Made by a program: the position numbers and the translations under genes
The notes under the pieces: model-generated
The model's input: the letters and a program-made list of their open reading frames with translations, nothing else
What the model was told of the DNA's origin: nothing
Databases searched by the model: none
Assembly (NCBI RefSeq): GCF_001905905.1
Contig: NZ_LIVT01000019.1
Coordinates: 1 to 64,000 of the forward strand
Direction: 5' to 3'
Length of the DNA stretch: 64,000 bases
DNA from: Streptomyces sp. CB02366
Lineage (GTDB): Bacteria > Actinomycetota > Actinomycetes > Streptomycetales > Streptomycetaceae
In this document: positions 1 through 64,000 of the stretch, piece by piece
Numbering within the stretch: position 1 is the stretch's first letter
How the letters are laid out: every line of letters begins with the position of its first letter

Positions 1-606
1 CCGAACCCGGAACGGTTCAAAGCCACCGCTTGGAACAATCTCGGCAACGCTCTGAAATCGCTGCGCCGCTTCGACGAGGCCCACCACGCTCTCGAAACCG
101 CCCGCGACCTCCACCAACAGACCGGCGACACCCACGGCGAAGCCAACGCCTGGAACAACCTCGGCACCGCACTCAAGGAACTGCGCCGCTTCGACGACGC
201 TCTCCACGCTCTCGAAACCGCCCGCAACCTCTACCAACAGAGCGGCGACACCCACGGCGAAGCCATTGCCTGGAACAACCTCGGCACCGCGTACCGGGGC
301 CTGGGCCGCTTTGATGAGGCTGTCGTGGCGGGGAAGCAGGCTGTTGCCATGCTGGCGGCGGCAAGGGACTGGTTCCGTACGGGTGAGGCGTGGGGCGAGG
401 TGGCCACCACGTTGACCGCCGCCGGTGCGGATGCGGTTCAGGTGCGTGAGGCCTGGGAGCAGTCCGCCCATGCGTATACCCGGGCTGGTGCGGATGAGGA
501 AGCAGACGCTTCCCGGGAGCACGCCACCAGCACGGAGACGGTGGAAGCTCAGCTGCCCGCAGATGCGGTGCGGTCCGAAGAAGAGGTGGGCTCGCAGTCC
601 GGCTGA
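1..606 (+). CDS. TPR-repeat protein, C-terminal part (start lies before the window)
   Basis: The frame is open from base 1 and ends at TGA 604-606. It contains at least three consecutive tetratricopeptide-type units of about 40 residues, each carrying W-N-N-L-G-x-A-L/Y and R-R/G-F-D-E/D-A signatures followed by an A-R-D/N-L helix. After the last clear repeat (about residue 115) comes a less regular helical stretch and a Glu/Ser-rich tail. TPR arrays of this type are the C-terminal sensor or protein-interaction part of many actinomycete NB-ARC/STAND and XRE-type regulators, so the missing N-terminus could hold an NTPase or HTH; that is inference. The repeats are highly similar to each other at DNA level, consistent with recent duplication. 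Confidence 0.85.
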   Translation, partial: PNPERFKATAWNNLGNALKSLRRFDEAHHALETARDLHQQTGDTHGEANAWNNLGTALKELRRFDDALHALETARNLYQQSGDTHGEAIAWNNLGTAYRGLGRFDEAVVAGKQAVAMLAAARDWFRTGEAWGEVATTLTAAGADAVQVREAWEQSAHAYTRAGADEEADASREHATSTETVEAQLPADAVRSEEEVGSQSG

Positions 607-1584
607 ACCATCAGCCGGTCTTCGGCAGCATTGGACGCATCATGCCCTCGTCCTCCCCGGCCCAGGCGCCCGGAGGCGGACCGCACCGCCCCGACGGCAT
701 TCGACTCGCCCCCCTTGGAGAGAAGGGGTTACGCGGTTTGCCCCGGCGCAGTGCAAGGGGGGCGGGGCGGGAGATCGTCGCTCAGAACGGCGCTGAGAGC
801 GGACCGAGGGTGCCGGCCACGTCCGTGCCCAGGGCCCGAGCTGCTGCGCCGGGGGCCCAGTGCCGGCGGCCAAACTGCCGCCGGCACCAGGGGTCCGGGC
901 CGTACTCCGGGGACCTGGACCTGTCCCGCACACCCATACGGCGCGGTCTGCCCCGCACCCTACCCAGCACCGGCCTGACCGGTCAGCTACCGGCAGCATC
1001 CCGGTCTCCCGTACCTCCGCCACGACGGCGCCGGTCGCCGCGTCACGGTAGACGGGGACGTGCAGCGCCCACTCGGCCCGGTCCTTGGCCGTGAACCACT
1101 CCCCGAGCCAGGAGCCACCGGTAGTCACGAGCATGAGACCGGCGAGCGGGGCGCCCACGAAGTGAACGATCACGATGCCTCCAGCGGGGCTAGAGCCCGC
1201 CCTTCAACAGCCGCGTTCTAGGTCTGCGGGACCTCATCGTTCACGGCACCGACGCCGAGGGCCCGACGCGTGCCCGCGGCCCCAGGGGGACGGGCCCCGA
1301 CCACCCCACGCGCCCGTAGTTCAACAAGGTCCGGCAGGCTTATGCCGGGCAGGGCGCCGCTGATGTCGGCTTCGGCTGCGCGGATACTGCTGGGCCCGGA
1401 AGCTTCGGGGCCCGCGCCAAGGGCGCGGGGAGTGGTCACGGGAGCATCGTAGGGGCGTCAACCACCCCCCAGACCACGAACGACCGGGCGGCCTTACTGA
1501 TCGTTTCAGAATGCCGCCCTGCGGAGACGCTGGCTGCCCATGGAACAATCCCCTTCAACCACGGGCTCAGGGGGATGACGCCGT
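607..1584. other. No well-supported gene; possible decayed minus-strand gene fragment at about 950-1173
   Basis: A minus-strand frame starting at 1173 begins like a real small protein (IVHFVGAPLAGL, then W-L-G-E-W and a YRDAATGAVVAEV stretch), but after about 75 residues it becomes low-complexity Arg/Pro/Gly sequence, and a similar-looking continuation lies in another frame. This looks like a 5' fragment with an indel. The rest of the stretch shows no frame with convincing composition. Confidence 0.35.
1493..1513 (+). repeat. Solo inverted-repeat end of the IS at 1985-2873
   Basis: These 21 bases match the right terminal inverted repeat of the neighbouring IS (2855-2876, complement) at 20 of 21 positions, sharing ACTGATCGTTTCAGAATG. 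No transposase follows it, so it is either a leftover end of a lost copy or the scar of an adjacent deletion. Confidence 0.6.
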
Positions 1585-1989
1585 ATGGAACGGGTTGGGG
1601 ATGCACGAGGGCTCGTCCTTGGTTACGTCGACGCTCTGAAGGCAGTTGACGCGGCCATGAGGGCTGCGATCCCTTCGCTTGAGCGACTCGCAGAGGTCCT
1701 CGGCCTGGTACGTTCGCACCGAATCATCAACCGGAGTGGGCGGGTCGGCACCTACTCCTACTCGGTTCATGGGGCCGGGTGCCGCTTCGTCAGTGACGAC
1801 GGCATCGAGGTCGATGTCGACTTCGCATCCGACGGAAGCGAGATCTTCGACCTCTGGCGGCTGCGCTGGTACGGGCTGAGCCTGCCTGAGCCTCTTGACG
1901 TCACGGATCAGGACCTGCGGACCGCCGTGCGGTCTCTTCAACCGCTTCTGACCGAGGTGCGACCGGGGTGGTTCAGTGTCGCTAGCTGA
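1585..1989 (+). CDS. Hypothetical protein, DUF6896-like
   Basis: 134 aa starting ATG at 1585 after a GGGGGA purine run. The N-terminal third is helical; the middle holds a small beta unit with YSYSVHGAGCRF followed by an acidic D-D-G-I-E-V-D-V-D-F strand and a W-R-L-R-W-Y-G segment. This layout resembles small DUF6896-type proteins, which I know only as uncharacterised and often near polymorphic-toxin or immunity genes; the assignment is from memory of the pattern. The stop codon (TGA, 1987-1989) lies inside the left end of the adjacent IS, so the natural C-terminus was probably cut off by the insertion. Confidence 0.6.
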   Translation: MERVGDARGLVLGYVDALKAVDAAMRAAIPSLERLAEVLGLVRSHRIINRSGRVGTYSYSVHGAGCRFVSDDGIEVDVDFASDGSEIFDLWRLRWYGLSLPEPLDVTDQDLRTAVRSLQPLLTEVRPGWFSVAS

Positions 1990-2873
1990 TCGCTTCAGGA
2001 TGAGGTGCGCAGGCGGCGCAGGCATATGAGGCTGCAGGCAAGTTCGAGCAGGCCCTGGTGGAGATCGGCGCGTCGTTCGTAGCGGGTGCGGAGCCGTTTG
2101 AATTGGTGCAGCCAGGCGAAGGCACGCTCGACGACCCAGCGCACCTTGCCCAGTCCAGAGCCGTGAGCGACGCCGCGTCGGGCGATCATCGGCTTGATGC
2201 CGCGTTTCCACAGCATGCGGCGGTACTTGTCGAAGTCGTAGCCCCGGTCGGCATACAGGCGCCGGGGCTTGCGGCGGGGACGCCCCCGCAGACCCCGAAT
2301 CGACGGAACGGCGTCGAGCAGGGGCAGGAGCTGGGTGACGTCGTGCCGGTTGCCACCGGTGAGCGTGACGGCGAGCGGGGTTCCGTGACGGTCGACGATC
2401 AGGTGGTGCTTCGAGCCAGAGCGGGCCCGATCGACGGGCGAGGGTCCGACGTGGTCCCCCCTTTCAGCGCCCGGACGTGTGATCCGTCCACGGAGCAGTC
2501 GTCCAGGTCCAGCAGGCTGGCGCGACGAAGCTCGGTCAACAGGGCGGCGTGCAGGCGCGGCCAGACGCCGGCCTCGGTCCAGTCCCGCAGTCGGCGCCAG
2601 GCCGTCACACCTGAACAGCCCACTGCCTCCGCGGGGACGTCACGCCACGCGACACCGGTCCGCAGTACGTACATGACGCCAGCGAGCGCTACTCGATCGG
2701 GGACACGCAGCCGCCCCGGGTGGCGGTGGCGCCGTTCGGGGGCAGGCGGCAATAGCGGGGCCACCCGCTCCCACAGGTCATCCGGAACAAGATCAGCACG
2801 CACGCCGGACACCCTGCCGACCAAGATCGTCGAGCGCAAGACCCACGGCTCAACTCATTCTGAAACGATCAGT
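1985..2873 (-). mobile_element. IS5-superfamily insertion sequence, apparently complete
   Basis: Left end 1982-2007 and right end 2851-2876 are imperfect inverted repeats (22 of 26 matches, core CTGATCG-TTCAG-ATGAG). The flanks are TA inside CTAG/TTAG tetranucleotides, typical of IS427-group targets. The element is about 0.89 kb with a two-frame transposase on the minus strand. Its left end supplies the stop codon of the upstream gene, and its right end is the landing site of the next IS. Confidence 0.85.
1995..2839 (-). CDS. IS5-superfamily (IS427-like) transposase, two frames joined by -1 frameshift
   Basis: The first frame (from 2839) carries the N-terminal domain of DUF4096 type, including W-x-R-V-A-P-L-L-P and the first catalytic Asp in SVDGSHVRALKG. 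The remainder (YADRGYDFDKY with the second Asp; WVVERAFAWLHQF with the Glu) lies in the -1 frame and ends at 1995. The switch falls on an A3G6 run (2464-2456) immediately after the first Asp motif, the usual place for programmed -1 frameshifting in this group. Fused, it gives a full-length DDE transposase, so I regard the element as functional rather than broken. Confidence 0.85.
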
Positions 2874-2875
2874 TA

Positions 2876-3746
2876 GAGGTTGTCCCGTAAATGATCTGAG
2901 GCGTGCAGGCTGACCTGCTTGTTTGCCTGTCATCCGGTGAGGGTGGGGTCGTGCGGGCGGGCGATGCCGAGCATGGCGTGGTGGACGCCGTCGTCCTTGA
3001 GGCGGCGGTCGCGGAGGATCTTCCAGTTCTTCATGTGGGCGAAGGTGTGCTCGACGCGGGCCCGCATTTTGCGGTGGGAGGTGTTGTGTTTCTCCTTCCA
3101 GGCCGGCAGTTCCTCGTTCTTGTGGCGGCGGTAGTGCGGGATGGTCAGCCCGGTGCTCCGGTAGCCGCCGTCGGCGATCGCCGTGGGGGTGGTGCCGACG
3201 GCGGCCTTCGCTCCGGAGTCCTGCCGGGCCCGGCAGTCGTTGAGGTTGCCGGGCAGCGGCTTGCCGACGGCGACGATGGGGCGGGTGTCGGCGTCGATGA
3301 CGACCTGGTGGTTGGTGGAGTAGCGGTAGTTCTTGCTGGAGGCGGCCACGGTCCGGTCGCGGGTGGGGACCAGGGTGCCGTCCACGATCAGCACGGTGGT
3401 CTTGCGGAACCGCCGCCGGGGCTGAAGGGCGAGAGCGGGTCCGAGGTGGGCGACGATCCGGTCGGCCGCCGATTTCGAGACGCCGAACAGCGGGGCGAGG
3501 TGACGCGGGGTGAGGTTGGTGCGCCAGTACGCGGCCACCAGCAGTACCCGGCCCTCGAGAGGCAGCGACCACGGTCGGCCCTTGCGGACCGGATCGGCCC
3601 CTCACGCCGCAGCGCGGTGATCAGCTTGTTGAACTGGCGGGGGCTCAGCCCGGTGAACGGGCCTGTCCACGAGGGCTTCGACGCCGTGATCACACCAGCC
3701 ACGGCAAGATCATCTCACCTCTGACCAGCAGTTACGGGACAACCTC
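2876..3746 (-). mobile_element. IS5-superfamily insertion sequence inserted at the end of the previous IS
   Basis: Perfect 15-bp terminal inverted repeats GAGGTTGTCCCGTAA at 2876-2890 and (complement) 3732-3746, flanked by TA on both sides. The left TA belongs to the TTAG right end of the preceding IS, so this element landed in that terminus. About 0.87 kb with one transposase gene on the minus strand. Confidence 0.88.
2930..3702 (-). pseudogene. IS5-family transposase with a single-base frameshift
   Basis: The N-terminal part (MAGVITAS..., TGLSPRQFNKLITALRREG) starts at 3702. The frame must shift near 3600 to continue into GRPWSLPL, LFGVSKSAADRIVAHLGP and the DDE core: LIVDGTLVPT, AIADGGYRST, ARVEHTFAHMK. 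The fragment at 9810 encodes the same junction in one frame (RREG-T-D-P-V-R), so one base is missing here in the GGGG run. I see no slippery A-run, so this is more likely a mutation (or assembly indel) than programmed frameshifting. Confidence 0.82.
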
Positions 3747-3804
3747 TAGGGCCGGTGAAAGGCAGCGGGTGGCGGGAGGAATGGGCTACTGGGTGTGGAA
3801 CGTG

Positions 3805-5229
3805 TCAGGGGCAGCTGACGAGGACGATGGAGAGGGCGGTGCAGGTGATGGCCGCGCTGTCGTTGGCCGGGTTGGGGTCGACGGGTGCGGAGGCGGTGCG
3901 CACGCCGGTGACGGCGACCGGGCCGATTTTCAGCAGGCTCAAGGGGATGCGGAAGGTCTTGCTCGCGCTCGCGCCGGCGGCGATGGGGCCGTAGGTGCAG
4001 GTAACTGTGTTGGTCGCGGAGGTGCATCCGGGGGCGAGGTTGGTGGCCGAGGCGCCGGCGGGAAGTGTGGCGGTGAGGGTGGCCGAGGTGAGGGCGCCGG
4101 GGCCGGTGTTGCGGGCGGTGAGGGTGTAGCTGAGATAGGGCGTCAGGATGCCCAGGTGCGGTTGGGCGGTGAGATCGACGTCGATGTCCGAGGTGGGCGG
4201 CGCGGGCCTGAAGGCCAGGCCGTAGGGGCCGGTGAACCCGGCGATCGTCGTGGTGACCGTGTTGGTGGCGGTGTCGATCACCGAGACGGTGTTGCCGGAC
4301 TGGTTGGTGGCGTAGACGGCCGTGCCGGACGGGTTGACCCTGGCCTGCGCCGGGTTGTTGCCGACCGGGACGGTCGCGGTGACGGTGCTGGTCGCGGTGT
4401 CGACGACGGACACCGTGGAGCTGCCGTAGTCGGCTACGTAGGCCCGCGTGCCGGCCGCGTTGAACGATACGCCGTTGGGAGCGATGCCGACCGGGACGGT
4501 GGCGCTGACCGTGTTGGTGGCGGTGTCGATGACGGAGACGGTGGAGCCTCCGTTGTTCGTGACGTACGCGAAGGTTCCGGTAGGGCTGACGGTCACGCCC
4601 GAGGGGGCGCTGCCAACCGGAATGGTCGCGGTGACCGTGTTGGTGGCGGTGTCGATGGCCGAGACCGTGTCGGCGTAGTTGTTCGTGACGTACGCGGTGG
4701 TGCCCGACGGGTCGACCGCTACCCCGTTCGGGCCGCTTCCGACCGTGACGGTGGCGCTGACGGCCGTGGTCGCGGTGTCGATGACCGAGACGGTGTTCGT
4801 ACCGTTGTTCGTGACGTACGCGAGTGCTCCGGACGGGGTCAGTGCCACCGTGAGCGGGTTGCTGCCGACGGGGACGGTCGCGGTCACCGCGTTGGTCGCC
4901 GTGTCGAACACCGAGACGGTGTTGCTTCCTAGATTGGTGACGTATGCCTGGGTGCCGACGGGAGAGACGGCCACATTGGCAGGACTGCTGCCGACCGTGA
5001 CACTGGCGGTGACGGCGTTGGTACTCGTGTCGATCACCGAGACGGTGTTGCCTCCGATGTTGGCGATGTAGGCGAGCGGGCCGGTGGCAGCGTGCGCGGG
5101 CGCGCTCAGCGCCACCACCCCCGTGAGCGCCAGGGCGCCGCCCATGGTCAAGGAGCTCAAGCGGCGTCTCCAGACGGAGAAGGGCCGGCGTATACGGGCA
5201 GGTGCAGAAGGCAAAGGACTCCCCTTCAT
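3805..5229 (-). CDS. Secreted YVTN beta-propeller protein with C-terminal DUF11-like domain
   Basis: 474 aa. I start at the ATG at 5229 because it directly precedes a signal peptide (Arg-rich n-region, hydrophobic core, cut after APAHA near residue 47); the longer open frame upstream is low-complexity. Residues about 50-343 are seven near-identical 42-residue units of the YVTN type (AYVTN..TVSVIDTAT..V.ATVPVG..P.GVAV.P.GT), enough for a closed seven-bladed propeller. Residues about 350-474 resemble a DUF11/conserved-repeat Ig-like domain (YTLTARNTGPGALT..., ending with P-N-P-A-N-D). Such proteins are extracellular and thought to bind ligands or cell-surface partners; no enzymatic residues are apparent. 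It stands alone between mobile elements. No sorting signal is visible, so it is probably released. Confidence 0.9.
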   Translation of the reverse strand: MKGSPLPSAPARIRRPFSVWRRRLSSLTMGGALALTGVVALSAPAHAATGPLAYIANIGGNTVSVIDTSTNAVTASVTVGSSPANVAVSPVGTQAYVTNLGSNTVSVFDTATNAVTATVPVGSNPLTVALTPSGALAYVTNNGTNTVSVIDTATTAVSATVTVGSGPNGVAVDPSGTTAYVTNNYADTVSAIDTATNTVTATIPVGSAPSGVTVSPTGTFAYVTNNGGSTVSVIDTATNTVSATVPVGIAPNGVSFNAAGTRAYVADYGSSTVSVVDTATSTVTATVPVGNNPAQARVNPSGTAVYATNQSGNTVSVIDTATNTVTTTIAGFTGPYGLAFRPAPPTSDIDVDLTAQPHLGILTPYLSYTLTARNTGPGALTSATLTATLPAGASATNLAPGCTSATNTVTCTYGPIAAGASASKTFRIPLSLLKIGPVAVTGVRTASAPVDPNPANDSAAITCTALSIVLVSCP

Positions 5230-5739
5230 CAGTACCGCGCGCCGACGGCGGGTCCGAAGGACCCGGCAACCGGCGGTCGCGCGGCCGTGCGACTCCACCG
5301 CCGAAGGCCGCTGAGCCGAGGTCGGCGGAGCTCTGGCAGTACTCCGTACATCGCGCACCGCACCCCCACGGTCTCGACTCCTTATGGGCGCGGCATACAC
5401 GTCGCCCACCACCAAGGCAGGAACCGGAGCAGCGGCAGCCTCCTCCGACCGGACAGCAGCCAGGCCGCTCCCCCGCGAAGTCACCAGAATCATCCCGACC
5501 CCACACCAGGAACATTGCAGAACATCCAGAGTTGTCTGTATTCCATTCGGAAAGATGACGACAGAAAACCTTGACACCCCACCAGCCCGTTCCACACCAA
5601 GATCTCCGGTCGACGCACCCGTCGCGGCCGACACCAAAGGTGCGTCTGCGGGTAGCAACGGACAGGATCGCCGGGGCGCTCGGCAAGCCGAACACGCACG
5701 AGCAGAAGGCGTCGGCCGCCTCATTCGTGGTCTGTCGGT
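5230..5739. other. Non-coding upstream region of the propeller gene
   Basis: About 510 bases with no frame of convincing composition on either strand. It presumably holds the promoter of the minus-strand propeller gene; I could not identify a specific promoter. Confidence 0.5.
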
Positions 5740-6235
5740 TCATCGCACGCAGCCTGCTGGTCGACCTGCCACCCATCGAGTTGACCCCCAGTGACATGAG
5801 ATGCCTTGGTGGTCAGCCCGCCCCGGGACCGGCCGAGGGCCTGGCGTGCTTGCGAGCGGCCCGGATCTTCCAGTTCGTCCCGTCTGCGGCCCCTTTTTGC
5901 GGGCGCCGGCCGTGTGCTGGTGGGCCCGGTTGATCGTGGAGTCGATGGAGACGGTCCACTTCCCCGGCCCACCGCGTCGGCGCGGGCCTGAATGTGTTCC
6001 AGCAGCTTCGCCCAGGTCCGTCCGCTTGCCAGCGGGCGGACCGCTCGTAGGCGGTCTGCCAGGGTCTGTACCGCGCGGGCATATCGCGCCACGGGGCCCT
6101 GGCCCGCAGCCGCCACAGCACTCCGTTGATCGCCTGGCGGTGATCACGCCACGGACGGCCACGCCCATCCACCCACGGCGACAGGGGCTCTATTCGCTTC
6201 CACGCCGCATCCGTCGACTCACCTCGACCTGCCAC
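5740..6235 (-). pseudogene. Decayed IS5-family transposase remnant
   Basis: Starting near 6235, one frame gives AWKRIEPLSPWVDGRGRPW and RAPWRDMPARYRPWQTAYE. Other frames continue with WAKLLEHIQ, then SIDSTINRAHQHTAGARKKG (first catalytic Asp), and finally R-S-R-G-G-L-T-T-K. At least two indels separate these pieces, and the DDE C-terminal half is missing downstream of about 5740. It belongs to the same subgroup as the intact IS at 52800-53756. Confidence 0.75.
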
Positions 6236-6963
6236 AAGATCAATGATCAGAGTGCTCGTGCTCGGACTCTCGCGTGGGATCCGTCACGAAACGGCTCAGC
6301 CGGTAGGTGGTCGGCAGCTCCAGGCGCCCGCAGAGCGTGTCGATCCGGATCATCGACCCGTCGACTCCTGCTTCCCGAAGACAGCGCAACCTCGTCCGTA
6401 TCTCCGCCTGGTCCAGGGTCTCAACGACCACTTCCCACTGTCCCGCGTCTGGCGCGGCGCGAACAGCAAGCCGCTGCCGCGCGTCCTCCTGCCGCCGCCT
6501 CCTCTTTCCCCGTCCTGGCACCTGCCCACCCGCCCCTCGCTCGGCTCCCTGATCAAGCAGACCACCGCCCGCGACTACCGCCTGCCGTCGCCTGCCGCCG
6601 GCGAAGGACCGCAGCTTCCGCTTCCGGCGGTCACTCGGCACCTGGCCGGGGCCGACCTGACCCTGGTGGAGGCGAAGGTGACCGCCCAGCACACCACGAT
6701 GGCCGAGCTCAGAGCCTGGCTGTCCATCCCGGTCTTCGCCCGGCCCGACACCGGGCTCTCCTACCGCCAGCAGATGAAGATTCTGGAGAAGGCGTACGTC
6801 CAGACCCTGCCGGAAGATGTGACGGTCACCAGTCGGCTCGTCGTCGTCGCCCAACGGGGCGGGGGCCGGCGTGAACAGCGACTCATGGCGTGGACGTACC
6901 GGACTGCGGCCGGACCGCAGCCGCATCCTCGGCATGGCCGGGCCGGGGCCCTGGGGTGCGGCG
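6236..6963. other. Mosaic of gene fragments, no intact gene recognised
   Basis: On the minus strand, 6240-6430 reads like a natural C-terminus (EIRTRLRCLREAGVDGSMIR, then R-L-E-L-P-T-T-Y-R-L-S-R-F). On the plus strand, 6545-6900 is open with natural-looking composition (LTLVEAKVTAQHTTMAELRA, SYRQQMKILEKAYVQTLPED). Neither has a credible start with a ribosome-binding site, and I recognise neither family. They are probably remnants joined by rearrangement. Confidence 0.4.
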
Positions 6964-7523
6964 TCAGCCGAAGCGGGTGGCCTGGCTCACCGCACGGGCG
7001 ATGCGGGGACCGACCAGCCGTTCGGCATCCGCGAGCGGAACCCCGGCAGCGCCGGTCACCTCCGCTTCCTGAATCTGCCCCACGTCCGCCCATTCCGTCG
7101 TGAACGCCTACCCCAGGCCGAGGTGGAAGTGATCCGGCTCCCCCTTCTCGGGGCGCGCCGGGACACGTCCGTACTCGACATACGCGGGCACCGGATCCGC
7201 CAGCGTCACTCCCGCCGGGTCGAGGCCGGTCTCCTCGGCGAGTTCGCGCACGGCCGCGTCGACCAGCGTGGCGTCTGTTGGCTCGAGATGGCCTCCCGGC
7301 TGCAGGGTGATCTCATAGGCCCGATGCTCGATCAGCAGGATCTCGCGGCCGCCGCGGACCAGGAGCGCGCCACCGGCACATGCATCGGGAAGCTGCGCCG
7401 CGAGGCGAAGCCACCGGTGCCCGCGATCGTCCGCAGGGGCGCGGACAGTGCCGCGGTCTCCTCCGGGTAGCGCTCCAGGTAGGCGGCCAGGGCCTGCGAG
7501 ATGTCGGCGTCAGCGATCCCCAC
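6964..7523 (-). pseudogene. Nudix hydrolase gene with a single-base frameshift
   Basis: GTG start at 7523 follows a GGGAGG ribosome-binding site by 6 bases; TGA is at 6964-6966. The N-terminal frame reads to FPMHVPV, then one G is missing near 7370 and the protein continues in the next frame as G-A-L-L-V-R-G-G-R-E-I-L-L-I-E-H-R. The Nudix box variant GGHLEPTD...VRELAEETGL is intact across the junction. Nudix enzymes cleave nucleoside diphosphates linked to another moiety; the substrate cannot be read here. About 186 aa if the frame is restored, normal for the family. Either a recent pseudogene or a one-base sequencing error in the GGTGGCGC run. Confidence 0.82.
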
Positions 7524-8110
7524 TGGCCACCTCCCTTGCGGCGGCGCGGGTAAGCGAGCAGGTGCACAGTGAGCTCCAGCAGGTGTTCCTGGCGTACGGG
7601 GAAGGTCGCCCTCTACCAGCCGGGCGGGGTGGCGCGTCGGTGCTTCGAGGCGAGTCCGGAGTATCGGATCACACCGCAAGTCCTCACCCGTCGGGCTCCG
7701 TTGCCCGCCGGGGCGCACGACTTCTCGGTGCCGCTCACGATCACGTCGAGCAGATGCCAGCTCCGTACAAACAGGTGCGCCGGCCCGCCGCCCCCCCCTA
7801 TTTCGTCGCGTCCAACTAAGCCCTGCCGCGAAAGCTCTCTGCCGCCGCTCCCGGCCGGAGGGCTGGCACGCGAATCACTCTCCGCCCGCCAGCCCCGGAG
7901 AACAGGGGTTCGAGGTTCGGCTGAAAGTCGTGTGCTCGAACTGCGCCCGTTCTCGTTGGACCGCAACCCCAACACCGCATGACAGGAGTGACGTTGCCGC
8001 CTTCCGGCGCACGCCGCAGGACCGTCCCGCGTACGCGGGAAGCTCACCGCAGCAGCGGTTCGGTCATCGGACCACGCTAACGCTCCTGGCCGGACGCTCC
8101 CGGAGTGCGG
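7524..8110. other. No supported gene
   Basis: Open frames on both strands (for example plus 7569-7982) have no ribosome-binding site and mixed composition. Short natural-looking pieces such as GGVARRCFEASPEYRITPQV on the plus strand could be the remains of a lost gene. I cannot name a family. Confidence 0.4.
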
Positions 8111-9079
8111 TCAGTGGCGGCGTCTGGCCCGGCGGGTGGCGACGAGGACCGATCCGCCGGCGGCCACCAGCGCTGCCGCGATGGACCCGAGGATCCATTC
8201 GCCGCCCTTGGCCCCGGTCCCGGGCAGCTCACCCGGGTGGCTGGGCGAGGGCGTGGGGTGCGGCGTGGGCGTCGGCTCGGTGGGGCCGGGCGTCGGGGCC
8301 GTGGGGGTCGGGGTCGGCTCGGACCGCGTCGGCGTCGGGTGCGGCGTGGGCGTCGGGTGCGGCGTGGGCGTCGGTGTGGGCGTCGGGGCCGTGGGGTGCG
8401 GCGTGGGATGCGTCGGCCTGGGCGTCGGCTCGCTGGGGCGGGGCGTCGGGGCCGTGGGGGTCGGGGTCGGCTCGGACGGCGTCGGCGTCGGACTCGGCGG
8501 TGTGGGGGTCGGCTCGGGGGGACACGACGGCTCTTCGCCGCCGTACGCGTCGTCCTCCCCCCCGCCGGAGGAGTACGCGTCTTCCTCGCCACCTGGGGAG
8601 TACGCGTCGTGATCCTCGCCGCCCGCGTGACCGCCCGGGGGGTAGGCGTCGCCCTCCTCGCCGCCCGCGTGACCGCCCGGGGTGTGGGGGAGCGAATCCG
8701 CGGCGGGGAGGCTGTCGTTGTCGCCGCTCGTGGTGCTACTCGCCGGCTGCTCCGCCGGACCGCTCCCCTCGGACCGCGCCGGACCGGCCGGGGCGGGATC
8801 GGCGGTGTCCGGCGGCGTCCCCCGCGAGCCGCTGCCGGGGGCGCCGGCGTTGTCGGCCCGAGGAGCCGGCTGCGAGGCCGTCTGTGCGGCCCCTCCCCTC
8901 TCGTCCATGCCCCTCTTGGCCACGTCGAACCGGCCGACAGCGGCGGTCTTGCCGTCCGTCTCGGCCGGCAACGGATCCGCGCCGACGATCGGGGCCAGCA
9001 CGCCCACCATCGCCGCGGCCGTCGCCACTGTTACTGCTGCCCGGATCGTGTTACCGCGCCTGCGCGCCCTCTGTTCCAT
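8111..9079 (-). CDS. LPGTG-anchored cell-wall surface protein with Pro/Thr stalk
   Basis: About 322 aa from ATG 9079 (a TTG three codons upstream is possible; no strong SD). Signal peptide: Arg-rich start, then AAVTVATAAAMVGVLAPIVGA. The middle has two copies of GGHAGGE with acidic D-A-Y patches, followed by a roughly 100-residue EPTPTPTAPTP-type stalk. The C-terminus has the complete sorting signal: LPGTGA, a hydrophobic segment (ILGSIAAALVAAGGSVLVA) and the basic tail RRARRRH. Sortases cleave between T and G and attach the protein to peptidoglycan. The only sortase in the window (15489-16151) is class F; the housekeeping class E enzymes are chromosomal. The Pro/Thr stalk suggests a projecting surface protein; the head is too short for an obvious binding domain. 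Confidence 0.88.
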   Translation of the reverse strand: MEQRARRRGNTIRAAVTVATAAAMVGVLAPIVGADPLPAETDGKTAAVGRFDVAKRGMDERGGAAQTASQPAPRADNAGAPGSGSRGTPPDTADPAPAGPARSEGSGPAEQPASSTTSGDNDSLPAADSLPHTPGGHAGGEEGDAYPPGGHAGGEDHDAYSPGGEEDAYSSGGGEDDAYGGEEPSCPPEPTPTPPSPTPTPSEPTPTPTAPTPRPSEPTPRPTHPTPHPTAPTPTPTPTPHPTPTPHPTPTRSEPTPTPTAPTPGPTEPTPTPHPTPSPSHPGELPGTGAKGGEWILGSIAAALVAAGGSVLVATRRARRRH

Positions 9080-9294
9080 GCCGCGCAATATGCATGGTCA
9101 TCACTTTGTCGTTTTGTATGACACGCCGCTTTTATATTGCTTTGTAGATCTATGGGAGTCTTCTTCGGCGCGACACGCGCGGAAAGCACCGCTCGGTGCG
9201 ACCTTCGGAACTCACAGCGCCAGCAGCTTCGCCTCCAGTTCCGGGGCGAGGCCGACAGCCGGTCGGTCGGGCGCGGAAGGCGGCGACGAACAGC

Positions 9295-9711
9295 TCAGGT
9301 CACAGCGGGCGGTTCGACGTGTTGGTGACCGGCCGAGCGAAGCGAACGCCCGAGCTCTCCGGTGAGGATGCGGGGGTGTCGCCGCCACCACCACAGGTCG
9401 GGGCCAGGCAGCCTGTGGAATTGGTCGAGTGCTTGGCCGTCGTCGTCGACGGTCGCGGCCTTGTACCGATCGTCTAGCTCTTTGATCTGCGGAGTCCAGA
9501 GCTGGACGATGTGTTCGTCCAGCAGGAGCCACGCCTCGTGCAGCCAGTTTCGGCAATAGAGGTCGTTGGTGTACTCGTAGACGTCGTCGTCGTAGCCACG
9601 CTCGATGACGCTCACCAGGGCGGCCCACGCGTTCACCCTTTCAGCGACTGTGAATGCCGTCCGCCAGCCGCGCTGGTGCAACAGCTCTCCCACCTCGGTT
9701 TCAGTAGCCAC
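9295..9711 (-). CDS. Hypothetical protein
   Basis: 138 aa from GTG 9711 (VATETEVGELLHQRGW); the frame stays open upstream but loses coding character. It is rich in Trp and Tyr (YEYTNDLYCRNWLHEAWLLL, DLWWWRR) and acidic in the middle, predicted soluble and helical. The product resembles uncharacterised Streptomyces proteins seen next to mobile DNA; I cannot assign a function. The next element upstream is a truncated IS fragment. Confidence 0.6.
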   Translation of the reverse strand: MATETEVGELLHQRGWRTAFTVAERVNAWAALVSVIERGYDDDVYEYTNDLYCRNWLHEAWLLLDEHIVQLWTPQIKELDDRYKAATVDDDGQALDQFHRLPGPDLWWWRRHPRILTGELGRSLRSAGHQHVEPPAVT

Positions 9712-9792
9712 GGGCGTGAGGCTCTCACGCTGAATCCGTCCGGGCGACCGACATACGTCCCGCCAGAGGCTGCGGGCTCGGAGCGTGATCAA

Positions 9793-10187
9793 GGTGAGAC
9801 GATCCCGCCGTGGCTGGTGTGATCACGGCGTCGGAACTCTCCTGGATAGCCCCGTTTACCGGGCTGAGCCCGCGACAGTTCGGGAAGCTCGTGACCGCGT
9901 TGCGGCGGGAGGGCACTGACCCGGTGCGCAGAGGTCGCCCCTGGGGCCTGCCGCTGGAAGACAGAGTCTTGCTGGTGGCTGCGTACTGGCAGACGAACCT
10001 CACCTTGCGGCAGCTCGCTCCGCTGTTCGGGGTTTCCAAGTCCGCCGCGGACCGGATCATCGCCCATCTCGGGCCGTTGCTCGCCCGCCACCACGGCCGC
10101 CGCGAGCACATGAGCGACATCATCCAATCCGTTGCCGGGCTGCTCTCGCACCAGCAAGTCGCCACGGCGAGCGGTACGCGAACGTGA
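9793..10187 (+). pseudogene. Internal fragment of an IS5-family element, transposase N-terminus only
   Basis: From about 9793 the sequence parallels the IS at 2876-3746 (same leader and MAGVITAS start at 9810) through LFGVSKSAADRIIAHLGPLL. Homology stops near 10085, and the frame then runs on in unrelated sequence to 10187. The terminal inverted repeats are absent on both sides and the catalytic core is missing, so this copy is dead. It keeps the uninterrupted reading frame at the position where the 3-kb copy has lost a base. Confidence 0.82.
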
Positions 10188-10281
10188 ACACATCCCCCGG
10201 CCCTCGGCTCTCGACGCGCTACCGCCAACCATGCACGAGGTCGTTAGGACGGAGAGGGAGAACTGCCGCCCGCCGCAGGGG

Positions 10282-11049
10282 CTACCGGCTGTTGCGGGGT
10301 GCTGGGATCCTGGGCAGGAGCTCCCACAGTGGACGGCCGCCGCTCGCCCACGTCGCGAGGACCCGCCGGTCGGCGAGGTGCATGTGCAGTTGCTGGGCCA
10401 GCGGGGCGCAGCGGGTGGAGAAGCGGCCGTTGGTGACGACGAGGACGACGTCGGCGCCGTAGAGCTGGCGGGCGGTGCCGTTGACGCGTTGGAGGTCGGG
10501 GGTGCCCACGGCCGAGCCGCGGTCGCCGTCGCGGCGGTGTTTGCACTGGATGACCCAGGTGCGGCCGAGGGGGTCGGTGGCCAGGACGTCGGCGCCGTTG
10601 TCGCCGGCCCCGCCGATCTGCCGGGCATCGGTGCACCCGTCGCGGAGCATCAGGTCGCGGACCGCGTACTCGAAGTCGCGGTGGTGCAGGGCGTCCAGTT
10701 CGGGCAGCCCGTAGCGCAGGGCCTGCTGGCGTACGCGGTCCCAGGCCCGACGTTGCTGGCGCCGGTGGATCCACCCGGCCGCGACGACTGCGGCCACCGC
10801 CCCGAGGACGACCAGTACCCACCAGTTCTTCACGAGCCAGGAGACCACCGCCCACGCGGCGGCCGCGGCCAGGACCGCCCCGGCGAACACCAGGACCTGG
10901 AGGTCGAACTGCCGGCCGCGCCGACGCGACCAGCGCCGCGGGCCGGGACGGTAAGGGGTTCGGCGGGGCGGTGCGCTTCGTCGGACGGGACGCCGGCGGG
11001 CGGGGCGCCCTCGGGCGGGCCGGCGGCGGGGGTAGGGGCGGGTGGCCAT
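10282..11049 (-). CDS. Membrane-anchored Mrr-like restriction endonuclease
   Basis: 255 aa. An Arg/Pro-rich N-terminus (1-45) is followed by two hydrophobic segments (about 51-70 and 76-93). A helical linker leads to a restriction-endonuclease-like domain from about residue 112: F-E-Y-A-V (conserved Glu), GADVLATDPLGRTWVIQCKH with D154 and Q168-x-K170 as the PD-(D/E)xK-type active site. Mrr-family nucleases cut foreign or modified DNA; membrane-tethered forms are common in actinomycetes and could act on incoming DNA, which is inference. The start is 21 bases downstream of the small membrane gene at 11071-11280, so the two are probably cotranscribed. Confidence 0.85.
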   Translation of the reverse strand: MATRPYPRRRPARGRPARRRPVRRSAPPRRTPYRPGPRRWSRRRGRQFDLQVLVFAGAVLAAAAAWAVVSWLVKNWWVLVVLGAVAAVVAAGWIHRRQQRRAWDRVRQQALRYGLPELDALHHRDFEYAVRDLMLRDGCTDARQIGGAGDNGADVLATDPLGRTWVIQCKHRRDGDRGSAVGTPDLQRVNGTARQLYGADVVLVVTNGRFSTRCAPLAQQLHMHLADRRVLATWASGGRPLWELLPRIPAPRNSR

Positions 11050-11070
11050 CGGGGCTCCGGGCGGTGGGGG

Positions 11071-11280
11071 TCAGCGGGAAGAATCGGTGATGCCGGAGGC
11101 GAGCTGGCCCAGGAAGTCGCCGATGCCTTCCCCGACCGGGGTGGGCGCGATGACGACACCGAGCGCGAGCACGATGACGACAGTGAGCTTCTCGTCGTTC
11201 CGGCTCCGGGCCTCGGTCCGGCGGCGCAGCCGCAGCAGGACGATGATGGCGAGCAGCACTCCCACGTTGATCGTCAACAC
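11071..11280 (-). CDS. Small membrane protein cotranscribed with the Mrr-like nuclease
   Basis: 69 aa, ATG start at 11280. Two hydrophobic segments (VGVLLAIIVLLRL at the start, VVIVLALGVVIAPTPVG in the middle) are separated by a basic loop RRRTEARSRNDEK. Small proteins with the same layout recur on actinomycete integrative elements, where their role is unknown. It sits directly upstream of the nuclease and just downstream of a strong inverted repeat that could control the pair. Confidence 0.7.
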   Translation of the reverse strand: MLTINVGVLLAIIVLLRLRRRTEARSRNDEKLTVVIVLALGVVIAPTPVGEGIGDFLGQLASGITDSSR

Positions 11281-11324
11281 TCTGGCTCCGCCCCTTGATC
11301 TTCTCGGCCTGGTCCGACCCTCCT

Positions 11325-11350
11325 GTGTAGCTGCAACCCCGCAGCTACAC
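11325..11350. promoter_or_regulatory. Perfect 10-bp inverted repeat, candidate operator
   Basis: GTGTAGCTGC-AACCCC-GCAGCTACAC lies 45 bases upstream of the start of the minus-strand small-membrane/Mrr pair. There is no T-run, so operator or attachment-like site is as likely as terminator. A weak 56-codon minus-strand frame (11345-11515, starting MCQLEDHQPW) ends inside it; I do not call that frame a gene. Confidence 0.5.
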
Positions 11351-11605
11351 CTTCAAGTCACCGGATGATGACGCAAAGTGACTGGTTGGCCGGATCGCGC
11401 ACATCACCGCAGGCGGCAGGGGGCGGGGCCTCCAGCGGAGGGCTTCCAGCACGTCTTGGTCGGGCATGACGTCTTTGCTGATCCGCCAGGGCTGATGGTC
11501 CTCCAGTTGGCACATCGCTCATAGCCCTGCCTGTTGGTTCGCTCACCGGTTCAACCAGCTGGGGTGCCCGCCGCGGAGAAGTGCGGGTGGGACGTCACCT
11601 CCATT

Positions 11606-13234
11606 TCAAAACGGCGCGGGAAGGGGTTGCCGGGCCTCTTGGGCTTCACGGACTGATCCGGAAACCGCCGCGAGGTCCGGATACTGTGCGGCCAGCTCGG
11701 CCCGCAGGCGGGCGGTCTCCTCGTTCTCGGCCTGCTGATGGGCGGCGCGCTCCTGGTCCTGGTGGCGCAGTTCGGCACGCTCTGCGGCCTCTTGGTAGGC
11801 GGCCTCCTCGTCGAGGTCGAGGGCCAGAGCTGCGGCCCTGGCCCGGTCGGCCTGGCATTGCGCGGCCTCCTGGTCCAGTTGCTCGGCAAGGCGCCGGCCC
11901 GCGTCTTCGGCCTCCTTCCGGCATCTGGCGCACTCGCCGTTCACGGGGGGCGCGCCCTTGCCCGGGTCGTCGCAGACCGTGCAGACCCACCAGCCCGGCC
12001 GGAGGGCCGCCGGCCGGGGGGCGGGGACGCGTCGTCCCGCTTCGGTAGCGGCCTTTCGTGCGGCTCGGCGCTCCGCGCGGCGTTCCTCGCACGCCCGGCA
12101 CTCCCGCCCGGTGTCGATGTCCGTGCCGTCCTCGCAGCGGACGTACTCGCACGGGCCCGACTTGAGCAGCGCGAGGGCCACGCCCACCGGGCGGCCGATG
12201 CCCTTGCCGTCGGCCGAGTGGTGAGCGTCGGCATATCCGTGCTGGACCCATCGGCGGGCCACACGCTCGATCACCTGCTCCGCGGTACGCCCCGCCATAG
12301 CCTCCAGCGCCTTCGCCCGGTTCCGCTTGGGCAAAGTTCCGTGGGGCAGCAACGCCACCAGTTCGGCCGGCATCGAGGACACCACCTGTTTCACTACCGC
12401 GACCTGCTCACCGGACAGCTCCCCCGGCGCCTGGATCCGCGGCCCCGGGACCGCCTCGGCCGGGGCGGGCTTCTTCCGCACTTCCGGCAACGACTCCTCC
12501 TCCTCCGACGCGGCGCAGCCGCTGCTCACGCTCCCGCGCGCCCTACTACCTGCACCAGTCCTGCGGACGTCACCGGCGCTACGCGCCGCAGGCGCTGGTT
12601 CTGTCTCGGATGGTGTCTCGGAAGGTGACTCAGAAGGTGACTCAGAAGGTTGGGGGACTACAAGTCCCTGGGGTAGGGACTTGTAGTCCCCACCCCCCGG
12701 ACTTGTAGTCCCTACCCCCCTGTCGTCTGCGTCCGGTTTGCCCCGGGGACTTGTAGTCCCCGGGGCAGTGGTCGTCGCAGCCTCCTGCGGCTTCTTCGGG
12801 CGCTTGACCCCCTTGTCCGCCCGGGCCTTTTTCGGCGGAGCCGGCGCGAGAGGCGGGCGGTTCTGTGGAGTGATCGCAGGGCGGCCGAGGCCCGCCCGCT
12901 GCTCGTTGATGCTCTCCAGCTGGGCCGGGCTCCACCATTCAGCCGGGATCATCACCTCCCAGATCACCGGCCGCTGCTCCTTGGGGATGGAGAGCCAGAC
13001 GCGGGAGCGGTGCTTGTCCTGGCGGCGCAGAAGCCCCCGGGCCTCCATCGCGCGGCACTTGCGTCCGGCGGTCTTGGCGTCGACCCGCGCGGCGGCGGCC
13101 AGGGTGGGGTAGGAGCGGAAGCAGTTCATGCCGTCGAAGTCGCCCTTGACGACCAGGGCGACCAGGACGGCGCGCTCCTCGGCGTCGCAGACCGGAGCGT
13201 GGTCGATGGCCCACAGGACCGGGTACATGCTCAT
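11606..13234 (-). CDS. Putative plasmid replication initiator (wHTH protein with internal iterons)
   Basis: 542 aa from ATG 13234, preceded by a GAGGG ribosome-binding site; the open frame upstream is not coding-like. Residues 1-95 look like a winged helix (YPVLWAIDHAPVCDAEERAV, SYPTLAAAARVDAKTAGRKC, then MEARGLLRRQDK). A low-complexity Pro/Ser linker (about 120-240) is encoded by the iteron-like repeats. The C-terminal half has a helical module and two zinc-ribbon-like clusters (C-E-Y-V-R-C...CRAC; C-T-V-C...CARC near 418-438), then a coiled coil to the end. Helix-turn-helix proteins of this form sit on actinomycete plasmids and integrative elements. Initiator function is inferred from the DNA-binding fold plus the internal repeats; a transcription regulator is the alternative. 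Confidence 0.65.
   Translation of the reverse strand: MSMYPVLWAIDHAPVCDAEERAVLVALVVKGDFDGMNCFRSYPTLAAAARVDAKTAGRKCRAMEARGLLRRQDKHRSRVWLSIPKEQRPVIWEVMIPAEWWSPAQLESINEQRAGLGRPAITPQNRPPLAPAPPKKARADKGVKRPKKPQEAATTTAPGTTSPRGKPDADDRGVGTTSPGGGDYKSLPQGLVVPQPSESPSESPSETPSETEPAPAARSAGDVRRTGAGSRARGSVSSGCAASEEEESLPEVRKKPAPAEAVPGPRIQAPGELSGEQVAVVKQVVSSMPAELVALLPHGTLPKRNRAKALEAMAGRTAEQVIERVARRWVQHGYADAHHSADGKGIGRPVGVALALLKSGPCEYVRCEDGTDIDTGRECRACEERRAERRAARKAATEAGRRVPAPRPAALRPGWWVCTVCDDPGKGAPPVNGECARCRKEAEDAGRRLAEQLDQEAAQCQADRARAAALALDLDEEAAYQEAAERAELRHQDQERAAHQQAENEETARLRAELAAQYPDLAAVSGSVREAQEARQPLPAPF
12604..12651. repeat. Four 12-bp tandem repeats inside the rep-like gene
   Basis: Four units of the type (T/A)CTC(G/A)GAAGGTG follow each other without spacing and directly border the palindromic iterons. 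They encode the P-S-E-S/T linker of the protein. Direct repeats next to iterons are common in replication origins. Confidence 0.75.
12654..12760. repeat. Four phased palindromic repeats (candidate iterons / replication origin)
   Basis: GGGACTACAAGTCCC occurs at 12654-12668 and its complement GGGACTTGTAGTCCC at 12676-12690, 12698-12712 (first base C) and 12746-12760. Starts are spaced 22, 22 and 48 bases, about two helical turns per unit, so bound proteins would lie on one face. The last copy is embedded in a larger GC palindrome (CCCCGGGG on both sides). The repeats lie within the coding sequence of the wHTH protein, in its dispensable-looking linker. Iterons in or next to the rep gene are known from several Streptomyces plasmids; function here is inferred. 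Confidence 0.75.
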
Positions 13235-13658
13235 CGCGTCGCCCTCGGGGCCGGACGGGCGGGCATCGTACGGAAGGGCGGGCTGGGGCTGGAATCGATC
13301 GGCATATCCAGCCCAAGGGCCGATCCGGGACCGATCGTGACGCAGCTTGTGGAGGAATTTTCCCGCGCGGCTGCTCGGGGCCGGCGGGAGCGGTGCGGGT
13401 GGTGCATGGGCGGATCTCCCCGGATCGGGGAATCGCGGCCGGGGGGATGTGACCTGCGGATGGTGGCGTCCCGCGTGGCGGGCCCCGTATTCTGGGTAGA
13501 GGTGACCACGCGGCCCCCTCACGGGGCCACGGGAATCACCCCGGCGAGGTCACCTCACCGGACACGACTCGGATTGCTTGGAACGCGGCGAGTCGATTGC
13601 TAGGGAGCGGGTTCCGTTGTGGCGACGGGGCCCGCTTCGGCGTTTCTAGGGCGGCACG
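13235..13658. other. Upstream region of the rep-like gene with several short inverted repeats
   Basis: No gene seen. Near 13409-13426 lies TCCCC-GGA-TCGGGGA, and near 13512-13528 GGCCCC-CTCAC-GGGGCC, both able to form hairpins. A GC-rich hairpin next to the rep gene could be a terminator for the incoming toxin transcript or part of the replication control region. Confidence 0.45.
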
Positions 13659-14090
13659 TCAGTCCGTTCCCCCTGGTGTACGCCACGAGCGCAGGCGGTC
13701 GGCTACGTCGTAGACGCTCAGGCGCAGGGCCTGAATGTCCCTGATCAGGTCGCGCCAGGATTCGTAGGCCGCGTCTACCGACTCGCCGGATGCCTCGATG
13801 TAGGCCATAGCGACGCCGTACCCGAACAGCTCGCTCCGGACCGGGAGCGGGCGCAGCAGCACGATCTGCTCCAGCAGGGCCGCCGCCCGCCAGAAAGCGT
13901 CAGGCGCACCCTCTTCCAGGCTGGGCGTGTTGACCCGGTGGCGGGCGACGGCGGCGACCAGGGCGGAGTAGTCCCGCACGGTCAGCTCTTTGCCGAGCAG
14001 CTCCTCCTGGCGGTCGAGGAGCCAGCGGATGTCGACGTGAAGGTCCAAGGCGTCAGGCCACCCGGTGCTGGGGGAGGCCGCCGAAATCAC
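13659..14090 (-). CDS. Fic/Doc-like toxin of a toxin-antitoxin pair
   Basis: 143 aa if started at ATG 14090; an internal start closer to LDLHVDIRWLLD is possible because the long form overlaps the antitoxin by 38 bases. Conserved features of the actinomycete Fic-type toxin components are visible: HVDIRWLLDRQEELL, RDYSALVAAVARHR and LLRPLPVRSELFGYGVAMAY. The last segment occupies the place of the Fic active-site loop but lacks the canonical HPFx(D/E)GN, so AMP-transfer activity is doubtful and the target unknown. Placed directly downstream of the antitoxin gene, next to the replication gene, as expected for a plasmid stabilisation module. Confidence 0.75.
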   Translation of the reverse strand: MISAASPSTGWPDALDLHVDIRWLLDRQEELLGKELTVRDYSALVAAVARHRVNTPSLEEGAPDAFWRAAALLEQIVLLRPLPVRSELFGYGVAMAYIEASGESVDAAYESWRDLIRDIQALRLSVYDVADRLRSWRTPGGTD

Positions 14091-14286
14091 GGTCGAAGGC
14101 TTCCGCGACTCCGGGACGCGTCACGGCGGCCCGGAAGGAGTTCGTCGCGTGCCCCAGTGCGACCTGGTTCAGCTCTTCTATCGCCAGGTCGGCGAGGTAG
14201 CCCTTGACGGTCTGTCCGCGGGCGGCGGCGACGGCGGCGAAACGGTCCCGCGTTTCCGTGTCGATCTTGACAGTGGTATCAGCCAT
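14053..14286 (-). CDS. Antitoxin (ribbon-helix-helix type) partner of the Fic-like toxin
   Basis: 77 aa from ATG 14286 (MADTTVKIDTETRDRFAAVA). The beta-strand KIDTETRDR followed by two helices (VAAARGQTVKGYLADLAIEE) is the pattern of ribbon-helix-helix DNA-binding antitoxins. The C-terminal tail (F-R-A-A-V-T-R-P-G-V) would bind the toxin. Its 3' end overlaps the toxin gene, implying translational coupling. Such antitoxins usually autorepress the operon. Confidence 0.78.
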   Translation of the reverse strand: MADTTVKIDTETRDRFAAVAAARGQTVKGYLADLAIEELNQVALGHATNSFRAAVTRPGVAEAFDRDFGGLPQHRVA

Positions 14287-14345
14287 AACCTCAGCATACC
14301 CAGAGGGATACTCCTTGGCTGCCGCCCAGAGGGAAAGGCGTGGCA

Positions 14346-14505
14346 CCGACCGAGATGCCGCAACGAGGTCGAGCGGACCACCAACCGACTAAAGAACTCC
14401 CGCGTGGTCCCTGCCCGTGACGATAAGAGGACCCGCGTCTCCCACAGCACAGCCCCGCAACGGCAGTCCGATCATGGCTCCGTCCGCGGTCCGCCGGACA
14501 GCGCC
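14346..14505 (+). mobile_element. 3' remnant of an IS of the 52800-53756 type
   Basis: About 160 bases match the 3' end of the intact IS at 53595-53756, including the codons for RRNEVERT.NRLKNSR (the catalytic Glu region) and the terminal GTCCGCCGGACAG. Everything upstream is gone. The next IS starts three bases after it, so it was inserted into this end. Confidence 0.85.
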
Positions 14506-14508
14506 TAA

Positions 14509-15374
14509 GACCGTGTCCTATGTGGTGAGGCGGTCGTTGGGCTGGTCATGGGGCGGAGTACGTGGAGTTGGATTGTTCCGGATGGGCTGTGGGAGATCGC
14601 GAAGCCGCTGATCCCGCCGTCCAGGGTGCGGCCGCAGGGCGGCGGGACGCAGGACACGCCTGATGAGACGCTGTTCGCCGCGATCATCTACGTGCTGGTC
14701 AGCGGCTGCGCCTGGCGGGCCTTGCCGCCCTGCTTCGGGATATCGAAGTCGACGGCCCATCGCCGGTTCCTGATCTGGTCGCGTGCCGGAGTGTGGGCGC
14801 GGCTGCACGAGGAGATCCTGCACCGCCTCGACGACGCCGGCCTGCTCGACCTGTCCAGAGCGGTCCTCGACTCGGCCCATGTGAGGGCGAAAAAGGGGGT
14901 GAACTCACCGGCCCGAGCCCCGTGGACCGGGGCAAAGCGGGTTCCAAGATGCACGTCCTGTCGGACGCGAACGGCCTGCCCCTCCTCGTCGGCCTCTCGG
15001 CCGCCAACACCCACGACAGCCAGGCCTTGAAGCCCATGGTTCTCGGCCACCAAACGAGACACGACCCCCACCGCGGCCGCTATTTCAAGCCCCAGCGCCT
15101 GCACGCCGACAAGGCCTATGACGTCCCTGAGATGCGGAAATGGCTCTGCGGGAAACGCATCGGCGTCCGCATCGCGCGCAAGGGCATCGAGTCCAGTGAA
15201 CGACTCGGGCGCCGCAGGTGGGTGATCGAGCGGACCATGTCCTGGCTGACCGGCTACCGCCGGCTCAACCATCGCTACGAACGCCATCCCCGCAACTACC
15301 TGGCCTTTCTCGGCCTCGCCGCAGCCATCTGCTGCTACAAACGACTCGTCCGCCTCACCACATAGGACACGGTC
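14509..15374 (+). mobile_element. Complete IS5-superfamily element with TAA target duplication
   Basis: 866 bp bounded by near-perfect inverted repeats GACCGTGTCCTATGTGGTGA (14509 onward, and complement ending 15374; match extends to about 25 bp) and by a direct TAA at 14506-14508 and 15375-15377. One transposase in two frames on the plus strand. The TAA belongs to the end of the preceding IS remnant. Confidence 0.92.
14548..15365 (+). CDS. IS5-superfamily (IS427-like) transposase, made by -1 frameshift
   Basis: Frame 1 (ATG 14548) encodes the N-terminal domain up to AVLDSAHVRAKKG with the first catalytic Asp. Frame -1 carries the rest: GPSPVDRGKAGSKMHVLSDA, ADKAYDVPEMRKWL (second Asp) and RRRWVIERTMSWLTGYRRL (Glu), ending at 15365. 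The shift occurs on A5G5 at 14890-14899 (AAA AAG GGG), a classic slippery stretch. The fused product of about 272 aa is normal length for the group. Confidence 0.9.
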
Positions 15375-15488
15375 TAAGTAGGTGTTTTTGAACTCTGACC
15401 GTGAGATCTGCTCTAGCACCCGGGTGCTAGGCGACTGGATCTGGGCGACTCTCGAAGCCGTCACTGTGCGAGGGCGGGTACGGGACGC

Positions 15489-16151
15489 TCAAGAGCCGCG
15501 GTCAGCTCCGTCAGGAGATGGTGTGGTGGGTTCTGCGGTCAGCACGAGGTTGGAGCGGTAGGTGTGGCGTTCGTTGTCCCAGTCGGCGCAGGTGATCAAT
15601 GTGAGGGTGGGGGTCATGGCCGGGCCGTAGACGCGCCGGGAGGGGAAGTCGTCCTTGGCCCAGACTTCCATCGCGCTGACGGTGAAGTGCGCGGTGCTCC
15701 CGTCGCGGCGGGTGACCATGATCCGGGACCCCTTGCGCAGGGCGCCCAGGCCGTAGAAGGCCGCGGGTCCGGAACGGGAGTCGACGTGGCCGACGATGAT
15801 GGTGTTGCCGTTCTCGCCCGGGGTGGCTGAGCCGGTGTACCAGCCGGCGTGGTCCGGGTCCGGTGGCATGTCCACGGACCCGTCGGTGGCCCTGGTGACC
15901 TTGTCGATCTGCGTCCGCACGCCGATCTTGGGGATGCGGATGTCTCTCGGTTCCGAGCGGGGCAGGGGTGAGCTGCCCGGTTCGGGGGCTTTGGGCTCGC
16001 CGAGGGGTTTGGCGCGGGCGGTGTCCGGCAGGGCCGGCGGCGGCTGCGGCCCCGTGACGGCTGTGGCCAGGAGGACCAGCGCGCTGGTGGTGAAGGCGGT
16101 GGCCGCCGCGGTGTAGACACCGCGGCGGCCAACGGGCCGGAAGCCGGTCAT
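15489..16151 (-). CDS. Class F sortase
   Basis: 220 aa. N-terminal membrane anchor at about 12-33 (VYTAAATAFTTSALVLLATA), Pro-rich linker to 68, then the sortase beta-barrel. Catalytic residues are visible: H122 in IIVGHVDS, C188 in TLTLITCADWD and R199 in YRSNLVLT. Sortases are extracellular transpeptidases that join surface proteins to peptidoglycan or to each other; class F enzymes are common in actinobacteria, with substrates mostly unknown. It starts 9 bases after the CHRD protein gene, so the two form an operon. The LPGTG protein at 8111-9079 is another conceivable substrate. Confidence 0.92.
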   Translation of the reverse strand: MTGFRPVGRRGVYTAAATAFTTSALVLLATAVTGPQPPPALPDTARAKPLGEPKAPEPGSSPLPRSEPRDIRIPKIGVRTQIDKVTRATDGSVDMPPDPDHAGWYTGSATPGENGNTIIVGHVDSRSGPAAFYGLGALRKGSRIMVTRRDGSTAHFTVSAMEVWAKDDFPSRRVYGPAMTPTLTLITCADWDNERHTYRSNLVLTAEPTTPSPDGADRGS

Positions 16152-16160
16152 GCGTGCCGG

Positions 16161-16925
16161 TCAGCTCTGGCGGCTGCTGCGGCGGCGCAGGTACAGCGTG
16201 CCCGCGGCGGCGGTCAGCAGGCCGCCGGCGGCGGTCAGTGCCACCGTGTCACTGCTCTGCGCTCCGCCCATGCCACCGGCGACCGCTCCTGCGGGGGCCA
16301 TCTTGAGCGGGCCGCACAGGGCGGGGTTGGTGGCCTCGGAGGGCAGCTTGGGGTCGAGGTCGCTGGCGCCGAGGACGTCGTCGTACTTGCCGTTGCCGTT
16401 GAAGTCGATGCCGTGGACGACCACGACGGCGTTCTCGTTGCGCAGGCTCTTGGCGGTTTCGTCGTCGACGGTGATGGTGCGGTGGTAGGTGTACGAGGCA
16501 CCCTTGGGGAAGCGGTCGACCGCGAGGGCCGAGTGGTCGGCTCCGGTGTCGCCGGTGGTGGTGAGCGAGGCACCGATCTTGCCGTAGAACGGCAGACCGT
16601 CCGTGGTGTTGAGACTCAGCTGGCCGTTGTGCCGCTTGGCCGCGGAAGCCGGCGGGCACTGGCCCTTGGCCCCGATGTGGAAGTGCTGGGCGTGCGGCGC
16701 GTCCGCGAGCAGGCCCTGCGTCTTGATCGTCACGGTGGCCTGGTTCCCCTTGAGGTGCACCATCGCCGTGCCCGAGCCGGTCACCTTGCTCGTGGGGATC
16801 GGTGAGAGTGCCGCGTGCAGTTCGCCGTCGTGCGAGGCACCGTCCGCGAACGCCACAGGAGCCAGGACCATCCCGGAAGCTATCGCCGCCAGGGCAACGA
16901 CAGAGGTGGCCGTCGTCTTCTTCAT
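16161..16925 (-). CDS. Secreted/anchored CHRD-domain protein
   Basis: 254 aa from ATG 16925, with GGAG six bases upstream. Signal peptide (MKKTTATSVVALAAIASGMV, cut after FA near 29). The central region matches CHRD-type beta-rich domains: A-A-L-S-P-I-P, V-T-G-S-G-T-A-M-V, AHFHIG-like APHAQHFHIGAKGQCP. An EF-like loop DFNGNGKYDD follows. The C-terminus has a hydrophobic segment (VALTAAGGLLTAAAGTLYL) and a basic RRRSSRQS tail, but no LPxTG, so it is membrane anchored or uses a non-standard sorting motif. CHRD plus class F sortase is a recurrent actinomycete pair of unknown function. Confidence 0.85.
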   Translation of the reverse strand: MKKTTATSVVALAAIASGMVLAPVAFADGASHDGELHAALSPIPTSKVTGSGTAMVHLKGNQATVTIKTQGLLADAPHAQHFHIGAKGQCPPASAAKRHNGQLSLNTTDGLPFYGKIGASLTTTGDTGADHSALAVDRFPKGASYTYHRTITVDDETAKSLRNENAVVVVHGIDFNGNGKYDDVLGASDLDPKLPSEATNPALCGPLKMAPAGAVAGGMGGAQSSDTVALTAAGGLLTAAAGTLYLRRRSSRQS

Positions 16926-17103
16926 GCGTACTCCAGCTGAGAGTCGGGACCGGCTACCCAGAGACGGGGCACTCATCGGATGAGCGCATACCGGTGCTTA
17001 CGCGACATGCTGGGTTCCCCGTGGTGAGGTAGCCATCTCAGGCGGGCATTCGGGGGACGGGTGGAAGGCCGCTGGTCAGCCCCAGGATGCGTTCGTTCAG
17101 TGG

Positions 17104-17337
17104 TCACTGTGAACGATCCACGAACGGATGCTTCCGCCGCCGCCAGGCCCTCACGACACACCGCCGCGAGCAGTAACGAGCGTCCGAGCGGCGATCGACA
17201 CCCGCGACCCATCGGGCCCCGCACTCCGGGCACTCGACCACGCCGACCTCGTCCCGGACGGCCGCCAAACGCCGACGGAGCCGCTGTTCCTTCCGCCACT
17301 GCCTGGAACGACACACCAACGAACAGAAACACAGCAC
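17104..17337 (-). CDS. Small zinc-ribbon protein, possibly frameshifted at its N-terminus
   Basis: 77 aa in the open frame, with C-x3-C, C-P-E-C and Y-C-S-R-R-C clusters and many Arg residues: a double zinc ribbon likely to bind nucleic acid. Just upstream in another frame (to 17416) is E-R-H-C-R-A-C-G-E-R-L-R-P-N, which looks like the missing first half of the first ribbon. The natural gene may therefore run 17104-17416 with a one-base indel near 17340. Similar Cys/Arg-rich small proteins are frequent on Streptomyces mobile elements; function unknown. Confidence 0.6.
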   Translation of the reverse strand: MLCFCSLVCRSRQWRKEQRLRRRLAAVRDEVGVVECPECGARWVAGVDRRSDARYCSRRCVVRAWRRRKHPFVDRSQ

Positions 17338-17471
17338 CGGGCCGGGTGTTCGGCCTCAGCCGTTCACCACAGGCCCGACAGTGCCTCTCCTCGCCCCCTC
17401 TACTGCCCCTGAACACCAGCCCAGCCTAGGGCGCAAATCTCCACAGAACCGAGGATCGAAAACAGCTACTA

Positions 17472-17633
17472 AGGGCTGTCCCGCAATTCCCGGTGGGTCA
17501 GCGTGGAGCGTTAGATGCGGTGCATCGCAAGGCGGAGGGGCATCCGCATACGGGATGTACGGGGATGTTCCGACAACGCGGCGAGGTGCCGTAGCCGTCG
17601 TCGCGCGCCCGCCGAGAATTGCGGGACAGCCCT
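17472..17633. mobile_element. 162-bp MITE with TA target duplication
   Basis: Perfect 18-bp terminal inverted repeats AGGGCTGTCCCGCAATTC (17472-17489 and complement 17616-17633), flanked by TA on both sides (17470-17471, 17634-17635). The interior has no transposase. The right TA is also the last part of the TAA stop codon of the small gene at 17633-17806. I do not see a full-length parent element with these ends in the window. Confidence 0.88.
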
Positions 17634-17806
17634 TAACTGTTGTACGCCGCGACCATTCCTAGGATGACCAGGGCCACCACGAACATCGCAATGCAGCCGC
17701 ACGCGGCACTGGATACTTCGTCGATGACGCCCCTTGGCTTTGGCTGTGACCTCTGATGTTCCCTGAGTTCCCGAGCCACCGCGCGCCTGATCTCGTCTTC
17801 GTTCAC
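17633..17806 (-). CDS. Small single-pass membrane protein
   Basis: 57 aa from GTG 17806, with a GGGGGAAG purine run upstream. A charged N-terminal half (VNEDEIRRAVARELREHQ, then a basic Q-P-K-P-R) is followed by a Cys-containing hydrophobic segment (CIAMFVVALVILGMVAAY) ending N-S. The stop codon TAA is formed at the MITE boundary, so the original C-terminus may have been longer. Predicted topology is N-in with one helix. No family recognised. Confidence 0.6.
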   Translation of the reverse strand: MNEDEIRRAVARELREHQRSQPKPRGVIDEVSSAACGCIAMFVVALVILGMVAAYNS

Positions 17807-18118
17807 GCGAATCTTCCCCCGGCTTCTAGGCGTTGATCAACGCACGTCAACCTACCGTCAGCGCAGCTTCGGCCTGGAGCTGTCACGGTTCGCACGTCCG
17901 CTGGTCTTACCCACCACTCGCCCCAGCTCCAGTCTCTGCAACTTCTTCGTCTGTCGATGTCACGCTCCCGGCCTTCCTGCTCCTTGGGGTGGGTGAGGGG
18001 CGGCGCTCGGCCGCCCGGCGCGGAAGGCGGGGCGGCGGTGGGTTGCATCGTTGAGGGCGGGGCGCGGTGGGGCGAAGGCGGCCAGGGCGGTCGCAGCCGT
18101 CGGGAGGCCGGTGCCGAG

Positions 18119-18394
18119 GTGCTGGTGGGGTGGTGCGGGTGGCTGTGCGCGGTGGTGTTCGTGGTCGGGCTGCTGCGCGGCTGGTGGTGGGGCGGGGATC
18201 TGCGGAACCTGCTGTGGGGGCTGGGTGATCCGGCGGCCGAGGCGGTCGAGGAGCGGCGTGGGTGGCCGATGGTTCCGGTGCTGTCTGCGGTGCTGGGTGC
18301 GGTGGGGGCGCGGCGGTGCTGGCTGGCGGCCGCGGACATGGTGCTCGGGACAAGGCCCCGTATTCGGCGGCGTAGTGGTGCGGGGCGCGGGTGA
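18119..18394 (+). CDS. Small membrane protein, first gene of the transfer/pilus cluster
   Basis: 91 aa from GTG 18119, chosen because GGAGG lies upstream and the hydrophobic protein begins here; the frame is open to 17957 without coding character. One clear membrane helix (WLCAVVFVVGLLRGWWW) and a second weaker one (VPVLSAVLGAVGARR). Its stop overlaps the start of the next gene (GTGATG), so the two are translationally coupled. Paired small membrane proteins upstream of a TraG/VirD4-like ATPase are typical of Streptomyces transfer clusters; the exact role is unknown. Confidence 0.65.
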   Translation: MLVGWCGWLCAVVFVVGLLRGWWWGGDLRNLLWGLGDPAAEAVEERRGWPMVPVLSAVLGAVGARRCWLAAADMVLGTRPRIRRRSGAGRG

Positions 18395-18885
18395 TGGGGG
18401 CCGGGGTGACGTTGCTCGACGGCGTGGACGTGGTCGTCTCCGCGGTGTGGGCGGTGTGGGGGTGGTTGCTCCTGTTGCTCGTCGTCGCGGGGGCCGGCGG
18501 GGCGGGGGTCAGGGCCTGGTGGGTGTGGCGGGCGCGGGAGGCGTTGCGGGAGCGGTGCGTCGTGGCGTTGGTGCCGGCGGCCGGGTTCGACCCGACGCGG
18601 GAGGAGATCGGGCGCCATGCGGTGCGCCTGGCGCGGATTCCCGCTTCGGCGGGGTGGGGGCCCCGGCGGGCGGCCGGGGTGCGGGTCCGTCTGGTGAGTG
18701 TGGAGGGGCAGCTCGCGTACCGGCTGGAAGGGCCGGCTGCGGGGGCGGCGCTGCTGCGGATGCCGTCGTTCACCGATGTCGATGTGGCCGATGAGGACAG
18801 CGGGAGGAGCGTTGCCGTGCCGCGGATCCGGTTCGACGGCGTCCCGCCGCTGCCCGGGGACGAGGACCAGGGCGAGGGGGCGTGA
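18391..18885 (+). CDS. Membrane protein of the transfer/pilus cluster
   Basis: 164 aa (GTG 18391, alternatively ATG 18394). One strong N-terminal membrane helix (VWGWLLLLLVVAGAGGAGV), then a cytoplasmic domain with R-A-R-E-A-L-R-E-R, a beta-rich stretch (V-R-V-R-L-V-S-V-E-G-Q-L-A-Y-R-L-E-G) and an acidic C-terminus. Overlaps the VirD4-like gene by GTGA. By position it could be the membrane partner of that ATPase, as small membrane components accompany coupling proteins elsewhere; no sequence family recognised. Confidence 0.7.
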   Translation: MMGAGVTLLDGVDVVVSAVWAVWGWLLLLLVVAGAGGAGVRAWWVWRAREALRERCVVALVPAAGFDPTREEIGRHAVRLARIPASAGWGPRRAAGVRVRLVSVEGQLAYRLEGPAAGAALLRMPSFTDVDVADEDSGRSVAVPRIRFDGVPPLPGDEDQGEGA

Positions 18886-21137
18886 GCGGGATGGTGTCGT
18901 TGAGGAAGAAGCACGGCCCGAGGGGCGAGGGCGGTTCGGGCGGCGGCGGACAGCGGTATGTGGCTCGGGCGGAGTTGGTGCTGGCCCGGCCCGACCATCA
19001 GCAGTTGGCGGCGCCGGGCCTTGACCCGGACCCGTTGCAGATGATGGCCGCTGCCTGCGCGCAGGTGGACAGCGGGCGCGGCGAGGAGGCCGAGCTGGTT
19101 CTCGACCTGGTCCCGGTGTCCGGGTGGAGGGTGGCCCGGTGGCGGCGGCGGCTGATACGGCGTGCGCAGACGCGGGGGCCGTCCGCGTACGGGAAGCAGC
19201 TCGGTGGGAGCGGCGGGGGCGGGTGGTGGTCGGTGGTGTCCGCGGGGTTGAGCGGCGGCTCCAGCGGTGCGGGGGCGAGCCGGAGGTCCTTGCCTCGTAA
19301 GACCGATCTGGCCGAGGGGGTGGGGAAGTTCCTGCCGGCGGCGGACATGCAGGTCTTCGCGGTGCAGGTGCTGATCCGGGTGAGCGCTGCCCACCCGGCC
19401 CGTGCGCAGGCCCGGCTGCATCAGGTGATGTCGGTGATGGACGCCTGGTCGGGCGAGAACTGGTTCCGCCCCGTGGGCCCGCGCCTGGCCGGCTGGCGGC
19501 CCTACAGCAGTGTGTGGTGGCGGCGGCGTTCCTTTGACCGGCGGTTCGCGTCGGGCGAGTTCGCCCCGGCGCGCCGGCAGTGGGTCACCGGGCAGGAGAT
19601 CGCGGCGTTGCTCAAGCCGCCGTCGGCGCACTGCGCGGCCCCGAACGTGCTTCGGACGGGCGGGGTGGTGCCCCCGGCGCCGGCCGACTTGCCGGAGTGG
19701 ACCGGGCAGGCGGGCATGGTGCCGCTCGGGCTGGTGACCGGGACGGCCGGGAAGCGGTACCTGGCGGCGGTGCCGCAGAAGAACGTGCTGTTCGCCGCCT
19801 CGTTCGGGAAGTCGGGGTTCGGGAAGTCGGAGTTGGCGCTGCTCCAGCTCCTCGCCCTGGCCTACGGCGGGCTCGGGGGGTGGTTCCTGGACCCGCACGG
19901 GGCCGCCGTCCAGCGGGCGCTGCCCTACCTGACCCATCCTGCCGTCGCGGACCGGGTCGTGCTGATCGACCTGAGCGCGAAGGACCCGGCGGCGCGGATC
20001 GCGGCGTGGAACCCGCTGTCGATGGAGGGGCGGGACGCCTCCCAGATCCAGGACGTGGTCGGCGCGGTCGTCGGCGGGCTCGCCTCCGCCCAGGGGTGGG
20101 GAGACCGGGCGCCGCGGGCCCGGTCGATCCTCTCCCACGCCGTGCAGATCCTCGCCTACCTCGCGCTGCGGATGTGCGAGGCGGGGCGGCCGGACCTCCA
20201 GCCCACGATCTTCTCCATCCCTCGGCTGCTCACCGACGAGGACTGGCGGGAGGGGGTGCTGCGGCACGTCCCCCCGCGCATGGCCCGGTTCTGGAGGACG
20301 ACGTTCCCGAAGTACGAGAGCGGGGCGGTTCCGGTGGTGACGCAGACGCTGGAGCAGCTGGAGACCTCCGACTCGCTGCGCGCGTTCCTCGGCCAGCCCC
20401 GCTCCAGCTACGACGTGCGGCGGGCGATGGACGAGAACAAGGTGGTGCTGCTGCGGTGCTCGGGCACCGGCGGCGGGGACCAGATCATCACCAGCCTGCT
20501 GCTGTTCGACCTGTTCCTGGCCGGGCTCTCCCGGGAGGGGGTGCCGCCCGAGGACCTGGAGACGATGTTCGCGTACGCGGACGAGTTGACGGCGATCGAC
20601 GGGGCGTCGCGCGGCTACGTGGCTGCGATCCTGGAGCAGCTGCGCAAGTACGAGGTCCGCCTGACCGGGATGACGCAGATGGTCATGCGGCTGTCGGAGG
20701 AGACCCGCCAGGCCCTCATGCAGAACCAGTCGCTCCTTTCGGCGACGGCCGCGGACAGCGACGAGGCGTCCTTCGTCGCCAAGCGGTTCCCCGGCATCGC
20801 GCCGGCCACGATCGAGCAGCTGTCGAAATACGAGTACGTGATGTCCACGATGCTGAACGGCCGCCGCACCACCCCCTTCCGGGTTCGGGGCGTGGCGGTC
20901 CATCAGGTCCTGGCCGACTACTGCCGGCCCGATCTGCTGCCGGAGCTCTTCGCCACGATCGACGCCACCATGGGGCGCCGGACGATCGGCGAGATCCTGC
21001 GCCGCCTCGACGGGGGCGAGGGGGAGCCGGGCCTGGACGACGAACTCCTCTCCCGCCTTTGCACCGGCTCCGGCGCCCGGCCCGTATCCGTGCCCGCCGG
21101 GGCGTACGACACCACCACACGAAGCGAGGTCTCCTGA
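18882..21137 (+). CDS. VirD4/TraG-like coupling ATPase
   Basis: 751 aa from GTG 18882, overlapping the previous gene by 4 bases. After a Gly-rich, basic N-terminus comes a region dealing with the membrane side, then the P-loop NTPase. Walker A is at about 307-317 (SFGKSGFGKSE), F-L-D-P-H-G-A-A follows as an early strand, and a Walker B-like strand F-A-Y-A-D-E-L is near 562. A sensor-like region lies at GMTQMVMRLSEETRQALMQN and QSLLSATAADSDEASFVAKR. This is the HerA/VirD4 superfamily layout: hexameric motors that push DNA or protein through a secretion channel. Cotranscribed with a replication-relaxation protein and the tad genes, it is the likely conjugation motor; a pilus-associated ATPase is the alternative. 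Confidence 0.85.
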   Translation: MSGMVSLRKKHGPRGEGGSGGGGQRYVARAELVLARPDHQQLAAPGLDPDPLQMMAAACAQVDSGRGEEAELVLDLVPVSGWRVARWRRRLIRRAQTRGPSAYGKQLGGSGGGGWWSVVSAGLSGGSSGAGASRRSLPRKTDLAEGVGKFLPAADMQVFAVQVLIRVSAAHPARAQARLHQVMSVMDAWSGENWFRPVGPRLAGWRPYSSVWWRRRSFDRRFASGEFAPARRQWVTGQEIAALLKPPSAHCAAPNVLRTGGVVPPAPADLPEWTGQAGMVPLGLVTGTAGKRYLAAVPQKNVLFAASFGKSGFGKSELALLQLLALAYGGLGGWFLDPHGAAVQRALPYLTHPAVADRVVLIDLSAKDPAARIAAWNPLSMEGRDASQIQDVVGAVVGGLASAQGWGDRAPRARSILSHAVQILAYLALRMCEAGRPDLQPTIFSIPRLLTDEDWREGVLRHVPPRMARFWRTTFPKYESGAVPVVTQTLEQLETSDSLRAFLGQPRSSYDVRRAMDENKVVLLRCSGTGGGDQIITSLLLFDLFLAGLSREGVPPEDLETMFAYADELTAIDGASRGYVAAILEQLRKYEVRLTGMTQMVMRLSEETRQALMQNQSLLSATAADSDEASFVAKRFPGIAPATIEQLSKYEYVMSTMLNGRRTTPFRVRGVAVHQVLADYCRPDLLPELFATIDATMGRRTIGEILRRLDGGEGEPGLDDELLSRLCTGSGARPVSVPAGAYDTTTRSEVS

Positions 21138-22066
21138 TGCCGCGGTCGGGCCTGTCCCGGTTCGGGCAGATGCTGCTGCCCGTCCTCTACCAGCACCGGC
21201 TGCTCGCCACCGGGCAGCTCCACCGGCTCCTGAGCCCGCACACCGCGCGCCCCGTCTACTTGCTGCGGCAGCTCGGGGAGCTGCGGGCGATGGGCCTGGC
21301 GGAGTCCACCGACCGGCGTACCAGCCGGATGGGCCGGTGCGAGCAGCTCTGGTACATCACTCCGCTGGGCTGTGAGGTCGTCGAGGCCGGCGGGGAGGTG
21401 CAGCCCCGCTCGTACCGCATCACGCCGAAGGCCGCCGCCTCGCCGCTCCAGGAGCACACCTTGGCCGTCGGGGAGACCGGGATCGTGTTCTGCGAGTGGG
21501 CCCGCCGCTACGGCGACGACTGCGGGCCGCTGGACTGGGAGCCGGAGTTGGCCCACCGGGTCCGCGACGGCGACAGCCGGCTCGGGGACGACGCCTTCCT
21601 CATCCCCGACGCGGTCCTGCGCTACACCCGCGACCAGGACGGCCGCCGGCAGATGATGACGTTCTTCCTGGAGATCGACCGCTCCACCATGGAAGTCGCC
21701 CGGCTGGGCAGGAAGCTGAGCACCTATGCCCGCTACAGCACCTACTTCCCCCACTCCCCCGGGCGCCGGGCCCGGGCGGCGATCCGGGAGGCGTGGCGGG
21801 AGCGCTACCCGGCTTTCCCCCGGCTGCTGATCGTCCTGTCCGGGGCGAAGGAAGCCGTTCTGGAGCGTCGGATCGATGACCTTCGGGCTCTTGCCGCCGC
21901 GGACTCCCGGGTCACGGCGGGCGGGTATCTGCGGGCCGGGGTGACGACGATTCAGCTCCTGTCCGAGCGCGGGCCGTTCGCCCCGGTGGTCACTTCCGTT
22001 CTCGGCGATCCGAAACCGACCGACGTGCGGCTCACGGCGATGTCCGAGGTCCCCGCCGCGGGGTGA
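21137..22066 (+). CDS. Replication-relaxation (Replic_Relax) family protein
   Basis: 309 aa, ATG 21137 overlapping the upstream TGA, with GAGG eight bases ahead. N-terminal winged helix (QMLLPVLYQHRLLATGQLHR, VYLLRQLGELRAMGLAE). Then a nuclease-like beta region: the conserved DAFLIPDAVLRYTRD and MTFFLEIDRSTMEVARLGRK, and Y-x-R-Y-S-T-Y. The family (PF13814 as I recall) is found with Streptomyces and Gram-positive plasmids and ICEs and is proposed to act in plasmid DNA relaxation. The E-I-D-R-S-T and conserved D-A-x(2)-I-P-D motifs are reminiscent of PD-(D/E)xK nucleases, so it may be the relaxase-like partner of the VirD4-type motor; inference. Confidence 0.85.
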   Translation: MPRSGLSRFGQMLLPVLYQHRLLATGQLHRLLSPHTARPVYLLRQLGELRAMGLAESTDRRTSRMGRCEQLWYITPLGCEVVEAGGEVQPRSYRITPKAAASPLQEHTLAVGETGIVFCEWARRYGDDCGPLDWEPELAHRVRDGDSRLGDDAFLIPDAVLRYTRDQDGRRQMMTFFLEIDRSTMEVARLGRKLSTYARYSTYFPHSPGRRARAAIREAWRERYPAFPRLLIVLSGAKEAVLERRIDDLRALAAADSRVTAGGYLRAGVTTIQLLSERGPFAPVVTSVLGDPKPTDVRLTAMSEVPAAG

Positions 22067-22146
22067 ATGAGGAATCGAATTGAGGGCGCGCTTTCAAAAA
22101 GCACCGGCCATCGTGCCGATGAGTCGACATTCAGAGGGAGGGTTTT

Positions 22147-22377
22147 GTGTGCTCTGCGGCAAGTGACGTGCAGTCAATTTCCAAATCGGAAGAACCTTTG
22201 TCCGCAATGGCCCTTTATGTCACGATAATTGATCTAGAGGGCGAGATGGTCGCCGCTGACCGGTGCGTAAGCTACGGAACCAGACCGCGCGGTTGGTTTC
22301 GGTTCCCTCAAGATCCGATCCCGCAGAGTCGCCCGAGGTCAGATGACGGCTTGGCATATGCACTGGAGGTGCAGTGA
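22147..22377 (+). CDS. Small hypothetical protein
   Basis: 76 aa from GTG 22147, six bases after GGGAGGG. Less GC-biased than its neighbours. Contains ALYVTIIDLEGEMVAADRCV and a Pro/Arg-rich C-terminus; no membrane segment. Ends GTGCAGTGA, overlapping the lipoprotein start. No family recognised; the strong ribosome-binding site and tight spacing support it being real. Confidence 0.6.
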   Translation: MCSAASDVQSISKSEEPLSAMALYVTIIDLEGEMVAADRCVSYGTRPRGWFRFPQDPIPQSRPRSDDGLAYALEVQ

Positions 22378-22985
22378 TCAGTTCAGCGCATGCGAATCAG
22401 GGAACACGGCCCGGCCGCAACCGAACGCGACCGGCCGGTCTGCTCATGGCCGCCTGTGTGCTCATCGCACTTCCGGCGTGCTCCTCGAATAAGTCCCCTT
22501 CCAACGACGCGAAAGCGACCGTGTCGCCTTCCGCGTCCCCCTCCGCGACAAAGTCCCTGGACCCGTCCGAGGCGGCGGAAGCAGAGGCGGTAAAAGCCTA
22601 TTCCGGTTACTGGCGGGAGATGGAGCGCGCCTACGCCGCAGCGGACGTCGACGCCTCCAAGCTCAAGGACTATGCGAACGGCGTTGCCCTGGTGAAGGCC
22701 CAGGTGGACACCGAGCGCATGAAGAAGAAGGGCAGCACCCTGTCCGGCGGGGTCACGATCACCAACGCCACCGTCACCCGGCTCGACGACAGCAAGAAGC
22801 TGCTCAAGGCGGAGCTGTCCAGCTGCCTGGACGTCACGAAGTGGATCTCGCTGGACAAGGAGGGCAAGCCCGTCGCCCTGCCCTCCACGCGGGTGACCAA
22901 GTACGTGGCCACGGCGACCATGGAGCGCTGGACGGACGGCTGGAGGGTCCTCACGGCTCAGCCTCACGCGGACCAGCCGTGCTGA
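22374..22985 (+). CDS. Secreted lipoprotein of the transfer/pilus cluster
   Basis: 203 aa from GTG 22374, preceded by GGAGGT and overlapping the upstream stop. Lipobox LIALPACSS gives a lipid-modified Cys at about residue 36. A Ser/Pro linker (A-T-V-S-P-S-A-S-P-S) leads to an NTF2-like or cone-shaped alpha+beta domain (AYSGYWREMERAYAAADVDA, then VTITNATVTRLDDSKKLL, SSCLDVTKWISLD and W-T-D-G-W-R-V-L). Anchored outside the membrane. NTF2-like domains often serve as structural modules in secretion channels (VirB8-like), so it may form part of the envelope channel. Confidence 0.78.
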   Translation: MISSAHANQGTRPGRNRTRPAGLLMAACVLIALPACSSNKSPSNDAKATVSPSASPSATKSLDPSEAAEAEAVKAYSGYWREMERAYAAADVDASKLKDYANGVALVKAQVDTERMKKKGSTLSGGVTITNATVTRLDDSKKLLKAELSSCLDVTKWISLDKEGKPVALPSTRVTKYVATATMERWTDGWRVLTAQPHADQPC

Positions 22986-23881
22986 CCCGCAAGGCCATCA
23001 CGGCCCTGGCCGCCGTGTCCCTCCTGTGCGCGGCGCCTGCCGCGGTGGTTGATGAACCCGACATCGACGTCGGGGGGTGCAGCACGGAGTGGATCTGCGC
23101 CGAAGTCGGCACGGGCGGCAAGCCCGGCGGGCGCCCCTCGGGAAGCGGTGGGGGAAGCGGGGCGGGAAGCAGCGCCGGCGGGAAGCCCTCAGGCGCCGGA
23201 AGCAGCAAGCCTCCCAACTTCATGCCGTGCGAGATCCGCAAGCTCGACCCGCAGCCGGGGCCCGGCAGCGACCTGTGGGAGGGCCACAAGCCCGGCGACG
23301 GGGCCATCTACGTCAACACCTGCGCGAGTTCGGGGATGGGCGAGGGCACGGACGGGGCGGTGGGGCTCGCCTTCTGGGCCGCCGACCAGCCGCCGCCCGG
23401 CGTGCCCCCGGAGGTCCTGGCCCAGCGCGCCGTCGACCAGATGCTCCTCAAGGGCCCCGCGATCGGGATCACGCCGAAGCCCGGCGGCAGGGGGGTGGTC
23501 GGCATGCCGGTGTACCTGTGGACCGAGAAGGGCCCGGAGACGTACGGGCCGAACACCGCGAGCGCGTCGGCCGGCGGCATCACCGTGACGGCGACCGCGA
23601 AGGTCAGCCGGATCGTGTGGCAGATGGGCGACGGGAAGACGGTCACCTGCACCACCGCCGGCACCCCCTACAAGGCCGCGTACGGCAAGAAGCCCTCCCC
23701 GGACTGCGGGCACCGCTACGAGGCCCCCTCCTCGACCACCGGCTCCGGCACGTACCACGTGACCGCGACGTCGACCTGGACGATCGGGTGGGAGGCCACC
23801 AGCGGGCAGAGCGGCCAGCTCACCGAGGTACGCGACAGCGCCGTGGACATCACGGTCGCCGAGGTCCAGGTCCTCAACTAG
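22979..23881 (+). CDS. Secreted protein of the transfer/pilus cluster
   Basis: About 300 aa from GTG 22979, overlapping the lipoprotein gene by 7 bases. Signal peptide (KAITALAAVSLLCAAPAAV). Then a Gly/Ser/Lys-rich flexible segment (GGKPGGRPSGSGGGSGAG), followed by a domain with W-E-G-H-K-P-G-D-G-A-I-Y, VGLAFWAADQPPPGVPPEVL, W-Q-M-G-D-G-K-T-V-T-C and a C-terminal beta region (TYHVTATSTWTIGWEATSGQ). Four to five Cys suggest disulfides. I recognise the genomic position (actinomycete tad loci often carry such proteins) but not a named family. Confidence 0.75.
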   Translation: MLTRKAITALAAVSLLCAAPAAVVDEPDIDVGGCSTEWICAEVGTGGKPGGRPSGSGGGSGAGSSAGGKPSGAGSSKPPNFMPCEIRKLDPQPGPGSDLWEGHKPGDGAIYVNTCASSGMGEGTDGAVGLAFWAADQPPPGVPPEVLAQRAVDQMLLKGPAIGITPKPGGRGVVGMPVYLWTEKGPETYGPNTASASAGGITVTATAKVSRIVWQMGDGKTVTCTTAGTPYKAAYGKKPSPDCGHRYEAPSSTTGSGTYHVTATSTWTIGWEATSGQSGQLTEVRDSAVDITVAEVQVLN

Positions 23882-23916
23882 CCATCTCCAGCACCACGTA
23901 GAAGGACACGAAGCCC

Positions 23917-24609
23917 ATGGAATCCCCTGCCGCGCCGACGGTGCCGCGCCCGGCCGCCCCGTCGGCCGCCCGGCCCGAACTTCCCATCACCGCCGCTGTG
24001 CCGGTCAAGCGGGAGCGGCGCTGGTCGGTCGCCGCCCTCTGCGTCGTTCTCGCAGCCGTCGCCGGACTTGGGGCGGCGGCCGCCGTCACCTCGGCGGGCG
24101 ACCGTACGAAAGTGCTGGCGGTCGCCCGCGACGTCCCGGCCGGCCAGGCGCTGACCGAAGCGGACCTGGCCGTCGCCGAGGTCAGCTCCGACGCCGCCCT
24201 GGGCCCGGTTCCCGCCGGGCAGAAGACGTCGATGCTCGGCAAGCGCACCGCGGTCGATCTGCGCAAGGGCGGACTGCTCACCGCCACGCAGCTCACGGCG
24301 GGGACCGGGCTGGGGGACGACAAGCAGCAGGTGGGCGTGCAGGTGAAGCGCGGTCAGGCCCCGGCCGGCACGCTCGCTCCGGGCGACCGGGTCCTCGCCG
24401 TCACCACCCCCGCCCAGGGCGAGCAGCAGGCCGGGGCGGCCGAAGCCCCGCCCTCGACGATCGGCGCGGTCGTCGTGACGGTCTCCCGGCCCGACGCGTC
24501 GGGCAACGTGGTCGTCAACCTGGCCGTCGCCCAGAACAAGGGCCCGCTGCTGGCCACCCGGGCCGCCCAGGGCCGTATCGCTCTCGTCCGCGAACCGCGA
24601 GGGCAGTGA
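23917..24609 (+). CDS. cpaB: SAF-domain protein, CpaB/RcpC-like
   Basis: 230 aa, ATG 23917 after a GAAGGACACG ribosome-binding site. Cytoplasmic Pro-rich start, membrane helix at about 37-60 (SVAALCVVLAAVAGLGAAAA), then the SAF domain: VLAVARDVPAGQALTEADLA, GKRTAVDLRKGGLLTATQL. The second half carries A-P-G-D-R-V-L-A-V and VVVTVSRPDASGNVVVNLAV. CpaB/RcpC proteins stabilise or gate the outer part of Tad pilus machines; in this Gram-positive setting it would sit on the outer membrane face. Followed with GTGA overlap by the TadZ-like gene, as expected for a tad operon. Confidence 0.85.
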   Translation: MESPAAPTVPRPAAPSAARPELPITAAVPVKRERRWSVAALCVVLAAVAGLGAAAAVTSAGDRTKVLAVARDVPAGQALTEADLAVAEVSSDAALGPVPAGQKTSMLGKRTAVDLRKGGLLTATQLTAGTGLGDDKQQVGVQVKRGQAPAGTLAPGDRVLAVTTPAQGEQQAGAAEAPPSTIGAVVVTVSRPDASGNVVVNLAVAQNKGPLLATRAAQGRIALVREPRGQ

Positions 24610-25481
24610 CCATGCCCGTCACCGCTCTGGTCTCCGCGAAGTCCTGCGGGGTCACCACCTCCGCCCTCGCGCTCACCCTCGCCTCGAAGAGGCCCACGCT
24701 GCTGGCCGAGTGCGACCCGGCCGGAGGCACGATCCGCGCCGGGTTCCTCCAGGGGGAGGTCGGCGCCGGGTACGGCCTGTACCACCTGGCCACCGCCGAG
24801 CGGACCGGGCCCGACGCGCTGGCCAACGCCTTCGCCAGCCACCTGTGGCCCATGGACGAAGCCGGGCACCGCAAGCTGCTGCCCGGCCTGACCGACCCGG
24901 GGCAAGCCGCGGCGCTCACCCGGACCTGGCCCGCCCTGTCGGAGGTGGTGCACGTCCTGGCCGACGACGCCGACTACGACGTCTTCGTCGACGCAGGCCG
25001 CCTCGCCCTGGAATCCGGCCGGCTCCACCCGATGCTGACCCCGGCCCCGATGCTCCACCGCGCCGACCTCGTCCTGCTGGTCGTGCGCGGCACCGAGCAG
25101 TCCCTCACCCTGGCCCGGCACCTGGTGGACCCGCTGCGGACCGAACTCACCGAACGCGGCTCGGGCGCCGAGGCCCTCGGGCTCCTTCTCATCGAGGACG
25201 GCCCCTACCGTGCCCACCAGATCACCGAGTCCCTCAAAATCCCCGTGCTCGCCGCCCTTCCGAACGATCCCGCCACCGCGGGCTACTTCACCCACGGGGG
25301 CCGGCCGCCGCGCGGCTACGGCCGCAGCCCGCTGCTGCGGCACGCCCGCACCGCGACCGAGCAGTTCGAGGCGGCCGTCTCCCGCCGCAAGATCCAGCGC
25401 CAGTACCCGCCGCGCGCGGCGAACCCGCAGCTGGCCGGAGCGCTCAAGCGGCTCACCGACAGGGGCAGGTCCCATGGCTGA
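24606..25481 (+). CDS. tadZ: TadZ/CpaE-like MinD-family ATPase
   Basis: 289-291 aa (GTG 24606 or ATG 24612). N-terminal V-S-A-K-S-C-G-V-T-T-S-A-L takes the place of the deviant Walker A of MinD/ParA proteins, but the canonical GGxGKT glycine pattern is lost, with T-T-S after S-C-G-V. A switch-I-like strand follows (LLAECDPAGG), then YDVFVDAGRL and ADLVLLVVRGTEQSL. TadZ/CpaE proteins position the pilus machine at the pole and often have atypical ATP sites. Overlaps cpaB and tadA genes, confirming the operon. The weak P-loop suggests binding rather than hydrolysis of ATP. Confidence 0.85.
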   Translation: MTMPVTALVSAKSCGVTTSALALTLASKRPTLLAECDPAGGTIRAGFLQGEVGAGYGLYHLATAERTGPDALANAFASHLWPMDEAGHRKLLPGLTDPGQAAALTRTWPALSEVVHVLADDADYDVFVDAGRLALESGRLHPMLTPAPMLHRADLVLLVVRGTEQSLTLARHLVDPLRTELTERGSGAEALGLLLIEDGPYRAHQITESLKIPVLAALPNDPATAGYFTHGGRPPRGYGRSPLLRHARTATEQFEAAVSRRKIQRQYPPRAANPQLAGALKRLTDRGRSHG

Positions 25482-27039
25482 CACCCAGCAGCGGCCCGGC
25501 GGCGGCCAGCCCGCCCCCATGGGCCGCGACGACATCGCCGGGCTCCTGAGCGGAAGGCTGGCCCAGCGCCGCCAGCCCGAACCGGCCCCCGCGGCCCCCG
25601 CGGCTGCGGCGGCGCCGAGCGTGCCGCTCGCCGCCGCCCAGGCGCACGCCGCCGCCGTCCCGCGTCTGGCCGGGCTCCCCGGCGAGATCCCCGTGGGCTG
25701 GGACGTGATCGAGGACCTCCAGGCCCAGGTCTCCAAGAACCTCAGCGCCAACGACCCGGACAAGCTCCTGGAGGAGAGCGACCGCAGGGCCCTGGCCAAG
25801 TCCCTGGTGCGCACCGCGGTCGCGGACTGGGCCACCAAGTACGCCCAGGGCAACACCCCGCTGAGCGCCGAGCAGGAGACGGCGATCGGCAGCGCCGTCT
25901 TCGACTCCATGTACCGGGGCGGGCGCCTGCAATCGCTCCTGGACCAGGAGGGCGTCGAGGACGTCATGGTCGACGGGCTGAAAGCCCATGTGGAGTACCA
26001 CGACCGGCCCCGGCGCACGATCGAGAAGGTCGCCGACAGCCACGAAGAGCTGATCACGTGGGTCAACCGGATGGCCCGCCTCTCCGGCCACGGGGAGCGG
26101 TCCCTGACCCAGGCGACGCCGATGGTCGGGTTCCGGATGCCCGACGGCTCCCGTGTCACCGCCTCCCTCCTGACGACGCGGCCCTCCGTCGTGATCCGAC
26201 GCCACCGCATCCGCCAGCACGGCATCGTCGAGCTGGTGCGGTGGGGCACCCTGAACCCGTTGCTGGAGCGGTTCCTGATCGCCGCCGTCCACGCCAAAAT
26301 GAACGTTTTGGTCGTCGGGGACATGGGGGCCGGCAAGACGTCCCTGCTGCGTGCGCTGGGGCGGGAGATCCCGGCGGCGGAGCGGCTCATCACGCTGGAG
26401 TCCGACCGGGAGCTCTACCTGGACGAGCCGGGCCCCAAGCCCGGCCCGGTGACCTTCGCGTTCGAGGCCCGGCAGTCCAACGGCGAGGTCCGGGTGGGCA
26501 CCAACGCGGGCGAAGTCACCATCAGCGACATGTTCTCCACCGCTCTGCGGTACAACGCCACCCGCGTCATCGTCGGCGAGGTCCGCTCCACCGAAGTCCT
26601 GCCGATGCTGCAAGCGATGTCCGCCGGCGGGTCCGGGTCGATGTGCACCCTGCACGTACGGCGGCCGCACGCCATCGTCAGCCGGCTGGTCCAGCTGTGC
26701 ACCGAGGCCGGGATGCAGACCGAGGCCGCCCATCACCTCATCGCCTCCAGCATCGACCTCGTCGTCTACCTCACCTACCTGGACGAAACCGCGATCGGCG
26801 GGCGCAAGCACCGCTTCGCCAGCCACATCTACGAGGTCCACGACGTCGTCGGCGAAGGCGGCCGGCCCGTCACCACCGAACTCTTCGCCCCCCAGGGGCC
26901 GGAGCCGCGCGCCGTGTACAAGAACATGCCCACCTTCATCGACGACCTGGAGCGCACCGGGCAGTTCCACCGGCACTGGCTCACCGAGAACCCGCTGGGG
27001 GCGTGGCTGGGGCCGCTGGAGACGGTGGGTGCGCGATGA
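25474..27039 (+). CDS. tadA: TadA/CpaF-type secretion ATPase
   Basis: 521 aa from ATG 25474 (overlaps tadZ by 8 bases). Pro/Ala-rich start, then the N-terminal domain (VFDSMYRGGRLQSLLDQEGV, EDVMVDG). Walker A is GDMGAGKTS near 282-290; an Asp/Glu box follows (LITLESDRELYLDE). The Walker B-like strand RVIVGEVRSTEVL lies near 365 and the His box in MCTLHVRRPHAIVSRL. This is the hexameric motor that assembles and retracts Tad pili, a member of the GspE/VirB11 superfamily. All motifs are intact and the length is typical for actinomycete CpaF proteins. Confidence 0.93.
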   Translation: MADTQQRPGGGQPAPMGRDDIAGLLSGRLAQRRQPEPAPAAPAAAAAPSVPLAAAQAHAAAVPRLAGLPGEIPVGWDVIEDLQAQVSKNLSANDPDKLLEESDRRALAKSLVRTAVADWATKYAQGNTPLSAEQETAIGSAVFDSMYRGGRLQSLLDQEGVEDVMVDGLKAHVEYHDRPRRTIEKVADSHEELITWVNRMARLSGHGERSLTQATPMVGFRMPDGSRVTASLLTTRPSVVIRRHRIRQHGIVELVRWGTLNPLLERFLIAAVHAKMNVLVVGDMGAGKTSLLRALGREIPAAERLITLESDRELYLDEPGPKPGPVTFAFEARQSNGEVRVGTNAGEVTISDMFSTALRYNATRVIVGEVRSTEVLPMLQAMSAGGSGSMCTLHVRRPHAIVSRLVQLCTEAGMQTEAAHHLIASSIDLVVYLTYLDETAIGGRKHRFASHIYEVHDVVGEGGRPVTTELFAPQGPEPRAVYKNMPTFIDDLERTGQFHRHWLTENPLGAWLGPLETVGAR

Positions 27040-28001
27040 CGTCCTCCCAGCTCGCTCTCGTCGCCGCCTGCTGCACCGTGGTGGCTCTCCTGGGAGTTCT
27101 CGCGGCCGTGCGGGAGTTCCGCGGCCGGGTCGTGGACCCGTCGAAGCCGGCGTCCCGTGCGGCCGGCCGTCTGGCGCGCGCCAAGGCGGAGCTGCCCGCC
27201 CGGTGGCAGCAGCGGTGGCGGCACCTCCTGGTCACCGCCGGGGTCGTCGCGCTGCTGGTGTGGGCGTGGACGGGGTGGCCGGTGCACGGCTTCCTGGCCG
27301 GCGCCGCCGTGGTGGGGCTGCCCTACGTGCTGAACCCGGGTACCGCGGCGACGCTGCGTATCGAGCGCCTGGAGGCGCTGGGGCAGTGGCTCAACCACCT
27401 GGCCGGGGTCCACCAGGCCGGTATCAGCCTGACGCAGACGATCCGGGCGTCCGCGAAGGCGGCCCCCGCCCCGATCGCGCCGAACGTGCGGGCGCTGGCC
27501 GGCCGGTTGAGCGCGGGCATGGAGGCGGGCGACGCGTTCTCCCTGCTGGCCGACGAGCTGGCCGACGGCGTCTCCGACCACGTCGTGCTGCTCCTCCAGT
27601 CCCACGCCGTGTACAAGGGGCTCGGGCTCTCCGATGCTCTGGAGGCGCTGGCCGTCACCATCCATCAGCAGGCCGCAGACGCCCGCGACATCGAGGCCGA
27701 CCGGGCCAAGGTCCGCAAGAGCTCGCGGATGGTCTCCACGGTGATCTGCGTCGTCGTGGTCGGCTGCATGCTCAACGACGCCTGGTCGGGGTGGTACCAG
27801 TCGCCGGTCGGGCAGCTCGTCCTGGCCGCCCTCGGCGCCCTGTTCGCCTACACGCTGCGCTGGCTGCGGAAGATCGCCCGGACGCAGCCCGACCCGCGGC
27901 TCATCGACCCGCTGCCCGAGGACCGGCGCCTGCGTCTGCTCTCGGCGGGCCAGTTCGGCCCCGGGCAGCAGGCCCGTCCCGCTCTGGAGGATGTCCGGTG
28001 A
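27036..28001 (+). CDS. tadB: TadB-like inner-membrane platform protein (GspF family)
   Basis: 321 aa, ATG 27036 overlapping the tadA stop (ATGA). Membrane segments near 5-25, 66-88, 90-104 and two at the C-terminus (VSTVICVVVVGCMLNDAW, LVLAALGALFAYTL). The T2SSF module is between: LGQWLNHLAGVHQAGISLTQ, SKA-type helix, DAFSLLADELADGVSDHVVL. Forms the membrane platform with TadC on which TadA turns. Intact and translationally coupled on both sides. Confidence 0.9.
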   Translation: MTSSQLALVAACCTVVALLGVLAAVREFRGRVVDPSKPASRAAGRLARAKAELPARWQQRWRHLLVTAGVVALLVWAWTGWPVHGFLAGAAVVGLPYVLNPGTAATLRIERLEALGQWLNHLAGVHQAGISLTQTIRASAKAAPAPIAPNVRALAGRLSAGMEAGDAFSLLADELADGVSDHVVLLLQSHAVYKGLGLSDALEALAVTIHQQAADARDIEADRAKVRKSSRMVSTVICVVVVGCMLNDAWSGWYQSPVGQLVLAALGALFAYTLRWLRKIARTQPDPRLIDPLPEDRRLRLLSAGQFGPGQQARPALEDVR

Positions 28002-28894
28002 TCCCGATGGAAGCCGTTGTGCCCGCAGCCGCCGCCGGGGCTCTGATCGGTCTCGCCGTACGGGCGGCCCTGCCCGCGCGGCGCGACCTCACCTCGGCCC
28101 TGGAGCGTCTGGACGTCGCCACGAGCAGCCCGGCGCTGCCCCCGGTGGCCGCGTCGGCGGCGGCCGGCGGGTTCCAGGACCGGGTGGGGGCCCGGCTGCT
28201 GAGGGAGTTCGGGGGCCGCATCACCCTGCCCCACCACGATCTGAACCTGCTGAGGATCAGCCCGGCCGCGCACCTGGGGAAGCGGTTCCTGTTCGCCCTG
28301 TACGGGCTGCTGCTCCCCCAGCTGCTACAGGCCCTCCTCGCCGCGGCCGGGACTCCCTTCCCCTACGCGGTGCCGGTGCTGGTGTCGCTCGCTCTCGCCG
28401 CCCTGTTCTGGTTCTGGCCGGTGAAGGAGGTCGCCCGGGAGGCTGCTGCCGCCCGGCTGATCGTGCGGCACGCCGCCGCCTCCTACCTGGAGCGGGTGGC
28501 GCTCGCCCGCATCGCGAACTCCGGCGCCGCGCAGGCCCTGACCCAGACCGCCGAAGTCGGCGACGGGTGGATCTTCGTCCGGATGCGGCAGGTGTTCCAC
28601 CAGGCCGACCTCGCGGGCGTCACCGTCTGGGACGCGCTGAAGCAGCTCGGCGAGGAACTCGACATCCCCGAACTGACCCGCCCGGCCGACACCCTCGCCC
28701 TCGCCGGTGACGGGGCCGCCGTCTACACCACGCTCCAAGCGCAGGCCCGGCAGCTGCGCGTCGCTCTGCTCTCGGACGCGAAGGCCCAGGTCAACGAGGC
28801 CAGCGAGGCCATGGTCCTGCCGGTCACCCTCGGCGTCGTCCTCATGCTCACCTTCGTGATGATCCCCGTCACGATGACCATTCTCGGAAGCTGA
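27998..28894 (+). CDS. tadC: TadC-like inner-membrane platform protein (GspF family)
   Basis: 298 aa from GTG 27998 (GTGA overlap; ATG 28007 is a possible alternative). N-terminal membrane helix (AVVPAAAAGALIGLAVRAA), two central helices (FLFALYGLLLPQLLQALLAA, VPVLVSLALAALFWFWPV), T2SSF-like helical domain (SYLERVALARIANSGAAQAL, VTVWDALKQLGEELDIPEL) and a C-terminal helix (MVLPVTLGVVLMLTFVMIPV). Second platform subunit of the Tad machine. Confidence 0.9.
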   Translation: MIPMEAVVPAAAAGALIGLAVRAALPARRDLTSALERLDVATSSPALPPVAASAAAGGFQDRVGARLLREFGGRITLPHHDLNLLRISPAAHLGKRFLFALYGLLLPQLLQALLAAAGTPFPYAVPVLVSLALAALFWFWPVKEVAREAAAARLIVRHAAASYLERVALARIANSGAAQALTQTAEVGDGWIFVRMRQVFHQADLAGVTVWDALKQLGEELDIPELTRPADTLALAGDGAAVYTTLQAQARQLRVALLSDAKAQVNEASEAMVLPVTLGVVLMLTFVMIPVTMTILGS

Positions 28895-28907
28895 AAAGGA
28901 AGCACCC

Positions 28908-29096
28908 ATGGACATTCAGACCCTGACCGTGTGGATCCAGGGCCGCTACGCGGCGCTCAAGGCCGGCAAGGACGCCGGGGCGACCTCCACCGAACTGGCC
29001 GTCATCACCGGAGCGCTCCTGCTGGGCGCGGGCCTCCTCGTCGTCGCGGTGCGCACGAAGCTGGCGGAGAAGATCGGCATCATCAACGGCGGCTGA
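28908..29096 (+). CDS. flp: Flp-type major pilin candidate
   Basis: 62 aa, ATG 28908 with AAAAGGAAG upstream, 13 bases after tadC. A short leader ends at ...K-D-A-G, followed by A-T-S-T-E-L-A-V-I-T-G-A-L-L-L-G-A-G: the Glu at +5 after Gly and the hydrophobic stretch are the class III (Flp) prepilin processing signature. Prepilin peptidase is not in the window. As the only short pilin between tadC and the TadE-like genes, it is the likely shaft subunit. Confidence 0.85.
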   Translation: MDIQTLTVWIQGRYAALKAGKDAGATSTELAVITGALLLGAGLLVVAVRTKLAEKIGIINGG

Positions 29097-29120
29097 ACGG
29101 CCGTCGAGGAGACAGCTCAC

Positions 29121-29555
29121 ATGAAAGGGGGACACGCAGTGACGGCAGGGAAGCCCAGAGGCGTACGCGGCTGGCGGCTGCGGGCCCGGGGCGACCGCGG
29201 GTTCGGCAGCGTGGAGCTCGCCGTCCTGGCCCTCGTCGTTCTCGCGTTGGCCTTCACCGCCCTCCAGGCGGGCCTGTACTTCCACGGGCGCAAGGCGGCG
29301 CAGTCCGCCGCCCGCCACGGAGTCGAGTCCGGGCGCCAGTTCGGCTCCGGGCCGGGCGACGGCGTCGCCCAGGCGCAGGCGTTCCTGGCCCGGTTCGGCG
29401 GCAGCGTGGAAGGGGCCAGCGTGTCCTCGTCGGGCAGCAGCGCCCAGCAGATCCGCATCACCGTGCGGGGGAAGGTCGCCACGCTCGTGCCCGGTCTGAC
29501 GCTGGAGATCGTCCAGCACGCCGAAGCACCCGTCGAACGGTGGACCACCCCATGA
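29121..29555 (+). CDS. TadE-like pseudopilin
   Basis: 144 aa from ATG 29121 (a GTG at 29139 is an alternative). Positively charged leader, then R-G-F-G-S-V-E-L-A-V-L-A-L-V-V-L-A, with Glu five residues after Gly, and a long hydrophobic helix to about 55. The rest is a small soluble domain (F-L-A-R-F-G-G-S-V, IRITVRGKVATLVPGLTLEI) as in TadE proteins. Minor pilins of this type prime or cap the Tad pilus. Overlaps the next gene by ATGA. Confidence 0.85.
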   Translation: MKGGHAVTAGKPRGVRGWRLRARGDRGFGSVELAVLALVVLALAFTALQAGLYFHGRKAAQSAARHGVESGRQFGSGPGDGVAQAQAFLARFGGSVEGASVSSSGSSAQQIRITVRGKVATLVPGLTLEIVQHAEAPVERWTTP

Positions 29556-30010
29556 GCATCCGTGCCCGCCTCCGGTCCGCCCGGCCGGGGCTGTGCCGTG
29601 ACCGGGGGTCCTACGCCCTGGAGACGGCGGTCCTCGCCCCCGTCATGATCAGCCTGCTGCTGCTGCTGATCGCGTTCGGGCGCGTCACCGACGCCGACGG
29701 GGCCGTCGACTCCGCAGCCCGCGCGGCCGCCCGCGCCGCGTCCCTGGAGCGCGACGCGGGCACAGCCCAGAGCGCGGCGCGGGCGGCCGCGGACCGCAGC
29801 CTCCACGGAGAGGGCATCACGTGCACGGTCTCCAGCGTCGACGTCGACACCGGCGGTTTCTCCCTGGACCTCGGCGTGGACGCGACGGTCACGGCGAAGG
29901 TCGCGTGCACGGCGCCCCTGTCCGACCTCGGGCTGCCGGGCCTGCCCGGCACCAAGACCCTCACCGCTTCGTGGTCCAGTCCCATCGACACCTACCGGGG
30001 GCGCGGATGA
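29552..30010 (+). CDS. TadE/TadF-like pseudopilin
   Basis: 152 aa, ATG 29552 overlapping the previous stop. Leader R-D-R-G-S-Y-A-L-E-T-A-V-L-A-P-V followed by ISLLLLLIAFGRV: the TadE-type processing site with Glu and a single helix. C-terminal beta-rich domain with two Cys (ITCTVSSVD, KVACTAPLSD) that could form a disulfide outside. Paralogous in layout to the gene before it; coupled to the next by ATGA. Confidence 0.85.
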   Translation: MSIRARLRSARPGLCRDRGSYALETAVLAPVMISLLLLLIAFGRVTDADGAVDSAARAAARAASLERDAGTAQSAARAAADRSLHGEGITCTVSSVDVDTGGFSLDLGVDATVTAKVACTAPLSDLGLPGLPGTKTLTASWSSPIDTYRGRG

Positions 30011-30471
30011 CCACCCGTACCCGGCGCTGGGCACGGGCGCGCCTCGATGCGCTGTCGGCGGGCGGCCGGCGTGAGGAAGGGTCGGTGTCGATGTTCTTCG
30101 CCCTGGCCACGATCGCGGTCCTGATGGTGATGGGGCTCCTCGTCGACGGCGGCGGGGCGCTGAACGCGGCGAACCGTGCCACGTCCGTCGCGCAGGAAGC
30201 CGCCCGTACCGCCGGGCAGCAGATCGACCCCGCTCAGGCGATCGAGGGCACCGCCATCACGATCGACCCGGACGCCGCCGTCGGGGCGGCCCAGGACTAC
30301 CTGGCCGCCGCCGGCGTCCAGGGCGACGTACAGGTCACCGACGGCGGGCAGGGCCTCCGCGTCACCGTCCACGACACCTACACCACCCTGTTCGCCCAGT
30401 TCGTGGGCAGGGGCACCATCCACGTCACCGGCACCGCGACCGCCCAACTGATGACCCAAGCTGGAGGCTGA
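30007..30471 (+). CDS. TadG-like pilus protein, short form
   Basis: 154 aa, ATG 30007. Basic leader, E-E-G-S-V-S-M-F-F-A-L-A then VLMVMGLLVDGGGALNAANR, the typical TadG N-terminus (hydrophobic helix followed by D-G-G-x(2)-L). The remainder (A-I-T-I-D-P-D-A-A-V, DYLAAAGVQGDVQVTDGGQG) is short; full TadG proteins carry a large vWA-like domain that is missing here, as is usual in actinomycete Tad loci. Confidence 0.83.
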   Translation: MTTRTRRWARARLDALSAGGRREEGSVSMFFALATIAVLMVMGLLVDGGGALNAANRATSVAQEAARTAGQQIDPAQAIEGTAITIDPDAAVGAAQDYLAAAGVQGDVQVTDGGQGLRVTVHDTYTTLFAQFVGRGTIHVTGTATAQLMTQAGG

Positions 30472-30474
30472 CCC

Positions 30475-33400
30475 ATGCCCCGCACCCCCGCCCCGCTGCG
30501 CACCGCCGGTGTCCTGCTGCGGGCCCTGCTCGGCCTGGCCCTCCTGTTGGCCCTCATCGCCGGTGCCCCCTACCTGCTCCTGGCCGTGGGGCACCAGCCC
30601 ACCGAACTGTCCGGCGGCCTGGACCTGCTGATGCAGCAGGACGACGGAACCCTGTTCCTCGTCGTCCTCACCTGCCTGGGCTGGGCCGGGTGGGCGCTGT
30701 TCACCCTCTCCGCCCTGGTCGAGTTCGTCGCCGTGCTCCGCCGCCGCTCCGCCCCCAGGATCAAGGGGCTCGGCGGCATTCAGTCACTCGCCTCGTTCCT
30801 CATCGGCAGCATCGTGCTCCTGGCCCCCACCGCGGCCTCCGCCGCGACCAGCACGCCCGCCGTCGCCGTCAGCACCGTCCACGTCGCCCAGGCCGGACCC
30901 CACTCCCCCGCAGGCGCAGGGGCTACCGCGGCGGCCCAGGAAGCGGACCGGCCCCAGCACACCGTCCAGTCCGCCACCGAACTGCCCTGGGACCTCGCCG
31001 AGGAGTACCTGGGCGACGGGAAGCGGTGGAAGGACATCGCCGCCCTCAACCCGCACATCCCGCAGCTCGCCACCGGCGACCAGTTCCTTCCCCAGGGCGC
31101 CGTCCTCCACCTGCCCGCCGACGCCCGCCCCGCCGCTCCGGCCAGGAGCACCGCCCCGGTGGCCAACTCCACCGCCGATCGCGACGAGGCCCCCCGCACG
31201 CCCGCCCACACCTCGTACAGCGGGGCCGCGGGCGCGGGCGCCGCGCAGCCGGACCGGACAGCCGCGGACGAGGCCCCGGCCGCTCAGCGGCAGTACACCG
31301 TCGAGGCCGGTGACAGCCTGTTCGGCATCGCGCAGGACCAGCTCGGCGACGGTGAGCGGTGGACCGATCTGTACGAGGAGAACCGGGGCAGCAAGCAGCC
31401 GAACGGGCAGACGTTCACCGACCCCGACCTGATCTACCCCGGCCAGGAACTCGTCCTGCCGCATGCCGGGCCCGCCGGCGTCGAGGACGCCGCCCTGGAG
31501 AGGAGCACCCCGCCGCCCGACCGGACGGCGCCCCCGCAGGCGGAGGCGGACATCGGGGCGGAGGAGACCCCGGACCGGCAGGAGCCGGACTCGGCTGCCC
31601 CGGCACCGGGGCCGAGCCGTACGGCGAAGCCCACTCCCCCGGCCCCCGCCCCGTCCACGGCCCTGCCCTCGACCCCTCCCAGCACCTACCCGGCGCCCGC
31701 CGCGCCCAGCACCGCCCCCGCCGCCTCCACGGACGGCGCCGAAGACCAGGAGCGGGCGGGCTCCCGCGTCGGGGTGCTCGGGCTGGCCGCTACCGGCGCC
31801 CTGGCCGCCGGAATCCTCGCCGCTGTCGGCGCCCGCCGGATCCTCCAGCAACGCCGCCGCCGGCCCGGGCGGCGGATCGCGATGCCCCAGGGGCAGGCCG
31901 CCCGGACGGAAACGGCGCTGCGCTCCGCCGACGCCGGCGTGGAACTCGCCCTGCTGGGCGCAGCCCTGCGAACCGCCGCCCTGCACCTGGCCGACGAGGG
32001 CCGCCCGCTGCCGGACCTGGCCGCCGTCCAGCTCGGGGCAGAAGGAATCCGGCTCCACCTGGACGCCCCCGCCCCGCCCTGCCCGCCGTTCACCGCGGGC
32101 CCTCAGCAGAGCATCCGGTGGTGGTGCCCGGCCGGCTCCCAGGAGCTGCTGCCCGAGGACGAACTCCGCGAAGTCGACGCCCCCTACCCCGGGCTCGTCG
32201 CCCTGGGCCAGGACGAGGACGGCGCGATCGTCCTGGTCGACCTCGAACACCTCGGGGCCCTGCACCTGACCGGGGCCGCCCGGATCGACGTGCTGCGCAC
32301 CCTGGCCGTCACACTCGCGCTGTCCCCGCTCGCGGGTCAGCTCGACCTCGCCGTCGCGGGTGAGGACACCGCCCCGGGGCTGTCGATGCTCGACGGCGAC
32401 CGCATCACCCCCTACCCCGATCTCGCCGGGGCGGTGGAGGCGATGACCCGTCACCACGACGAGCAGCAGCAGGTCCTGGAGGCGCTCGGGGAGCAGGGGA
32501 CGCTGGGCCAGGCCCGCCCGTGCGAGGACGTCGGTGAGCTGTGGCCGCTCGTCGTCGTCGCGGACCTCGACACCTGCAACGCCACCCCGGAGGCGGTGGA
32601 GGGTCTGTGGGAGCGGCTCGGCGGACCGGTGCGCACGGCCATGGCGATCATCACCAGCAGTACCGGCACACCGCCGGACGACGTCGCATGGTCGGTCGAC
32701 ACGGACGCGCCGGCCGTCACGGTGCCGGGCACCGACGTCAGCGTGATGCTGTCGGCGTGCTCCGCCGAGGAGTACGCCGACATCCTGGAGCTGGCGCTCA
32801 CCGCGGACTCCCCCACCGACGTCCCCGCCCCCGCACCGGCACAGCAGCCCCGCGGTGACGAACGGTCGGAGAGCGACACAGCCGAGAGCGACACGGCGGC
32901 GCCGGGGCCCGCCGCGCCCGCCGAGGCGGGGGCGGCCGACGGTGAGGCGCCGCTGAAGGGTGATCGGCGTAGTGCTCTCGCCGACCTTGCCGACCTGGAG
33001 GACGAAGCCCCCGACGAGGAAGAAGGAGAGGAGAAGAAGGAGGAGGAGGGCGGGGCGGGTGCCGAGGCGGGGCGGCAGGAGGCGGCTTCGCGGAGGAAGC
33101 CCTCCCCCGCCGCCGCGGCGGCCTCCCTCTCGGACGTCGTACTGCCGGCGGTTGTCTCCGCGCCGCGCGTCAGCGCCCGCATCCCCCTGCCCACCGAGCC
33201 GGAACAGGACGCCGCCCCTGTGGTGCGGGTGCTGGGACCGGTGGATGTACAGGGCGCGCGCGGCACCGTGGCCTCCAACCGCCGCACGCTCGCCCTGGAA
33301 CTGACGGTCTGGTTGGCCCTGCACCCCGGGGCCACCAACCACCAGATCGACGAAGTCCTCGCCCCCGGCGGCCGGGTCACCCGCGACACCCGCAACTCCC

Positions 33401-33957
33401 GGGTCGGCGACGTCCGCCGGTGGCTGGGAGCGGACGCGGACGGGAACCGCTACCTCCCCCACGTCAGTACCCAGCCGGACAAGCTCTACCGGCTCGCCGC
33501 CGATGTGGACTGCGACTGGACACGCTTTCAGCGCCTCGTCGCCCAGAGCCACGCCACCGCCGACGCCGAGACGGGCCGGCGTCTTCTGCACCAGGCGCTC
33601 GACCTGGTCGCCGGGCGCCCGTTCTCCGGGATCCCGCCCCGCCGCTACGTGTGGGCCGAACCGCTGGTGCAGGACATGATCTCCGCGATCGTCGACGCCG
33701 CCGACGACCTCGCCGCCCAGTACCTCGACCAGGAAGATGGCCGCGGCGCCCTGTGGGCGGCGGCCCGGGGCCTGGACGCAGCGCGGGAAGTGGAAAGCCT
33801 GTGGCGGCACAAGTTCCGCGCCCTGGCACTCCTGGGTGACGACAACGGCCTGGAGACCGCTGTCCGCCAGCTCGAAGCGCTCCTCCTCGACCTCGGCTGC
33901 ACCATGAGCGAAGAGACCGGAGCCATCCTCCAGGCGCTCCAGGCCACCCGCCGCTGA
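30475..33957 (+). CDS. Large membrane protein with two LysM domains and a SARP-type BTAD domain
   Basis: 1160 aa, ATG 30475, four bases after the TadG-like gene. Order: membrane helices near 9-40, 60-85 and 102-122; LysM-like domain about 160-215 (P-W-D-L-A-E-E-Y-L-G-D-G); second, clearer LysM about 270-332 (YTVEAGDSLFGIAQDQLGDG ... YPGQELVLPH). A Pro-rich linker leads to a membrane helix near 431-453; a large cytoplasmic region (about 475-830) follows, then an acidic/Lys-rich linker. From about 915 comes a winged-helix-like unit plus bacterial transcriptional activator domain (VLGPVDVQGARGTV ... FQRLVAQSHATADAETGRRL ... AVRQLEALLLDLGC). It could link peptidoglycan outside to a regulatory or scaffold domain inside. 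LysM-BTAD proteins occur in actinomycete tad loci; function unestablished. Confidence 0.85.
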   Translation: MPRTPAPLRTAGVLLRALLGLALLLALIAGAPYLLLAVGHQPTELSGGLDLLMQQDDGTLFLVVLTCLGWAGWALFTLSALVEFVAVLRRRSAPRIKGLGGIQSLASFLIGSIVLLAPTAASAATSTPAVAVSTVHVAQAGPHSPAGAGATAAAQEADRPQHTVQSATELPWDLAEEYLGDGKRWKDIAALNPHIPQLATGDQFLPQGAVLHLPADARPAAPARSTAPVANSTADRDEAPRTPAHTSYSGAAGAGAAQPDRTAADEAPAAQRQYTVEAGDSLFGIAQDQLGDGERWTDLYEENRGSKQPNGQTFTDPDLIYPGQELVLPHAGPAGVEDAALERSTPPPDRTAPPQAEADIGAEETPDRQEPDSAAPAPGPSRTAKPTPPAPAPSTALPSTPPSTYPAPAAPSTAPAASTDGAEDQERAGSRVGVLGLAATGALAAGILAAVGARRILQQRRRRPGRRIAMPQGQAARTETALRSADAGVELALLGAALRTAALHLADEGRPLPDLAAVQLGAEGIRLHLDAPAPPCPPFTAGPQQSIRWWCPAGSQELLPEDELREVDAPYPGLVALGQDEDGAIVLVDLEHLGALHLTGAARIDVLRTLAVTLALSPLAGQLDLAVAGEDTAPGLSMLDGDRITPYPDLAGAVEAMTRHHDEQQQVLEALGEQGTLGQARPCEDVGELWPLVVVADLDTCNATPEAVEGLWERLGGPVRTAMAIITSSTGTPPDDVAWSVDTDAPAVTVPGTDVSVMLSACSAEEYADILELALTADSPTDVPAPAPAQQPRGDERSESDTAESDTAAPGPAAPAEAGAADGEAPLKGDRRSALADLADLEDEAPDEEEGEEKKEEEGGAGAEAGRQEAASRRKPSPAAAAASLSDVVLPAVVSAPRVSARIPLPTEPEQDAAPVVRVLGPVDVQGARGTVASNRRTLALELTVWLALHPGATNHQIDEVLAPGGRVTRDTRNSRVGDVRRWLGADADGNRYLPHVSTQPDKLYRLAADVDCDWTRFQRLVAQSHATADAETGRRLLHQALDLVAGRPFSGIPPRRYVWAEPLVQDMISAIVDAADDLAAQYLDQEDGRGALWAAARGLDAAREVESLWRHKFRALALLGDDNGLETAVRQLEALLLDLGCTMSEETGAILQALQATRR

Positions 33958-34529
33958 CAACGCCGGGGAGAGGGCGTGCCGCTGACCCGATTCCTGACCC
34001 TCGCAGGTCAGCGGGCACATCCCCGCCCTGCTGGCACCGCTGACCCAAGCGCTGCCCCAAGCCGTCATCGAACAAGGGTTCCTCACAGGGCCGGATCGTT
34101 CTCCCGCTTCAAGAAGTCAGGAAACGGAGGATCCCGCCGCTGGCCCCTGTGCCTCACAGCGCGTACAAGGGCCCGGCGGACACCCACCGGTGTCACGGCC
34201 GCTCGCGTCGGTGGCGAGGCCGCCGGGCGGGCTGACCGCTGCGAGCAGGAGAAACGGGCGCGACCCACGGTTAACAGTGCTCCCGCCACTCCCCGCGTCA
34301 CCCCAGCCCCCGGGGGGGATAGCCAGCGCAACCGCCCAGCCCCGACGCCTGCGGCTCTGAACCTCACCGCCGACTCGCCGAGCGCCAGGCCGTGGCGCCC
34401 CGCGAACGGCAGGCCATGGTGACGTGCGAGCGCAAAGTGCCCCGACCTGGGGTGGTGAGTGGAACTGACCACCTGCGGGAATGGAGGGCGCGGGCAGGAG
34501 GAAAGGTGGCGGGGCCCGGGGCGAGCAGC
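33958..34529. other. Region downstream of the pilus cluster without intact gene
   Basis: A GTG at 33976 has an excellent ribosome-binding site (GGGAGAGG), but its frame quickly loses coding character. The neighbouring frame then reads VSGHIPALLAPLTQALPQAV with natural composition, as if one indel separated start from body. Could be a broken small last gene of the cluster. Nothing else seen. Confidence 0.4.
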
Positions 34530-34765
34530 CGACGTGTGGCAGGACGAGCTGGAACGTCTGGGTGCCGCCTTCGGCTTCGCCTTCTCCATCCTCTTCCGGC
34601 CCCCGCCGGAGCACGCCGCGATGCTGCGACGTACCTGCAGAACGCCCGTCGGCTGCTGCATGAGGGCGAGTTCGACAAGGCGATCGGCCGCGCCCGCCAG
34701 GCCATGGAGCGCATCTTGGAAGTGGCCGACTGGCCCCAGATCAGCAAGAACGACGACCTCCACTA
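34530..34765 (+). pseudogene. Gene fragment cut by the following IS
   Basis: Two frames together read like a natural helical protein: V-W-Q-D-E-L-E-R-L-G-A-A-F-G-F in one, then (after an indel near 34625) ATYLQNARRLLHEGEFDKAI and R-A-M-E-R-I-L-E-V in the next. The in-frame TAA at 34764-34766 is supplied by the left end of the IS, so the natural C-terminus is missing. Family not recognised. Confidence 0.55.
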
Positions 34766-35803
34766 ACGAGTTGGTGCGTGATAGCGGGTGGCGTGTGTTT
34801 GGCCTGGGCGTGGCCTGTCTTCAGGTGGTGACGGTGCGGTCTGAGACGAGGCCGACGATGGCGCGGTAGGTGTCGGGGAGGCGGTCGCGGCGGTGGGTCC
34901 AGCGCGTCAGTTGCTTCCATCGTTTGTGGTCGGCGAGGGCGTGCTCGACGCTGATGCGGTCAAAAGAGTGGCCGTGGCGGTCGCGTTCCCACTGCTGGAC
35001 TCTGCCGGGCAGCGCTCCCGACCGCGGCTTTCTGGGCGGGGTGATCGCTTGCCCGCAGTGGTCTCGGCTCAGGTCGGGGTAGCCGTCGTCCAGGAGGGCC
35101 TCGACGTCGGGAAAGTGTTGGAAGCAGACGGCGATGCCTTCGTTGCGGGCGGCTGTGGCATCGTGCATACGTCCAGGCCGCAAGGTATCGGTCCATAGTG
35201 TGCGGCCACGCCAGTCAGTAATGACGGTGGCCTTCATGGTGTTCTGCTTCTTCTTGCCCGAGACGAACGCACGTCGTCCGCCGCGGTTGGCCGGTGGTCT
35301 GCGGACCTGGATCTCGGTGGCGTCCAGCCGCAGCTCGATGCCTTCGGCCTGGGCATAGGCGAACACGTCCGTCAGCGTCCGCAGACGCAGGCCGGGGCGG
35401 TCGGGGACCGCGCACCCCCGCTCGGCCAGAAGCGCGCGTATCTCCTGGACGGCCCGGGTGATGGTGGAGCGATCGACGCCGAACAACAGGCCCAGGACCG
35501 AGTGCGGCAGATCATGGCACAGATGGATCAGCGTGGCCACCAGCCGGTCGACGAACACCAGTCGGTGACGGGCGCCGGCACCAGCAGCCCGCTTCCTGCC
35601 CCCACCCCGCGCAGCATGGCGGCGGCCTTCGACACCGGCCTGCCATGGCACGGCCAACTCCTCGATCAGGCGAGCCAGATGATGCCGCGAGATTCCGGTG
35701 AACAGCCGATGCGCCAGGACCGCTCGATTGACCTTGATCGCCACAACCGGATCATGCCACCTGCCAGCAAGGGCACCTCACCCACTACCACGCACCAACT
35801 CGT
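34766..35803 (-). mobile_element. Complete IS5-superfamily element
   Basis: Inverted repeats ACGAGTTGGTGCGTG (34766 onward; complement ending 35803), extending with two mismatches to about 27 bp, flanked by TA on both sides. One intact transposase gene on the minus strand. No passenger genes. Confidence 0.9.
34821..35744 (-). CDS. IS5-family transposase
   Basis: 307 aa in a single frame from ATG 35744. N-terminal helical domain with HTH (HSVLGLLFGVDRSTITRAVQ), then the DDE core: LRLDATEIQVRRP (Asp), ALLDDGYPDLSRDHCG (Asp) and ISVEHALADHKRWKQLTRW (Glu). A K-K-K-Q-N-T-M-K motif lies between. All catalytic residues present, so the element is probably active. Confidence 0.92.
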   Translation of the reverse strand: MAIKVNRAVLAHRLFTGISRHHLARLIEELAVPWQAGVEGRRHAARGGGRKRAAGAGARHRLVFVDRLVATLIHLCHDLPHSVLGLLFGVDRSTITRAVQEIRALLAERGCAVPDRPGLRLRTLTDVFAYAQAEGIELRLDATEIQVRRPPANRGGRRAFVSGKKKQNTMKATVITDWRGRTLWTDTLRPGRMHDATAARNEGIAVCFQHFPDVEALLDDGYPDLSRDHCGQAITPPRKPRSGALPGRVQQWERDRHGHSFDRISVEHALADHKRWKQLTRWTHRRDRLPDTYRAIVGLVSDRTVTT

Positions 35804-35893
35804 TAGCGACCGATCGAGTGGACACCGCCCCTGGAAGCCGGGAAGCGCACGAACTGGCCGATCAGGGGTGAAACGCGATGCGGCGTTGCACCC

Positions 35894-36100
35894 TTAGACA
35901 GCCGGGGACGGGGTGGCCTCCAGGGCCATCCGGGCGTTCGTGCTGGGAGCGAGGGGGTGGTGCTGGACACAGCGCACGGTGCCCTCCTGCGTCGTGGGCA
36001 GCCGGCCTTCTGTCTCCCGCAGGACGACCTCGGCGAGCGTCTGGGGCCCTGTCCTTCAGCCGCTGGTAGGCGGGGCGCCGAATCTCGGCGGGACGGCGTG
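35894..36100 (-). pseudogene. C-terminal gene fragment with frameshift
   Basis: Read with one base removed from the GGGCCCC run near 36050, the minus strand gives RLKDRAQTLAEVVLRETEGR then L-P-T-T-Q-E-G-T-V-R-C-V-Q-H-H-P-L-A and a TAA stop at 35894-35896. The upstream part is missing. Family not recognised. It lies between the IS and the AbiTii cassette. Confidence 0.45.
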
Positions 36101-36146
36101 AGTTCCTGCCGCTGGTGAGCATGCAGTCACCAGTGGGCACCGCGGG

Positions 36147-36860
36147 TCAGCGTCGAGGCCACCAACGGTGGTGCGGGCGGGTGGGAAAGCTGACCGTCGC
36201 GCTGTGGCGGTGGGGAGCGATGACGTGGACCGGTGAGTGGTCGCCGACAGTGATGTTGATCGTCTGCGCCGCTTGGTGCACCTGGCCCACTGTGGGCTCT
36301 GACTCTCCCGGTTCCATGGTGGCGCGCAGTTCGGCGACGAACTCCAGCAGCCGGTTGCGAACCTGTTCGAGGATGTCGTGGAGGGCCGAGGCGTGAACCG
36401 ACCAGTAGATTCTCTCCACCACCACCCCCTGCCCGGAGCGCTCGCTGGTCATCAGACGAGCCAGTTCCGCACTGCCGGGTAGGCCAAATTTGAACGGTGT
36501 ATGAGGGTCCTGATTGGCAATCAGGTTCTGGATCTTGCCAACGCTGAAGGTGACGGGCAGCTGCTCGGATACCAGGTCGTGGGCAACATCGGGGAGGGCG
36601 AGGACACTGATGGTCTCGTTGCGTCCCTGCGAGAAGCGGGAATGCGAGTCCATCTGCAAAGGCGCGGTGATCGTCCGGTAGGTGGGCAGCGGCATGCCGG
36701 GACCGGGGTAGCCCTGCAGTTCGTTGCGCGCCCAGAGGCGCAAGGGCTCAGAGAACGCGCGACCGCCCAGGACGATCACGAGCCGCAAGAGTTGCTGGAT
36801 GGGAACCGACTCGTCCAAGACGTCCTGCTCGAACTTGTCCAGGGGCGGTTGCTTGCTCAT
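36147..36860 (-). CDS. AbiTii-domain protein, first paralog
   Basis: 237 aa from ATG 36860. N-terminal AbiTii-like domain: LDKFEQDVLDESVPIQQLLR, WARNELQGY at about 43-51 and L-P-T-Y-R, the signatures (short helices, W..EL.GY, P.YR) I associate with this family. A middle region of about 110 residues follows, ending with a conserved helical segment (YWSVHASALHDILEQVRNRL). Near the C-terminus is the motif ITVGDHSPVHVIAP shared with the two adjacent genes. AbiTii domains are predicted effectors or partners in phage-conflict systems; no catalytic residues can be named. The gene lies 49 bases downstream of its paralog. Confidence 0.8.
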   Translation of the reverse strand: MSKQPPLDKFEQDVLDESVPIQQLLRLVIVLGGRAFSEPLRLWARNELQGYPGPGMPLPTYRTITAPLQMDSHSRFSQGRNETISVLALPDVAHDLVSEQLPVTFSVGKIQNLIANQDPHTPFKFGLPGSAELARLMTSERSGQGVVVERIYWSVHASALHDILEQVRNRLLEFVAELRATMEPGESEPTVGQVHQAAQTINITVGDHSPVHVIAPHRHSATVSFPTRPHHRWWPRR

Positions 36861-36909
36861 GCGGACTACTCGCTTCTTGCCTACGGAACGGACAGGACCC
36901 CAAGACCTG

Positions 36910-37635
36910 TTACCGGGGGAGCTCCAGTGGGGCGTCGGCCGGGACGGTGGCGGTGGCGTCCTGTTCCGCGTAGGCAACCGGTGCGCTCACGGTCACCGGG
37001 GAGTTGTCCCCGACGGTGATGTGGATGCTGGTGAAGGCACGCTGGACCTGCTCGGACGTCGGCTCTTCCTCTCCGTTCGGCAGGGCAGAGCGCAGTTCGG
37101 CAACGAATTCAGTGAGCCGTGTGCGTATCTGATCGAGGATGCCTTCCAGGGTCGCCGTACTGACGGACCAGTACACCGACGTAACGACCAAGAAGGGATT
37201 GCCCTGCCGCTGACGCTGGTCACGGGTCATCAGCCGGGCAACCTGCGCCATGTTCGTTCCCCCGAGTCGGATGTGCTCCCCTTCCCTGGAGCCCGCGGTC
37301 ACCTGGATCTCGTGGACACCCCAGGCGATCGTGACCTCGTTCCCGACGTCCTCCACTGTTTCGGGCAGGTCCCGGGGGCTGATGTCCTGCCCCTTGAAGT
37401 GGTCCCTTCCCGCGAGCGTGTCGGCTTTCAGTTGCGCCGGGACCTTCCGGTATGCCGGCACCTCGCCCGTAGGGTCGCTGTATCCCTTCAGCTCCTGTTG
37501 GGCCCATGTGCGCAGAGAGGCGGAGGAGGCGTGCGCACCCATGATCAGAACTTGGCGCAGGATCGAAGCGAGCGCGACTGAGTCGTCCAGGACGTCGCGC
37601 TCAAGACGCGCCAGCATGCTGAGGGATTGGTCCAC
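36910..37635 (-). CDS. AbiTii-domain protein, second paralog
   Basis: About 241 aa from GTG 37635 (the frame is open further upstream, and ATG 37617 is an alternative). Same architecture as its neighbour: LERDVLDDSVALASILRQVL, WAQQELKGY, V-P-A-Y-R-K-V; YWSVSTATLEGILDQIRTRL; C-terminal ITVGDNSPVTVSAP followed by Y-A-E-Q. The two are clearly homologous over their whole length yet well diverged, so the duplication is old and both are presumably kept for function. Ends 49 bases before the next gene. Confidence 0.8.
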   Translation of the reverse strand: MDQSLSMLARLERDVLDDSVALASILRQVLIMGAHASSASLRTWAQQELKGYSDPTGEVPAYRKVPAQLKADTLAGRDHFKGQDISPRDLPETVEDVGNEVTIAWGVHEIQVTAGSREGEHIRLGGTNMAQVARLMTRDQRQRQGNPFLVVTSVYWSVSTATLEGILDQIRTRLTEFVAELRSALPNGEEEPTSEQVQRAFTSIHITVGDNSPVTVSAPVAYAEQDATATVPADAPLELPR

Positions 37636-37687
37636 GAGGAGGGCTTCCTGGTCGGAGGAGTGCGCGTGGGGGCTGACGTAGGACGGT

Positions 37688-37969
37688 TCAGGACATCTCG
37701 AGGAGGGCGACGACCGCAGCAACCACAGCAGCAACCGAGCCGACGGCCGTCCAGACAACGGCGGAGCGGTGCCACCACGGCGGGGCAGGGGCAGGTTGCG
37801 CCGTCGGATTGACGCTGATGCTGGCAGTACCCCCCTGCTCGGCGTAGGAGAAGGGCGCCGACACGTTGACTGGAGAATGATCTCCTCCAGTGATGTCGAT
37901 GCGCTGTCCCGCCCCTGAACGAGACGGCGAAGACGAGGGATCGGCCACGGGTTCAGGATCGGAAGTCAT
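37688..37969 (-). CDS. Small membrane protein sharing the C-terminal motif of the AbiTii pair
   Basis: 93 aa, ATG 37969. Acidic Ser/Pro-rich start, then ITGGDHSPVNVSAP plus S-Y-A-E-Q at about 26-44, which is the motif found near the C-termini of both downstream AbiTii proteins. A Pro-rich spacer follows, then a membrane helix (SAVVWTAVGSVAAVVAAVVA). Essentially the shared tail fused to a membrane anchor. As the first gene of the three-gene unit it could tether the AbiTii proteins to the membrane through a common partner or through motif-motif assembly; inference. Confidence 0.7.
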   Translation of the reverse strand: MTSDPEPVADPSSSPSRSGAGQRIDITGGDHSPVNVSAPFSYAEQGGTASISVNPTAQPAPAPPWWHRSAVVWTAVGSVAAVVAAVVALLEMS

Positions 37970-38119
37970 ACCGCCTCATTCCAACAACATCAGTTCGCCG
38001 GACCATAACAGCCGACACCGACATTGCTACCTGCCCTCAGGCCCCGTGGTCGTGACTCCGCCCCCAGCAAGGGTGGTGAGCCCGAAACGGAGATCGCTCC
38101 GGATTGGAACTGCCTCTCG

Positions 38120-38465
38120 CCGACCTCGTCGACGCCGACGACTTGCCCTAATATCGAGCCGGGCGTCGTCTTCGAGGACGATGACCTCGAAACGTGGCGG
38201 CGACAGCAACAGGAACCGGACACCTGGGCGCAGTTGTCGAACGAGCAGCGCGAGCGCCTGACCGCCCTGGGCATCCGCGGTGCCGCGCTTCCCGTGTCGG
38301 CCGCCGCCCCGGCAGAACTCCCTGCGGCGCCGACCGACGCGGCCAGGGCGCGCGCAAGGCCGGGAGCAACGCGCAGGCGGCGTTCCAGCGGGGCCTGGCA
38401 GCCCTCACGCAGTGGGTCGAGCGGGAAGGCACCCACCAGCCGGTGCCGCGTGGCGCGGTCGTCGA
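38120..38465 (+). pseudogene. Fragment of a plasmid helicase (helicase-associated region)
   Basis: One plus-strand frame reads F-E-D-D-D-L-E-T-W-R-R-Q-Q-Q-E-P, then TWAQLSNEQRERLTALGIR. After an indel, another reads AQAAFQRGLAALTQWVEREG then T-H-Q-P-V-P-R-G. These are the hallmark repeats of the C-terminal helicase-associated domain of large actinomycete plasmid/ICE helicases. Start, motor domains and the true C-terminus are gone. It stops where the opposed relaxase fragment begins. Confidence 0.7.
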
Positions 38466-38469
38466 GGTC

Positions 38470-38879
38470 GCCGTCGGCGGAGGCCGGAACACGAGGTCGA
38501 AGGCCAGCCACGGGGTGCGCTCCTTGGCCTTGTCGCTCTTCGCCGACTGGTTGTGCTCGATGGGCCTGCCCAGCACGGTCGCCCGCCGAGCCTGCGCCGG
38601 GCTCTTGCCCTGGTCCAGGAGCTCGCGCTCGATCCGGTCGGCATCGGGGTGCCGGCCTTCCCCCAGGAGGAGCTCGGCCTGCCGCTCGCTCACCACGTCC
38701 CCGGCCGTCAGGCCGAGCGCGGCCAGGCCCCGGCCCTTCCACACGCCGGGCGGGGCACCGACCTCGTCCTGGGCGGCGCGCAGCGGCGTGCCTACGGCGC
38801 GGTGGCCGTCGCCGACCATCACGCCACGGAAGAGGTAGCGCACCCCGGCCCCCGGGCGAACTGGCGACATGCTGATCAT
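38470..38879 (-). pseudogene. N-terminal fragment of a MobF/TrwC relaxase
   Basis: From ATG 38879 the frame encodes about 135 natural residues: GAGVRYLFRGVMVGDGHRAV, VWKGRGLAALGLTAGDVVSE, ELLLGEGRHPDADRIERELL, RRATVLGRPIEHNQSA and TPWLAFDLVFRPP. This is the N-terminal relaxase region of Streptomyces TrwC-type proteins. The frame then runs into the oppositely oriented helicase fragment, so the rest, including the helicase half, is deleted. It cannot be functional alone. Confidence 0.75.
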
Positions 38880-39038
38880 CAGCCCATGGAACCCCTGCGC
38901 TGACCTGCATAAAAGCGTGATCCGGGGTCCTTCCCACCGGACGGGAGACCATCACCAGATCTTTACCGGGGCGCCCGCCGGGCGGTCCGTCGGTTCAGCC
39001 CGAGACAGTAAGCCACCGGTGTGTGCACTCTCCTGCGC

Positions 39039-39242
39039 ATGGAAATCATCCGAGCCGGAATCCCCTGTCCTCTCTGCCCCGCGATCACCGGGGAGCTGGT
39101 GTACCTGGTCCTCAGCGCCGAGTTCTCCTTTCCCCAGCGAGAGGTCGTCAGGGACCGGTGGTGTCCCGCCGACTGCCACCTGCTCCACCCCGACCGCTGG
39201 AGGGAGGAGATGCCGCCGCTCCCCGGCGACGAGGACGTCTGA
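39039..39242 (+). CDS. Small hypothetical protein with two CxxC-like motifs
   Basis: 67 aa from ATG 39039 (a GTG at 39021 is possible). CPLC near the start and C-P-A-D-C later, separated by a hydrophobic strand (ELVYLVLSAEFSF), suggest a small zinc-binding protein. No clear ribosome-binding site. Family not recognised. Confidence 0.45.
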   Translation: MEIIRAGIPCPLCPAITGELVYLVLSAEFSFPQREVVRDRWCPADCHLLHPDRWREEMPPLPGDEDV

Positions 39243-39460
39243 CGACGCCGTGCGAATACTGCGCCGCAACCACACGAGCCCCACCAGCCCCAAAATCGCC
39301 ATGCAAGCGACTCCACCGTCGTCGAGCGCACGCCAGCACACCGCTACCCCGAAAACCCATCACGACTGAGCGCCACGTCACCAACGCCCTTCAACACGAC
39401 CAGCCACCACCGCCCCCGGCCGACCGGCCGGGGGCTTCGTGCGTCCTGGAGGAGTTCGCC

Positions 39461-39766
39461 GTGCCCACGTACGAGACCCTGCCCCGCTTCGCTGCCGACC
39501 TGGACCGCCTCACCCCGGAACAACGCCGCAAGTTCCGTCAGACCGTGGCGGCCTTCGTCGAGGACCTGCGTGCCGGAGGACGCTTCCGCGCCGGGCTGCG
39601 GATGAAGCGCGTCCGCTGCTCCCCCGGCGTCTACGAACTCACCTGGTCCGCGGGCAGTGGCCCAGCAGGGCGCGCCACGTGGCAGTACGGAGCCCCATGC
39701 CGTCCCGGCACCCCGCACGTCATCTGGCGTCGCATCGGCACCCACGACATCCTCACCGGCCCGTAG
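39461..39766 (+). CDS. RelE/HigB-like toxin-type protein
   Basis: 101 aa from GTG 39461, six bases after a near-perfect GGAGGAG. Sequence pattern of Streptomyces HigB/ParE-fold proteins: Y-E-T-L-P-R-F-A-A-D-L-D-R-L, QRRKFRQTVAAFVEDLRAG, GLRMKRVRCSPGVYELTWS, then HVIWRRIGTHDIL. The fold is an mRNA interferase or gyrase-type toxin, but several actinomycete members have no adjacent antitoxin and an unknown role. No antitoxin gene is seen next to it. Confidence 0.75.
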   Translation: MPTYETLPRFAADLDRLTPEQRRKFRQTVAAFVEDLRAGGRFRAGLRMKRVRCSPGVYELTWSAGSGPAGRATWQYGAPCRPGTPHVIWRRIGTHDILTGP

Positions 39767-39849
39767 CGCCTCACCGGGTCGCGTCCGAGTCGAGAGGCGG
39801 AGCGCCTGCGGCCCTGTGCCGAGGGGGTGGATCAAGGGCGTCGATGGCC

Positions 39850-40061
39850 CGTCGGGTCGCGGAAGCTCTCGAAGTGCCGGAGCCGCACTGCGACCGGGTG
39901 ACATCACCGACGAGATGTTCCGGGCCATGGACACGGCCAGGTGGCAGGGACTGCAGAAGGATCTGTGCGCCCTTGCCGCCAACGTCCGCGCCGACGCCGA
40001 AGGCCGGTGCAACAGCGCGGAACCCGGGTGGCGGGCCGGAGTCGAGTGGACTTTGCTGTAG
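39850..40061 (+). pseudogene. Fragment of an unidentified gene
   Basis: The frame contains DITDEMFRAMDTARWQGLQK then D-L-C-A-L-A-A-N-V-R-A-D-A-E-G-R, natural-looking helical sequence, but no start codon with a ribosome-binding site, and the flanking parts of the frame are not coding-like. Probably a leftover of a larger gene. Confidence 0.4.
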
Positions 40062-40120
40062 ATCGAGAACACCGCCGCCCAGCTGACCGAGGGCAGGCCG
40101 GGCGGGGGGGCGGCCCGGGG

Positions 40121-40417
40121 TCAGGGCGTGTCGCCGGAGTAGTAGAAGCGGCAGCTGACGCCGGGGCCGGAAGTGCGGGGCTCGCCGGGCTGCGGGTCGT
40201 ACAGCGCCCGGCCGCCGGGCCACCGGGCCAGCTCGGGGGTCAGGGCGACGCCGTCGTCGACTTCCTCGGTGCGCCAGCCGTGGATGTCGAGCAGCAGGCC
40301 GTCCAGCGGGCCGCCGACCAGTTCGGCGTAGGTCCGGTGCGGGAGCGGGCCGGCGTTCGGGTCGTCGTGGTCCGCGCCGTAGACGCGACCGTCCAGCAGC
40401 TGCTCGTCACCGTTCAT
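40121..40417 (-). CDS. Small hypothetical protein of the GGPLDG family
   Basis: 98 aa from ATG 40417. Core motif V-G-G-P-L-D-G-L-L-L-D, followed by W-P-G-G-R-A-L-Y-D-P and C-terminal CRFYYSGDTP. The gene at 45126-45332 encodes the same motif pair (H-G-G-P-L-D-G ... F-P-G-G-R-S-I-Y-A-P), so these are two paralogs of one small family. Function unknown; no membrane or signal segments. Confidence 0.65.
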   Translation of the reverse strand: MNGDEQLLDGRVYGADHDDPNAGPLPHRTYAELVGGPLDGLLLDIHGWRTEEVDDGVALTPELARWPGGRALYDPQPGEPRTSGPGVSCRFYYSGDTP

Positions 40418-40538
40418 CCGACCAGCCGGCACCGACAACGGGGGTGCGGAGACGGCGTCGGGCCCGGCCGGTGTGGCCGGGCCCGAGGCGGGAACGATGC
40501 GGTGCTACTGGGCCTGGAGGGCGCCGCAGCGGATCGGT

Positions 40539-41366
40539 TCAGCGGGTTGCGGCCTCGTCGGCGTGGCGGTCGCGCTGGCATTGGTGGCGGTCGTCGCCCG
40601 GCCGTGGCCGGTGACGGGACTGTGAGCGGGGCGGAAGGCCGCTGGGGCGAAGAGAGCGGTCGGCTGTGTTCAGCCGGTCGCGGACCTGGCGGGCGAAGTT
40701 CGGTCCCGGCAGCGGGATCTCACTGTCCGGTTCGCGAAGGTAGCCGCTGGCCACGGCGAGGGGCATGTAGGCCATCAACTCCATTACGACGGAGGAGCGT
40801 TGACGGGTGACGTGTCGGGCAAGCTGCCTCAGGACGCGCAGCAGGGTGGTGGTCGAGACGCCGTCACCAGCCTGCAGGAGGGCGGGGAGGCCGGGATCGT
40901 CGGCGCAGCGAATCTCGGTGCGCGCCGCAGGGGCTCGGGAGGCGGGTTTGCAGGTGCCAGCTTCGTTGGTCTGGGTGTGCCACCAGCTGGCGACGTGGGT
41001 CTCGCCGAGGGCGAGGTGGTGGAGGTAGAGGCAGTAGGCGGCGGCAGGTTGTCCGGCGCCGGCGGCGTACTGCCACCAGAAGCGAGCGCCGTCGTCGGTG
41101 TCGCTGAGCTGGAGCACGCAGGCCAGGACCAGGGCGGCGCGGGGTGCGGGGATCTGGTCGGTGACGAACTCGCCGACGGCGGTGGCCGGGGTGTGCCGCA
41201 CCACGGTCTCGCACAGCGCGCGCAGGTCGTCGGCCGCCGACTCGGTCGTCTGCCTCGGAGTGACGGCACCTCGCCAGGTCGTGTCACGAGTGGGGACGGT
41301 GTCACGTGGAACGGTGCGGTCGAAGGCGAGCAGCGCCCGGGAGAGGACGGCGTCCAGTGTGGTCAT
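40539..41366 (-). CDS. Hypothetical protein cotranscribed with a sigma factor
   Basis: 275 aa from ATG 41366 (overlaps the sigma gene by ATGA). Helical: ADDLRALCETVVRHTPATAV, ALVLACVLQLSDTDDGARFW, W-Q-Y-A-A-G-A-G-Q and YCLYLHHLALGETHVASWWH look like short TPR/SEL1-type repeats, then STTTLLRVLRQLARHVTRQR. The C-terminal 50 residues are Arg/His-rich. Proteins with such repeats paired to a sigma factor occur in many Streptomyces; it could act as a binding partner or anti-sigma-like factor, which is inference. Confidence 0.75.
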   Translation of the reverse strand: MTTLDAVLSRALLAFDRTVPRDTVPTRDTTWRGAVTPRQTTESAADDLRALCETVVRHTPATAVGEFVTDQIPAPRAALVLACVLQLSDTDDGARFWWQYAAGAGQPAAAYCLYLHHLALGETHVASWWHTQTNEAGTCKPASRAPAARTEIRCADDPGLPALLQAGDGVSTTTLLRVLRQLARHVTRQRSSVVMELMAYMPLAVASGYLREPDSEIPLPGPNFARQVRDRLNTADRSLRPSGLPPRSQSRHRPRPGDDRHQCQRDRHADEAATR

Positions 41367-42268
41367 GGGGTGGGTCCTTCGGTCAGGTGCAGCTCGGTGG
41401 TCTCGGTGATGAAGCGTCGGGCATGGCGTTCGTCGGACCGTACGGCGGCGATCGGCACTCCGAGGAGATCTGAGGTCTCCCGGATGCAGAAGCCGCACAG
41501 GTGCCGCAGCACCATGACGTCCATGTGGTTGTCGGGCAGCCTGCTGATCGCGAGGAACAGCTCGATGCTCTCCGCCAGCTGGTCCGTCCGCGCTTCGGAG
41601 TCGGTCTCCTCGAGGAGAGCGAGGGTGTCGAAGGCGCCCTGCACGAGCAGCGGTCGGTCGTCGCGGTGAGCGGCGCGGGCCTTGACCGTAGCGCGCAGGA
41701 GGTTCCAGGCATAGCGACGGATGTCGGGGCTGGCGAGGGCCTCGTCGAAGCTGAGCCAGAGGATCGCGAAGGTGTCTTCCACCGCTTGGTCGCGGGCGTC
41801 GCCGGTGAGGAAGACGCTGGCATAGCGGACGTAGCCGCCTTCGACGGTGGCGCGCAGGGCGTCGTGGGCAAGGGGCGGACGGCCGGAACCGGCAGTGGTG
41901 ACAGTGGGTCCGCCTTCGCCGGAGCGGTCGATCCAGTCGCTGTTCTTGCCCACGTCCAGAGCGGCCTGCTGCCACAGCCGGTACAGCGGCCAGCGGGGGA
42001 CGTCCAGGACGGTAGCGACGCGGTGTATGACCTCCCAGCGCGGATAGTGCCCCACTCCGCGCAGGAGCTCGGAGAGCTTCGACTTGGCAAGGACGACGTG
42101 GAGGCTGAGGTCGGCCAGGGTGTAGCCGCTGGCGAGGTAGCGATCGCGGGTCGGCTCCAGCCACGCGGCGTGGGTGGAGCCGACGGTGGGGGCGATGGGT
42201 CCGAGCTTGCGGCCGGGACGGACCGGAACCGGCCCGGAGGCGGGCCCCGGTGCGGGGAGCATCGTCAC
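41363..42268 (-). CDS. Sigma-70-family RNA polymerase sigma factor with extra N-terminal HTH
   Basis: 301 aa from GTG 42268 (coupled by GTGA overlap to the gene before it). Residues about 30-95 form an XRE-like helix-turn-helix (YTLADLSLHVVLAKSKLSEL, HRVATVLDVPRWPLYRLWQQ). Region 2 is around ARDQAVEDTFAILWLSF...RRYAWNLLRATVKAR, and region 4 is FLAISRLPDNHMDVMVLRHL...ETSDLLGVPIAAVRSDERHA. ECF-like in size, with an added DNA-binding or ligand-sensing front part. It would redirect RNA polymerase to unknown promoters. Confidence 0.85.
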   Translation of the reverse strand: MTMLPAPGPASGPVPVRPGRKLGPIAPTVGSTHAAWLEPTRDRYLASGYTLADLSLHVVLAKSKLSELLRGVGHYPRWEVIHRVATVLDVPRWPLYRLWQQAALDVGKNSDWIDRSGEGGPTVTTAGSGRPPLAHDALRATVEGGYVRYASVFLTGDARDQAVEDTFAILWLSFDEALASPDIRRYAWNLLRATVKARAAHRDDRPLLVQGAFDTLALLEETDSEARTDQLAESIELFLAISRLPDNHMDVMVLRHLCGFCIRETSDLLGVPIAAVRSDERHARRFITETTELHLTEGPTP

Positions 42269-42489
42269 AGGGTGCCGTCCTCATCGTCAGGCACCGCCGC
42301 AACCCGGCGTCCGGAGGCCGGCGTGGTCCGGGCGCGGTAACCGCCCAGGACCTGGGTGACGGTCAGTCCGAGAACCGGGGCGAGCCCGGCGATCAGGGCC
42401 GCGTGGCCCATCGCCGCCATCACCAGGCTCCACGTCAGCACCACCACGAGCGCCAGCATCATTGCCGCCGCTATCTGTTTCCTACTCAT
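42265..42489 (-). CDS. Small membrane protein upstream of the sigma factor
   Basis: 74 aa from ATG 42489, GAGG seven bases ahead. Two hydrophobic segments (AAMMLALVVVLTWSLVMAAM, ALIAGLAPVLGLTVTQVL) and a basic, then acidic C-terminus. First gene of the three-gene operon 42489-40539; might sense at the membrane or be unrelated in function. Confidence 0.7.
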   Translation of the reverse strand: MSRKQIAAAMMLALVVVLTWSLVMAAMGHAALIAGLAPVLGLTVTQVLGGYRARTTPASGRRVAAVPDDEDGTL

Positions 42490-43046
42490 CACCCATCCTC
42501 GGTATCGGGAGTCGGCCGGCGCGGCATCCGGAAGTGCCACCGCGCCATGAAGGGATCTCCATCAACGAGCGGGTGCCGTGCCGCTGCTGATGGGCCCTCA
42601 GCATGGACCCGCTCCCATCAGCAACGCTACGTGATCATGGAATTACGGAACATTAGAAATCGCAGACGATCAGTCACGAGCGCGGAACAGACCATTCCGG
42701 GGGACGTCCAGCACACCGGGCACGTCCTGTGGGTGAAGTTCCCGGTTTTCCTTGCAAACCGATCCCGTACGTCGTCCCATGGGGGAGGACACCTCGGTGT
42801 CGGTCCTTCCATCCGGAAGAACGGTGCGCCCCCGTGCCGAAGAAAGAGGGGATCGCGCCACCTGCCCTGCCCGGCCTGTCGTATAGGCCGGGCAGGGCAG
42901 ACCCCTGGCACGGAGGGGAAGACGACCGTAGCGCAGCCCGCTGACAGCACTCCGCGCTGTTGCGGTCTTCATCCTCGGTCGCAGCCCACCCTGGGCACCA
43001 GGACGCGACCAGCACGCAGCCGGGGCCGGGACTCCGGACCCCTCGG
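42490..43046. other. Intergenic region with a very strong hairpin; no convincing gene
   Basis: Presumed promoter region of the minus-strand sigma operon. Open frames across it are mixed in composition. The only clear structure is the hairpin at 42863-42901. Confidence 0.5.
42863..42901. terminator. 16-bp perfect-stem hairpin
   Basis: CTGCCCTGCCCGGCCT (42863-42878), loop GTCGTAT, then the exact complement AGGCCGGGCAGGGCAG to 42901. Extremely stable; no T-run, which is common for Streptomyces terminators. It would end transcription from the minus-strand gene at 43047 before the sigma operon. Confidence 0.6.
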
Positions 43047-43247
43047 CTACCGGCGGCGGCCGATGCCGAACCGGCCGCAAGGCCTCGCCACCAGCGCTTC
43101 GGCCCCCGCGCGTTCGGCCTTCTCCGCCTGGCGGCGCGCAGCGCGCTCCGCCTCTACGCGATCGTCGGCCTGTTCTGCGCACAACCCGCACAGCCCGCAC
43201 CGCTGGCCGTGCCACGAGGACCGAGCCGTGTATCGAAAGTGGATCAA
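43047..43247 (-). CDS. Possible small Cys-rich protein
   Basis: Up to 66 aa from TTG 43247: R-Y-T-A-R-S-S-W-H-G-Q, CGLCGLCAEQADDRVEAERA, then a basic/acidic helix R-R-Q-A-E-K-A-E-R. CxxCxxC plus a charged helix resembles small plasmid-borne Streptomyces proteins. No strong ribosome-binding site, so start and reality are uncertain. Confidence 0.35.
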   Translation of the reverse strand: MIHFRYTARSSWHGQRCGLCGLCAEQADDRVEAERAARRQAEKAERAGAEALVARPCGRFGIGRRR

Positions 43248-43315
43248 GGTGGTGGTGGGGCCGTGGTGCGGGGCTAGGCTCACCGGTCTGGTGTCGATCT
43301 GAGGAGACGGACGAG

Positions 43316-43987
43316 TTGGCTGTTGTGGTGCTTGTTCACGGCCTGTATCACCGTCCCGAGCACTTTGCGGTGGTGGCGGAAGGATTGCGGGCAAGCGGAA
43401 TCGAGGTTGCTGTGCCCGAGCTCCACCGCGGTTCTTTGGCTGCTGACACCGTCGCCGTCCAGGCCGTCATCGACGCGTTGCTCGAGCCGCCGGTCGTCCT
43501 CGGCCACTCCTACGGAGGGTCGGTGATCACCAGGATCCGCAGGGCGGCACACCTGGTCTACCTGGCAGCGTTCGTGCTGGATGTCGGCGAGAGCGCGGCC
43601 AGACTGGGTGGCGCGTCCCAACGACTCAAGGACGCCATCGTCACCGAGCCGGACGGCTCAACCAGCTTGCACCCCGGCCTGGCCATCGGCACCCTCTACG
43701 GCGACTGCCTTGAACCCCTCGCCGCGCGGGCGGTCGACCTGCTGCGTACTCAAGCTCCAGGCTGCGGACGAGGAGTTCCCCAGCGCCACAGCTGGAAAAC
43801 GACTCCCTCTACCTACGTCATCTGCGCGCTGGACCGGGCAATCGACCCCAGCCTCCAACGGACCATGGCCGCGCGCTGCACCGACGGGCGCGAATGGCAG
43901 GCAGGCCACTCGCCGTTCCTGGGGCAGCCTGACCTCGTCGTGGAACTCCTGCGAGAACTCCTCCCCACCCGCAGCGCGTCCCGGTGA
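43316..43987 (+). CDS. Alpha/beta-fold hydrolase
   Basis: 223 aa; TTG 43316 follows GAGGAGACGGACGAG. Oxyanion-hole strand VVVLVHGLYHRPEHF, nucleophile elbow VVLGHSYGGSVI (S65), predicted catalytic Asp in V-I-C-A-L-D-R-A-I-D and His in WQAGHSPFLGQP (about 198). Closest in pattern to small salicylate-esterase/EstC-type hydrolases that act on esters of small molecules. Substrate unknown. The region between about 140 and 165 is slightly irregular (TQAPGCGRGVPQ), so a compensated indel pair is possible. Confidence 0.8.
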   Translation: MAVVVLVHGLYHRPEHFAVVAEGLRASGIEVAVPELHRGSLAADTVAVQAVIDALLEPPVVLGHSYGGSVITRIRRAAHLVYLAAFVLDVGESAARLGGASQRLKDAIVTEPDGSTSLHPGLAIGTLYGDCLEPLAARAVDLLRTQAPGCGRGVPQRHSWKTTPSTYVICALDRAIDPSLQRTMAARCTDGREWQAGHSPFLGQPDLVVELLRELLPTRSASR

Positions 43988-44790
43988 AACCGGGATGTCC
44001 CGCGAGCCAGCGCGCGAACCCGCCCCGGCCGGACGGTGCTTCGGGCCGGGCCGACGCGGTGATGTGCGGGAGCAACGAGCGGCCCCTGGCCGGGGTGAGG
44101 GCTCCGGCCCGGGCCAGGCGCAGCAACGCGTCCAACGCGCCCGGGCCCCGGCAGCGACCTGTCCGGCGCGAGCGGCCAGCCAGGGGTGGGCAGTGTCTGG
44201 GGCGGTGGTGTTCAGGTGCTCGAGGAACGAGGCGGCCAGCCACACGGCGTTCTCCTCGTCGGCGAGCAGCAGGTACCCGGCGTGCTCGTCCAGCACGCCC
44301 AGCCACGCCGGGGACGGAGCGGAAGAAGAACCCGGTAGCGCGTGGGGCCGCCCCGCTCCCGAGCCGCCGCCAGGACTCCCCCGTCCAAGGCAGGAGCGCG
44401 GGCCCGGTCGGCTCCGGTGCCGTGCAGGATGCCCGACGTCTTCCCGTACACCTCGCCCTACACATCCAGGGCCCGCTCCTGCGCACCGCCCAACGCCATC
44501 CACGTCAGCCAATACGGCAATCCCCGCCACCCGCGGCCAGTGAAAGCCACCCGGCCGCTTCAGATGCCCACGCAAGACCTCCGCCACTTCCCGTACCCGC
44601 TGCACCGCGTCAGCGGTCGGGTCCGCGCCCACCCCGTCGGCGGGTGCCTCAAGGCTCTCGTCGGCGGACGGCGCCGGCGCCGTATCAGCCGCCCGGGCCG
44701 GGGCACGGTCCATGGTTGCCGCACGCCCGGCTGGCACCAAGTCGTCCGGCCCGGCGCCGACGGCAGACTCCCCGACGGGCAGAGCAGTCA
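43985..44790 (-). pseudogene. Heavily frameshifted hypothetical gene
   Basis: Natural-looking pieces occur in three frames in collinear order on the minus strand: REVAEVLRGHLKRPGGFHWP; then A-L-G-G-A-Q-E-R-A-L-D-V; YGKTSGILHGTG; WLGVLDEHAGYLLLADEENA; and finally ALDALLRLARAGALTPARGR. At least four indels and one in-frame stop interrupt it. Family not recognised. It lies directly downstream of the small gene at 44788-45051, and the two probably formed an operon. Confidence 0.6.
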
Positions 44791-45051
44791 ACGGGAGGGC
44801 GGGCCGGCCAGGGCGTTCACCGCCTCCAGCAGGGCTGCGGCCGCGGGCTTCAGGCCCACCGTGACCGGGGTGCCCGGCAAACACAGCAGGGCGTCCGCCG
44901 CGCCGCGCAGGCACGACTTGGCCAGACCCTCCCCATCGGAGCCACAGACAGCTCCGACCTCGCAGCCTCCAACAGCCCCTCCCCCGGAAACGCCCGGCCG
45001 GAGCAAGCTCCTGGCCAGAGCGTTCGTCAGCGCGAGGTCAAAGGGTGTCAC
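44788..45051 (-). CDS. Small hypothetical protein
   Basis: 87 aa from GTG 45051 (GGAG just upstream). FDLALTNALARSLLRPG and a C-terminal LKPAAAALLEAVNALAGPPS, with SCLRGAADALLCLPGTP between. Natural composition, helical. The downstream neighbour is a frameshifted pseudogene. No family recognised. Confidence 0.45.
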   Translation of the reverse strand: MTPFDLALTNALARSLLRPGVSGGGAVGGCEVGAVCGSDGEGLAKSCLRGAADALLCLPGTPVTVGLKPAAAALLEAVNALAGPPSR

Positions 45052-45125
45052 CCGCTCCGGGGCGAGGGCCGGTCCGTGAGAGACCGCTAACAATTGGTCT
45101 GTACCTGTCGGGGCAGAAGGTCGAC

Positions 45126-45332
45126 ATGAGCGACAACAAGATCTCCATCGCAGTCGAACTGCACGGCGGGCCCCTGGACGGCCTGACAGCCTCCATAGCC
45201 CTCACCGAGGAAGACCCCTGGGTTGCGCTTCCCAACGACGGCTGCACCTTCCCGGGCGGAAGAAGCATCTACGCACCCGACATCAACGGCCGCTGGGTAT
45301 GGCAGGACGACCAGCCGGCCGACCCCCAGTAG
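45126..45332 (+). CDS. Small hypothetical protein of the GGPLDG family (second copy)
   Basis: 68 aa from ATG 45126. V-E-L-H-G-G-P-L-D-G-L, then C-T-F-P-G-G-R-S-I-Y-A-P and R-W-V-W-Q-D-D. Shares the two spaced motifs with the protein at 40121-40417, but is shorter. Divergent neighbour of the 44788 gene. Function unknown. Confidence 0.65.
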   Translation: MSDNKISIAVELHGGPLDGLTASIALTEEDPWVALPNDGCTFPGGRSIYAPDINGRWVWQDDQPADPQ

Positions 45333-45380
45333 CCCCCGCTCGCACTCCCCCGGCACCACGGCAGCACCCGGAGGAAAGAA

Positions 45381-45632
45381 GTGGACCGCATACTCATGAC
45401 AGCCGCTTGGCCGACCGGCTTCAGGCTGGCCTTGCTGCACAGGCAAGAGGAAATACTCCTCGGAGTTCTTCAGCAACCCGACTACCCCTCGCTCATGCCC
45501 TGCCCGGTCTGCGAAAGACATCCGGAAAGTGTCACGTCAAATTCCGAGACCCAAGCCTTCGGCGGGCGCGCAGTGGTCCTCGTGAACTTCAAACCCTGCC
45601 GGCATAGCATTCGGATTCCCACCCATGAGTAA
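45381..45632 (+). CDS. Small hypothetical protein with CPVC motif
   Basis: 83 aa from GTG 45381 after GGAGGAAAG. LALLHRQEEILLGVLQQ helix, then C-P-V-C-E-R-H and C-terminal K-P-C-R-H. Probably a small zinc-binding protein. 48 bases downstream of the GGPLDG gene and perhaps cotranscribed. Confidence 0.6.
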   Translation: MDRILMTAAWPTGFRLALLHRQEEILLGVLQQPDYPSLMPCPVCERHPESVTSNSETQAFGGRAVVLVNFKPCRHSIRIPTHE

Positions 45633-45895
45633 CCGGCCGCCTGAGTAACCGACCATAACGTCATGCCTCACCCAACAGCCCCGTGGGTGATGAGCGGTGC
45701 GACGTCCAGTTCTTGAGAGTCTCCACTTCCTGGGGTACCAGCCGCGGATGGCTGAACAGCAGGTCCACATGGTCCTGCGGGGTTCTGTCTCCCGCACCCG
45801 GGCGGCCCGGCCCCTCGCTCCCGGCCCAGCCCTCTCTGGAAGCAGGGCAGGGCCCGACGCCCCTGCCGACCTTCCCGGCGGGGGAGACGGTCAGG

Positions 45896-46440
45896 TCAGA
45901 CGGCCAGCGTGTAACAGACGATGGTGTCCTCGCACGGCCCCACTGCGTAAACCTTCAGCGCTTCGATCTCACGGTCGTCCGCTGTGAGCTGCCAGCGGAG
46001 CTTGGTGGCCACCCACTCCCCCACGTACCGGCACTGCGCGTCCGGGGATGGCGGCATCCAGTCCGCCGTATCCTGCTCCGACTTCTACCGGTTGCTGCGC
46101 GCGGTCACCGCGACGAGGGAGGTGTGCGCGCCCTGGTCGTTCGCGTACATTTCCCGCCGGACCGCCGTCCAGGTCGAGGCACCGGAATCCCAGGCTTCGG
46201 CGAGCGGGATCATGTGGTCGATGTCCAAGGGAGCCGGCGCTGGTGACCTCCTGGTCGTCGTAGTAGGACCGCCAGGCGCCCCCGCTGCGCTTGCAGCCGG
46301 CTTCCACCGTCGGGGCGACGATCGCCTCGGCCAGAAGGACTTCGGCGCAGGTGTTGCACCCGTCGGTCGCGTCCTCGCCCGAGTTCCAGTGCTTGAACTT
46401 TGTGCGGGTGTATCCGATCCAGCGCTGGGCCGACCACAAG
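45896..46440 (-). pseudogene. HNH endonuclease pseudogene (frameshift plus amber codon)
   Basis: Collinear minus-strand pieces: FKHWNSGEDATDGCNTCAEV, GGAWRSYYDDQEVTSAGSL; an extra base near 46230 shifts the frame; then LDIDHMIPLAEAWDSGA (the HNH catalytic D-I-D-H) and MYANDQGAHTSLVAVTARSN. An in-frame TAG (46085-46087) follows where a Ser codon is expected. The frame continues naturally (SEQDTADWMPPSPDAQCRYV, GEWVATKLRWQLTADDREIE) to TGA at 45896. This is the common actinomycete secreted HNH-nuclease family (DUF1524-like). Two independent lesions argue for real pseudogenisation. Confidence 0.8.
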
Positions 46441-46563
46441 GACTCCCGCACCACCCAGTGCTACAACCGCCGCAAGGAACTCCTCGACCACAGCCCCGGC
46501 TACGCCCTCGGCGCCGACCTTGCTGGCGCACGACGAGAGCTGAGCGTTCAAGGCCGTCGGTGA
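46422..46563 (+). pseudogene. C-terminal remnant of a tyrosine recombinase
   Basis: Plus-strand frame: RWADHKDSRTTQCYNRRKEL then L-D-H-S-P-G-Y-A-L-G-A-D-L-A. The pattern (A)D-H-x-D-x-R-T-T-x-x-Y-x-R-R, with the catalytic Tyr, followed by S-P-x-Y-x-L, is the end of actinomycete phage-type integrases. Nothing of the upstream catalytic domain remains; it abuts the HNH pseudogene. Confidence 0.72.
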
Positions 46564-46822
46564 TCACCCGGCGTCGGCGGCCCCGTGCTGGCGGGCGATG
46601 GCGAGGGCGGCGGGGCGGCTGAAGTGGTAGGGGCTGCTGGTCGCGCCCGTGGGCTGCCAGCAGGTGCCGCCCCAGTGAGCTCCCGGGTACCGTCCTCGAA
46701 CAGGGCCTACCGGACGGTGAGTCCGGGGTCACGGACGACGATGTACGCGCCATCGCTCTGCTGGCGCGGGATGAGGACCACCACCGTCTGTTGCGCGAAA
46801 TCGGCACCACTGACATACACGA
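46564..46822 (-). pseudogene. Small frameshifted gene of unknown family
   Basis: Minus-strand sequence first reads VSGADFAQQTVVVLIPRQQS, D-G-A-Y-I-V-V-R-D-P-G-L-T-V-R then stop. A second frame continues R-Y-P-G-A-H-W-G-G-T-C-W-Q-P-T-G and SPYHFSRPAALAIARQHGAA with TGA at 46564-46566 and no start of its own. Most simply one gene split by an indel near 46700. Confidence 0.45.
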
Positions 46823-47274
46823 ATGATCCGCGGTGGCGCCGTCTGGGCCCGGCTACGTCCCTGGAGCGATCTCCAGCCTGCAGAAATTCGCTCGGCCGAC
46901 CTCATCCGCTTCGAACACCGTCGCCTCGGACGCACCGGATGAACCACATGCCCAAGCCGCAGCCGCGCGCGACCCTACGCATCCACTCCCCCGGACCCTC
47001 ACCGACCTGTACGAGCACCTACCAGCTGTCGTCGACGGCATCAGCTCCCGCGTCGCCCTTCCTGCCTGCCGGCTGGTCCACCTACGTTGACCTCCCAGCC
47101 TTCGGTCTTCGGGCCAGACGTCTCCGGCCTGCTGACGGCATCGTCCATCGACTCCCCCTCGACGGTCGTGAGGGTAACTTTCGCCGTCTGGGGACCGCTC
47201 TCGGTCAGGCGGTAACCCGCTACCACCCCGGCATCGCCGGATCAGCGTCGACTTTTCCGGAATCCCCTACTCGG
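46823..47274 (-). other. Mostly non-coding; weak ORF at 47041-47226
   Basis: A 61-codon minus-strand frame (GTG 47226) contains YRLTESGPQTAKVTLTTVEG and G-W-E-V-N-V-G, which looks natural, but there is no ribosome-binding site and no family match I recognise. The remainder shows nothing. Confidence 0.35.
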
Positions 47275-47316
47275 CGCAGAGGGGCGGCCCCACTCCCGTG
47301 GGGCCGCCCCTCTGCG
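47275..47316 (-). terminator. Strong hairpin downstream of parB
   Basis: CGCAGAGGGGCGGCCCCAC (47275-47293), loop TCCC, and its exact complement to 47316: a 19-bp perfect stem. It lies 30 bases past the parB stop codon in the direction of transcription, so it is most likely the terminator of the parA-parB operon. No T-run. Confidence 0.72.
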
Positions 47317-47346
47317 ATTCGCTGGAGTTTTCCAGCCTCGCGGCAA

Positions 47347-48459
47347 CTACACGTCGGCGCGCAGACCTTCCGCCACCTTCTGAAGGATCTCTGCAAGTGA
47401 GGATCTCTGGTCGGCAGGGAGGTCTCCCCTCATGTCCACCGTGACGGCCTCGACTCCAGTGCTGCGCTGGAAGTAGCGAAGGATGAAAGCGCTTCGCTGC
47501 GCGTCGTCGAGCTGGTCGAAGGCCGCATCCATGAGGGCTTCGCCCTGCTGTCGGGACGGCGCGAGGGAGGACGTGTCTTCCTTTCGACCGGTCTCTTGCC
47601 TCGTGTCTGTGGATTCGGCTGCTGTGGGTTCAGCGCCCGGAGCGTCATCGTGGCTCGAGGCGGGCATCATTACAGCGTAATAATCCTGGGCCGGGGGAGT
47701 GGGGGCCGGGATAGACGGAGGCTCCGCAGGTGCACTCTTCCGTGGAGCCTTCCTCGCCCTTTCCTTGAGCTGGCGGAGGTGCGCTTCCTGCTCCTCAGGT
47801 TTCTTCTTTCCGACCCGTCGCAGCAGCGCTGCGGACTCTTCACCGGACTGCAGCTTCTGCTTCAGCTCCGGCGTCAGGCCAAGGAGCGCCAGACGCTGCG
47901 AGATCCATCCTTGAGACCGGTGGAGGCGGGCGGCGAGAGCTTCCTGGGTTTTGTGAATCTCCAGGAGCCGCTGAAGGACCTTCGCTTCGTCGAGCGGATC
48001 GAGGTCCTGGCGGTGGACGTTCGCGACGAACGCGGATTCGAGGATCTCATCGGGGTTGCTTCCGAGGTCGTCGTCCAGCATCACCTTGATCTCAGTGAGG
48101 CCGGCTTCGCGGGCGGCGGCGAGGCGGGTGTTGCCGTCGATGACGACGTACTTGGTTCCCTCTTCCAGGTCGTTCTTCCGGTCGGGATTGCCTTCCAGAT
48201 AGGCGAACCGGCTCATGATGCTGATGGCGGTCTTCTGCCCGTGGTCTCGGAGGCTGGCTCCGAGGTCGGTCAGGTCACCCAGTTCTTCCCGAGGGTTGTC
48301 GGGGTTGAGGCTGATGACGTCGACGGGGAGCTTGAGCGGCGGGGGAGCACCCTCGGTGGGGGCGGCGGCGGCGGCTTCGATTGCGGCGCGGCGGGCGCTG
48401 ATGCCTCCCCTGGCTTGGTGGAAGGACGCGCTTGCCCGCAGGGTGTCTGCCTTGCTCAT
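47347..48459 (-). CDS. parB: ParB-type partition protein
   Basis: 370 aa from ATG 48459 (overlaps parA by 4 bases). N-terminal ParB/Spo0J nuclease-like fold: I-S-L-N-P-D-N-P-R-E-E, LGASLRDHGQ, KYVVIDGNTRLAAAREAG (the box that binds CTP in ParB proteins). HTH follows at about 172-192 (EALAARLHRSQGWISQRLAL). A charged linker leads to a C-terminal dimerisation region (FDQLDDAQRSAFILRYFQRS). With ParA it segregates the replicon by binding centromere sites. Probably a plasmid rather than a chromosomal copy, given sequence divergence and context. Confidence 0.92.
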   Translation of the reverse strand: MSKADTLRASASFHQARGGISARRAAIEAAAAAPTEGAPPPLKLPVDVISLNPDNPREELGDLTDLGASLRDHGQKTAISIMSRFAYLEGNPDRKNDLEEGTKYVVIDGNTRLAAAREAGLTEIKVMLDDDLGSNPDEILESAFVANVHRQDLDPLDEAKVLQRLLEIHKTQEALAARLHRSQGWISQRLALLGLTPELKQKLQSGEESAALLRRVGKKKPEEQEAHLRQLKERARKAPRKSAPAEPPSIPAPTPPAQDYYAVMMPASSHDDAPGAEPTAAESTDTRQETGRKEDTSSLAPSRQQGEALMDAAFDQLDDAQRSAFILRYFQRSTGVEAVTVDMRGDLPADQRSSLAEILQKVAEGLRADV

Positions 48460-49700
48460 GAGATCTCCCTGGTGAGTGCGCGCATGCCGACGGCCTGGTC
48501 GCAGCGGGGCGCGTAGGCGAGGAGGGGCCGCTTCAGGCGGACGGTCTCCTTCTGCTCCTTGAGGTCTCCGATGACGCCGACGACCCGCGGGTCCTTTATG
48601 TCGATCCAGGACTGGAGGGAGGAGGTGGCGATGTAGCCGCGGCGGGCGTCGTAGTGGTTAACGACGATACCGAGGTAGTCGAGTGTGACGGTCATGTCGC
48701 CGCGGAGGTCCTCGATCTGGTCGGTGAGGAGTTTGTACGCGTCGGCGGAGCTGTCTTCGGCCTGGACGATGATGAGGATGCCCGAGTTGCCGGGGGCCTC
48801 GCCGTCGCGGCGGCGCCCGTAGTAGGCGGCGGCGTCCATGCTGAGGCCGAGGCTCGGGGGGCAGTCGATGATGATGACGTCGTAGTCGCCTTCAACTGCT
48901 CCAAGGACGCGTTCGAGGGCTGCTTCGCGAGCGCGGACGCTGGAGAGTTTCACGTCGAGGAGGAAGGCGTCGGTGCAGGCGGGCAGGAGATGTAGCCGGT
49001 CACCGAAGCATGGTTCCTCGATGGGGACGATGAGGTCCTTGAGGTCGCCCTTGGCCTCGCCAGCCATGTGCTTGGTGAGGGAGTCGCCCTCGAGGGGCAG
49101 TGGGACGTGGCCGAGCTGGTTGGTGAGGTGGCACTGCGGATCGAAGTCGACGAGGAGAACGCGGAGTCCGAGCCCAGGGAGGTCCTCGTAGTCGAGGGGA
49201 GAGGCAGGCTCGTCGTCGGGGTTGAGGAGGGCGGCGGCGAAGTGCTTGGAGATGCGCACGGGGTACAGCTGGTCACTGTCCTCCGCGAAGGCTTCACCGA
49301 CGCCGGCGGCGAGCGCGGTCTTGCCTACGCCGCCCTTCTGGTTGCAGATGATGATCCGCTTGGGGTGCTCCGGGCGGACGACCCCGGGGGCGGGGTTGGT
49401 GTCGAGCCAGAACAGTACGGACTGTGTGAGTCCTTGAATGATTGAGACTCCGCGGGAGGCACAAGCTTCGCGGAACTCGTCCCACTGGCCAGGGGGGAGG
49501 AAGGTGGCGAACGGTTTCGCGCCTGCCGTGTCGGCAGCGGGGAGGTTCGCTCCGAGTCGGCGCCACGCGGTGATGCCTGCTTCGACAGCGTGCTGGATGT
49601 CGGTGCCGTGCTGGGCGGCGCGGACCTTCAGGGCTTGCTGGAGGGCGGGGGGCAGCTTGGAGACGACCTTCTCGCGGTCGCCTGCGTCAGACGAAGTCAT
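48456..49700 (-). CDS. parA: ParA-type partition ATPase
   Basis: 414 aa, ATG 49700. N-terminal extension (about 1-110, VVSKLPPALQQALKVRAAQH and GQWDEFREACASRG) of the type Ia kind, which can bind the operon's own operator. Walker A ICNQKGGVGKT at 118-128; switch I LLVDFDPQCHLTNQLG; Walker B DVIIIDCPPSLGLSMDAA. Complete. ParA forms ATP-dependent gradients on the nucleoid that move ParB-bound plasmids. Confidence 0.93.
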   Translation of the reverse strand: MTSSDAGDREKVVSKLPPALQQALKVRAAQHGTDIQHAVEAGITAWRRLGANLPAADTAGAKPFATFLPPGQWDEFREACASRGVSIIQGLTQSVLFWLDTNPAPGVVRPEHPKRIIICNQKGGVGKTALAAGVGEAFAEDSDQLYPVRISKHFAAALLNPDDEPASPLDYEDLPGLGLRVLLVDFDPQCHLTNQLGHVPLPLEGDSLTKHMAGEAKGDLKDLIVPIEEPCFGDRLHLLPACTDAFLLDVKLSSVRAREAALERVLGAVEGDYDVIIIDCPPSLGLSMDAAAYYGRRRDGEAPGNSGILIIVQAEDSSADAYKLLTDQIEDLRGDMTVTLDYLGIVVNHYDARRGYIATSSLQSWIDIKDPRVVGVIGDLKEQKETVRLKRPLLAYAPRCDQAVGMRALTREIS

Positions 49701-49711
49701 GCACGTACCTT

Positions 49712-49803
49712 ACTAACGTTGAAGATCGACTCGCGTACCGCCACGTTAGTTTATTCATCAAGACGTCATTACGGCTGCGGTATTACGGCGTAATACCGCA
49801 GCC
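49712..49803. promoter_or_regulatory. parA promoter/operator region with two inverted repeats; candidate centromere (parS)
   Basis: Upstream of parA lie ACTAACGT (49712-49719) with its complement ACGTTAGT (49743-49750), and a perfect 14-bp-arm palindrome GGCTGCGGTATTAC-GGC-GTAATACCGCAGCC (49773-49803). The patch around 49740-49790 is far more AT-rich than its surroundings. The first pair is placed like a ParA operator overlapping the promoter; the second is a good candidate ParB-binding site. Assignment is inferred from position and symmetry. Confidence 0.65.
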
Positions 49804-49924
49804 GCACACCCGGAGGCGGAGCACCCAAAGCCACAAAAACGCCTGTGAGGCCCCCTGGCGGCCCCGCAGGTGACGACGCATCCGATCACACCGGCACCAT
49901 CGGGTTCCCCCGCCAGAACCCCCT

Positions 49925-50185
49925 TCACAGAGGTCGCATTTTTCCTAGAAGTAGCTTTTGTTCCAAACGGGTTCCAGAATCAACACCCTCTCCGCCCAGC
50001 ACGGCAGTGAGCCGGTCGTGGTCCTGCTGGATGTGCTGGGGGGGGTGAGCGGCCCGACGCACAGGGGGGTGAAGCCCTCGAGATCGTCGTCGCGTTGGCG
50101 GGCCTCGGTGGAGAGGGCATAGTGCACCCGGGAACGTGCCGACAACATCGCGCAGGAGAAAGTTCTCGACGGCGTGGGTGAGCAT
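49925..50185 (-). pseudogene. Small hypothetical gene with two frameshifts
   Basis: Pieces in order: MLTHAVENFLLRDVVGTFPG, then in another frame VHYALSTEARQRDDDLEGFT and P-L-C-V-G-P-L, then back in the first frame QHIQQDHDRLTAVLGGEG. The second switch is at a run of eight C (complement of 50038-50045). Looks like one gene with compensating indels. From 50186 to 50493 only short degenerate pieces are seen. Confidence 0.45.
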
Positions 50186-50493
50186 CGCGTAGCCGGGTTG
50201 TCAGATGCCGAGGATCACCGTGGGCCGACCGTGTCCGATGTGGTCGAGGGGCGGGCCTTCCGATGGGCGGCGGTGGGCGGTGTGGTGGGGCGGGCCAGGA
50301 CGATGGTGATCAGGCCGGGGCCGTCCTACGAACGGCCCCCGCACACAGCGATGTCCAGGGAGCCGACGTCAGGCGTCCAGGGCGCAGGGGTTGCGCAGGG
50401 CGGTGAACATCGAGCGGAATCGGTTGATAACGGCCGGGTCCTCGGACGTGATGCCGCCGGGCGCGTTGCCACAACAGCGGAACAGATGACGCC

Positions 50494-50931
50494 TCATCGG
50501 GCGGCCCCTTCCTTCGAGGGCGCGGCAGGGGCACCGGTGGGCGTCTTGAGTACGCGCGGCAGGTGGGCATGGAGGTGCTTGACTTCGACCTCCCGGCCCC
50601 GCTTCCGGAGTTCGCGGGCAAGGATTTCGATGAGGCCGCATGCACGGTGCCTGCCTCCCGCACATCCGATGGCAATGCTGCGGGGGCTGGCGGGGAGGTC
50701 GGCGTAGTCGGCGAGGTTGTCGAGCAGTTCGCGGGCACCGGGGGTGTTCAGGACGACGTCCTGGACGCGGGGGTGGTGGCCGTCGAGGTCGAGGATGTCG
50801 CGGGCTGCGGCGGGGTCGCGGAGCCGGTCGCGGACGTCTTCGATCCGGTCGGCGGCGGGCGGGACCGGGGAGCCGTCCGGGCCGGTGGGCAGGTGGAGGT
50901 AGCCGAACGAGATCAGGCGGATCGGGTGCAC
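50494..50931 (-). CDS. RapZ C-terminal-domain protein
   Basis: 145 aa from GTG 50931 (GGAG 8 bases upstream). Pattern of the stand-alone RapZ-C proteins common in Streptomyces: IRLISFGYLHLPTGPDGSPV, D-V-R-D-R-L-R-D-P, G-A-R-E-L-L-D-N-L, IAIGCAGGRHRACGLIEILA. In Proteobacteria the RapZ C-terminal domain binds RNA and a cell-wall precursor; what the actinomycete forms bind is not known to me. The signature IGCxGGxHR is intact. Clustered with the OB-fold-like and Lsr2-like genes. Confidence 0.82.
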   Translation of the reverse strand: MHPIRLISFGYLHLPTGPDGSPVPPAADRIEDVRDRLRDPAAARDILDLDGHHPRVQDVVLNTPGARELLDNLADYADLPASPRSIAIGCAGGRHRACGLIEILARELRKRGREVEVKHLHAHLPRVLKTPTGAPAAPSKEGAAR

Positions 50932-50974
50932 CAGAGGTCTCCTGCTCGGATGAAGAGGTGGGTATGGGCAGAGG

Positions 50975-51010
50975 ACAGAGCGCCGCTCCTCGAGGGACGC
51001 GGCGCTCTGT
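50975..51010 (-). terminator. Hairpin between the OB-fold-like gene and the RapZ-C gene
   Basis: ACAGAGCGCCGC (50975-50986) and complement GCGGCGCTCTGT (50999-51010) with a 12-base loop that can pair further (TCCTCGAGGGA). Stable; could be an attenuator or terminator between the two minus-strand genes. Confidence 0.55.
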
Positions 51011-51521
51011 GGGTGGTGCTGTCGCGGGGGGCCACTCGCCGCTGGCGGCCTGGCACTGCTCGAACGCGTCGAGAAGCGCGCTGATCTCATCCGGTTCGGT
51101 CAGGGAGCCGACCCACGTTCCGGTCTCGGTGAAGACGTCCACGGTGGGGGTGCCGGCGTCGAACCAGCCGAGGTAGGGGCCGTAGCGCTCCAGCACCACC
51201 GTGGCGTCGAGGGCCGGGTCGGTGAGGAGGGGGAGCGGTGTCCAGTACGGCGAGCGTGGTAACGGCCAGCCGCATCGGCTCGTCGGGTGTGCGGGGGATG
51301 TGGAGGTGGCCGGTGACGCGGAGCTTGTCGCCGGGGGCCAGGTCGTGGAGGACGGCGTGGGCGAGTGCCGGGTCGGTGACGGTGCAGGGCAGAACCGTCT
51401 CGTCGGTGCGTTCGTCGGTGGGGGAGAGGGTGAGGCGGAACCGGGCCGTCGACCCGTGGAGGTCGCCGGGGATGGTGGCGTTTTCCAGGAAGCCGTCCAG
51501 GACTATGGCGCCGGTGTTCAT
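51011..51521 (-). pseudogene. OB-fold-like plasmid protein with a one-base frameshift
   Basis: ATG 51521: MNTGAIVLDGFLENATIPGD, ARFRLTLSPTDERTDETVLP, LAPGDKLRVTGHLHIPRTPD, LAVTTLAVLDTAP: a five-stranded OB-fold pattern like single-strand DNA-binding proteins. An extra C in a CCCCC run near 51236 breaks the frame; the natural continuation (ERYGPYLGWFDAGTPTVDVF, VGSLTEPDEISALLDAFEQC) lies in the next frame. The true C-terminus is unclear because that frame stays open across the hairpin. Either decayed or a homopolymer error. Confidence 0.7.
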
Positions 51522-51525
51522 GGGG

Positions 51526-52033
51526 TCAGCCGGCCTTCCGGGCAGTGGCCTGGTGGGCGGCGTCGTACGCCTCCTGGATTCGCTTGGGCACCATGCCCTG
51601 GTCGGCGACCTGGTGGCCGTGGGCGCGCGCCCACGGCCTGATCGCGGCGAGTTCTTCCCTGCTGCGGCTGCTGCCCGATCCCGTACGAGCAGCGGTGGGC
51701 CCGGCGGCCGTGGTGCGGGTGCGGGCCTTCACGATCCGCAGTTCCTCCTGCGCCCGTTCCAGTTCGGCCTTGGCCCGGGCGACTTTCTCTTCGGCTTCGC
51801 CTGCGCGGCTTCGGTGTTGCGGCGCTCGGTCAGCTCGCCCAGGTCGGCGGTGATGCGGGCGGCGTGGCTGCGGACGGCGGCGGCCGGGTGGGCGGTGGCC
51901 CAGTCCAGGAGTTCCTGCACGGGGTGGGAGGCGGGGAGCGGGGTGACGGGGACGTCGATGGCTTCGGTTGCCCGGGCCGGCGTTGCGGCTTCGGCGACGG
52001 GGACAGGTTTTGATCCAGTACAGGTGAGGCCAT
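51526..52033 (-). pseudogene. Lsr2-type nucleoid protein gene with frameshifts
   Basis: ATG 52033 follows AGGAGGGG. After MASPVLDQN the natural frame changes (VAEAATPARATEAIDVPVTP, VQELLDWATAHPAAAVRSHA, ITADLGELTERRNTEAAQ), and again near 51805 (AEEKVARAKAELERAQEELR). It ends in a clear Lsr2 DNA-binding domain, SREELAAIRPWARAHGHQVA then R-I-Q-E-A-Y. Two missing bases in total. Lsr2 proteins silence AT-rich foreign DNA; this long coiled-coil form is typical of plasmid-borne relatives. Functional only if the indels are sequencing errors. Confidence 0.72.
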
Positions 52034-52329
52034 GACCCCTCCTCTCTGGAGGGTGTTTTGTCTATCCGGTGCGCTTGTTCCGCCCTGGCGTGCAAAATCG
52101 CCGGCCGGAGGAAGAGACAGAAGGCAACCCGCAGCAGATGCCGCTCCCGGACGCCGGGCAACAGCAGGCATCCTCTCCTGTCGAGGAGCGTTTGATGCGC
52201 GCGTGCGCGAGCCCGTACGTAAATGGTGTGCGTTTCGTGGCCGTCTCTCCGATGCACTTCCTGAACGCCTGGTCGCGTAGCTGAGTGATAGAGCCGTCCG
52301 AGCCTCAAGGGCCGATCCGTGGAGGCTGG
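52034..52329. other. Spacer between the Lsr2-like gene and mscL
   Basis: About 300 bases without a supported gene. It contains the upstream region of the Lsr2-like gene and the region past the mscL stop; no clear terminator or promoter identified. Confidence 0.4.
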
Positions 52330-52773
52330 TTATCCAGCGCGCTGCGTCGCTTCCCCTGCCTGGGCGGGGACGACGGGCAGGGGGACGGTGCAGGACGCGC
52401 AGCGTCGGGCCTGGGCAGGGACGGGGCTGAGGCATTCGGGGCAGTCCCGCTTCGGGGCCTGGACATCCTGGTGCGGGGCGAGACGCTCGTGCAGCTTGTT
52501 GATGGGCAGCACGACCAAGAAGTACAGGGCGCTGGCCAGGAGGACGAAACTGATCGTCGCGTTGATGAAGGTGCCGTAGGGGAATTCGGTGGCGCCCACG
52601 GTGAAGGTTCTGCGGCTCATGTCCCCGCTGGCACCGGTGGCCAGTCCTACGAGAGGTGTTAGGAAGGCACCGACGAAGCCGTTCACTACGGCGGTGAACG
52701 CGGCCCCGATGACGATGCCGACGGCCAAGTCGACCACGTTGCCGCGCAGGATGAAGCTGCGGAAGCCCTTCAC
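52330..52773 (-). CDS. mscL: Large-conductance mechanosensitive channel with zinc-ribbon tail
   Basis: 147 aa, ATG 52773. Family start MKGFRSFILRGNVVDLAVGI, first membrane helix with the gating stretch VGIVIGAAFTAVVNGFV, periplasmic loop, second helix FINATISFVLLASALYFLVV. The usual cytoplasmic bundle is short and followed by C111-P-E-C114 ... C125-A-S-C128, a zinc-ribbon extension. The channel opens on membrane tension to release solutes in osmotic downshock. Presence on a mobile segment is unusual, as chromosomes normally carry the only copy. Confidence 0.92.
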   Translation of the reverse strand: MKGFRSFILRGNVVDLAVGIVIGAAFTAVVNGFVGAFLTPLVGLATGASGDMSRRTFTVGATEFPYGTFINATISFVLLASALYFLVVLPINKLHERLAPHQDVQAPKRDCPECLSPVPAQARRCASCTVPLPVVPAQAGEATQRAG

Positions 52774-52799
52774 CTTCTCACTCCTTGGGGATGTGACGT

Positions 52800-53756
52800 C
52801 TAGGGCATGTCCGGCGGATCATGTGACTTTCTGACTGGTCGCTCGTTGGTTGGGGCATGGGTCGGGAGGATCTGACGAATCGTGAGTGGTCGCTGCTGGA
52901 GCCGCATCTGCCTTCGCCGGGTGGCCGGGGCGGCCGGTGGAACGATCACCGGACCGTGCTCAACGGGATTCTGTTCCGGGTCCGCACCGGTGTTCCGTGG
53001 CGTGACCTGCCGGAACGCTATGGCTCGTGGAAGACCGTGTATGAACGGCATCGCCGCTGGTCGGCGGATGGTACCTGGGACCGGCTCCTGCAGGCGGTCC
53101 AGGCCGACGCCGACCTTGCCGGGCGGATCGACTGGTCGATGGTGGGCGTCGACTCGACGTCCTGCCGGGCCCATCAGCACGCGGCCGGCGCCCGCAGGGT
53201 CGGACCGCGGATCCCGAAAAAAGGACGAGGCCCCGGCACCACCGCCCCGATGAGGGACTCGGACGGTCCCGGGGCGGTCTGACCTCCAAGATCCACCTCG
53301 CCGGTGAAGGCGGCTGCCGCCCCATGGCTCTACTGATCACCCCAGGCCAGTGGGGTGACGCCCCGCAGATGATCGAGGTCCTGGACCGGATCCGGGTTCC
53401 CCGGCCGCTGGGCGGACGGCCCCGGACCAGGCCCGACCATGTCAGCGGCGACAAGGCTTACAGCTCACGCCGAAATCGCCGCTACCTGCGAAGACGGCGC
53501 ATCACACACACGATCCCCGAGCCGAAGGACCAGCGGGCCAACCGCCGGCGCAGAGGCAGCGCGGGCGGCAGACCTGCCGGCTTCGACCGCGAGCGCTACC
53601 GGCGCCGCAACGAGGTCGAGCGGACCATCAACCGGCTCAAGAACTCCCGCGCGGTCGCCACCCGTTACGACAAAAGGGCCTACGTCTTCCACGGCACCGT
53701 CACCGCAGCAGCAGTCCGCCTATGGCTCCGCCCATGATCCGCCGGACAGTGCCTAG
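52800..53756 (+). mobile_element. Complete IS5-superfamily element in a CTAG target
   Basis: CTAG at 52800-52803 and 53753-53756, with inverted ends GTCCGGCGGATCATG (near 52808, and complement near 53735), three mismatches over 23 bases. About 0.95 kb, one two-frame transposase. The remnant at 14346-14505 and the decayed copy at 5740-6235 belong to the same subgroup. Confidence 0.88.
52857..53737 (+). CDS. IS5-superfamily transposase, made by -1 frameshift on an A6 run
   Basis: ATG 52857: LTNREWSLLEPHLPSPGGRG, VPWRDLPERYGSWKTVYERH, MVGVDSTSCRAHQHAAGARR (first Asp). At 53217-53222 six A followed by GG allow a -1 shift into the frame G-L-G-R-S-R-G-G-L-T-S-K-I-H-L-A, GDKAYSSRRNRRYLRRR (second Asp), RRNEVERTINRLKNSRA (Glu), ending 53737. 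Full catalytic triad; apparently functional. Confidence 0.88.
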
Positions 53757-53777
53757 GGGCGGAAGCCAGCGGCGCTG

Positions 53778-54314
53778 TCACCCGCTGGCGGGCGTGGGGC
53801 CAGACAGCGTCGGCGCGTGGGGGCAGGGCGTGTCAGCTGTGATCGTGGGGATGCACATCCGGCGCAGGAGATCACGGGTGGTGCGCAGGCTCAGCGTGCT
53901 GCGCCAGGCGAGACCCGGGTGGCGGGAGCGCAGGTGCGAAAGAGCCCGGGTGCCCAGGCCGGTGCTGTGGAAGCGTTCGTCGATGGTGATGGTGGTGATG
54001 ACGCCTTGGGCGCAGTCGGTGCAGATCCGGTAGTGGACCCGGCCGACGACTTGGCGGATGTGGACGAGGAGCAGACATTCCTCGCCTGGCCCGGAGTGGT
54101 CGGGGATGTGCGTGGAGAGGAAGCCGATGGCCCGGTATGCGAGGAGTCGGCGACGCAGGCGGCCGGTGGGGCGGCCTCGGCGGGAGTGCTTGGCAGCGGC
54201 TGGGGCGGTCGACGGGGCCTGGGTCGTGGGGGACGGGCCGAACACGGTGGTCGTGGGACGCGCATGTTGTCCGGGCATGAGTTCCGTGTGCCCCACCCGG
54301 GGAGCGATACCCAC
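53778..54314 (-). CDS. GNAT-like N-acetyltransferase
   Basis: 178 aa (ATG 54314; ATG 54278 also possible). A Pro/Thr-rich start is followed by a compact domain: RICTDCAQGVITTITIDERF, S-T-G-L-G-T-R-A-L-S-H-L. The last piece is a plausible acetyl-CoA-binding (R/Q-x-x-G-x-G/A) loop in the form HSTGLGTRAL. Shorter than classical GNATs and lacking obvious substrate-binding parts. Target unknown. Next to an IS. Confidence 0.6.
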   Translation of the reverse strand: MGIAPRVGHTELMPGQHARPTTTVFGPSPTTQAPSTAPAAAKHSRRGRPTGRLRRRLLAYRAIGFLSTHIPDHSGPGEECLLLVHIRQVVGRVHYRICTDCAQGVITTITIDERFHSTGLGTRALSHLRSRHPGLAWRSTLSLRTTRDLLRRMCIPTITADTPCPHAPTLSGPTPASG

Positions 54315-54400
54315 TCCGGATGTCCGGGTCCTGCTGGTCGGCTCGTCTCTTGACTGCGGTGAGGTACTGCCGACGCGACTCGACGGCGAATGCCGGCTTT

Positions 54401-54835
54401 CTACCTGTGCCGGCGTTCGCCGTCGCGGTGCGGATTGAGGGAGGCGAGCTTGTTCCCGTACTGCTCGAGGTGGACGTCGGTTTCCCGCAGGGCCGGGTCC
54501 TGAAACGAGGCATGCAGCTCGGCCTGCTTCGAGACCCCGTTGGACAACAGTTTTGCCACCGCCATGGAGGGGATCCCGGCTGCCGCGGCCTTACGGCCCC
54601 ACCAGCCCCCACCCGTCGCCATGATCACGGCAGCCTCCCACCAGAGCTTGGTGTGCTCGGCCGCTTTCTCGACCGGCGGTAGCAACTGGCGGGCCCGGGC
54701 GGAGTCCCATGCGGCCATCCGTCGTGTTAGCCGATAATCACCGCTGCGCAGGGATGCCAGGAGTTCTATGCCTCGCCGCATGCCCGCTCGCGGCCGCGCC
54801 ACACGGTCCTCACTGGAGGCGACGGCGGTCTTCAT
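54401..54835 (-). CDS. PAP2-like phosphatase fragment fused to unrelated tail
   Basis: 144 aa from ATG 54835 (overlaps yihY by 26 bases). Residues 1-100 match the N-terminal region of Streptomyces PAP2/diacylglycerol-kinase-type proteins (LASLRSGDYRLTRRMAAWDS, VEKAAEHTKLWWEAAVIMAT, IPSMAVAKLLSNGVSKQ), where the active-site motif should come next. Instead it changes to AELHASFQDPALRETDVHLE and a basic end. So the catalytic KxxxxxxRP and S-G-H motifs are missing; it is a truncated or fused product. Confidence 0.65.
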   Translation of the reverse strand: MKTAVASSEDRVARPRAGMRRGIELLASLRSGDYRLTRRMAAWDSARARQLLPPVEKAAEHTKLWWEAAVIMATGGGWWGRKAAAAGIPSMAVAKLLSNGVSKQAELHASFQDPALRETDVHLEQYGNKLASLNPHRDGERRHR

Positions 54836-55850
54836 CACTCCACTTCCGCGTGTCCCGGGGCTCGACGTAGGGCTCCTCGTCTTCGGGGTGACCGCCGGCG
54901 ATGGCGCGCTGTCGGACCATCTCGGCGTCGAACTCCAGGCCGAGGAGGATCGCCAGGTTCGTGATCCACAGCCAGACCAGGAAGATGATGACGCCGGCGA
55001 GGGCGCCGTACGTCTTGTTGTACGAGCCGAAGTTCGCAACATAGAAGGCGAAACCGGCCGAGGCGATCATCCAGATCACCAGCGCCAGGAAACTTCCCGG
55101 GGTGACCCACTTGAACCCGCGGCCCTTGGCATTGGGCGCAGCCCAGTACAGGATCGCGATCATGATCGTCACCAGCAGGACGAGGACCGGCCACTTCGCA
55201 ATCGACCACACCGTGAGTGCCGTGTCACCGATGCCGAGGGCGGCTCCAGCCTGCCGGGCCAGCCCGCCGGTGAACACCACGATGAGGGCACTGACCACCG
55301 CGAGGATCATCAACGTGATCGTCAGCGCCAGCCGTAGGGGCAGCACCTTCCAGACCGGACGGCCCTCGGGCATGTCATAGACGGCGTTCGAAGCACGGAT
55401 GAACGCGGCGACGTACCCCGAGGCGGACCAGATCGCCGCCGCCAGACCGACGAGGGCCAGAATGGAGCCGACACCACTATTGCCCTGGAGCTGCTCCACC
55501 GCGTTGCTGATCACGTCACGTGCAGAGCCCGGGGTCAGCTTCTGCAGATTGTCCAGCACCTGCTTCGTCGCGGATTCACCCGCGATACCCAGCAGTGACA
55601 CCAGCACCAGAAGCGCCGGGAAGAGCGCCAACACCCCGTAATAGGTCAAGGCCGCGGCCCGGTCGGCCAGCTCGTCGTCCTTGAACTCCTTCAGCGTGCC
55701 GCGCAGCACCGCCATCCACGAGCGCGTCGGCAGCTGGGAAAGCCGATCCGGCGCCCGCTCCTCAACCTGCTCATCAGGGCCCACGCTGCCCGTCCCTCCC
55801 GCGCCGGGGTCGCAGTCCTCGCCGGGCTCTGGTTTCGGCATACGTGTCAT
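54810..55850 (-). CDS. YihY/BrkB-family membrane protein
   Basis: 346 aa from ATG 55850 (AGGT upstream). Acidic N-terminus, then LKEFKDDELADRAAALTYYG, the family signature, and six membrane segments (VLALFPALLVLVSLLGIAG, VGSILALVGLAAAIWSASGY, LALTITLMILAVVSALIVVF, VLVLLVTIMIAILYWAAPNA, FLALVIWMIASAGFAFYVAN, LAGVIIFLVWLWITNLAILL). The C-terminus is cytoplasmic and charged. Often annotated RNase BN by mistake; true role, possibly transport or lipid-related, is unknown. Cotranscribed with the PAP2-like gene, hinting at envelope function. Confidence 0.88.
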   Translation of the reverse strand: MTRMPKPEPGEDCDPGAGGTGSVGPDEQVEERAPDRLSQLPTRSWMAVLRGTLKEFKDDELADRAAALTYYGVLALFPALLVLVSLLGIAGESATKQVLDNLQKLTPGSARDVISNAVEQLQGNSGVGSILALVGLAAAIWSASGYVAAFIRASNAVYDMPEGRPVWKVLPLRLALTITLMILAVVSALIVVFTGGLARQAGAALGIGDTALTVWSIAKWPVLVLLVTIMIAILYWAAPNAKGRGFKWVTPGSFLALVIWMIASAGFAFYVANFGSYNKTYGALAGVIIFLVWLWITNLAILLGLEFDAEMVRQRAIAGGHPEDEEPYVEPRDTRKWSDEDRRRLQ

Positions 55851-55959
55851 ACCTGGCACCTTTCCGCTCGCACCCATCCCATGCACTGACCGGGAGGCCG
55901 GGCGGCCCGGGACCAGGACGAGCCCGCCTCCGGCGATCGAAGACGAGGCGGGCGCTGCC

Positions 55960-56200
55960 GCTGCCACCGGCGTCCTGCTGCGACGAGGGCAAGATCCTCG
56001 CCCACATGGGCATCCCGAAGATCCACTCCTTCCACATGATGCTGGCGTACTCACGCGACCCGTTTTCGACCGCGGGTACGACCACGACATCTACCGCAAC
56101 CAGGTCCGCCAACGCCGCATCGTGCCGGTCATCGTCCCCTGCGGCACCCTCCACGGCACCGGACGGGGAACCTACCGCCGGGCCGTCGAGCTCGGTACGA
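55960..56200 (+). pseudogene. Remnant of an IS5-type transposase plus unknown fragment
   Basis: 56060-56185 on the plus strand reads VFDRGYDHDIYRNQVRQRRI then V-P-V-I-V-P-C-G and H-G-T-G-R-G-T-Y-R-R-A-V-E, matching the stretch around the second catalytic Asp to the Glu of IS427-like transposases (compare DRGYDFDKYRR at 2220). Immediately before it another frame has DEGKILAHMGIPKIHSFHMM, origin unknown. No ends visible. Confidence 0.65.
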
Positions 56201-56373
56201 GGCAGAGCGTTCCATCGGGGTCGGTGAACCAGAAGCACCCACACAGCAAGATGTCCGGGGCGGTGGGGACAGGGTTGTCGTAGGTGCCGGTGTCGTTCAT
56301 CGGGCGGGGCGCCTTCCGGTAGGGAGGCCCGATGGCCGAGTCAGGGAGCTGCGGCCGCCAGGCCGTAGGGAGC

Positions 56374-56699
56374 TCAGGTCGCGTGGCGGTACTCGGTGGT
56401 CATGTCGTCCAAGGCGCGCAGCAGCCGGGCGGCGCGGTCGAGGAACGCCTGCGTCTGCGATCGGGGGCCGCCGTCGAGGTCGACGTCGAGGGCCTGGTCG
56501 AGGAGGCCGGCGGCATCGCCGAGCTGGTCGCCACCGGTGATCTGGGCCCGGTTGAGACGTTCTTCGGCCTCCCGGAGCTGGTCGATGAGGTCGGCCCCCG
56601 TCTCGGCGAGCGGTTCTGAGGTGAGGGAGGCGAGGGCCGTGGCGTGCTGGGTGATCAGACCGGCGCTCGGGACGGGGGCGTGGTGGTCGTGTTCGCCAT
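56374..56699 (-). pseudogene. Small helical protein gene with a one-base frameshift
   Basis: ATG 56699 opens M-A-N-T-T-T-T-P-P and meets a stop after 14 codons. Adding one base in the CCCCC run gives SAGLITQHATALASLTSEPL, IDQLREAEERLNRAQITGGD, LLDQALDVDLDGGPRSQTQA, LDRAARLLRALDDMTTEYRH and TGA at 56374-56376. Strongly natural, all-helical, about 107 aa. Typical of small proteins around plasmid replication/transfer regions. Possible homopolymer error. Confidence 0.6.
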
Positions 56700-56848
56700 A
56701 GCAGCAGGTTCCTTCTCTGCTCGTAGGTGAGGGGGGCGTCCTCGTCGGAGTTGAGGGGCCACTGCGTCCGTCCCGGGCCCGGTGGTTGCGGGTGCGGGGC
56801 GGCGCAGAGTGCGCTCAACTCAGTCGGGCTCCGGTGGCCGCTCGGTGA

Positions 56849-57247
56849 TCAGGAGGTGGTGGTCAGGGCGAGGGCGGTGACGACGAGGACCAGGACGTGC
56901 GCGGTCTGGTCGACGTGTGCGGCTCCGCCGTTCTGTGCCCAGGCCGTCTGGCGGGCGATGCGCATCCAGTGGGCGACGGGCCACCGGCGGTCGATGACCG
57001 CGTGGGTGCCTGCGATCCCGACGAGGGCGAGCAGTGCGGGCAGGACTCCGATGGGGAGGTCGAGGATGGTGGTGGCGGCGACCAGGGCGAGCGCGGTGGT
57101 GGCGGCGTGGGTTGCGGCGTGGGCCAGATTGGCTCGCCATCCGGCGGCGCACCGGTCGGACTTGTGCTTGGCCTGGTGGTCGGTTTGGAGCGGGTAGTCG
57201 GCGGCGAGGTGCGCGGCGTACAGCAGCACGAACAGCGATGCGAACAC
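56849..57247 (-). CDS. DUF3307-like membrane protein
   Basis: 132 aa, ATG 57247. MFASLFVLLYAAHLAADYPL then Q-T-D-H-Q-A-x-H-K, the conserved H..AD.PLQ..HQA..K pattern of DUF3307, followed by HAATHAATTALALVAATTIL, LPALLALVGIAGTHAVIDRR and a last helix (VLVLVVTALALTTTS). Four membrane segments. Frequent on Streptomyces plasmids and phages; role unknown. Confidence 0.8.
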   Translation of the reverse strand: MFASLFVLLYAAHLAADYPLQTDHQAKHKSDRCAAGWRANLAHAATHAATTALALVAATTILDLPIGVLPALLALVGIAGTHAVIDRRWPVAHWMRIARQTAWAQNGGAAHVDQTAHVLVLVVTALALTTTS

Positions 57248-57575
57248 GAGGATCTCCTTGGAGGGCCGTCACCGGTGCGGCTTCAGGTGCACGACCGGTG
57301 GCGGCGCTTCGTCGACCGGTGCCACTGCGGCGCGGCGCGCGTTCCGGGCGGCGGGGGGTCGTACGTACGGCAGGCGGTCGGCGTGAGAAGGGGGGCGCGG
57401 GCCGCAGTGGTCAGGGGGCCTGTCCGGTCCTCACCCCCGGGGTGAGGACCGGAGGTGAGGGCCAGGCAGGCGACCGGCGCAGTGGTGGTGCCGGGGAATG
57501 CGGTGCCCCGTCGGCAGAGGGCCGACGGGGCACGGTGTTGCGGTGGGCGGTCAACCGCCCAGAGGGGGGCGGGGG
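57248..57575. other. Intergenic region with two strong hairpins
   Basis: Between the DUF3307-like gene start and the stop of the next minus-strand gene. CCGGTCCTCACCCC and its complement (57424-57452) form an almost loop-free palindrome; GTGCCCCGTCGGC-AGAGG-GCCGACGGGGCAC (57503-57533) is a classic stem-loop. See the terminator entry. Confidence 0.55.
57503..57533 (-). terminator. Stem-loop downstream of the small-gene run
   Basis: Perfect 13-bp stem GTGCCCCGTCGGC / GCCGACGGGGCAC with loop AGAGG, 42 bases past the stop of the 37-aa gene, followed 50 bases later by a second palindrome. Likely double terminator for the minus-strand genes 58407-57576. Confidence 0.65.
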
Positions 57576-57689
57576 TCAGGCTCCGCCGTCCCGGCGGGCG
57601 GCGCGCGCGAGCTCTTCCGCGAGGGCCCGGCTGGCCCGCTCCTGCTCCTCGGCGGCCTTGCGGAGCTGCTCTGCGACGTCGTCGGACAT
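57576..57689 (-). CDS. 37-aa coiled-coil peptide
   Basis: ATG 57689, preceded by GAAGGGA. M-S-D-D-V-A-E-Q-L-R-K then EEQERASRALAEELARAARR: one amphipathic helix. The gene lies in a regular minus-strand series of small plasmid-type genes and is followed by two terminator-like hairpins. Function unknown. Confidence 0.6.
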   Translation of the reverse strand: MSDDVAEQLRKAAEEQERASRALAEELARAARRDGGA

Positions 57690-57786
57690 GGGGGGATCCC
57701 TTCGTTCGGGGGCGGCGGGTGCCGCCGGTGGTCCGGCAGTGGGGCGGGCGGCGGGGTCTTGGCGGTGGCGGCTGCCTGCCCGGGGG

Positions 57787-58164
57787 TCAGGAGTCGGGCC
57801 GCCCGAGGTAGCGCAGGCCCTGCTCGTACTTCCGGCGGATGCTCGACTGGGCGGTGGCGTCACCGCGTACGGCTTCCGCGATTCGCTTCCAGCCGACCTT
57901 GTACTGGTCGTGGAGCTCGACGGTCTGGGTAGCGGAGCGGCGGTCCAGGAGGCGGGCGGCCTCCGAGGTGCTGTAGGCGGCGGCCAGGGCCTGGGCCTCG
58001 GTGGTCCCCCGTTCCTGGAAGCGGGTACCGGCGATGGCTTCCAGGACGTGGGCCAGGCGGTCGGTCTCGACGAGTTTGGCGATGTGCCCTTGCGGGTCGT
58101 CGGTCTGCGGATCCCAGGTGATCTCCGCGCGGCCGCCGCCCGTCTTGGTCACGGTCACGCCCAT
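57787..58164 (-). CDS. Hypothetical protein with HTH-like C-terminus
   Basis: 125 aa, ATG 58164 (GGAGAG upstream). N-terminal beta strands (VTVTKTGGGRAEITWDPQT), helical middle (LVETDRLAHVLEAIAGTRFQ, S-T-S-E-A-A-R-L-L-D-R-R-S), and a C-terminus SIRRKYEQGLRYLGRP. The S-E-A-A-R-L-L and W-K-R-I-A-E-A-V-R-G parts could be DNA-binding helices. Family not recognised. Confidence 0.65.
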   Translation of the reverse strand: MGVTVTKTGGGRAEITWDPQTDDPQGHIAKLVETDRLAHVLEAIAGTRFQERGTTEAQALAAAYSTSEAARLLDRRSATQTVELHDQYKVGWKRIAEAVRGDATAQSSIRRKYEQGLRYLGRPDS

Positions 58165-58203
58165 GGTGCTCTCCGTCTCGTCGACTGTGTGATCGAAGAG
58201 ACG

Positions 58204-58407
58204 CTACTTCTTCTTCTTGGCGTCCTTGAGGGCGGCGATCACCCGGTCGGCCTGGGACTCGCCGAGGCGGCGGTCCGCCTCGCGCTGCTCGGCGCTCTTG
58301 CCGCCGACGTGGATGGTGCCGTGGAAGGTGCCGCCCGTGATGCCGGTGTTCTCGCCGCCGTAGTGGCCGCCGCTGACGGTGCTGTTGTCGCGTCGGAACC
58401 TGCCCAT
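58204..58407 (-). CDS. Small protein with Gly-rich GGxxxG repeats
   Basis: 67 aa from ATG 58407, GGAGG six bases upstream. STVSGGHYGGENTGITGGTF followed by H-G-T-I-H-V-G-G, i.e. regularly spaced Gly-Gly turns in short beta strands, then a charged helix (EQREADRRLGESQADRVIAA) with a poly-Lys end. Resembles the Gly-rich beta-repeat tails found on some actinomycete conflict-system proteins. Confidence 0.65.
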   Translation of the reverse strand: MGRFRRDNSTVSGGHYGGENTGITGGTFHGTIHVGGKSAEQREADRRLGESQADRVIAALKDAKKKK

Positions 58408-58511
58408 GGTGAACCTCCAGAACCTTAGGGTGCGCTTTGTGCACCCCTTCGTGTCCTCAGAATGGCACGGGGGGTGCGCAATGCGCAACCCTGGGGGCGG
58501 GCAGCTGCGGA

Positions 58512-58902
58512 CTACCCCTGGACCGGGGCGCCGACGGGTCGCGGAGCGGTGCGCCCGTGGTCCTCCGGACCGTCGGGGAAGCCGGGGAAGTCGCCCCATC
58601 CGCCACCGTCGCCGTGAGGGTGGTCGCAGCAGGGGCAGATGTTGTCCTGCCAGAGACGGCCGTCCTCCCACCACCGGTGCGCAAGGCCCCCCGCGGCGTC
58701 CATGCCGGTGCTGACGGCCCCGTAGAGGAACGCCGCCGACCACCCCCAGTGGGGGCGGTACTCGCCGGCGTAGGCGGCCAGGCCCATGAGAGCGAAGGGG
58801 AGTAGCCCGTACCAGGGGCGGTGAGCGCGCCCCAGCAGCCACTGCGAGGGGTCGGCGCACCGGCCTGCTGATCCGGCCCCAGAGGGTGTTTAGCCGGTCC
58901 AC
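58512..58902 (-). pseudogene. Membrane/zinc protein gene with a one-base frameshift
   Basis: GTG 58902 encodes D-R-L-N-T-L-W-G-R-I-S-R-P-V-R-R-P. Removing one C near 58850 restores SQWLLGRAHRPWYGLLPFAL then MGLAAYAGEYRPHWGWSAAF, GAVSTGMDAAGGLAHRWWED, NICPCCDHPHGDGG. A membrane-adjacent segment plus C-P-C-C...H zinc site. Natural length about 130 aa. The second part alone could start at 58787. Confidence 0.6.
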
Positions 58903-59005
58903 GGGGGCCTCCCAGCGGGGGTGCCCCGGCGGGGGCCGGGGCGCGCGGTGAGGTGGACGGGGGTATGCATGGGCGATGTCCTCTCGGGTCAGGGGGGCCG
59001 GCAGG

Positions 59006-59309
59006 TCAGGCGGCCAAGTGGTGCGTGGTCGGCGCGGTGGTGAGGAAGTAGGTGCCGGGGGAGGGTTCGTATCCCTGGGCGCAGGGGTCGCAGGAGCCCA
59101 CGGTGCGCAGGGGTAAGACAGCGGAAATAGCGTCGGCCACACGGACCGGGACATGTCTGGCGCTGGGCCATCGCCCTGTCGAGCGCGGCTTCCTTCGCCA
59201 GCGTCATCGGGAGCTTCGGCTTCGCCAGGTCGATCCGGTACAGCCACGCGAAGCGCTTGCCGCCGTGGCACTCGGTGCGGGCGACGGGCTCCTGGCCACC
59301 GGGGCGCAA
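59006..59309 (-). pseudogene. RRQRQ-type small zinc protein with frameshift
   Basis: FAWLYRIDLAKPKLPMTLAK, A-A-L-D-R-A-M-A-Q-R-Q-T-C-P-G-P-C-G-R-R-Y. After an extra C near 59113 the next frame gives L-R-T-V-G-S-C-D-P-C-A-Q-G-Y-E-P-S-P-G-T-Y and TGA at 59006-59008. Two CxxC/CxxxC pairs form a zinc ribbon. Proteins with this RQ-T-C-P..C ending are common on Streptomyces plasmids, function unknown. The start is uncertain (TTG 59309 or further upstream). Confidence 0.6.
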
Positions 59310-59538
59310 AGAGGGCGGGTTCGCAGATTCCCGAAGGGGTGCTGCGCCGAACCTGCCCGTCTGAGCGTTCAGGGCTGCTCTCGACGGACGGGTTGAGACG
59401 TCTGTCTAGGACGGTCCTCTTTGGCCCCACCATGACGGCCTCAGCTGGCCCCGGGCAGGAACGGTTTGAACTGGCCCCGCCCGGCTTCCAGGAGGCCCTG
59501 TCGACGTCAATGTCGGTGGGGACACCTATCTTTTACTC

Positions 59539-60219
59539 ATGACTGATCAGCAGTGGGCGGGTGTCCGTCAACGGGTCGAGGCTCTGAAGGCATGCCCCGC
59601 GAGCAACGACGTGTTCGGGGCCCGGGGGCACCGATGGGTTCTGGAGCAGCCGCTCAGTCATGCCGAGCTCGCGGAGCTCGAGGCGCAGATGAAGGTGACG
59701 CTGCCGCAGGAGTTCCAGGCATTCCTCCTTCTTGTCGGCGCGGGTGGTGCCGGTCCCGCCCATGGCATGTTCCCGGTGAGGCGAGTACAGGGCCGCTGGC
59801 GGTGGGAGGGCGACGGCGCGGACATGGCAGACCTGTCCCAGCTCGCCGAGCCGTTTCCCGAGCAGGGCCCGAACCCCGAGATCGTCGACGCGCTCCTCGC
59901 CGAACGCCCCGAGGAAGAGGACTTCGACGAGATCGAGGAGTTCGACGACGCCATCGAGGCATGGGACGAACGATGGGACGCCGTCATGTTCGCCCCCGAT
60001 CGCACCGTCGGCGCGATCGTGATCTGCCACCTGGGGTGCGCCCAACGGGAGTGGCTGATCATCAGCGGCAGCCACCGCGGCACCATCTGGTCAGACTGCC
60101 GGGTGGACGACGTCGACCTCGCACCGCTCCTTGGCCACGACGGAAAGCCGGTGACCTTCGCGCAGTGGTACCTCGACTGGCTGCGCCAAGCCGAGCGCAC
60201 AGCGCTGGAAGCAATCTGA
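59539..60219 (+). CDS. SMI1/KNR4-family protein
   Basis: 226 aa, ATG 59539. Family pattern: HRWVLEQPLSHAELAELEAQ, LPQEFQAFLLLVGAGGAGPA, then Y/F-P-V-x and acidic stretches (EEEDFDEIEEFDDAIEAWDE), and VGAIVICHLGCAQREWLIIS with G-T-I-W-S-D. SMI1/KNR4 proteins frequently serve as immunity proteins against secreted polymorphic toxins, but many orphans exist; no toxin gene is next to it here. Confidence 0.85.
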   Translation: MTDQQWAGVRQRVEALKACPASNDVFGARGHRWVLEQPLSHAELAELEAQMKVTLPQEFQAFLLLVGAGGAGPAHGMFPVRRVQGRWRWEGDGADMADLSQLAEPFPEQGPNPEIVDALLAERPEEEDFDEIEEFDDAIEAWDERWDAVMFAPDRTVGAIVICHLGCAQREWLIISGSHRGTIWSDCRVDDVDLAPLLGHDGKPVTFAQWYLDWLRQAERTALEAI

Positions 60220-60235
60220 GCACCTGGACCTGATC

Positions 60236-60371
60236 GCCTCGTGGTCGCAGTGATGTCTCCGGACTGCGTGGTGGCGCGGGCGATGTGGGTGCGGCCGAGG
60301 TGGACGTCGCCGGACTGGGTCCGGACGGTGATGTCGGTGGGGATGTCGCCGGACTGGGTAGCGGCCTGCAC
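60236..60371 (-). pseudogene. N-terminal scrap of a DUF4097-type adhesin-like protein
   Basis: Three repeats of the T-Q-S-G-D-I/V type (ATQSGDIPTDITV, RTQSGDVHLGRT, TTQSGDITATT), the right-handed beta-helix signature of DUF4097 proteins, read on the minus strand before the frame runs into the SMI1 gene. The upstream side is cut by the IS at 60387. Confidence 0.6.
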
Positions 60372-60487
60372 GGAGGCGCTTTCTTAGAGGGTGGTTCGTG
60401 AGTCTTTGAGTGGCTCTGCTGTCGCCTGATGGTGTGGGCGGGGCGGAATCTGCCGGTCCGCGGGTACAGATCTGGTGATGTGATCGG

Positions 60488-61336
60488 GTGAGTGAACGCA
60501 AGCCGTACCCGAGTGACTTATCGGACGAGCAGTGGGCGTTGATCGAGCCGGTGATCACCGCGTGGAAGGACCGGCACCGCTCGGTCAGCGGCCACCAGGG
60601 CGCCTACGACATGCGGGAGATCGTGAACGCGATCCTCTACCAGGGGCGGACCGGCTGTCAGTGGGCCTACCTCCCGCACGACCTGCCGCAGAAGAGCGCG
60701 ACCTACTATTACTTCGCCGCATGGCGGGACGACGGCACCGACCAGGTCATCCATGAGCTCCTGCGCTGCCAGGTCCGTGAACGCGCCCGCCGATTAGAGG
60801 ACCCGACTCTGGTGGTCCTGGACACCCAGAGTGTTCATGTGGCCGCCGGGGTCCCCGCCTCCACGACCGGCCACGATTCCGCCAAGCGGGTGCCCGGCCG
60901 CAAACGCGGCCTGGCCGTGGACGTCCTCGGCCTGGTCATCGCAGTCGTCGTCCTCGCCGCGAACACCCACGACAACGCCGCGGGCATCGTCCTGCTGGAC
61001 CAGGTTGCCGAGCAAGCCGGCGGAAGTGTCCGCAAAGCCCTGGTCGACCAGGGCTTCAAGAACCAGGTCGTCCTGCACGGCGCCGGCCTGGGCATCGACG
61101 TTGAGATCGTCCAACGCAACCCGCAGGTCAAGGGGTTCGTGCCGCAGCCGAAGCGATGGAGGGTCGAGCAGACCTATGGAATCCTGATACTGCACCGGCG
61201 CCTGGTCCGTGACTACGAGCACCACCCCTCCTCCTCCGCCTCCCGCGTCTACTGGGCAATGACCCACGTCATGACCCGACGCCTCACCGGCGCGAACGTC
61301 CCCGCCTGGCGCGATACGCAAATGGTGGCAGCGTGA
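60488..61336 (+). CDS. IS5-family transposase (single frame)
   Basis: 282 aa; GTG 60488. LSDEQWALIEPVITAW, GCQWAYLPHDLP...ATYYYFAAWRDDG, then the triad: LVVLDTQSVHVAAG (Asp), ALVDQGFKNQ (Asp), RWRVEQTYGILILHRRLVRD (Glu). Complete, in one frame without a slippery site, unlike the two-frame IS elements elsewhere in the window. Confidence 0.9.
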   Translation: MSERKPYPSDLSDEQWALIEPVITAWKDRHRSVSGHQGAYDMREIVNAILYQGRTGCQWAYLPHDLPQKSATYYYFAAWRDDGTDQVIHELLRCQVRERARRLEDPTLVVLDTQSVHVAAGVPASTTGHDSAKRVPGRKRGLAVDVLGLVIAVVVLAANTHDNAAGIVLLDQVAEQAGGSVRKALVDQGFKNQVVLHGAGLGIDVEIVQRNPQVKGFVPQPKRWRVEQTYGILILHRRLVRDYEHHPSSSASRVYWAMTHVMTRRLTGANVPAWRDTQMVAA

Positions 61337-61732
61337 ATCTCCAGCCCCTGCTCGACGCCCTGGAACTCCAGGAAGACGCCGCCCGGGCCCTGGCCGACGA
61401 CCTCCGCGCACAGATCGACGACCTGCAGACCCGGTTGCGGGAGGCCGAGACGCACCTGGAGCACCTCGCGATCACCCGCACGACTGTCACCGGCCTCGCC
61501 GACCGGCTCCCGGCCGGCCCACTAGATCTGCCCGAGCACCCGGACTACCCCCGCATCCTCGACGCCTTCAACCAGACGACCGGGCCGCTACGGGCCAAGG
61601 ACATCTGCGAAGCCCTCGGCCACGAACTACTGCCGAAGAACGTCGAAGGGCACCCGCGCCAAGCTGAAACGCCTGGTCAAACTCGGCATTCTCACCGAGG
61701 CCGACACCGACAACTTCGCCAGGAAGCAATAG
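61333..61732 (+). pseudogene. IS passenger gene with coiled coil and HTH, one-base frameshift
   Basis: Starts GTG 61333, overlapping the transposase stop by 4 bases. LDALELQEDAARALADDLRA then QIDDLQTRLREAETHLEHLA (coiled coil), RILDAFNQTTGPLRAKDICE (winged-helix-like). Removing one G near 61650 gives the natural end KLKRLVKLGILTEADTDNFA and TAG at 61730-61732. Probably an accessory DNA-binding protein of the element; in this copy broken or mis-sequenced. Confidence 0.72.
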
Positions 61733-61807
61733 CCGACAGGACCTCCACCGGCGGCTTCGCCCTCACCTCAGCCAGAAAAGGACATTGCATTACGAACCAC
61801 CCACTTA

Positions 61808-62342
61808 AAGCGTTTCGGATCAACAAACTCTGCCGTCACGCGATCAGGCAGCACCCCCGCAGGGGACGAAAAAGGCTGATTTGTCCAGCGTGGCGTCAAT
61901 CTTTCGGTCGCGTCAATTTATCCATTCGCCTGCTCTCACATCCAGGAGGTTGGCTCTACCTGCGAGAACTGAAGGCGTGTCTGCGAAAACGAGTCAGCGG
62001 ACCCTACGAGCTTCCGCTAGTTATCGAGATGGTTCTGGTTGCAGGGCCGCGTCCAGGGCACCATGCTTCTACTTAAGGCCATAGGCGGCCAAAGTAAATC
62101 TGGGAGTACGTACATCTCAGGACTTTTCGTGCAGTGCTGAGGTCTCGGCAGGGAGGGCCGCCGCGGAGTACTCCGCGCGCGGTGACGGGTTGCTCCCGGT
62201 TCGCGTTGGACGGTACACGGCGTCGACAGCAGGTGAGTGGGGTGAGACGGATAACCGCGCCACTCAATCACGTCAACCTCGGTTGCCGCCCCGAGCCCGG
62301 GCGGAATCTCGCACCAAGCGACCATAGGTATTAGGAGAGTCG
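61808..62342. other. Non-coding region upstream of the secreted LTP-like gene
   Basis: No gene supported. Noticeably less GC-rich in 61790-62130 than the rest of the window, suggesting promoter or foreign DNA. An AGGAGA ribosome-binding site ends it, five bases before the ATG at 62343. Confidence 0.5.
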
Positions 62343-62744
62343 ATGACGACGAAGACGATGAGAACCGTCCGGCGCGCCGCGGTGGCCACTACGGCGGCGG
62401 TGGTCGCGGTGGTGGCCTTCGCCCCCACCGCGCAGGCCTACACCAGCGTCGAGGCCGGACGATTGCTGTCGCCCTGCCTGCCGTACCTAACGAACAGTGC
62501 CAACGCGCCAAGCAGCCAGTGCGCATCCAGCTTCCGGTCTCTGCGGGTGGCCTCCAAACCCGCCAACCTCGCCGCAGACACCCAGGCGATCTACCAAGCG
62601 CTGAAAAGCACTCAGCTCTCCATCAGCCCCGTGCGCGCCGCCGCGCTTCCCGCCGCAGTTGGGGTGCCCGTTTTCCCCGCCTGGACAGCTGCCGCCACCT
62701 GCCTGGCCGTCCCGCCGACTAGCGGAGTGTGCACACCAACCTGA
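62343..62744 (+). CDS. Secreted protein resembling plant non-specific lipid-transfer proteins
   Basis: 133 aa, ATG 62343 with AGGAGA at ideal spacing. Signal peptide (RRAAVATTAAVVAVVAFAPT, cut after AQA, residue 32). The mature 101 aa follow the plant nsLTP1 pattern in order: L-L-S-P-C45-L-P-Y-L-T, S-S-Q-C60, S-L-R-V-A-S-K, D-T-Q-A-I-Y-Q-A-L-K-S, A-A-L-P-A-A-V-G-V, T-C120-L-A-V. Plant proteins have eight Cys; here only those at the second, third/fourth and eighth positions are kept, plus C130, so at most two disulfides. nsLTPs are four-helix extracellular proteins with a lipid-binding cavity. Lipid binding here is inference; a chance similarity of small helical proteins is the alternative. 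Followed by a terminator-like hairpin. Confidence 0.7.
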   Translation: MTTKTMRTVRRAAVATTAAVVAVVAFAPTAQAYTSVEAGRLLSPCLPYLTNSANAPSSQCASSFRSLRVASKPANLAADTQAIYQALKSTQLSISPVRAAALPAAVGVPVFPAWTAAATCLAVPPTSGVCTPT

Positions 62745-62747
62745 CGG

Positions 62748-62770
62748 AAGAGGTTCTCCGGAACCTCTTT
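62748..62770 (+). terminator. Hairpin with T-run after the LTP-like gene
   Basis: AAGAGGTTC-TCCG-GAACCTCTT followed by T, four bases after the stop codon: a near-canonical intrinsic terminator. Its right arm is also the outer part of the next IS end. Confidence 0.7.
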
Positions 62771-63657
62771 CATCCTGTGCTGGAGGGTGAAAGAGGCTGG
62801 TCAGCGGGGGTGGTGACGAGACAGGGCCCCTTGTCGTTGGCGTGGTGATTCCACTCATCACACCGGCGACCGAAGGGGCCCTGTTGTTTCCGTATGCTGC
62901 CACGCTCGACGTCCCTCATGAGCTGGTCGAGCATGTCGCATGGCTGCTGCACGAGCACCGCCGGGCCCGCAACACCCGCTGGCGCAAGCTCGGCTGCTTC
63001 AAGCAGGCGTTGCTCACGCTGGTGCACCTGCGGAAGAACGAGACGTTCTCGCAGCTCGGGGCCGGTTTCGGGAGATCCCAGGCCACCGCCTGGCGTTACG
63101 TCGACGAGACCTTGGACGTGCTGGCCTCCTGGGCGCCGGGCCTCCACGAAGCACTCACCGGTCTCGGTGAGGGCGATCACGTCATCGTTGACGGCACGCT
63201 GATCCCGATCGACCCGATCGGCGCGGACGAGCCGTACTACTCGATGAAACACCGCAAGCATGGGATGAACGTGCAGGTCATCGCCCGTCCCCACGGCACA
63301 CCTCTGTGGTTCTCCCGCGCGACACCCGGCCGGCCCCACGACCTGACCGCGGCCCCGCCCCGCAGCCGTCGTCCAGGCCTGCCTCACCCGGCAGATCCTC
63401 GTCCTCGCCGACCGTGCCTACCAGGGCGCCGGCGCCACCCTCCGCACCCCGTACTACCACCACCGCGAACAGCCCGCTCACTATCAGCAGTTCAACCGCG
63501 ACCACGCACGGCTGAGAGCACCCGGCGAACGCGCCTTCGCACAGCTGAAGCCCTGGCACATCCTCCGCCGAGCCCGATGCTCCACCCGACGCATCGGCAC
63601 CATCGTCCAAGCCGCCCACACGTTGCTGACCTGCAACTATCCAGGATGAAAGAGGCT
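62762..63657 (+). mobile_element. IS5-superfamily element with frameshifted transposase
   Basis: Inverted ends CCTCTTTCATCCTG (62764-62777) and complement CAGGATGAAAGAGG (63642-63655). About 0.9 kb, one transposase gene on the plus strand. Inserted immediately behind the LTP-like gene. Confidence 0.8.
62842..63649 (+). pseudogene. IS5-family transposase with one-base frameshift
   Basis: From GTG 62842: ELVEHVAWLLHEHRRARNTR, GAGFGRSQATAWRYVDETLD (HTH), DHVIVDGTLIPID (Asp), MKHRKHGMNVQVIARPHGTP and RATPGRPHDLTA. An extra C near 63355 then breaks the frame; the rest (ILVLADRAYQGAGATLRTPY with Asp, APGERAFAQLKPWHIL with Glu, TLLTCNYPG) is in the +1 frame, ending TGA 63647-63649. No slippery motif, so likely an inactive copy or an assembly indel. 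Confidence 0.82.
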
Positions 63658-63828
63658 CAGTGAACTTGGAGACGTGAAGGCCAGGTGCCATCCGCTGAAT
63701 ATTGGCCAAGAGCGTTGTCCTGCCCCAAATGAGTTCCACGCTTCGCGCAAGGCTGCTGATATTTTACTGCCGGTTCGCGCCGTGGCGGCGAAGGCTCGGT
63801 CTGCTCTTCGGTCTCCGCGCCCGGCGCT

Positions 63829-64000
63829 CTATCTGCGACGCTGAGGTAGGGCACCGAAGTGGCGGGCAATCGCCTCGGCGCGTCCCGAAACCTCTAGCTT
63901 CCGGTAAATGGAATGCAGATTATTCTTCACCGTGCGCTCAGCGATTCCGAGTTTGCGGCCTATCTGACGGTTCGACATTCCGGTCACCAGAAGCCGTAAA
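63829..64000 (-). CDS. LuxR-type regulator, C-terminal HTH (start beyond the window)
   Basis: Minus-strand frame entering at the window end: L-L-V-T-G-M-S-N-R-Q-I-G-R-K-L-G-I-A-E-R-T-V-K-N-N-L, then H-S-I-Y-R-K-L-E-V, RAEAIARHFGALPQRR and TAG at 63829-63831. The GerE/LuxR recognition helix (ERTVKNNLHSIYRKL) is complete. Probably a NarL-type response regulator or orphan LuxR; the receiver domain cannot be seen. Codon use is clearly less GC-rich than the rest of the window. Confidence 0.85.
   Translation of the reverse strand, partial: LRLLVTGMSNRQIGRKLGIAERTVKNNLHSIYRKLEVSGRAEAIARHFGALPQRRR

Follow-up and report, generated by a model that had tools for sequence, protein, structure and literature searches.

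A Tad/Flp pilus cluster that follows conjugation-type genes on a Streptomyces plasmid raises the question of whether the pilus takes part in DNA transfer and, if so, in what capacity. No pilin or conjugative pilus is known for Gram-positive type IV secretion systems (T4SSs) of the class considered here. A Tad pilus linked to a T4SS, a coupling protein, and a relaxase in several families would be a candidate filament for donor-recipient contact in actinomycetes. We analyzed one such locus in a 64,000-nucleotide stretch (hereafter, the window) of contig NZ_LIVT01000019.1 of Streptomyces sp. CB02366.

Organization of the locus

Sixteen plus-strand genes make up the locus, with those for a TrwB-like coupling ATPase and a Replic_Relax protein preceding a Tad/Flp pilus cluster. 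The set was placed at 17957-33957 because homology with the Streptomyces anulatus plasmid NZ_CP109269, which aligns to the window from 17936 to 34000 at 86% DNA identity, begins at 17936. The genes named in an earlier note on this DNA were all found, in the order and on the strand given there. In the list below, L006 is the S. anulatus plasmid locus.

17957..18394, plus strand: small protein, first gene of the set; start uncertain (about 17957-18038); tblastn with the L006:12983-13339 product, 86% over 100 amino acids, E = 3e-50
18394..18885, plus strand: small protein whose sequence suggests a single membrane segment; 4-bp overlap with the ATPase gene; tblastn with the L006:13357-13938 product, 84% over 119 amino acids, E = 5e-60; dN/dS 0.43
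18882..21137, plus strand: VirD4/TrwB-type coupling ATPase, 751 amino acids, by model, Foldseek, and VIA; dN/dS 0.19
21137..22066, plus strand: Replic_Relax protein, candidate MOB_C-type relaxase (PF13814, 8.4e-28); winged-helix N-terminal domain and possible nuclease-like C-terminal domain; dN/dS 0.15
22067..22373, plus strand: 307-bp gap, overlapped by a small open reading frame of uncertain status (22147-22377)
22374..22985, plus strand: lipoprotein-like secreted protein, as judged from its sequence; homologues in relatives adjoin Tad; dN/dS 0.33
22979..23881, plus strand: secreted protein; homologues in relatives adjoin Tad; dN/dS 0.27
23917..24609, plus strand: CpaB-like SAF protein (PF08666, 1.1e-7; TIGR03177, 28 bits, below the cut-off of 71)
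24606..25481, plus strand: TadZ-like protein (TIGR03815, 21 bits, below the cut-off of 154)
25474..27039, plus strand: TadA secretion ATPase (PF00437 [T2SSE], 1.2e-20; TIGR03819, 157 bits, below the cut-off of 373); dN/dS 0.11
27036..28001, plus strand: TadB platform protein (PF00482 [T2SSF], 2.8e-10)
27998..28894, plus strand: TadC platform protein (PF00482 [T2SSF], 7.8e-6, 26.3 bits, cut-off 25.2)
28908..29096, plus strand: Flp-like pilin, 62 amino acids, with a G-x4-E processing motif; dN/dS 0.10
29121..29555, plus strand: TadE pseudopilin 1 (PF07811, 2.3e-8)
29552..30010, plus strand: TadE pseudopilin 2 (PF07811, 2.3e-9)
30007..30471, plus strand: TadG-like protein (PF13400, 5.1e-7)
30475..33957, plus strand: 1,160-amino-acid protein with apparent membrane segments, LysM (PF01476, 1e-6), and a C-terminal BTAD domain in the last 285 amino acids (PF03704, 1.6e-4, 22.5 bits, cut-off 22.1)

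Ten of the 15 junctions overlap, by 1 to 8 bp, and five are gaps of 307 (22066/22374), 35, 13, 24, and 3 bp, so the earlier description of almost every gene overlapping the next was somewhat too strong. The 307-bp gap downstream of the Replic_Relax gene suggests two transcription units with their likely boundary there. A comparable gap lies at 17110/17417 in L006, and several kilobases separate the Replic_Relax gene from the lipoprotein gene in four other relatives (L054, L059, L082, and L084). For these reasons, and because TadA codiverges with the ATPase less closely than VirB4 and Replic_Relax do (see below), the single operon proposed in the earlier note is doubtful. Promoter and terminator scans were uninformative on operon extent, the sites found being below the shuffled-sequence background (0 versus 0.3 and 2 versus 3.8).

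Reading frames are intact, and dN/dS between the window and L006 ranges from 0.10 to 0.43 across 15 genes, averaged over a time that includes the period preceding the loss of channel genes discussed below. Measured against the S. anulatus plasmid, the genes show purifying selection. Neither an end overlap nor a terminal inverted repeat was detected at the contig ends.

Coupling ATPase and Replic_Relax protein

By predicted fold and by family, the ATPase and the Replic_Relax protein are conjugation-type proteins. The model of the ATPase (pLDDT 84.1) has the RecA-like coupling ATPase fold of VirD4-type coupling proteins. It matched TrwB of R388 in Foldseek (1.2e-10) and in VIA (Z 26.6 over 370 residues, rmsd 3.9), where the DotL complex (26.4) and VirB4 (25.8) were tied with TrwB within 1 Z and HerA (23.6) and FtsK (19.0) scored lower. 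While the predicted fold is that of TrwB, the window protein is only 15% identical to it, the alignment begins at residue 253, and a Pfam family match is lacking at E = 0.05. The best NCBIfam matches were 13.9 bits (E = 0.031) and 12.7 bits (E = 0.027), far under the cut-offs, and a search of PDB sequences returned no informative relative. The small protein encoded at 18394..18885 is a possible membrane partner of the ATPase.

The Replic_Relax protein matched PF13814 at 98.2 bits (cut-off 25.3), a family that, according to PMC5357655, CONJscan recognizes as MobC. In an alignment of 41 sequences, D158, E179, D181, and R182 were invariant and K193 was nearly so (at least 90%); D158, E179, D181, and K193 may form a PD-(D/E)XK-like active site. 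The points of likeness between this candidate and MOB_C relaxases (TraX of pAD1 and MobC of CloDF13) are the PF13814/MobC family and a PD-(D/E)XK-like residue pattern. The structural model (pLDDT 91.3) gave only weak fold matches for the C-terminal domain: AspBHI at 8.7e-4 but with a TM score of 0.15, along with MspJI and PaqCI. Winged-helix regulators filled the VIA list, with no nuclease among the matches listed, and PDB sequences held no informative relative.

Tad/Flp pilus genes

The TadA, TadB, TadC, TadE, and TadG-like proteins all matched their Pfam families above cut-off, and the CpaB- and TadZ-like proteins scored under their NCBIfam cut-offs. The 62-amino-acid Flp-like product had no Pfam match; its G-x4-E motif precedes a hydrophobic stretch, and the same motif scan found such an open reading frame in only 9 of 23 relatives. 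A search of the window with a single distant TadV query returned no prepilin peptidase at E < 1; the earlier note's description of the Tad machine as complete goes further than these matches show. The BTAD part of the 1,160-amino-acid protein had no informative relative among PDB sequences.

A T4SS belongs to the set in related Streptomycetaceae

In relatives, the set follows, or is coresident on a plasmid with, a Gram-positive T4SS composed of TcpC, VirB4, a VirB6-like protein, and NlpC/P60 (in one relative, TcpC at 2.4e-16, VirB4/AAA_10 at 1.1e-63, and NlpC/P60 at 4.6e-24). Since this T4SS is part of the set, Tad is not the likely channel. Streptomyces and Kitasatospora plasmids of this kind (e.g., NZ_CP109269, pSTRVI01, and NZ_CP108405) have the ATPase-Tad order of the window, and in NZ_CP109269 and pSTRVI01 Replic_Relax likewise lies between the two; unlike the window, these plasmids retain TcpC-VirB4-VirB6-NlpC, or its later part, upstream.

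Among 199 Streptomyces genomes, the ATPase was found in 32, VirB4 in 32, and both in 30 (Fisher P = 7e-31, uncorrected for kinship). A strong TadA match (at least 270 bits) was present in 25 of 31 ATPase-positive genomes versus 1 of 30 ATPase-negative genomes (P = 2e-10), so that independent occurrence of the two halves in most genomes, which the earlier note had named as a refutation, was not seen. The one ATPase-negative genome with such a match looks like a deletion remnant, with TcpC- and Replic_Relax-like fragments remaining upstream of Tad. At 23 of the 35 ATPase places in the 31 genomes, the same strand carried TadA no more than 20 kb further downstream, which goes beyond chance, and at some places TadA was 26 to 80 kb away; the linkage holds at an ATPase identity of just 33 to 36% and also near chromosome ends. 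In 37 genomes without Tad near the ATPase locus, TadA of at least 270 bits occurred elsewhere in 29 and not in 8, and 3 had no TadA match at E ≤ 1e-40. Both flanks were present for 63 loci, and 33 of these carried T4SS genes and no Tad in the flank.

ATPase divergence followed that of VirB4 (r = 0.955) and that of Replic_Relax (0.916) more closely than that of TadA (0.621; 0.475 in the near clade), and for this reason we conclude that exchange is freer for Tad than for the other parts of the module. The correlation between VirB4 and TadA was 0.835 over 23 loci and just 0.306 (P = 0.051) over 9 near-clade loci.

Channel genes were not found in the CB02366 genome

When the window was searched by tblastn with the TcpC, VirB4, VirB6, and NlpC proteins of two plasmids, the only matches had E > 0.03, which argues against a hidden or degraded T4SS there. 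In the genome, no VirB4 of the module type was found with a query that matches 32 of the 199 Streptomyces genomes. Host contig C2 encodes an AAA_10 ATPase at 6740-7585, with an NlpC-type match about 12 kb off (19183-19998); this ATPase did not match the module VirB4 profile and was rejected as a module VirB4. As no channel was found, a working system cannot be demonstrated from the window, and transfer of its plasmid is doubtful without help.

The earlier note had contrasted the locus with TraB conjugation, and this contrast stood. TraB-type Streptomyces conjugation shares the host genus and plasmid transfer with the present case, whereas the window's contig (C11) has no FtsK/SpoIIIE-domain match; TraB-type transfer was therefore rejected as the plasmid's own system. 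PF01580 had 13 matches in the host genome, with 0 on C11. FtsK-type matches occur on host contigs C42 and C5.

Other actinomycetes and published systems

With profiles built from the Streptomycetaceae loci, T4SS and Tad homologues were found about 3.5 kb apart and divergent on plasmids of Cutibacterium, Microbacterium, Brevibacterium, and Brachybacterium. Neither an ATPase nor a Replic_Relax profile match lay near the scanned pairs outside the Streptomycetaceae, and those pairs therefore have only part of the module. Two Rhodococcus T4SS loci lacked Tad within 18 kb, whether judged from annotation or from profiles; in PMC12915292, secretion ATPases and pilus assembly proteins are named on Rhodococcus plasmid contigs.

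That tad genes can lie beside conjugation genes is already known: PMC5696575 reported such a locus on a Cutibacterium acnes plasmid in 2017 and left the functional link open. On C. acnes plasmids (p09-9 and p15.1.R1 in that paper, and NC_021086 of strain HL096PA1), TcpC, VirB4, VirB6-like, NlpC, and coupling ATPase genes adjoin CpaB-TadZ-A-B-C-TadE-TadE-TadG-LysM, as in the module, and lipoprotein-like and secreted homologues occur there too. The C. acnes plasmid differs from the window in that its T4SS is present, T4SS and Tad diverge, the coupling protein is annotated FtsK/SpoIIIE, and the 50 kb covered held no ATPase or Replic_Relax profile match. The same hosts also have T4SS-type integrative and conjugative elements (Streptomyces and other actinobacteria), which carry VirB4 with a relaxase and a coupling protein, with one set on a Streptomyces plasmid (accessible parts of PMC9513070 and PMC3218068); the words tad and pilus were absent from the former part and tadA from the latter. 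Among the open-access matches listed, by title and start of abstract, none describes this pairing as a recurrent actinomycete module.

A probable role for the Tad pilus in mating contact

We consider it probable that actinomycete T4SS plasmids use the Tad pilus for mating contact and that the copy in the window has kept the coupling protein, the relaxase, and the pilus and lost the channel. The locus would correspond to one half, DNA processing and pilus, of a conjugation module that recurs in actinomycetes. In intact relatives, the MOB_C-like Replic_Relax protein would recognize and presumably nick the plasmid, and the TrwB-like ATPase, which the small protein encoded just upstream may tether to the membrane, would bring the DNA to the T4SS, where TcpC, VirB4, the VirB6-like protein, and the cell wall hydrolase would form the channel for its putative transfer. 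The Tad machine (TadZ/A/B/C, Flp, TadE/E/G, CpaB, and the LysM protein) would build a thin pilus that may make or hold the contact between mating cells. In the window plasmid, channel genes appear to be absent, and the genes for the ATPase, the relaxase, and the pilus are intact. The recurrence of the pairing on many actinomycete plasmids suggests that the pilus aids mating-cell contact.

Two alternatives are compatible with this reading. The ATPase and relaxase could use the T4SS of another element in the same cell, with the pilus kept for contact, a possibility that we hold to be on the unlikely side. Channel-less pairs of VirD4 and PF13814/MobC are described on two streptococcal mobilizable elements (PMC5357655), and the host has the C2 ATPase with its NlpC-type neighbor; against this, the C2 ATPase is not of the module VirB4 profile. 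Alternatively, and with a similarly modest likelihood, the window may hold a decaying remnant in which the ATPase, relaxase, and pilus no longer serve transfer and are being lost, compatible with the mating-contact role in intact relatives. The absence of T4SS genes from the window and of a module-type VirB4 from the genome fits such decay, and a more advanced remnant occurs in genome G011, but the intact frames and low dN/dS, an average that includes the time before the loss, speak against it.

The Tad pilus might instead be a mere neighbor that serves host adhesion to surfaces or other hyphae and adjoins the conjugation genes as a fellow long-standing part of the plasmid backbone. The exchange of Tad between modules, the places with Tad 26 to 80 kb away, and the three genomes without a TadA match would agree with this. 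We nevertheless regard it as unlikely, as this TadA type is nearly confined to ATPase-positive Streptomyces among the genomes searched and Tad adjoins a T4SS with another coupling protein on plasmids of other actinomycete families. On T4SS-less plasmids, a T4SS-free, pilus-based conjugation, with the Tad machine itself as the conduit or track for DNA moved by the ATPase and relaxase, is very improbable. The earlier note's suggestion of pilus-assisted transfer by an ATPase tied to Tad survives in part: conjugation-type ATPase and Replic_Relax genes are linked to this Tad type in most Streptomyces having them, but the T4SS had been missed and Tad is unlikely to be the channel. DNA uptake by the Tad machine, reported for Flp pili of the actinobacterium Micrococcus luteus (PMC4322843), is hardly credible here given the linkage of Tad to a coupling protein, a relaxase, and a T4SS, with 0 of the 16 genes recognized as an uptake gene.

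Many large Streptomyces plasmids bear T4SS-type transfer genes that typing tools mostly overlook: of the 120 PLSDB records with the ATPase, 97 are classed as non-mobilizable.

Gene content and replicon of the locus

The earlier note placed a VirD4-like motor and a Replic_Relax protein in one operon with Tad pilus genes, and its gene list was borne out by the gene caller, translations, and profile searches, which agreed. Sixteen genes were counted from 17957 to 33957, and 10 of their 15 junctions overlapped by 1 to 8 bp; the widest intergenic gap (307 bp) lay directly after the Replic_Relax gene. DNA homology to Streptomyces anulatus plasmid NZ_CP109269 (86%) extended from 17936 to 34000, and the two plasmids gave dN/dS values of 0.19 (ATPase), 0.15 (Replic_Relax), 0.11 (TadA), and 0.10 (Flp), with ≤0.43 for the remaining genes (15 genes measured). 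Since a ParA/ParB pair was found by profile searches at 47347-49700, the 64,469-base contig, in a genome of 7.37 Mb and 44 contigs, probably represents all or part of a plasmid. The product of the gene at 30475-33957, with apparent membrane segments, a LysM domain, and a C-terminal BTAD domain, is a possible membrane-bound, wall-sensing regulator. The Tad set ended in a LysM- or BTAD-annotated gene on 9/9 annotated plasmids (loci L006-L010, L117, and L119-L121).

Coupling ATPase and Replic_Relax protein

The 751-amino-acid ATPase had no Pfam match. An AlphaFold2 model from an alignment of 40 sequences (pLDDT 84.1) had as its top structural match TrwB, the R388 coupling protein (Foldseek 1.2e-10; VIA Z 26.6, 370 residues, rmsd 3.9). 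A Legionella pneumophila coupling complex (Z 26.4) and a VirB4 (Z 25.8) tied with TrwB in VIA; DndH (25.5), HerA (23.6), FtsK (19.0), and TcpA (18.8) were lower. The Replic_Relax protein matched PF13814 at 8.4e-28. Proteins of this family are MobC relaxases according to CONJscan, and two streptococcal mobilizable elements with a PF13814 protein also encode a VirD4 coupling protein, a combination matching that of the window (excerpts of PMC5357655). Residues D158, E179, D181, and R182 were invariant in 41 relatives, with K193 conserved in at least 90%; these resemble the D..ExD..K pattern of PD-(D/E)XK nucleases, a group related to the MOB_C relaxases (excerpts of PMC12857230). The Replic_Relax model (pLDDT 91.3) had a MarR-like winged helix at ~1-90, and its remainder weakly matched restriction enzymes (AspBHI, 8.7e-4, TM 0.15; MspJI; PaqCI).

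A larger T4SS-Tad unit in relatives

A Gram-positive type IV secretion system (T4SS) preceded the set on the same strand in NZ_CP109269, Kitasatospora NZ_CP108405, and pSTRVI01. In NZ_CP109269 it included TcpC (2.4e-16), VirB4/TcpF (1.1e-63), and NlpC/P60 (4.6e-24), as well as TcpE-like and VirB6-like proteins, both weak matches. VirB4 lay ~17 kb upstream in pSGZL, and the T4SS of S. anulatus NZ_CP108641 lay ~57 kb away on the opposite strand. On the Kitasatospora plasmid (L008), no Replic_Relax gene was found after the ATPase; one was present upstream of the T4SS on the opposite strand, at 3974-5263 (−).

The ATPase and VirB4 were each found in 32/199 Streptomyces genomes, the window's own included, and 30 genomes had both. 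The ATPase occurred without VirB4 in the window's genome and in G167, where an NlpC match adjoined the ATPase on a 17.7-kb contig; VirB4 occurred without the ATPase in G104 and G164. In G104, a lipoprotein-Tad set directly followed the T4SS genes, and ATPase and Replic_Relax were not detected. Among the 35 ATPase places of the 31 other genomes, 30 had VirB4 ≤30 kb upstream on the same strand, 23 had TadA ≤20 kb downstream, and 27 had TadA ≤100 kb away; VirB4 (≤30 kb) and TadA (≤20 kb) were found together at 21. TadA at ≥270 bits was present in 25/31 ATPase-positive versus 1/30 ATPase-negative genomes (Fisher P = 2e-10, ignoring kinship). The sole exception (G011, contig C41) looks like a deletion product or remnant, because TcpC- and Replic_Relax-like fragments persist just upstream of its lipoprotein-secreted-CpaB-Tad genes.

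Diverged VirB4-ATPase-TadA copies stood equidistant from both chromosome ends (~37 kb and ~121 kb) in G069 and G193, an arrangement as in terminal inverted repeats. Mid-chromosome in G171, a further VirB4 and TadA (3804677 and 3814332, ~10 kb apart, opposite strands) resembled the divergent layout of Cutibacterium plasmids.

A GTDB genome scan gave 161 ATPase relatives, and the best 80 were analyzed. These came mostly from Streptomyces and otherwise from Kitasatospora, Streptacidiphilus, Actinacidiphila, Streptantibioticus, Mangrovactinospora, Actinospica, and five Amycolatopsis. Within these best 80, Replic_Relax was present at 73 loci, at least two T4SS genes lay upstream on the same strand at 57/70 loci with ≥8 kb upstream, and at least two of TadZ/A/B/C lay downstream at 29/71 loci with ≥8 kb downstream. 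The 63 loci with both flanks comprised 19 with T4SS and Tad, 33 with T4SS only, 6 with Tad only, and 5 with neither. The 38 loci without nearby Tad represented 37 genomes, 34 of which had TadA at E ≤ 1e-40 and 29 at ≥270 bits, possibly on another replicon. Likewise within the best 80, a VirB4 match was found in 11/11 genomes whose ATPase locus flank was without two same-strand T4SS genes.

Tad as a separately exchanged unit

ATPase divergence correlated closely with that of VirB4 (r = 0.955, n = 59) and Replic_Relax (r = 0.916, n = 86) and less so with that of TadA (r = 0.621, n = 41, falling to 0.475 within the near clade, n = 27). TadA and TadB diverged together (r = 0.974, n = 40); VirB4 versus TadA gave 0.835 (n = 23) and, for nine near-clade loci, 0.306 (P = 0.051). 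In NZ_CP108641 (27190-42138), the ATPase/Replic_Relax pair was ~90% identical, the adjoining Tad proteins were 38 to 50% identical, and the LysM gene was 67% identical, indicating from sequence comparison that the pilus module was exchanged. Because the correlations differ and NZ_CP108641 mixes identities in this way, T4SS, coupling protein, and relaxase act as a single unit, with Tad forming a second one that is kept yet exchanged. Such a pattern would be more in keeping with a contact filament than with a channel part, and we favor, as somewhat the likelier reading, that the Tad pilus serves mating contact.

T4SS-Tad pairs beyond Streptomycetaceae

Plasmids of Cutibacterium acnes, Microbacterium sediminis, Brevibacterium, and Brachybacterium avium all carried a TcpC-VirB4-membrane protein-(wall hydrolase)-FtsK-like set divergent from a Tad set ~3.5 kb away whose last gene was a LysM gene. 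Profiles derived from Streptomycetaceae loci matched TcpC, VirB4 (1e-128 to 7e-176), VirB6, CpaB, TadZ, TadA (6e-52 to 4e-91), TadB, TadC, two TadEs, TadG, and LysM in 4/4, along with lipoprotein and/or secreted-protein homologues; the ATPase and Replic_Relax profiles had no match near these four T4SS-Tad pairs. Thus, the T4SS-Tad pairing recurs while the coupling protein varies between groups. Since the lipoprotein-like protein and the secreted protein of the window had homologues after the LysM gene in Cutibacterium (L117) and Brevibacterium (L120), they may belong to the Tad machine. Brachybacterium TadA and VirB4 may be broken, since each matched in two frames. By annotation and profile, two Rhodococcus T4SS plasmids had no Tad within 18 kb; on two others, VirB4 and TadA matches were ~54 kb and ~23 kb apart.

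Tad with VirB4, TcpC, and an FtsK-like gene upstream has been reported on a C. acnes plasmid (excerpts of PMC5696575), and Streptomyces T4SS-type elements are known (PMC9513070). The available text of the latter contained neither "tad" nor "pilus," and that of a 2025 T4SS review (PMC12857230) contained no word starting with "tad." As far as the literature was searched, the Streptomycetaceae form with a VirD4-type ATPase and Replic_Relax, with its counts, is new, as are homologous T4SS-Tad pairs recurring across several actinomycete families.

T4SS not found in the window's genome

The VirB4 query had no match in the window's genome, and tblastn with T4SS proteins gave nothing significant in the window. 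A deletion of the T4SS near 11.4-11.6 kb would fit, because 11606-14324 matched, in two blocks, an NZ_CP108641 segment ending next to the T4SS and 10283-11413 matched the segment upstream of the ATPase there; an assembly gap is also conceivable. In this plasmid, the channel must be supplied from elsewhere, or transfer has been lost. The genome's sole AAA_10 match, of another type than the module's VirB4, was an ATPase at 6377-7975 (−) on contig C2, which might belong to a helper system; an NlpC-type gene lay at 19183-19998 on that contig. Other genes of the window were as follows.

10282-11049 (−): gene for a restriction endonuclease of the Mrr type, bordering the possible T4SS deletion
15489-16976 (−): sortase gene adjoining that of a CHRD-like protein, which weakly matched an LPXTG-type anchor
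36147-37758 (−): two tandem AbiTii-family genes, each ~6e-25
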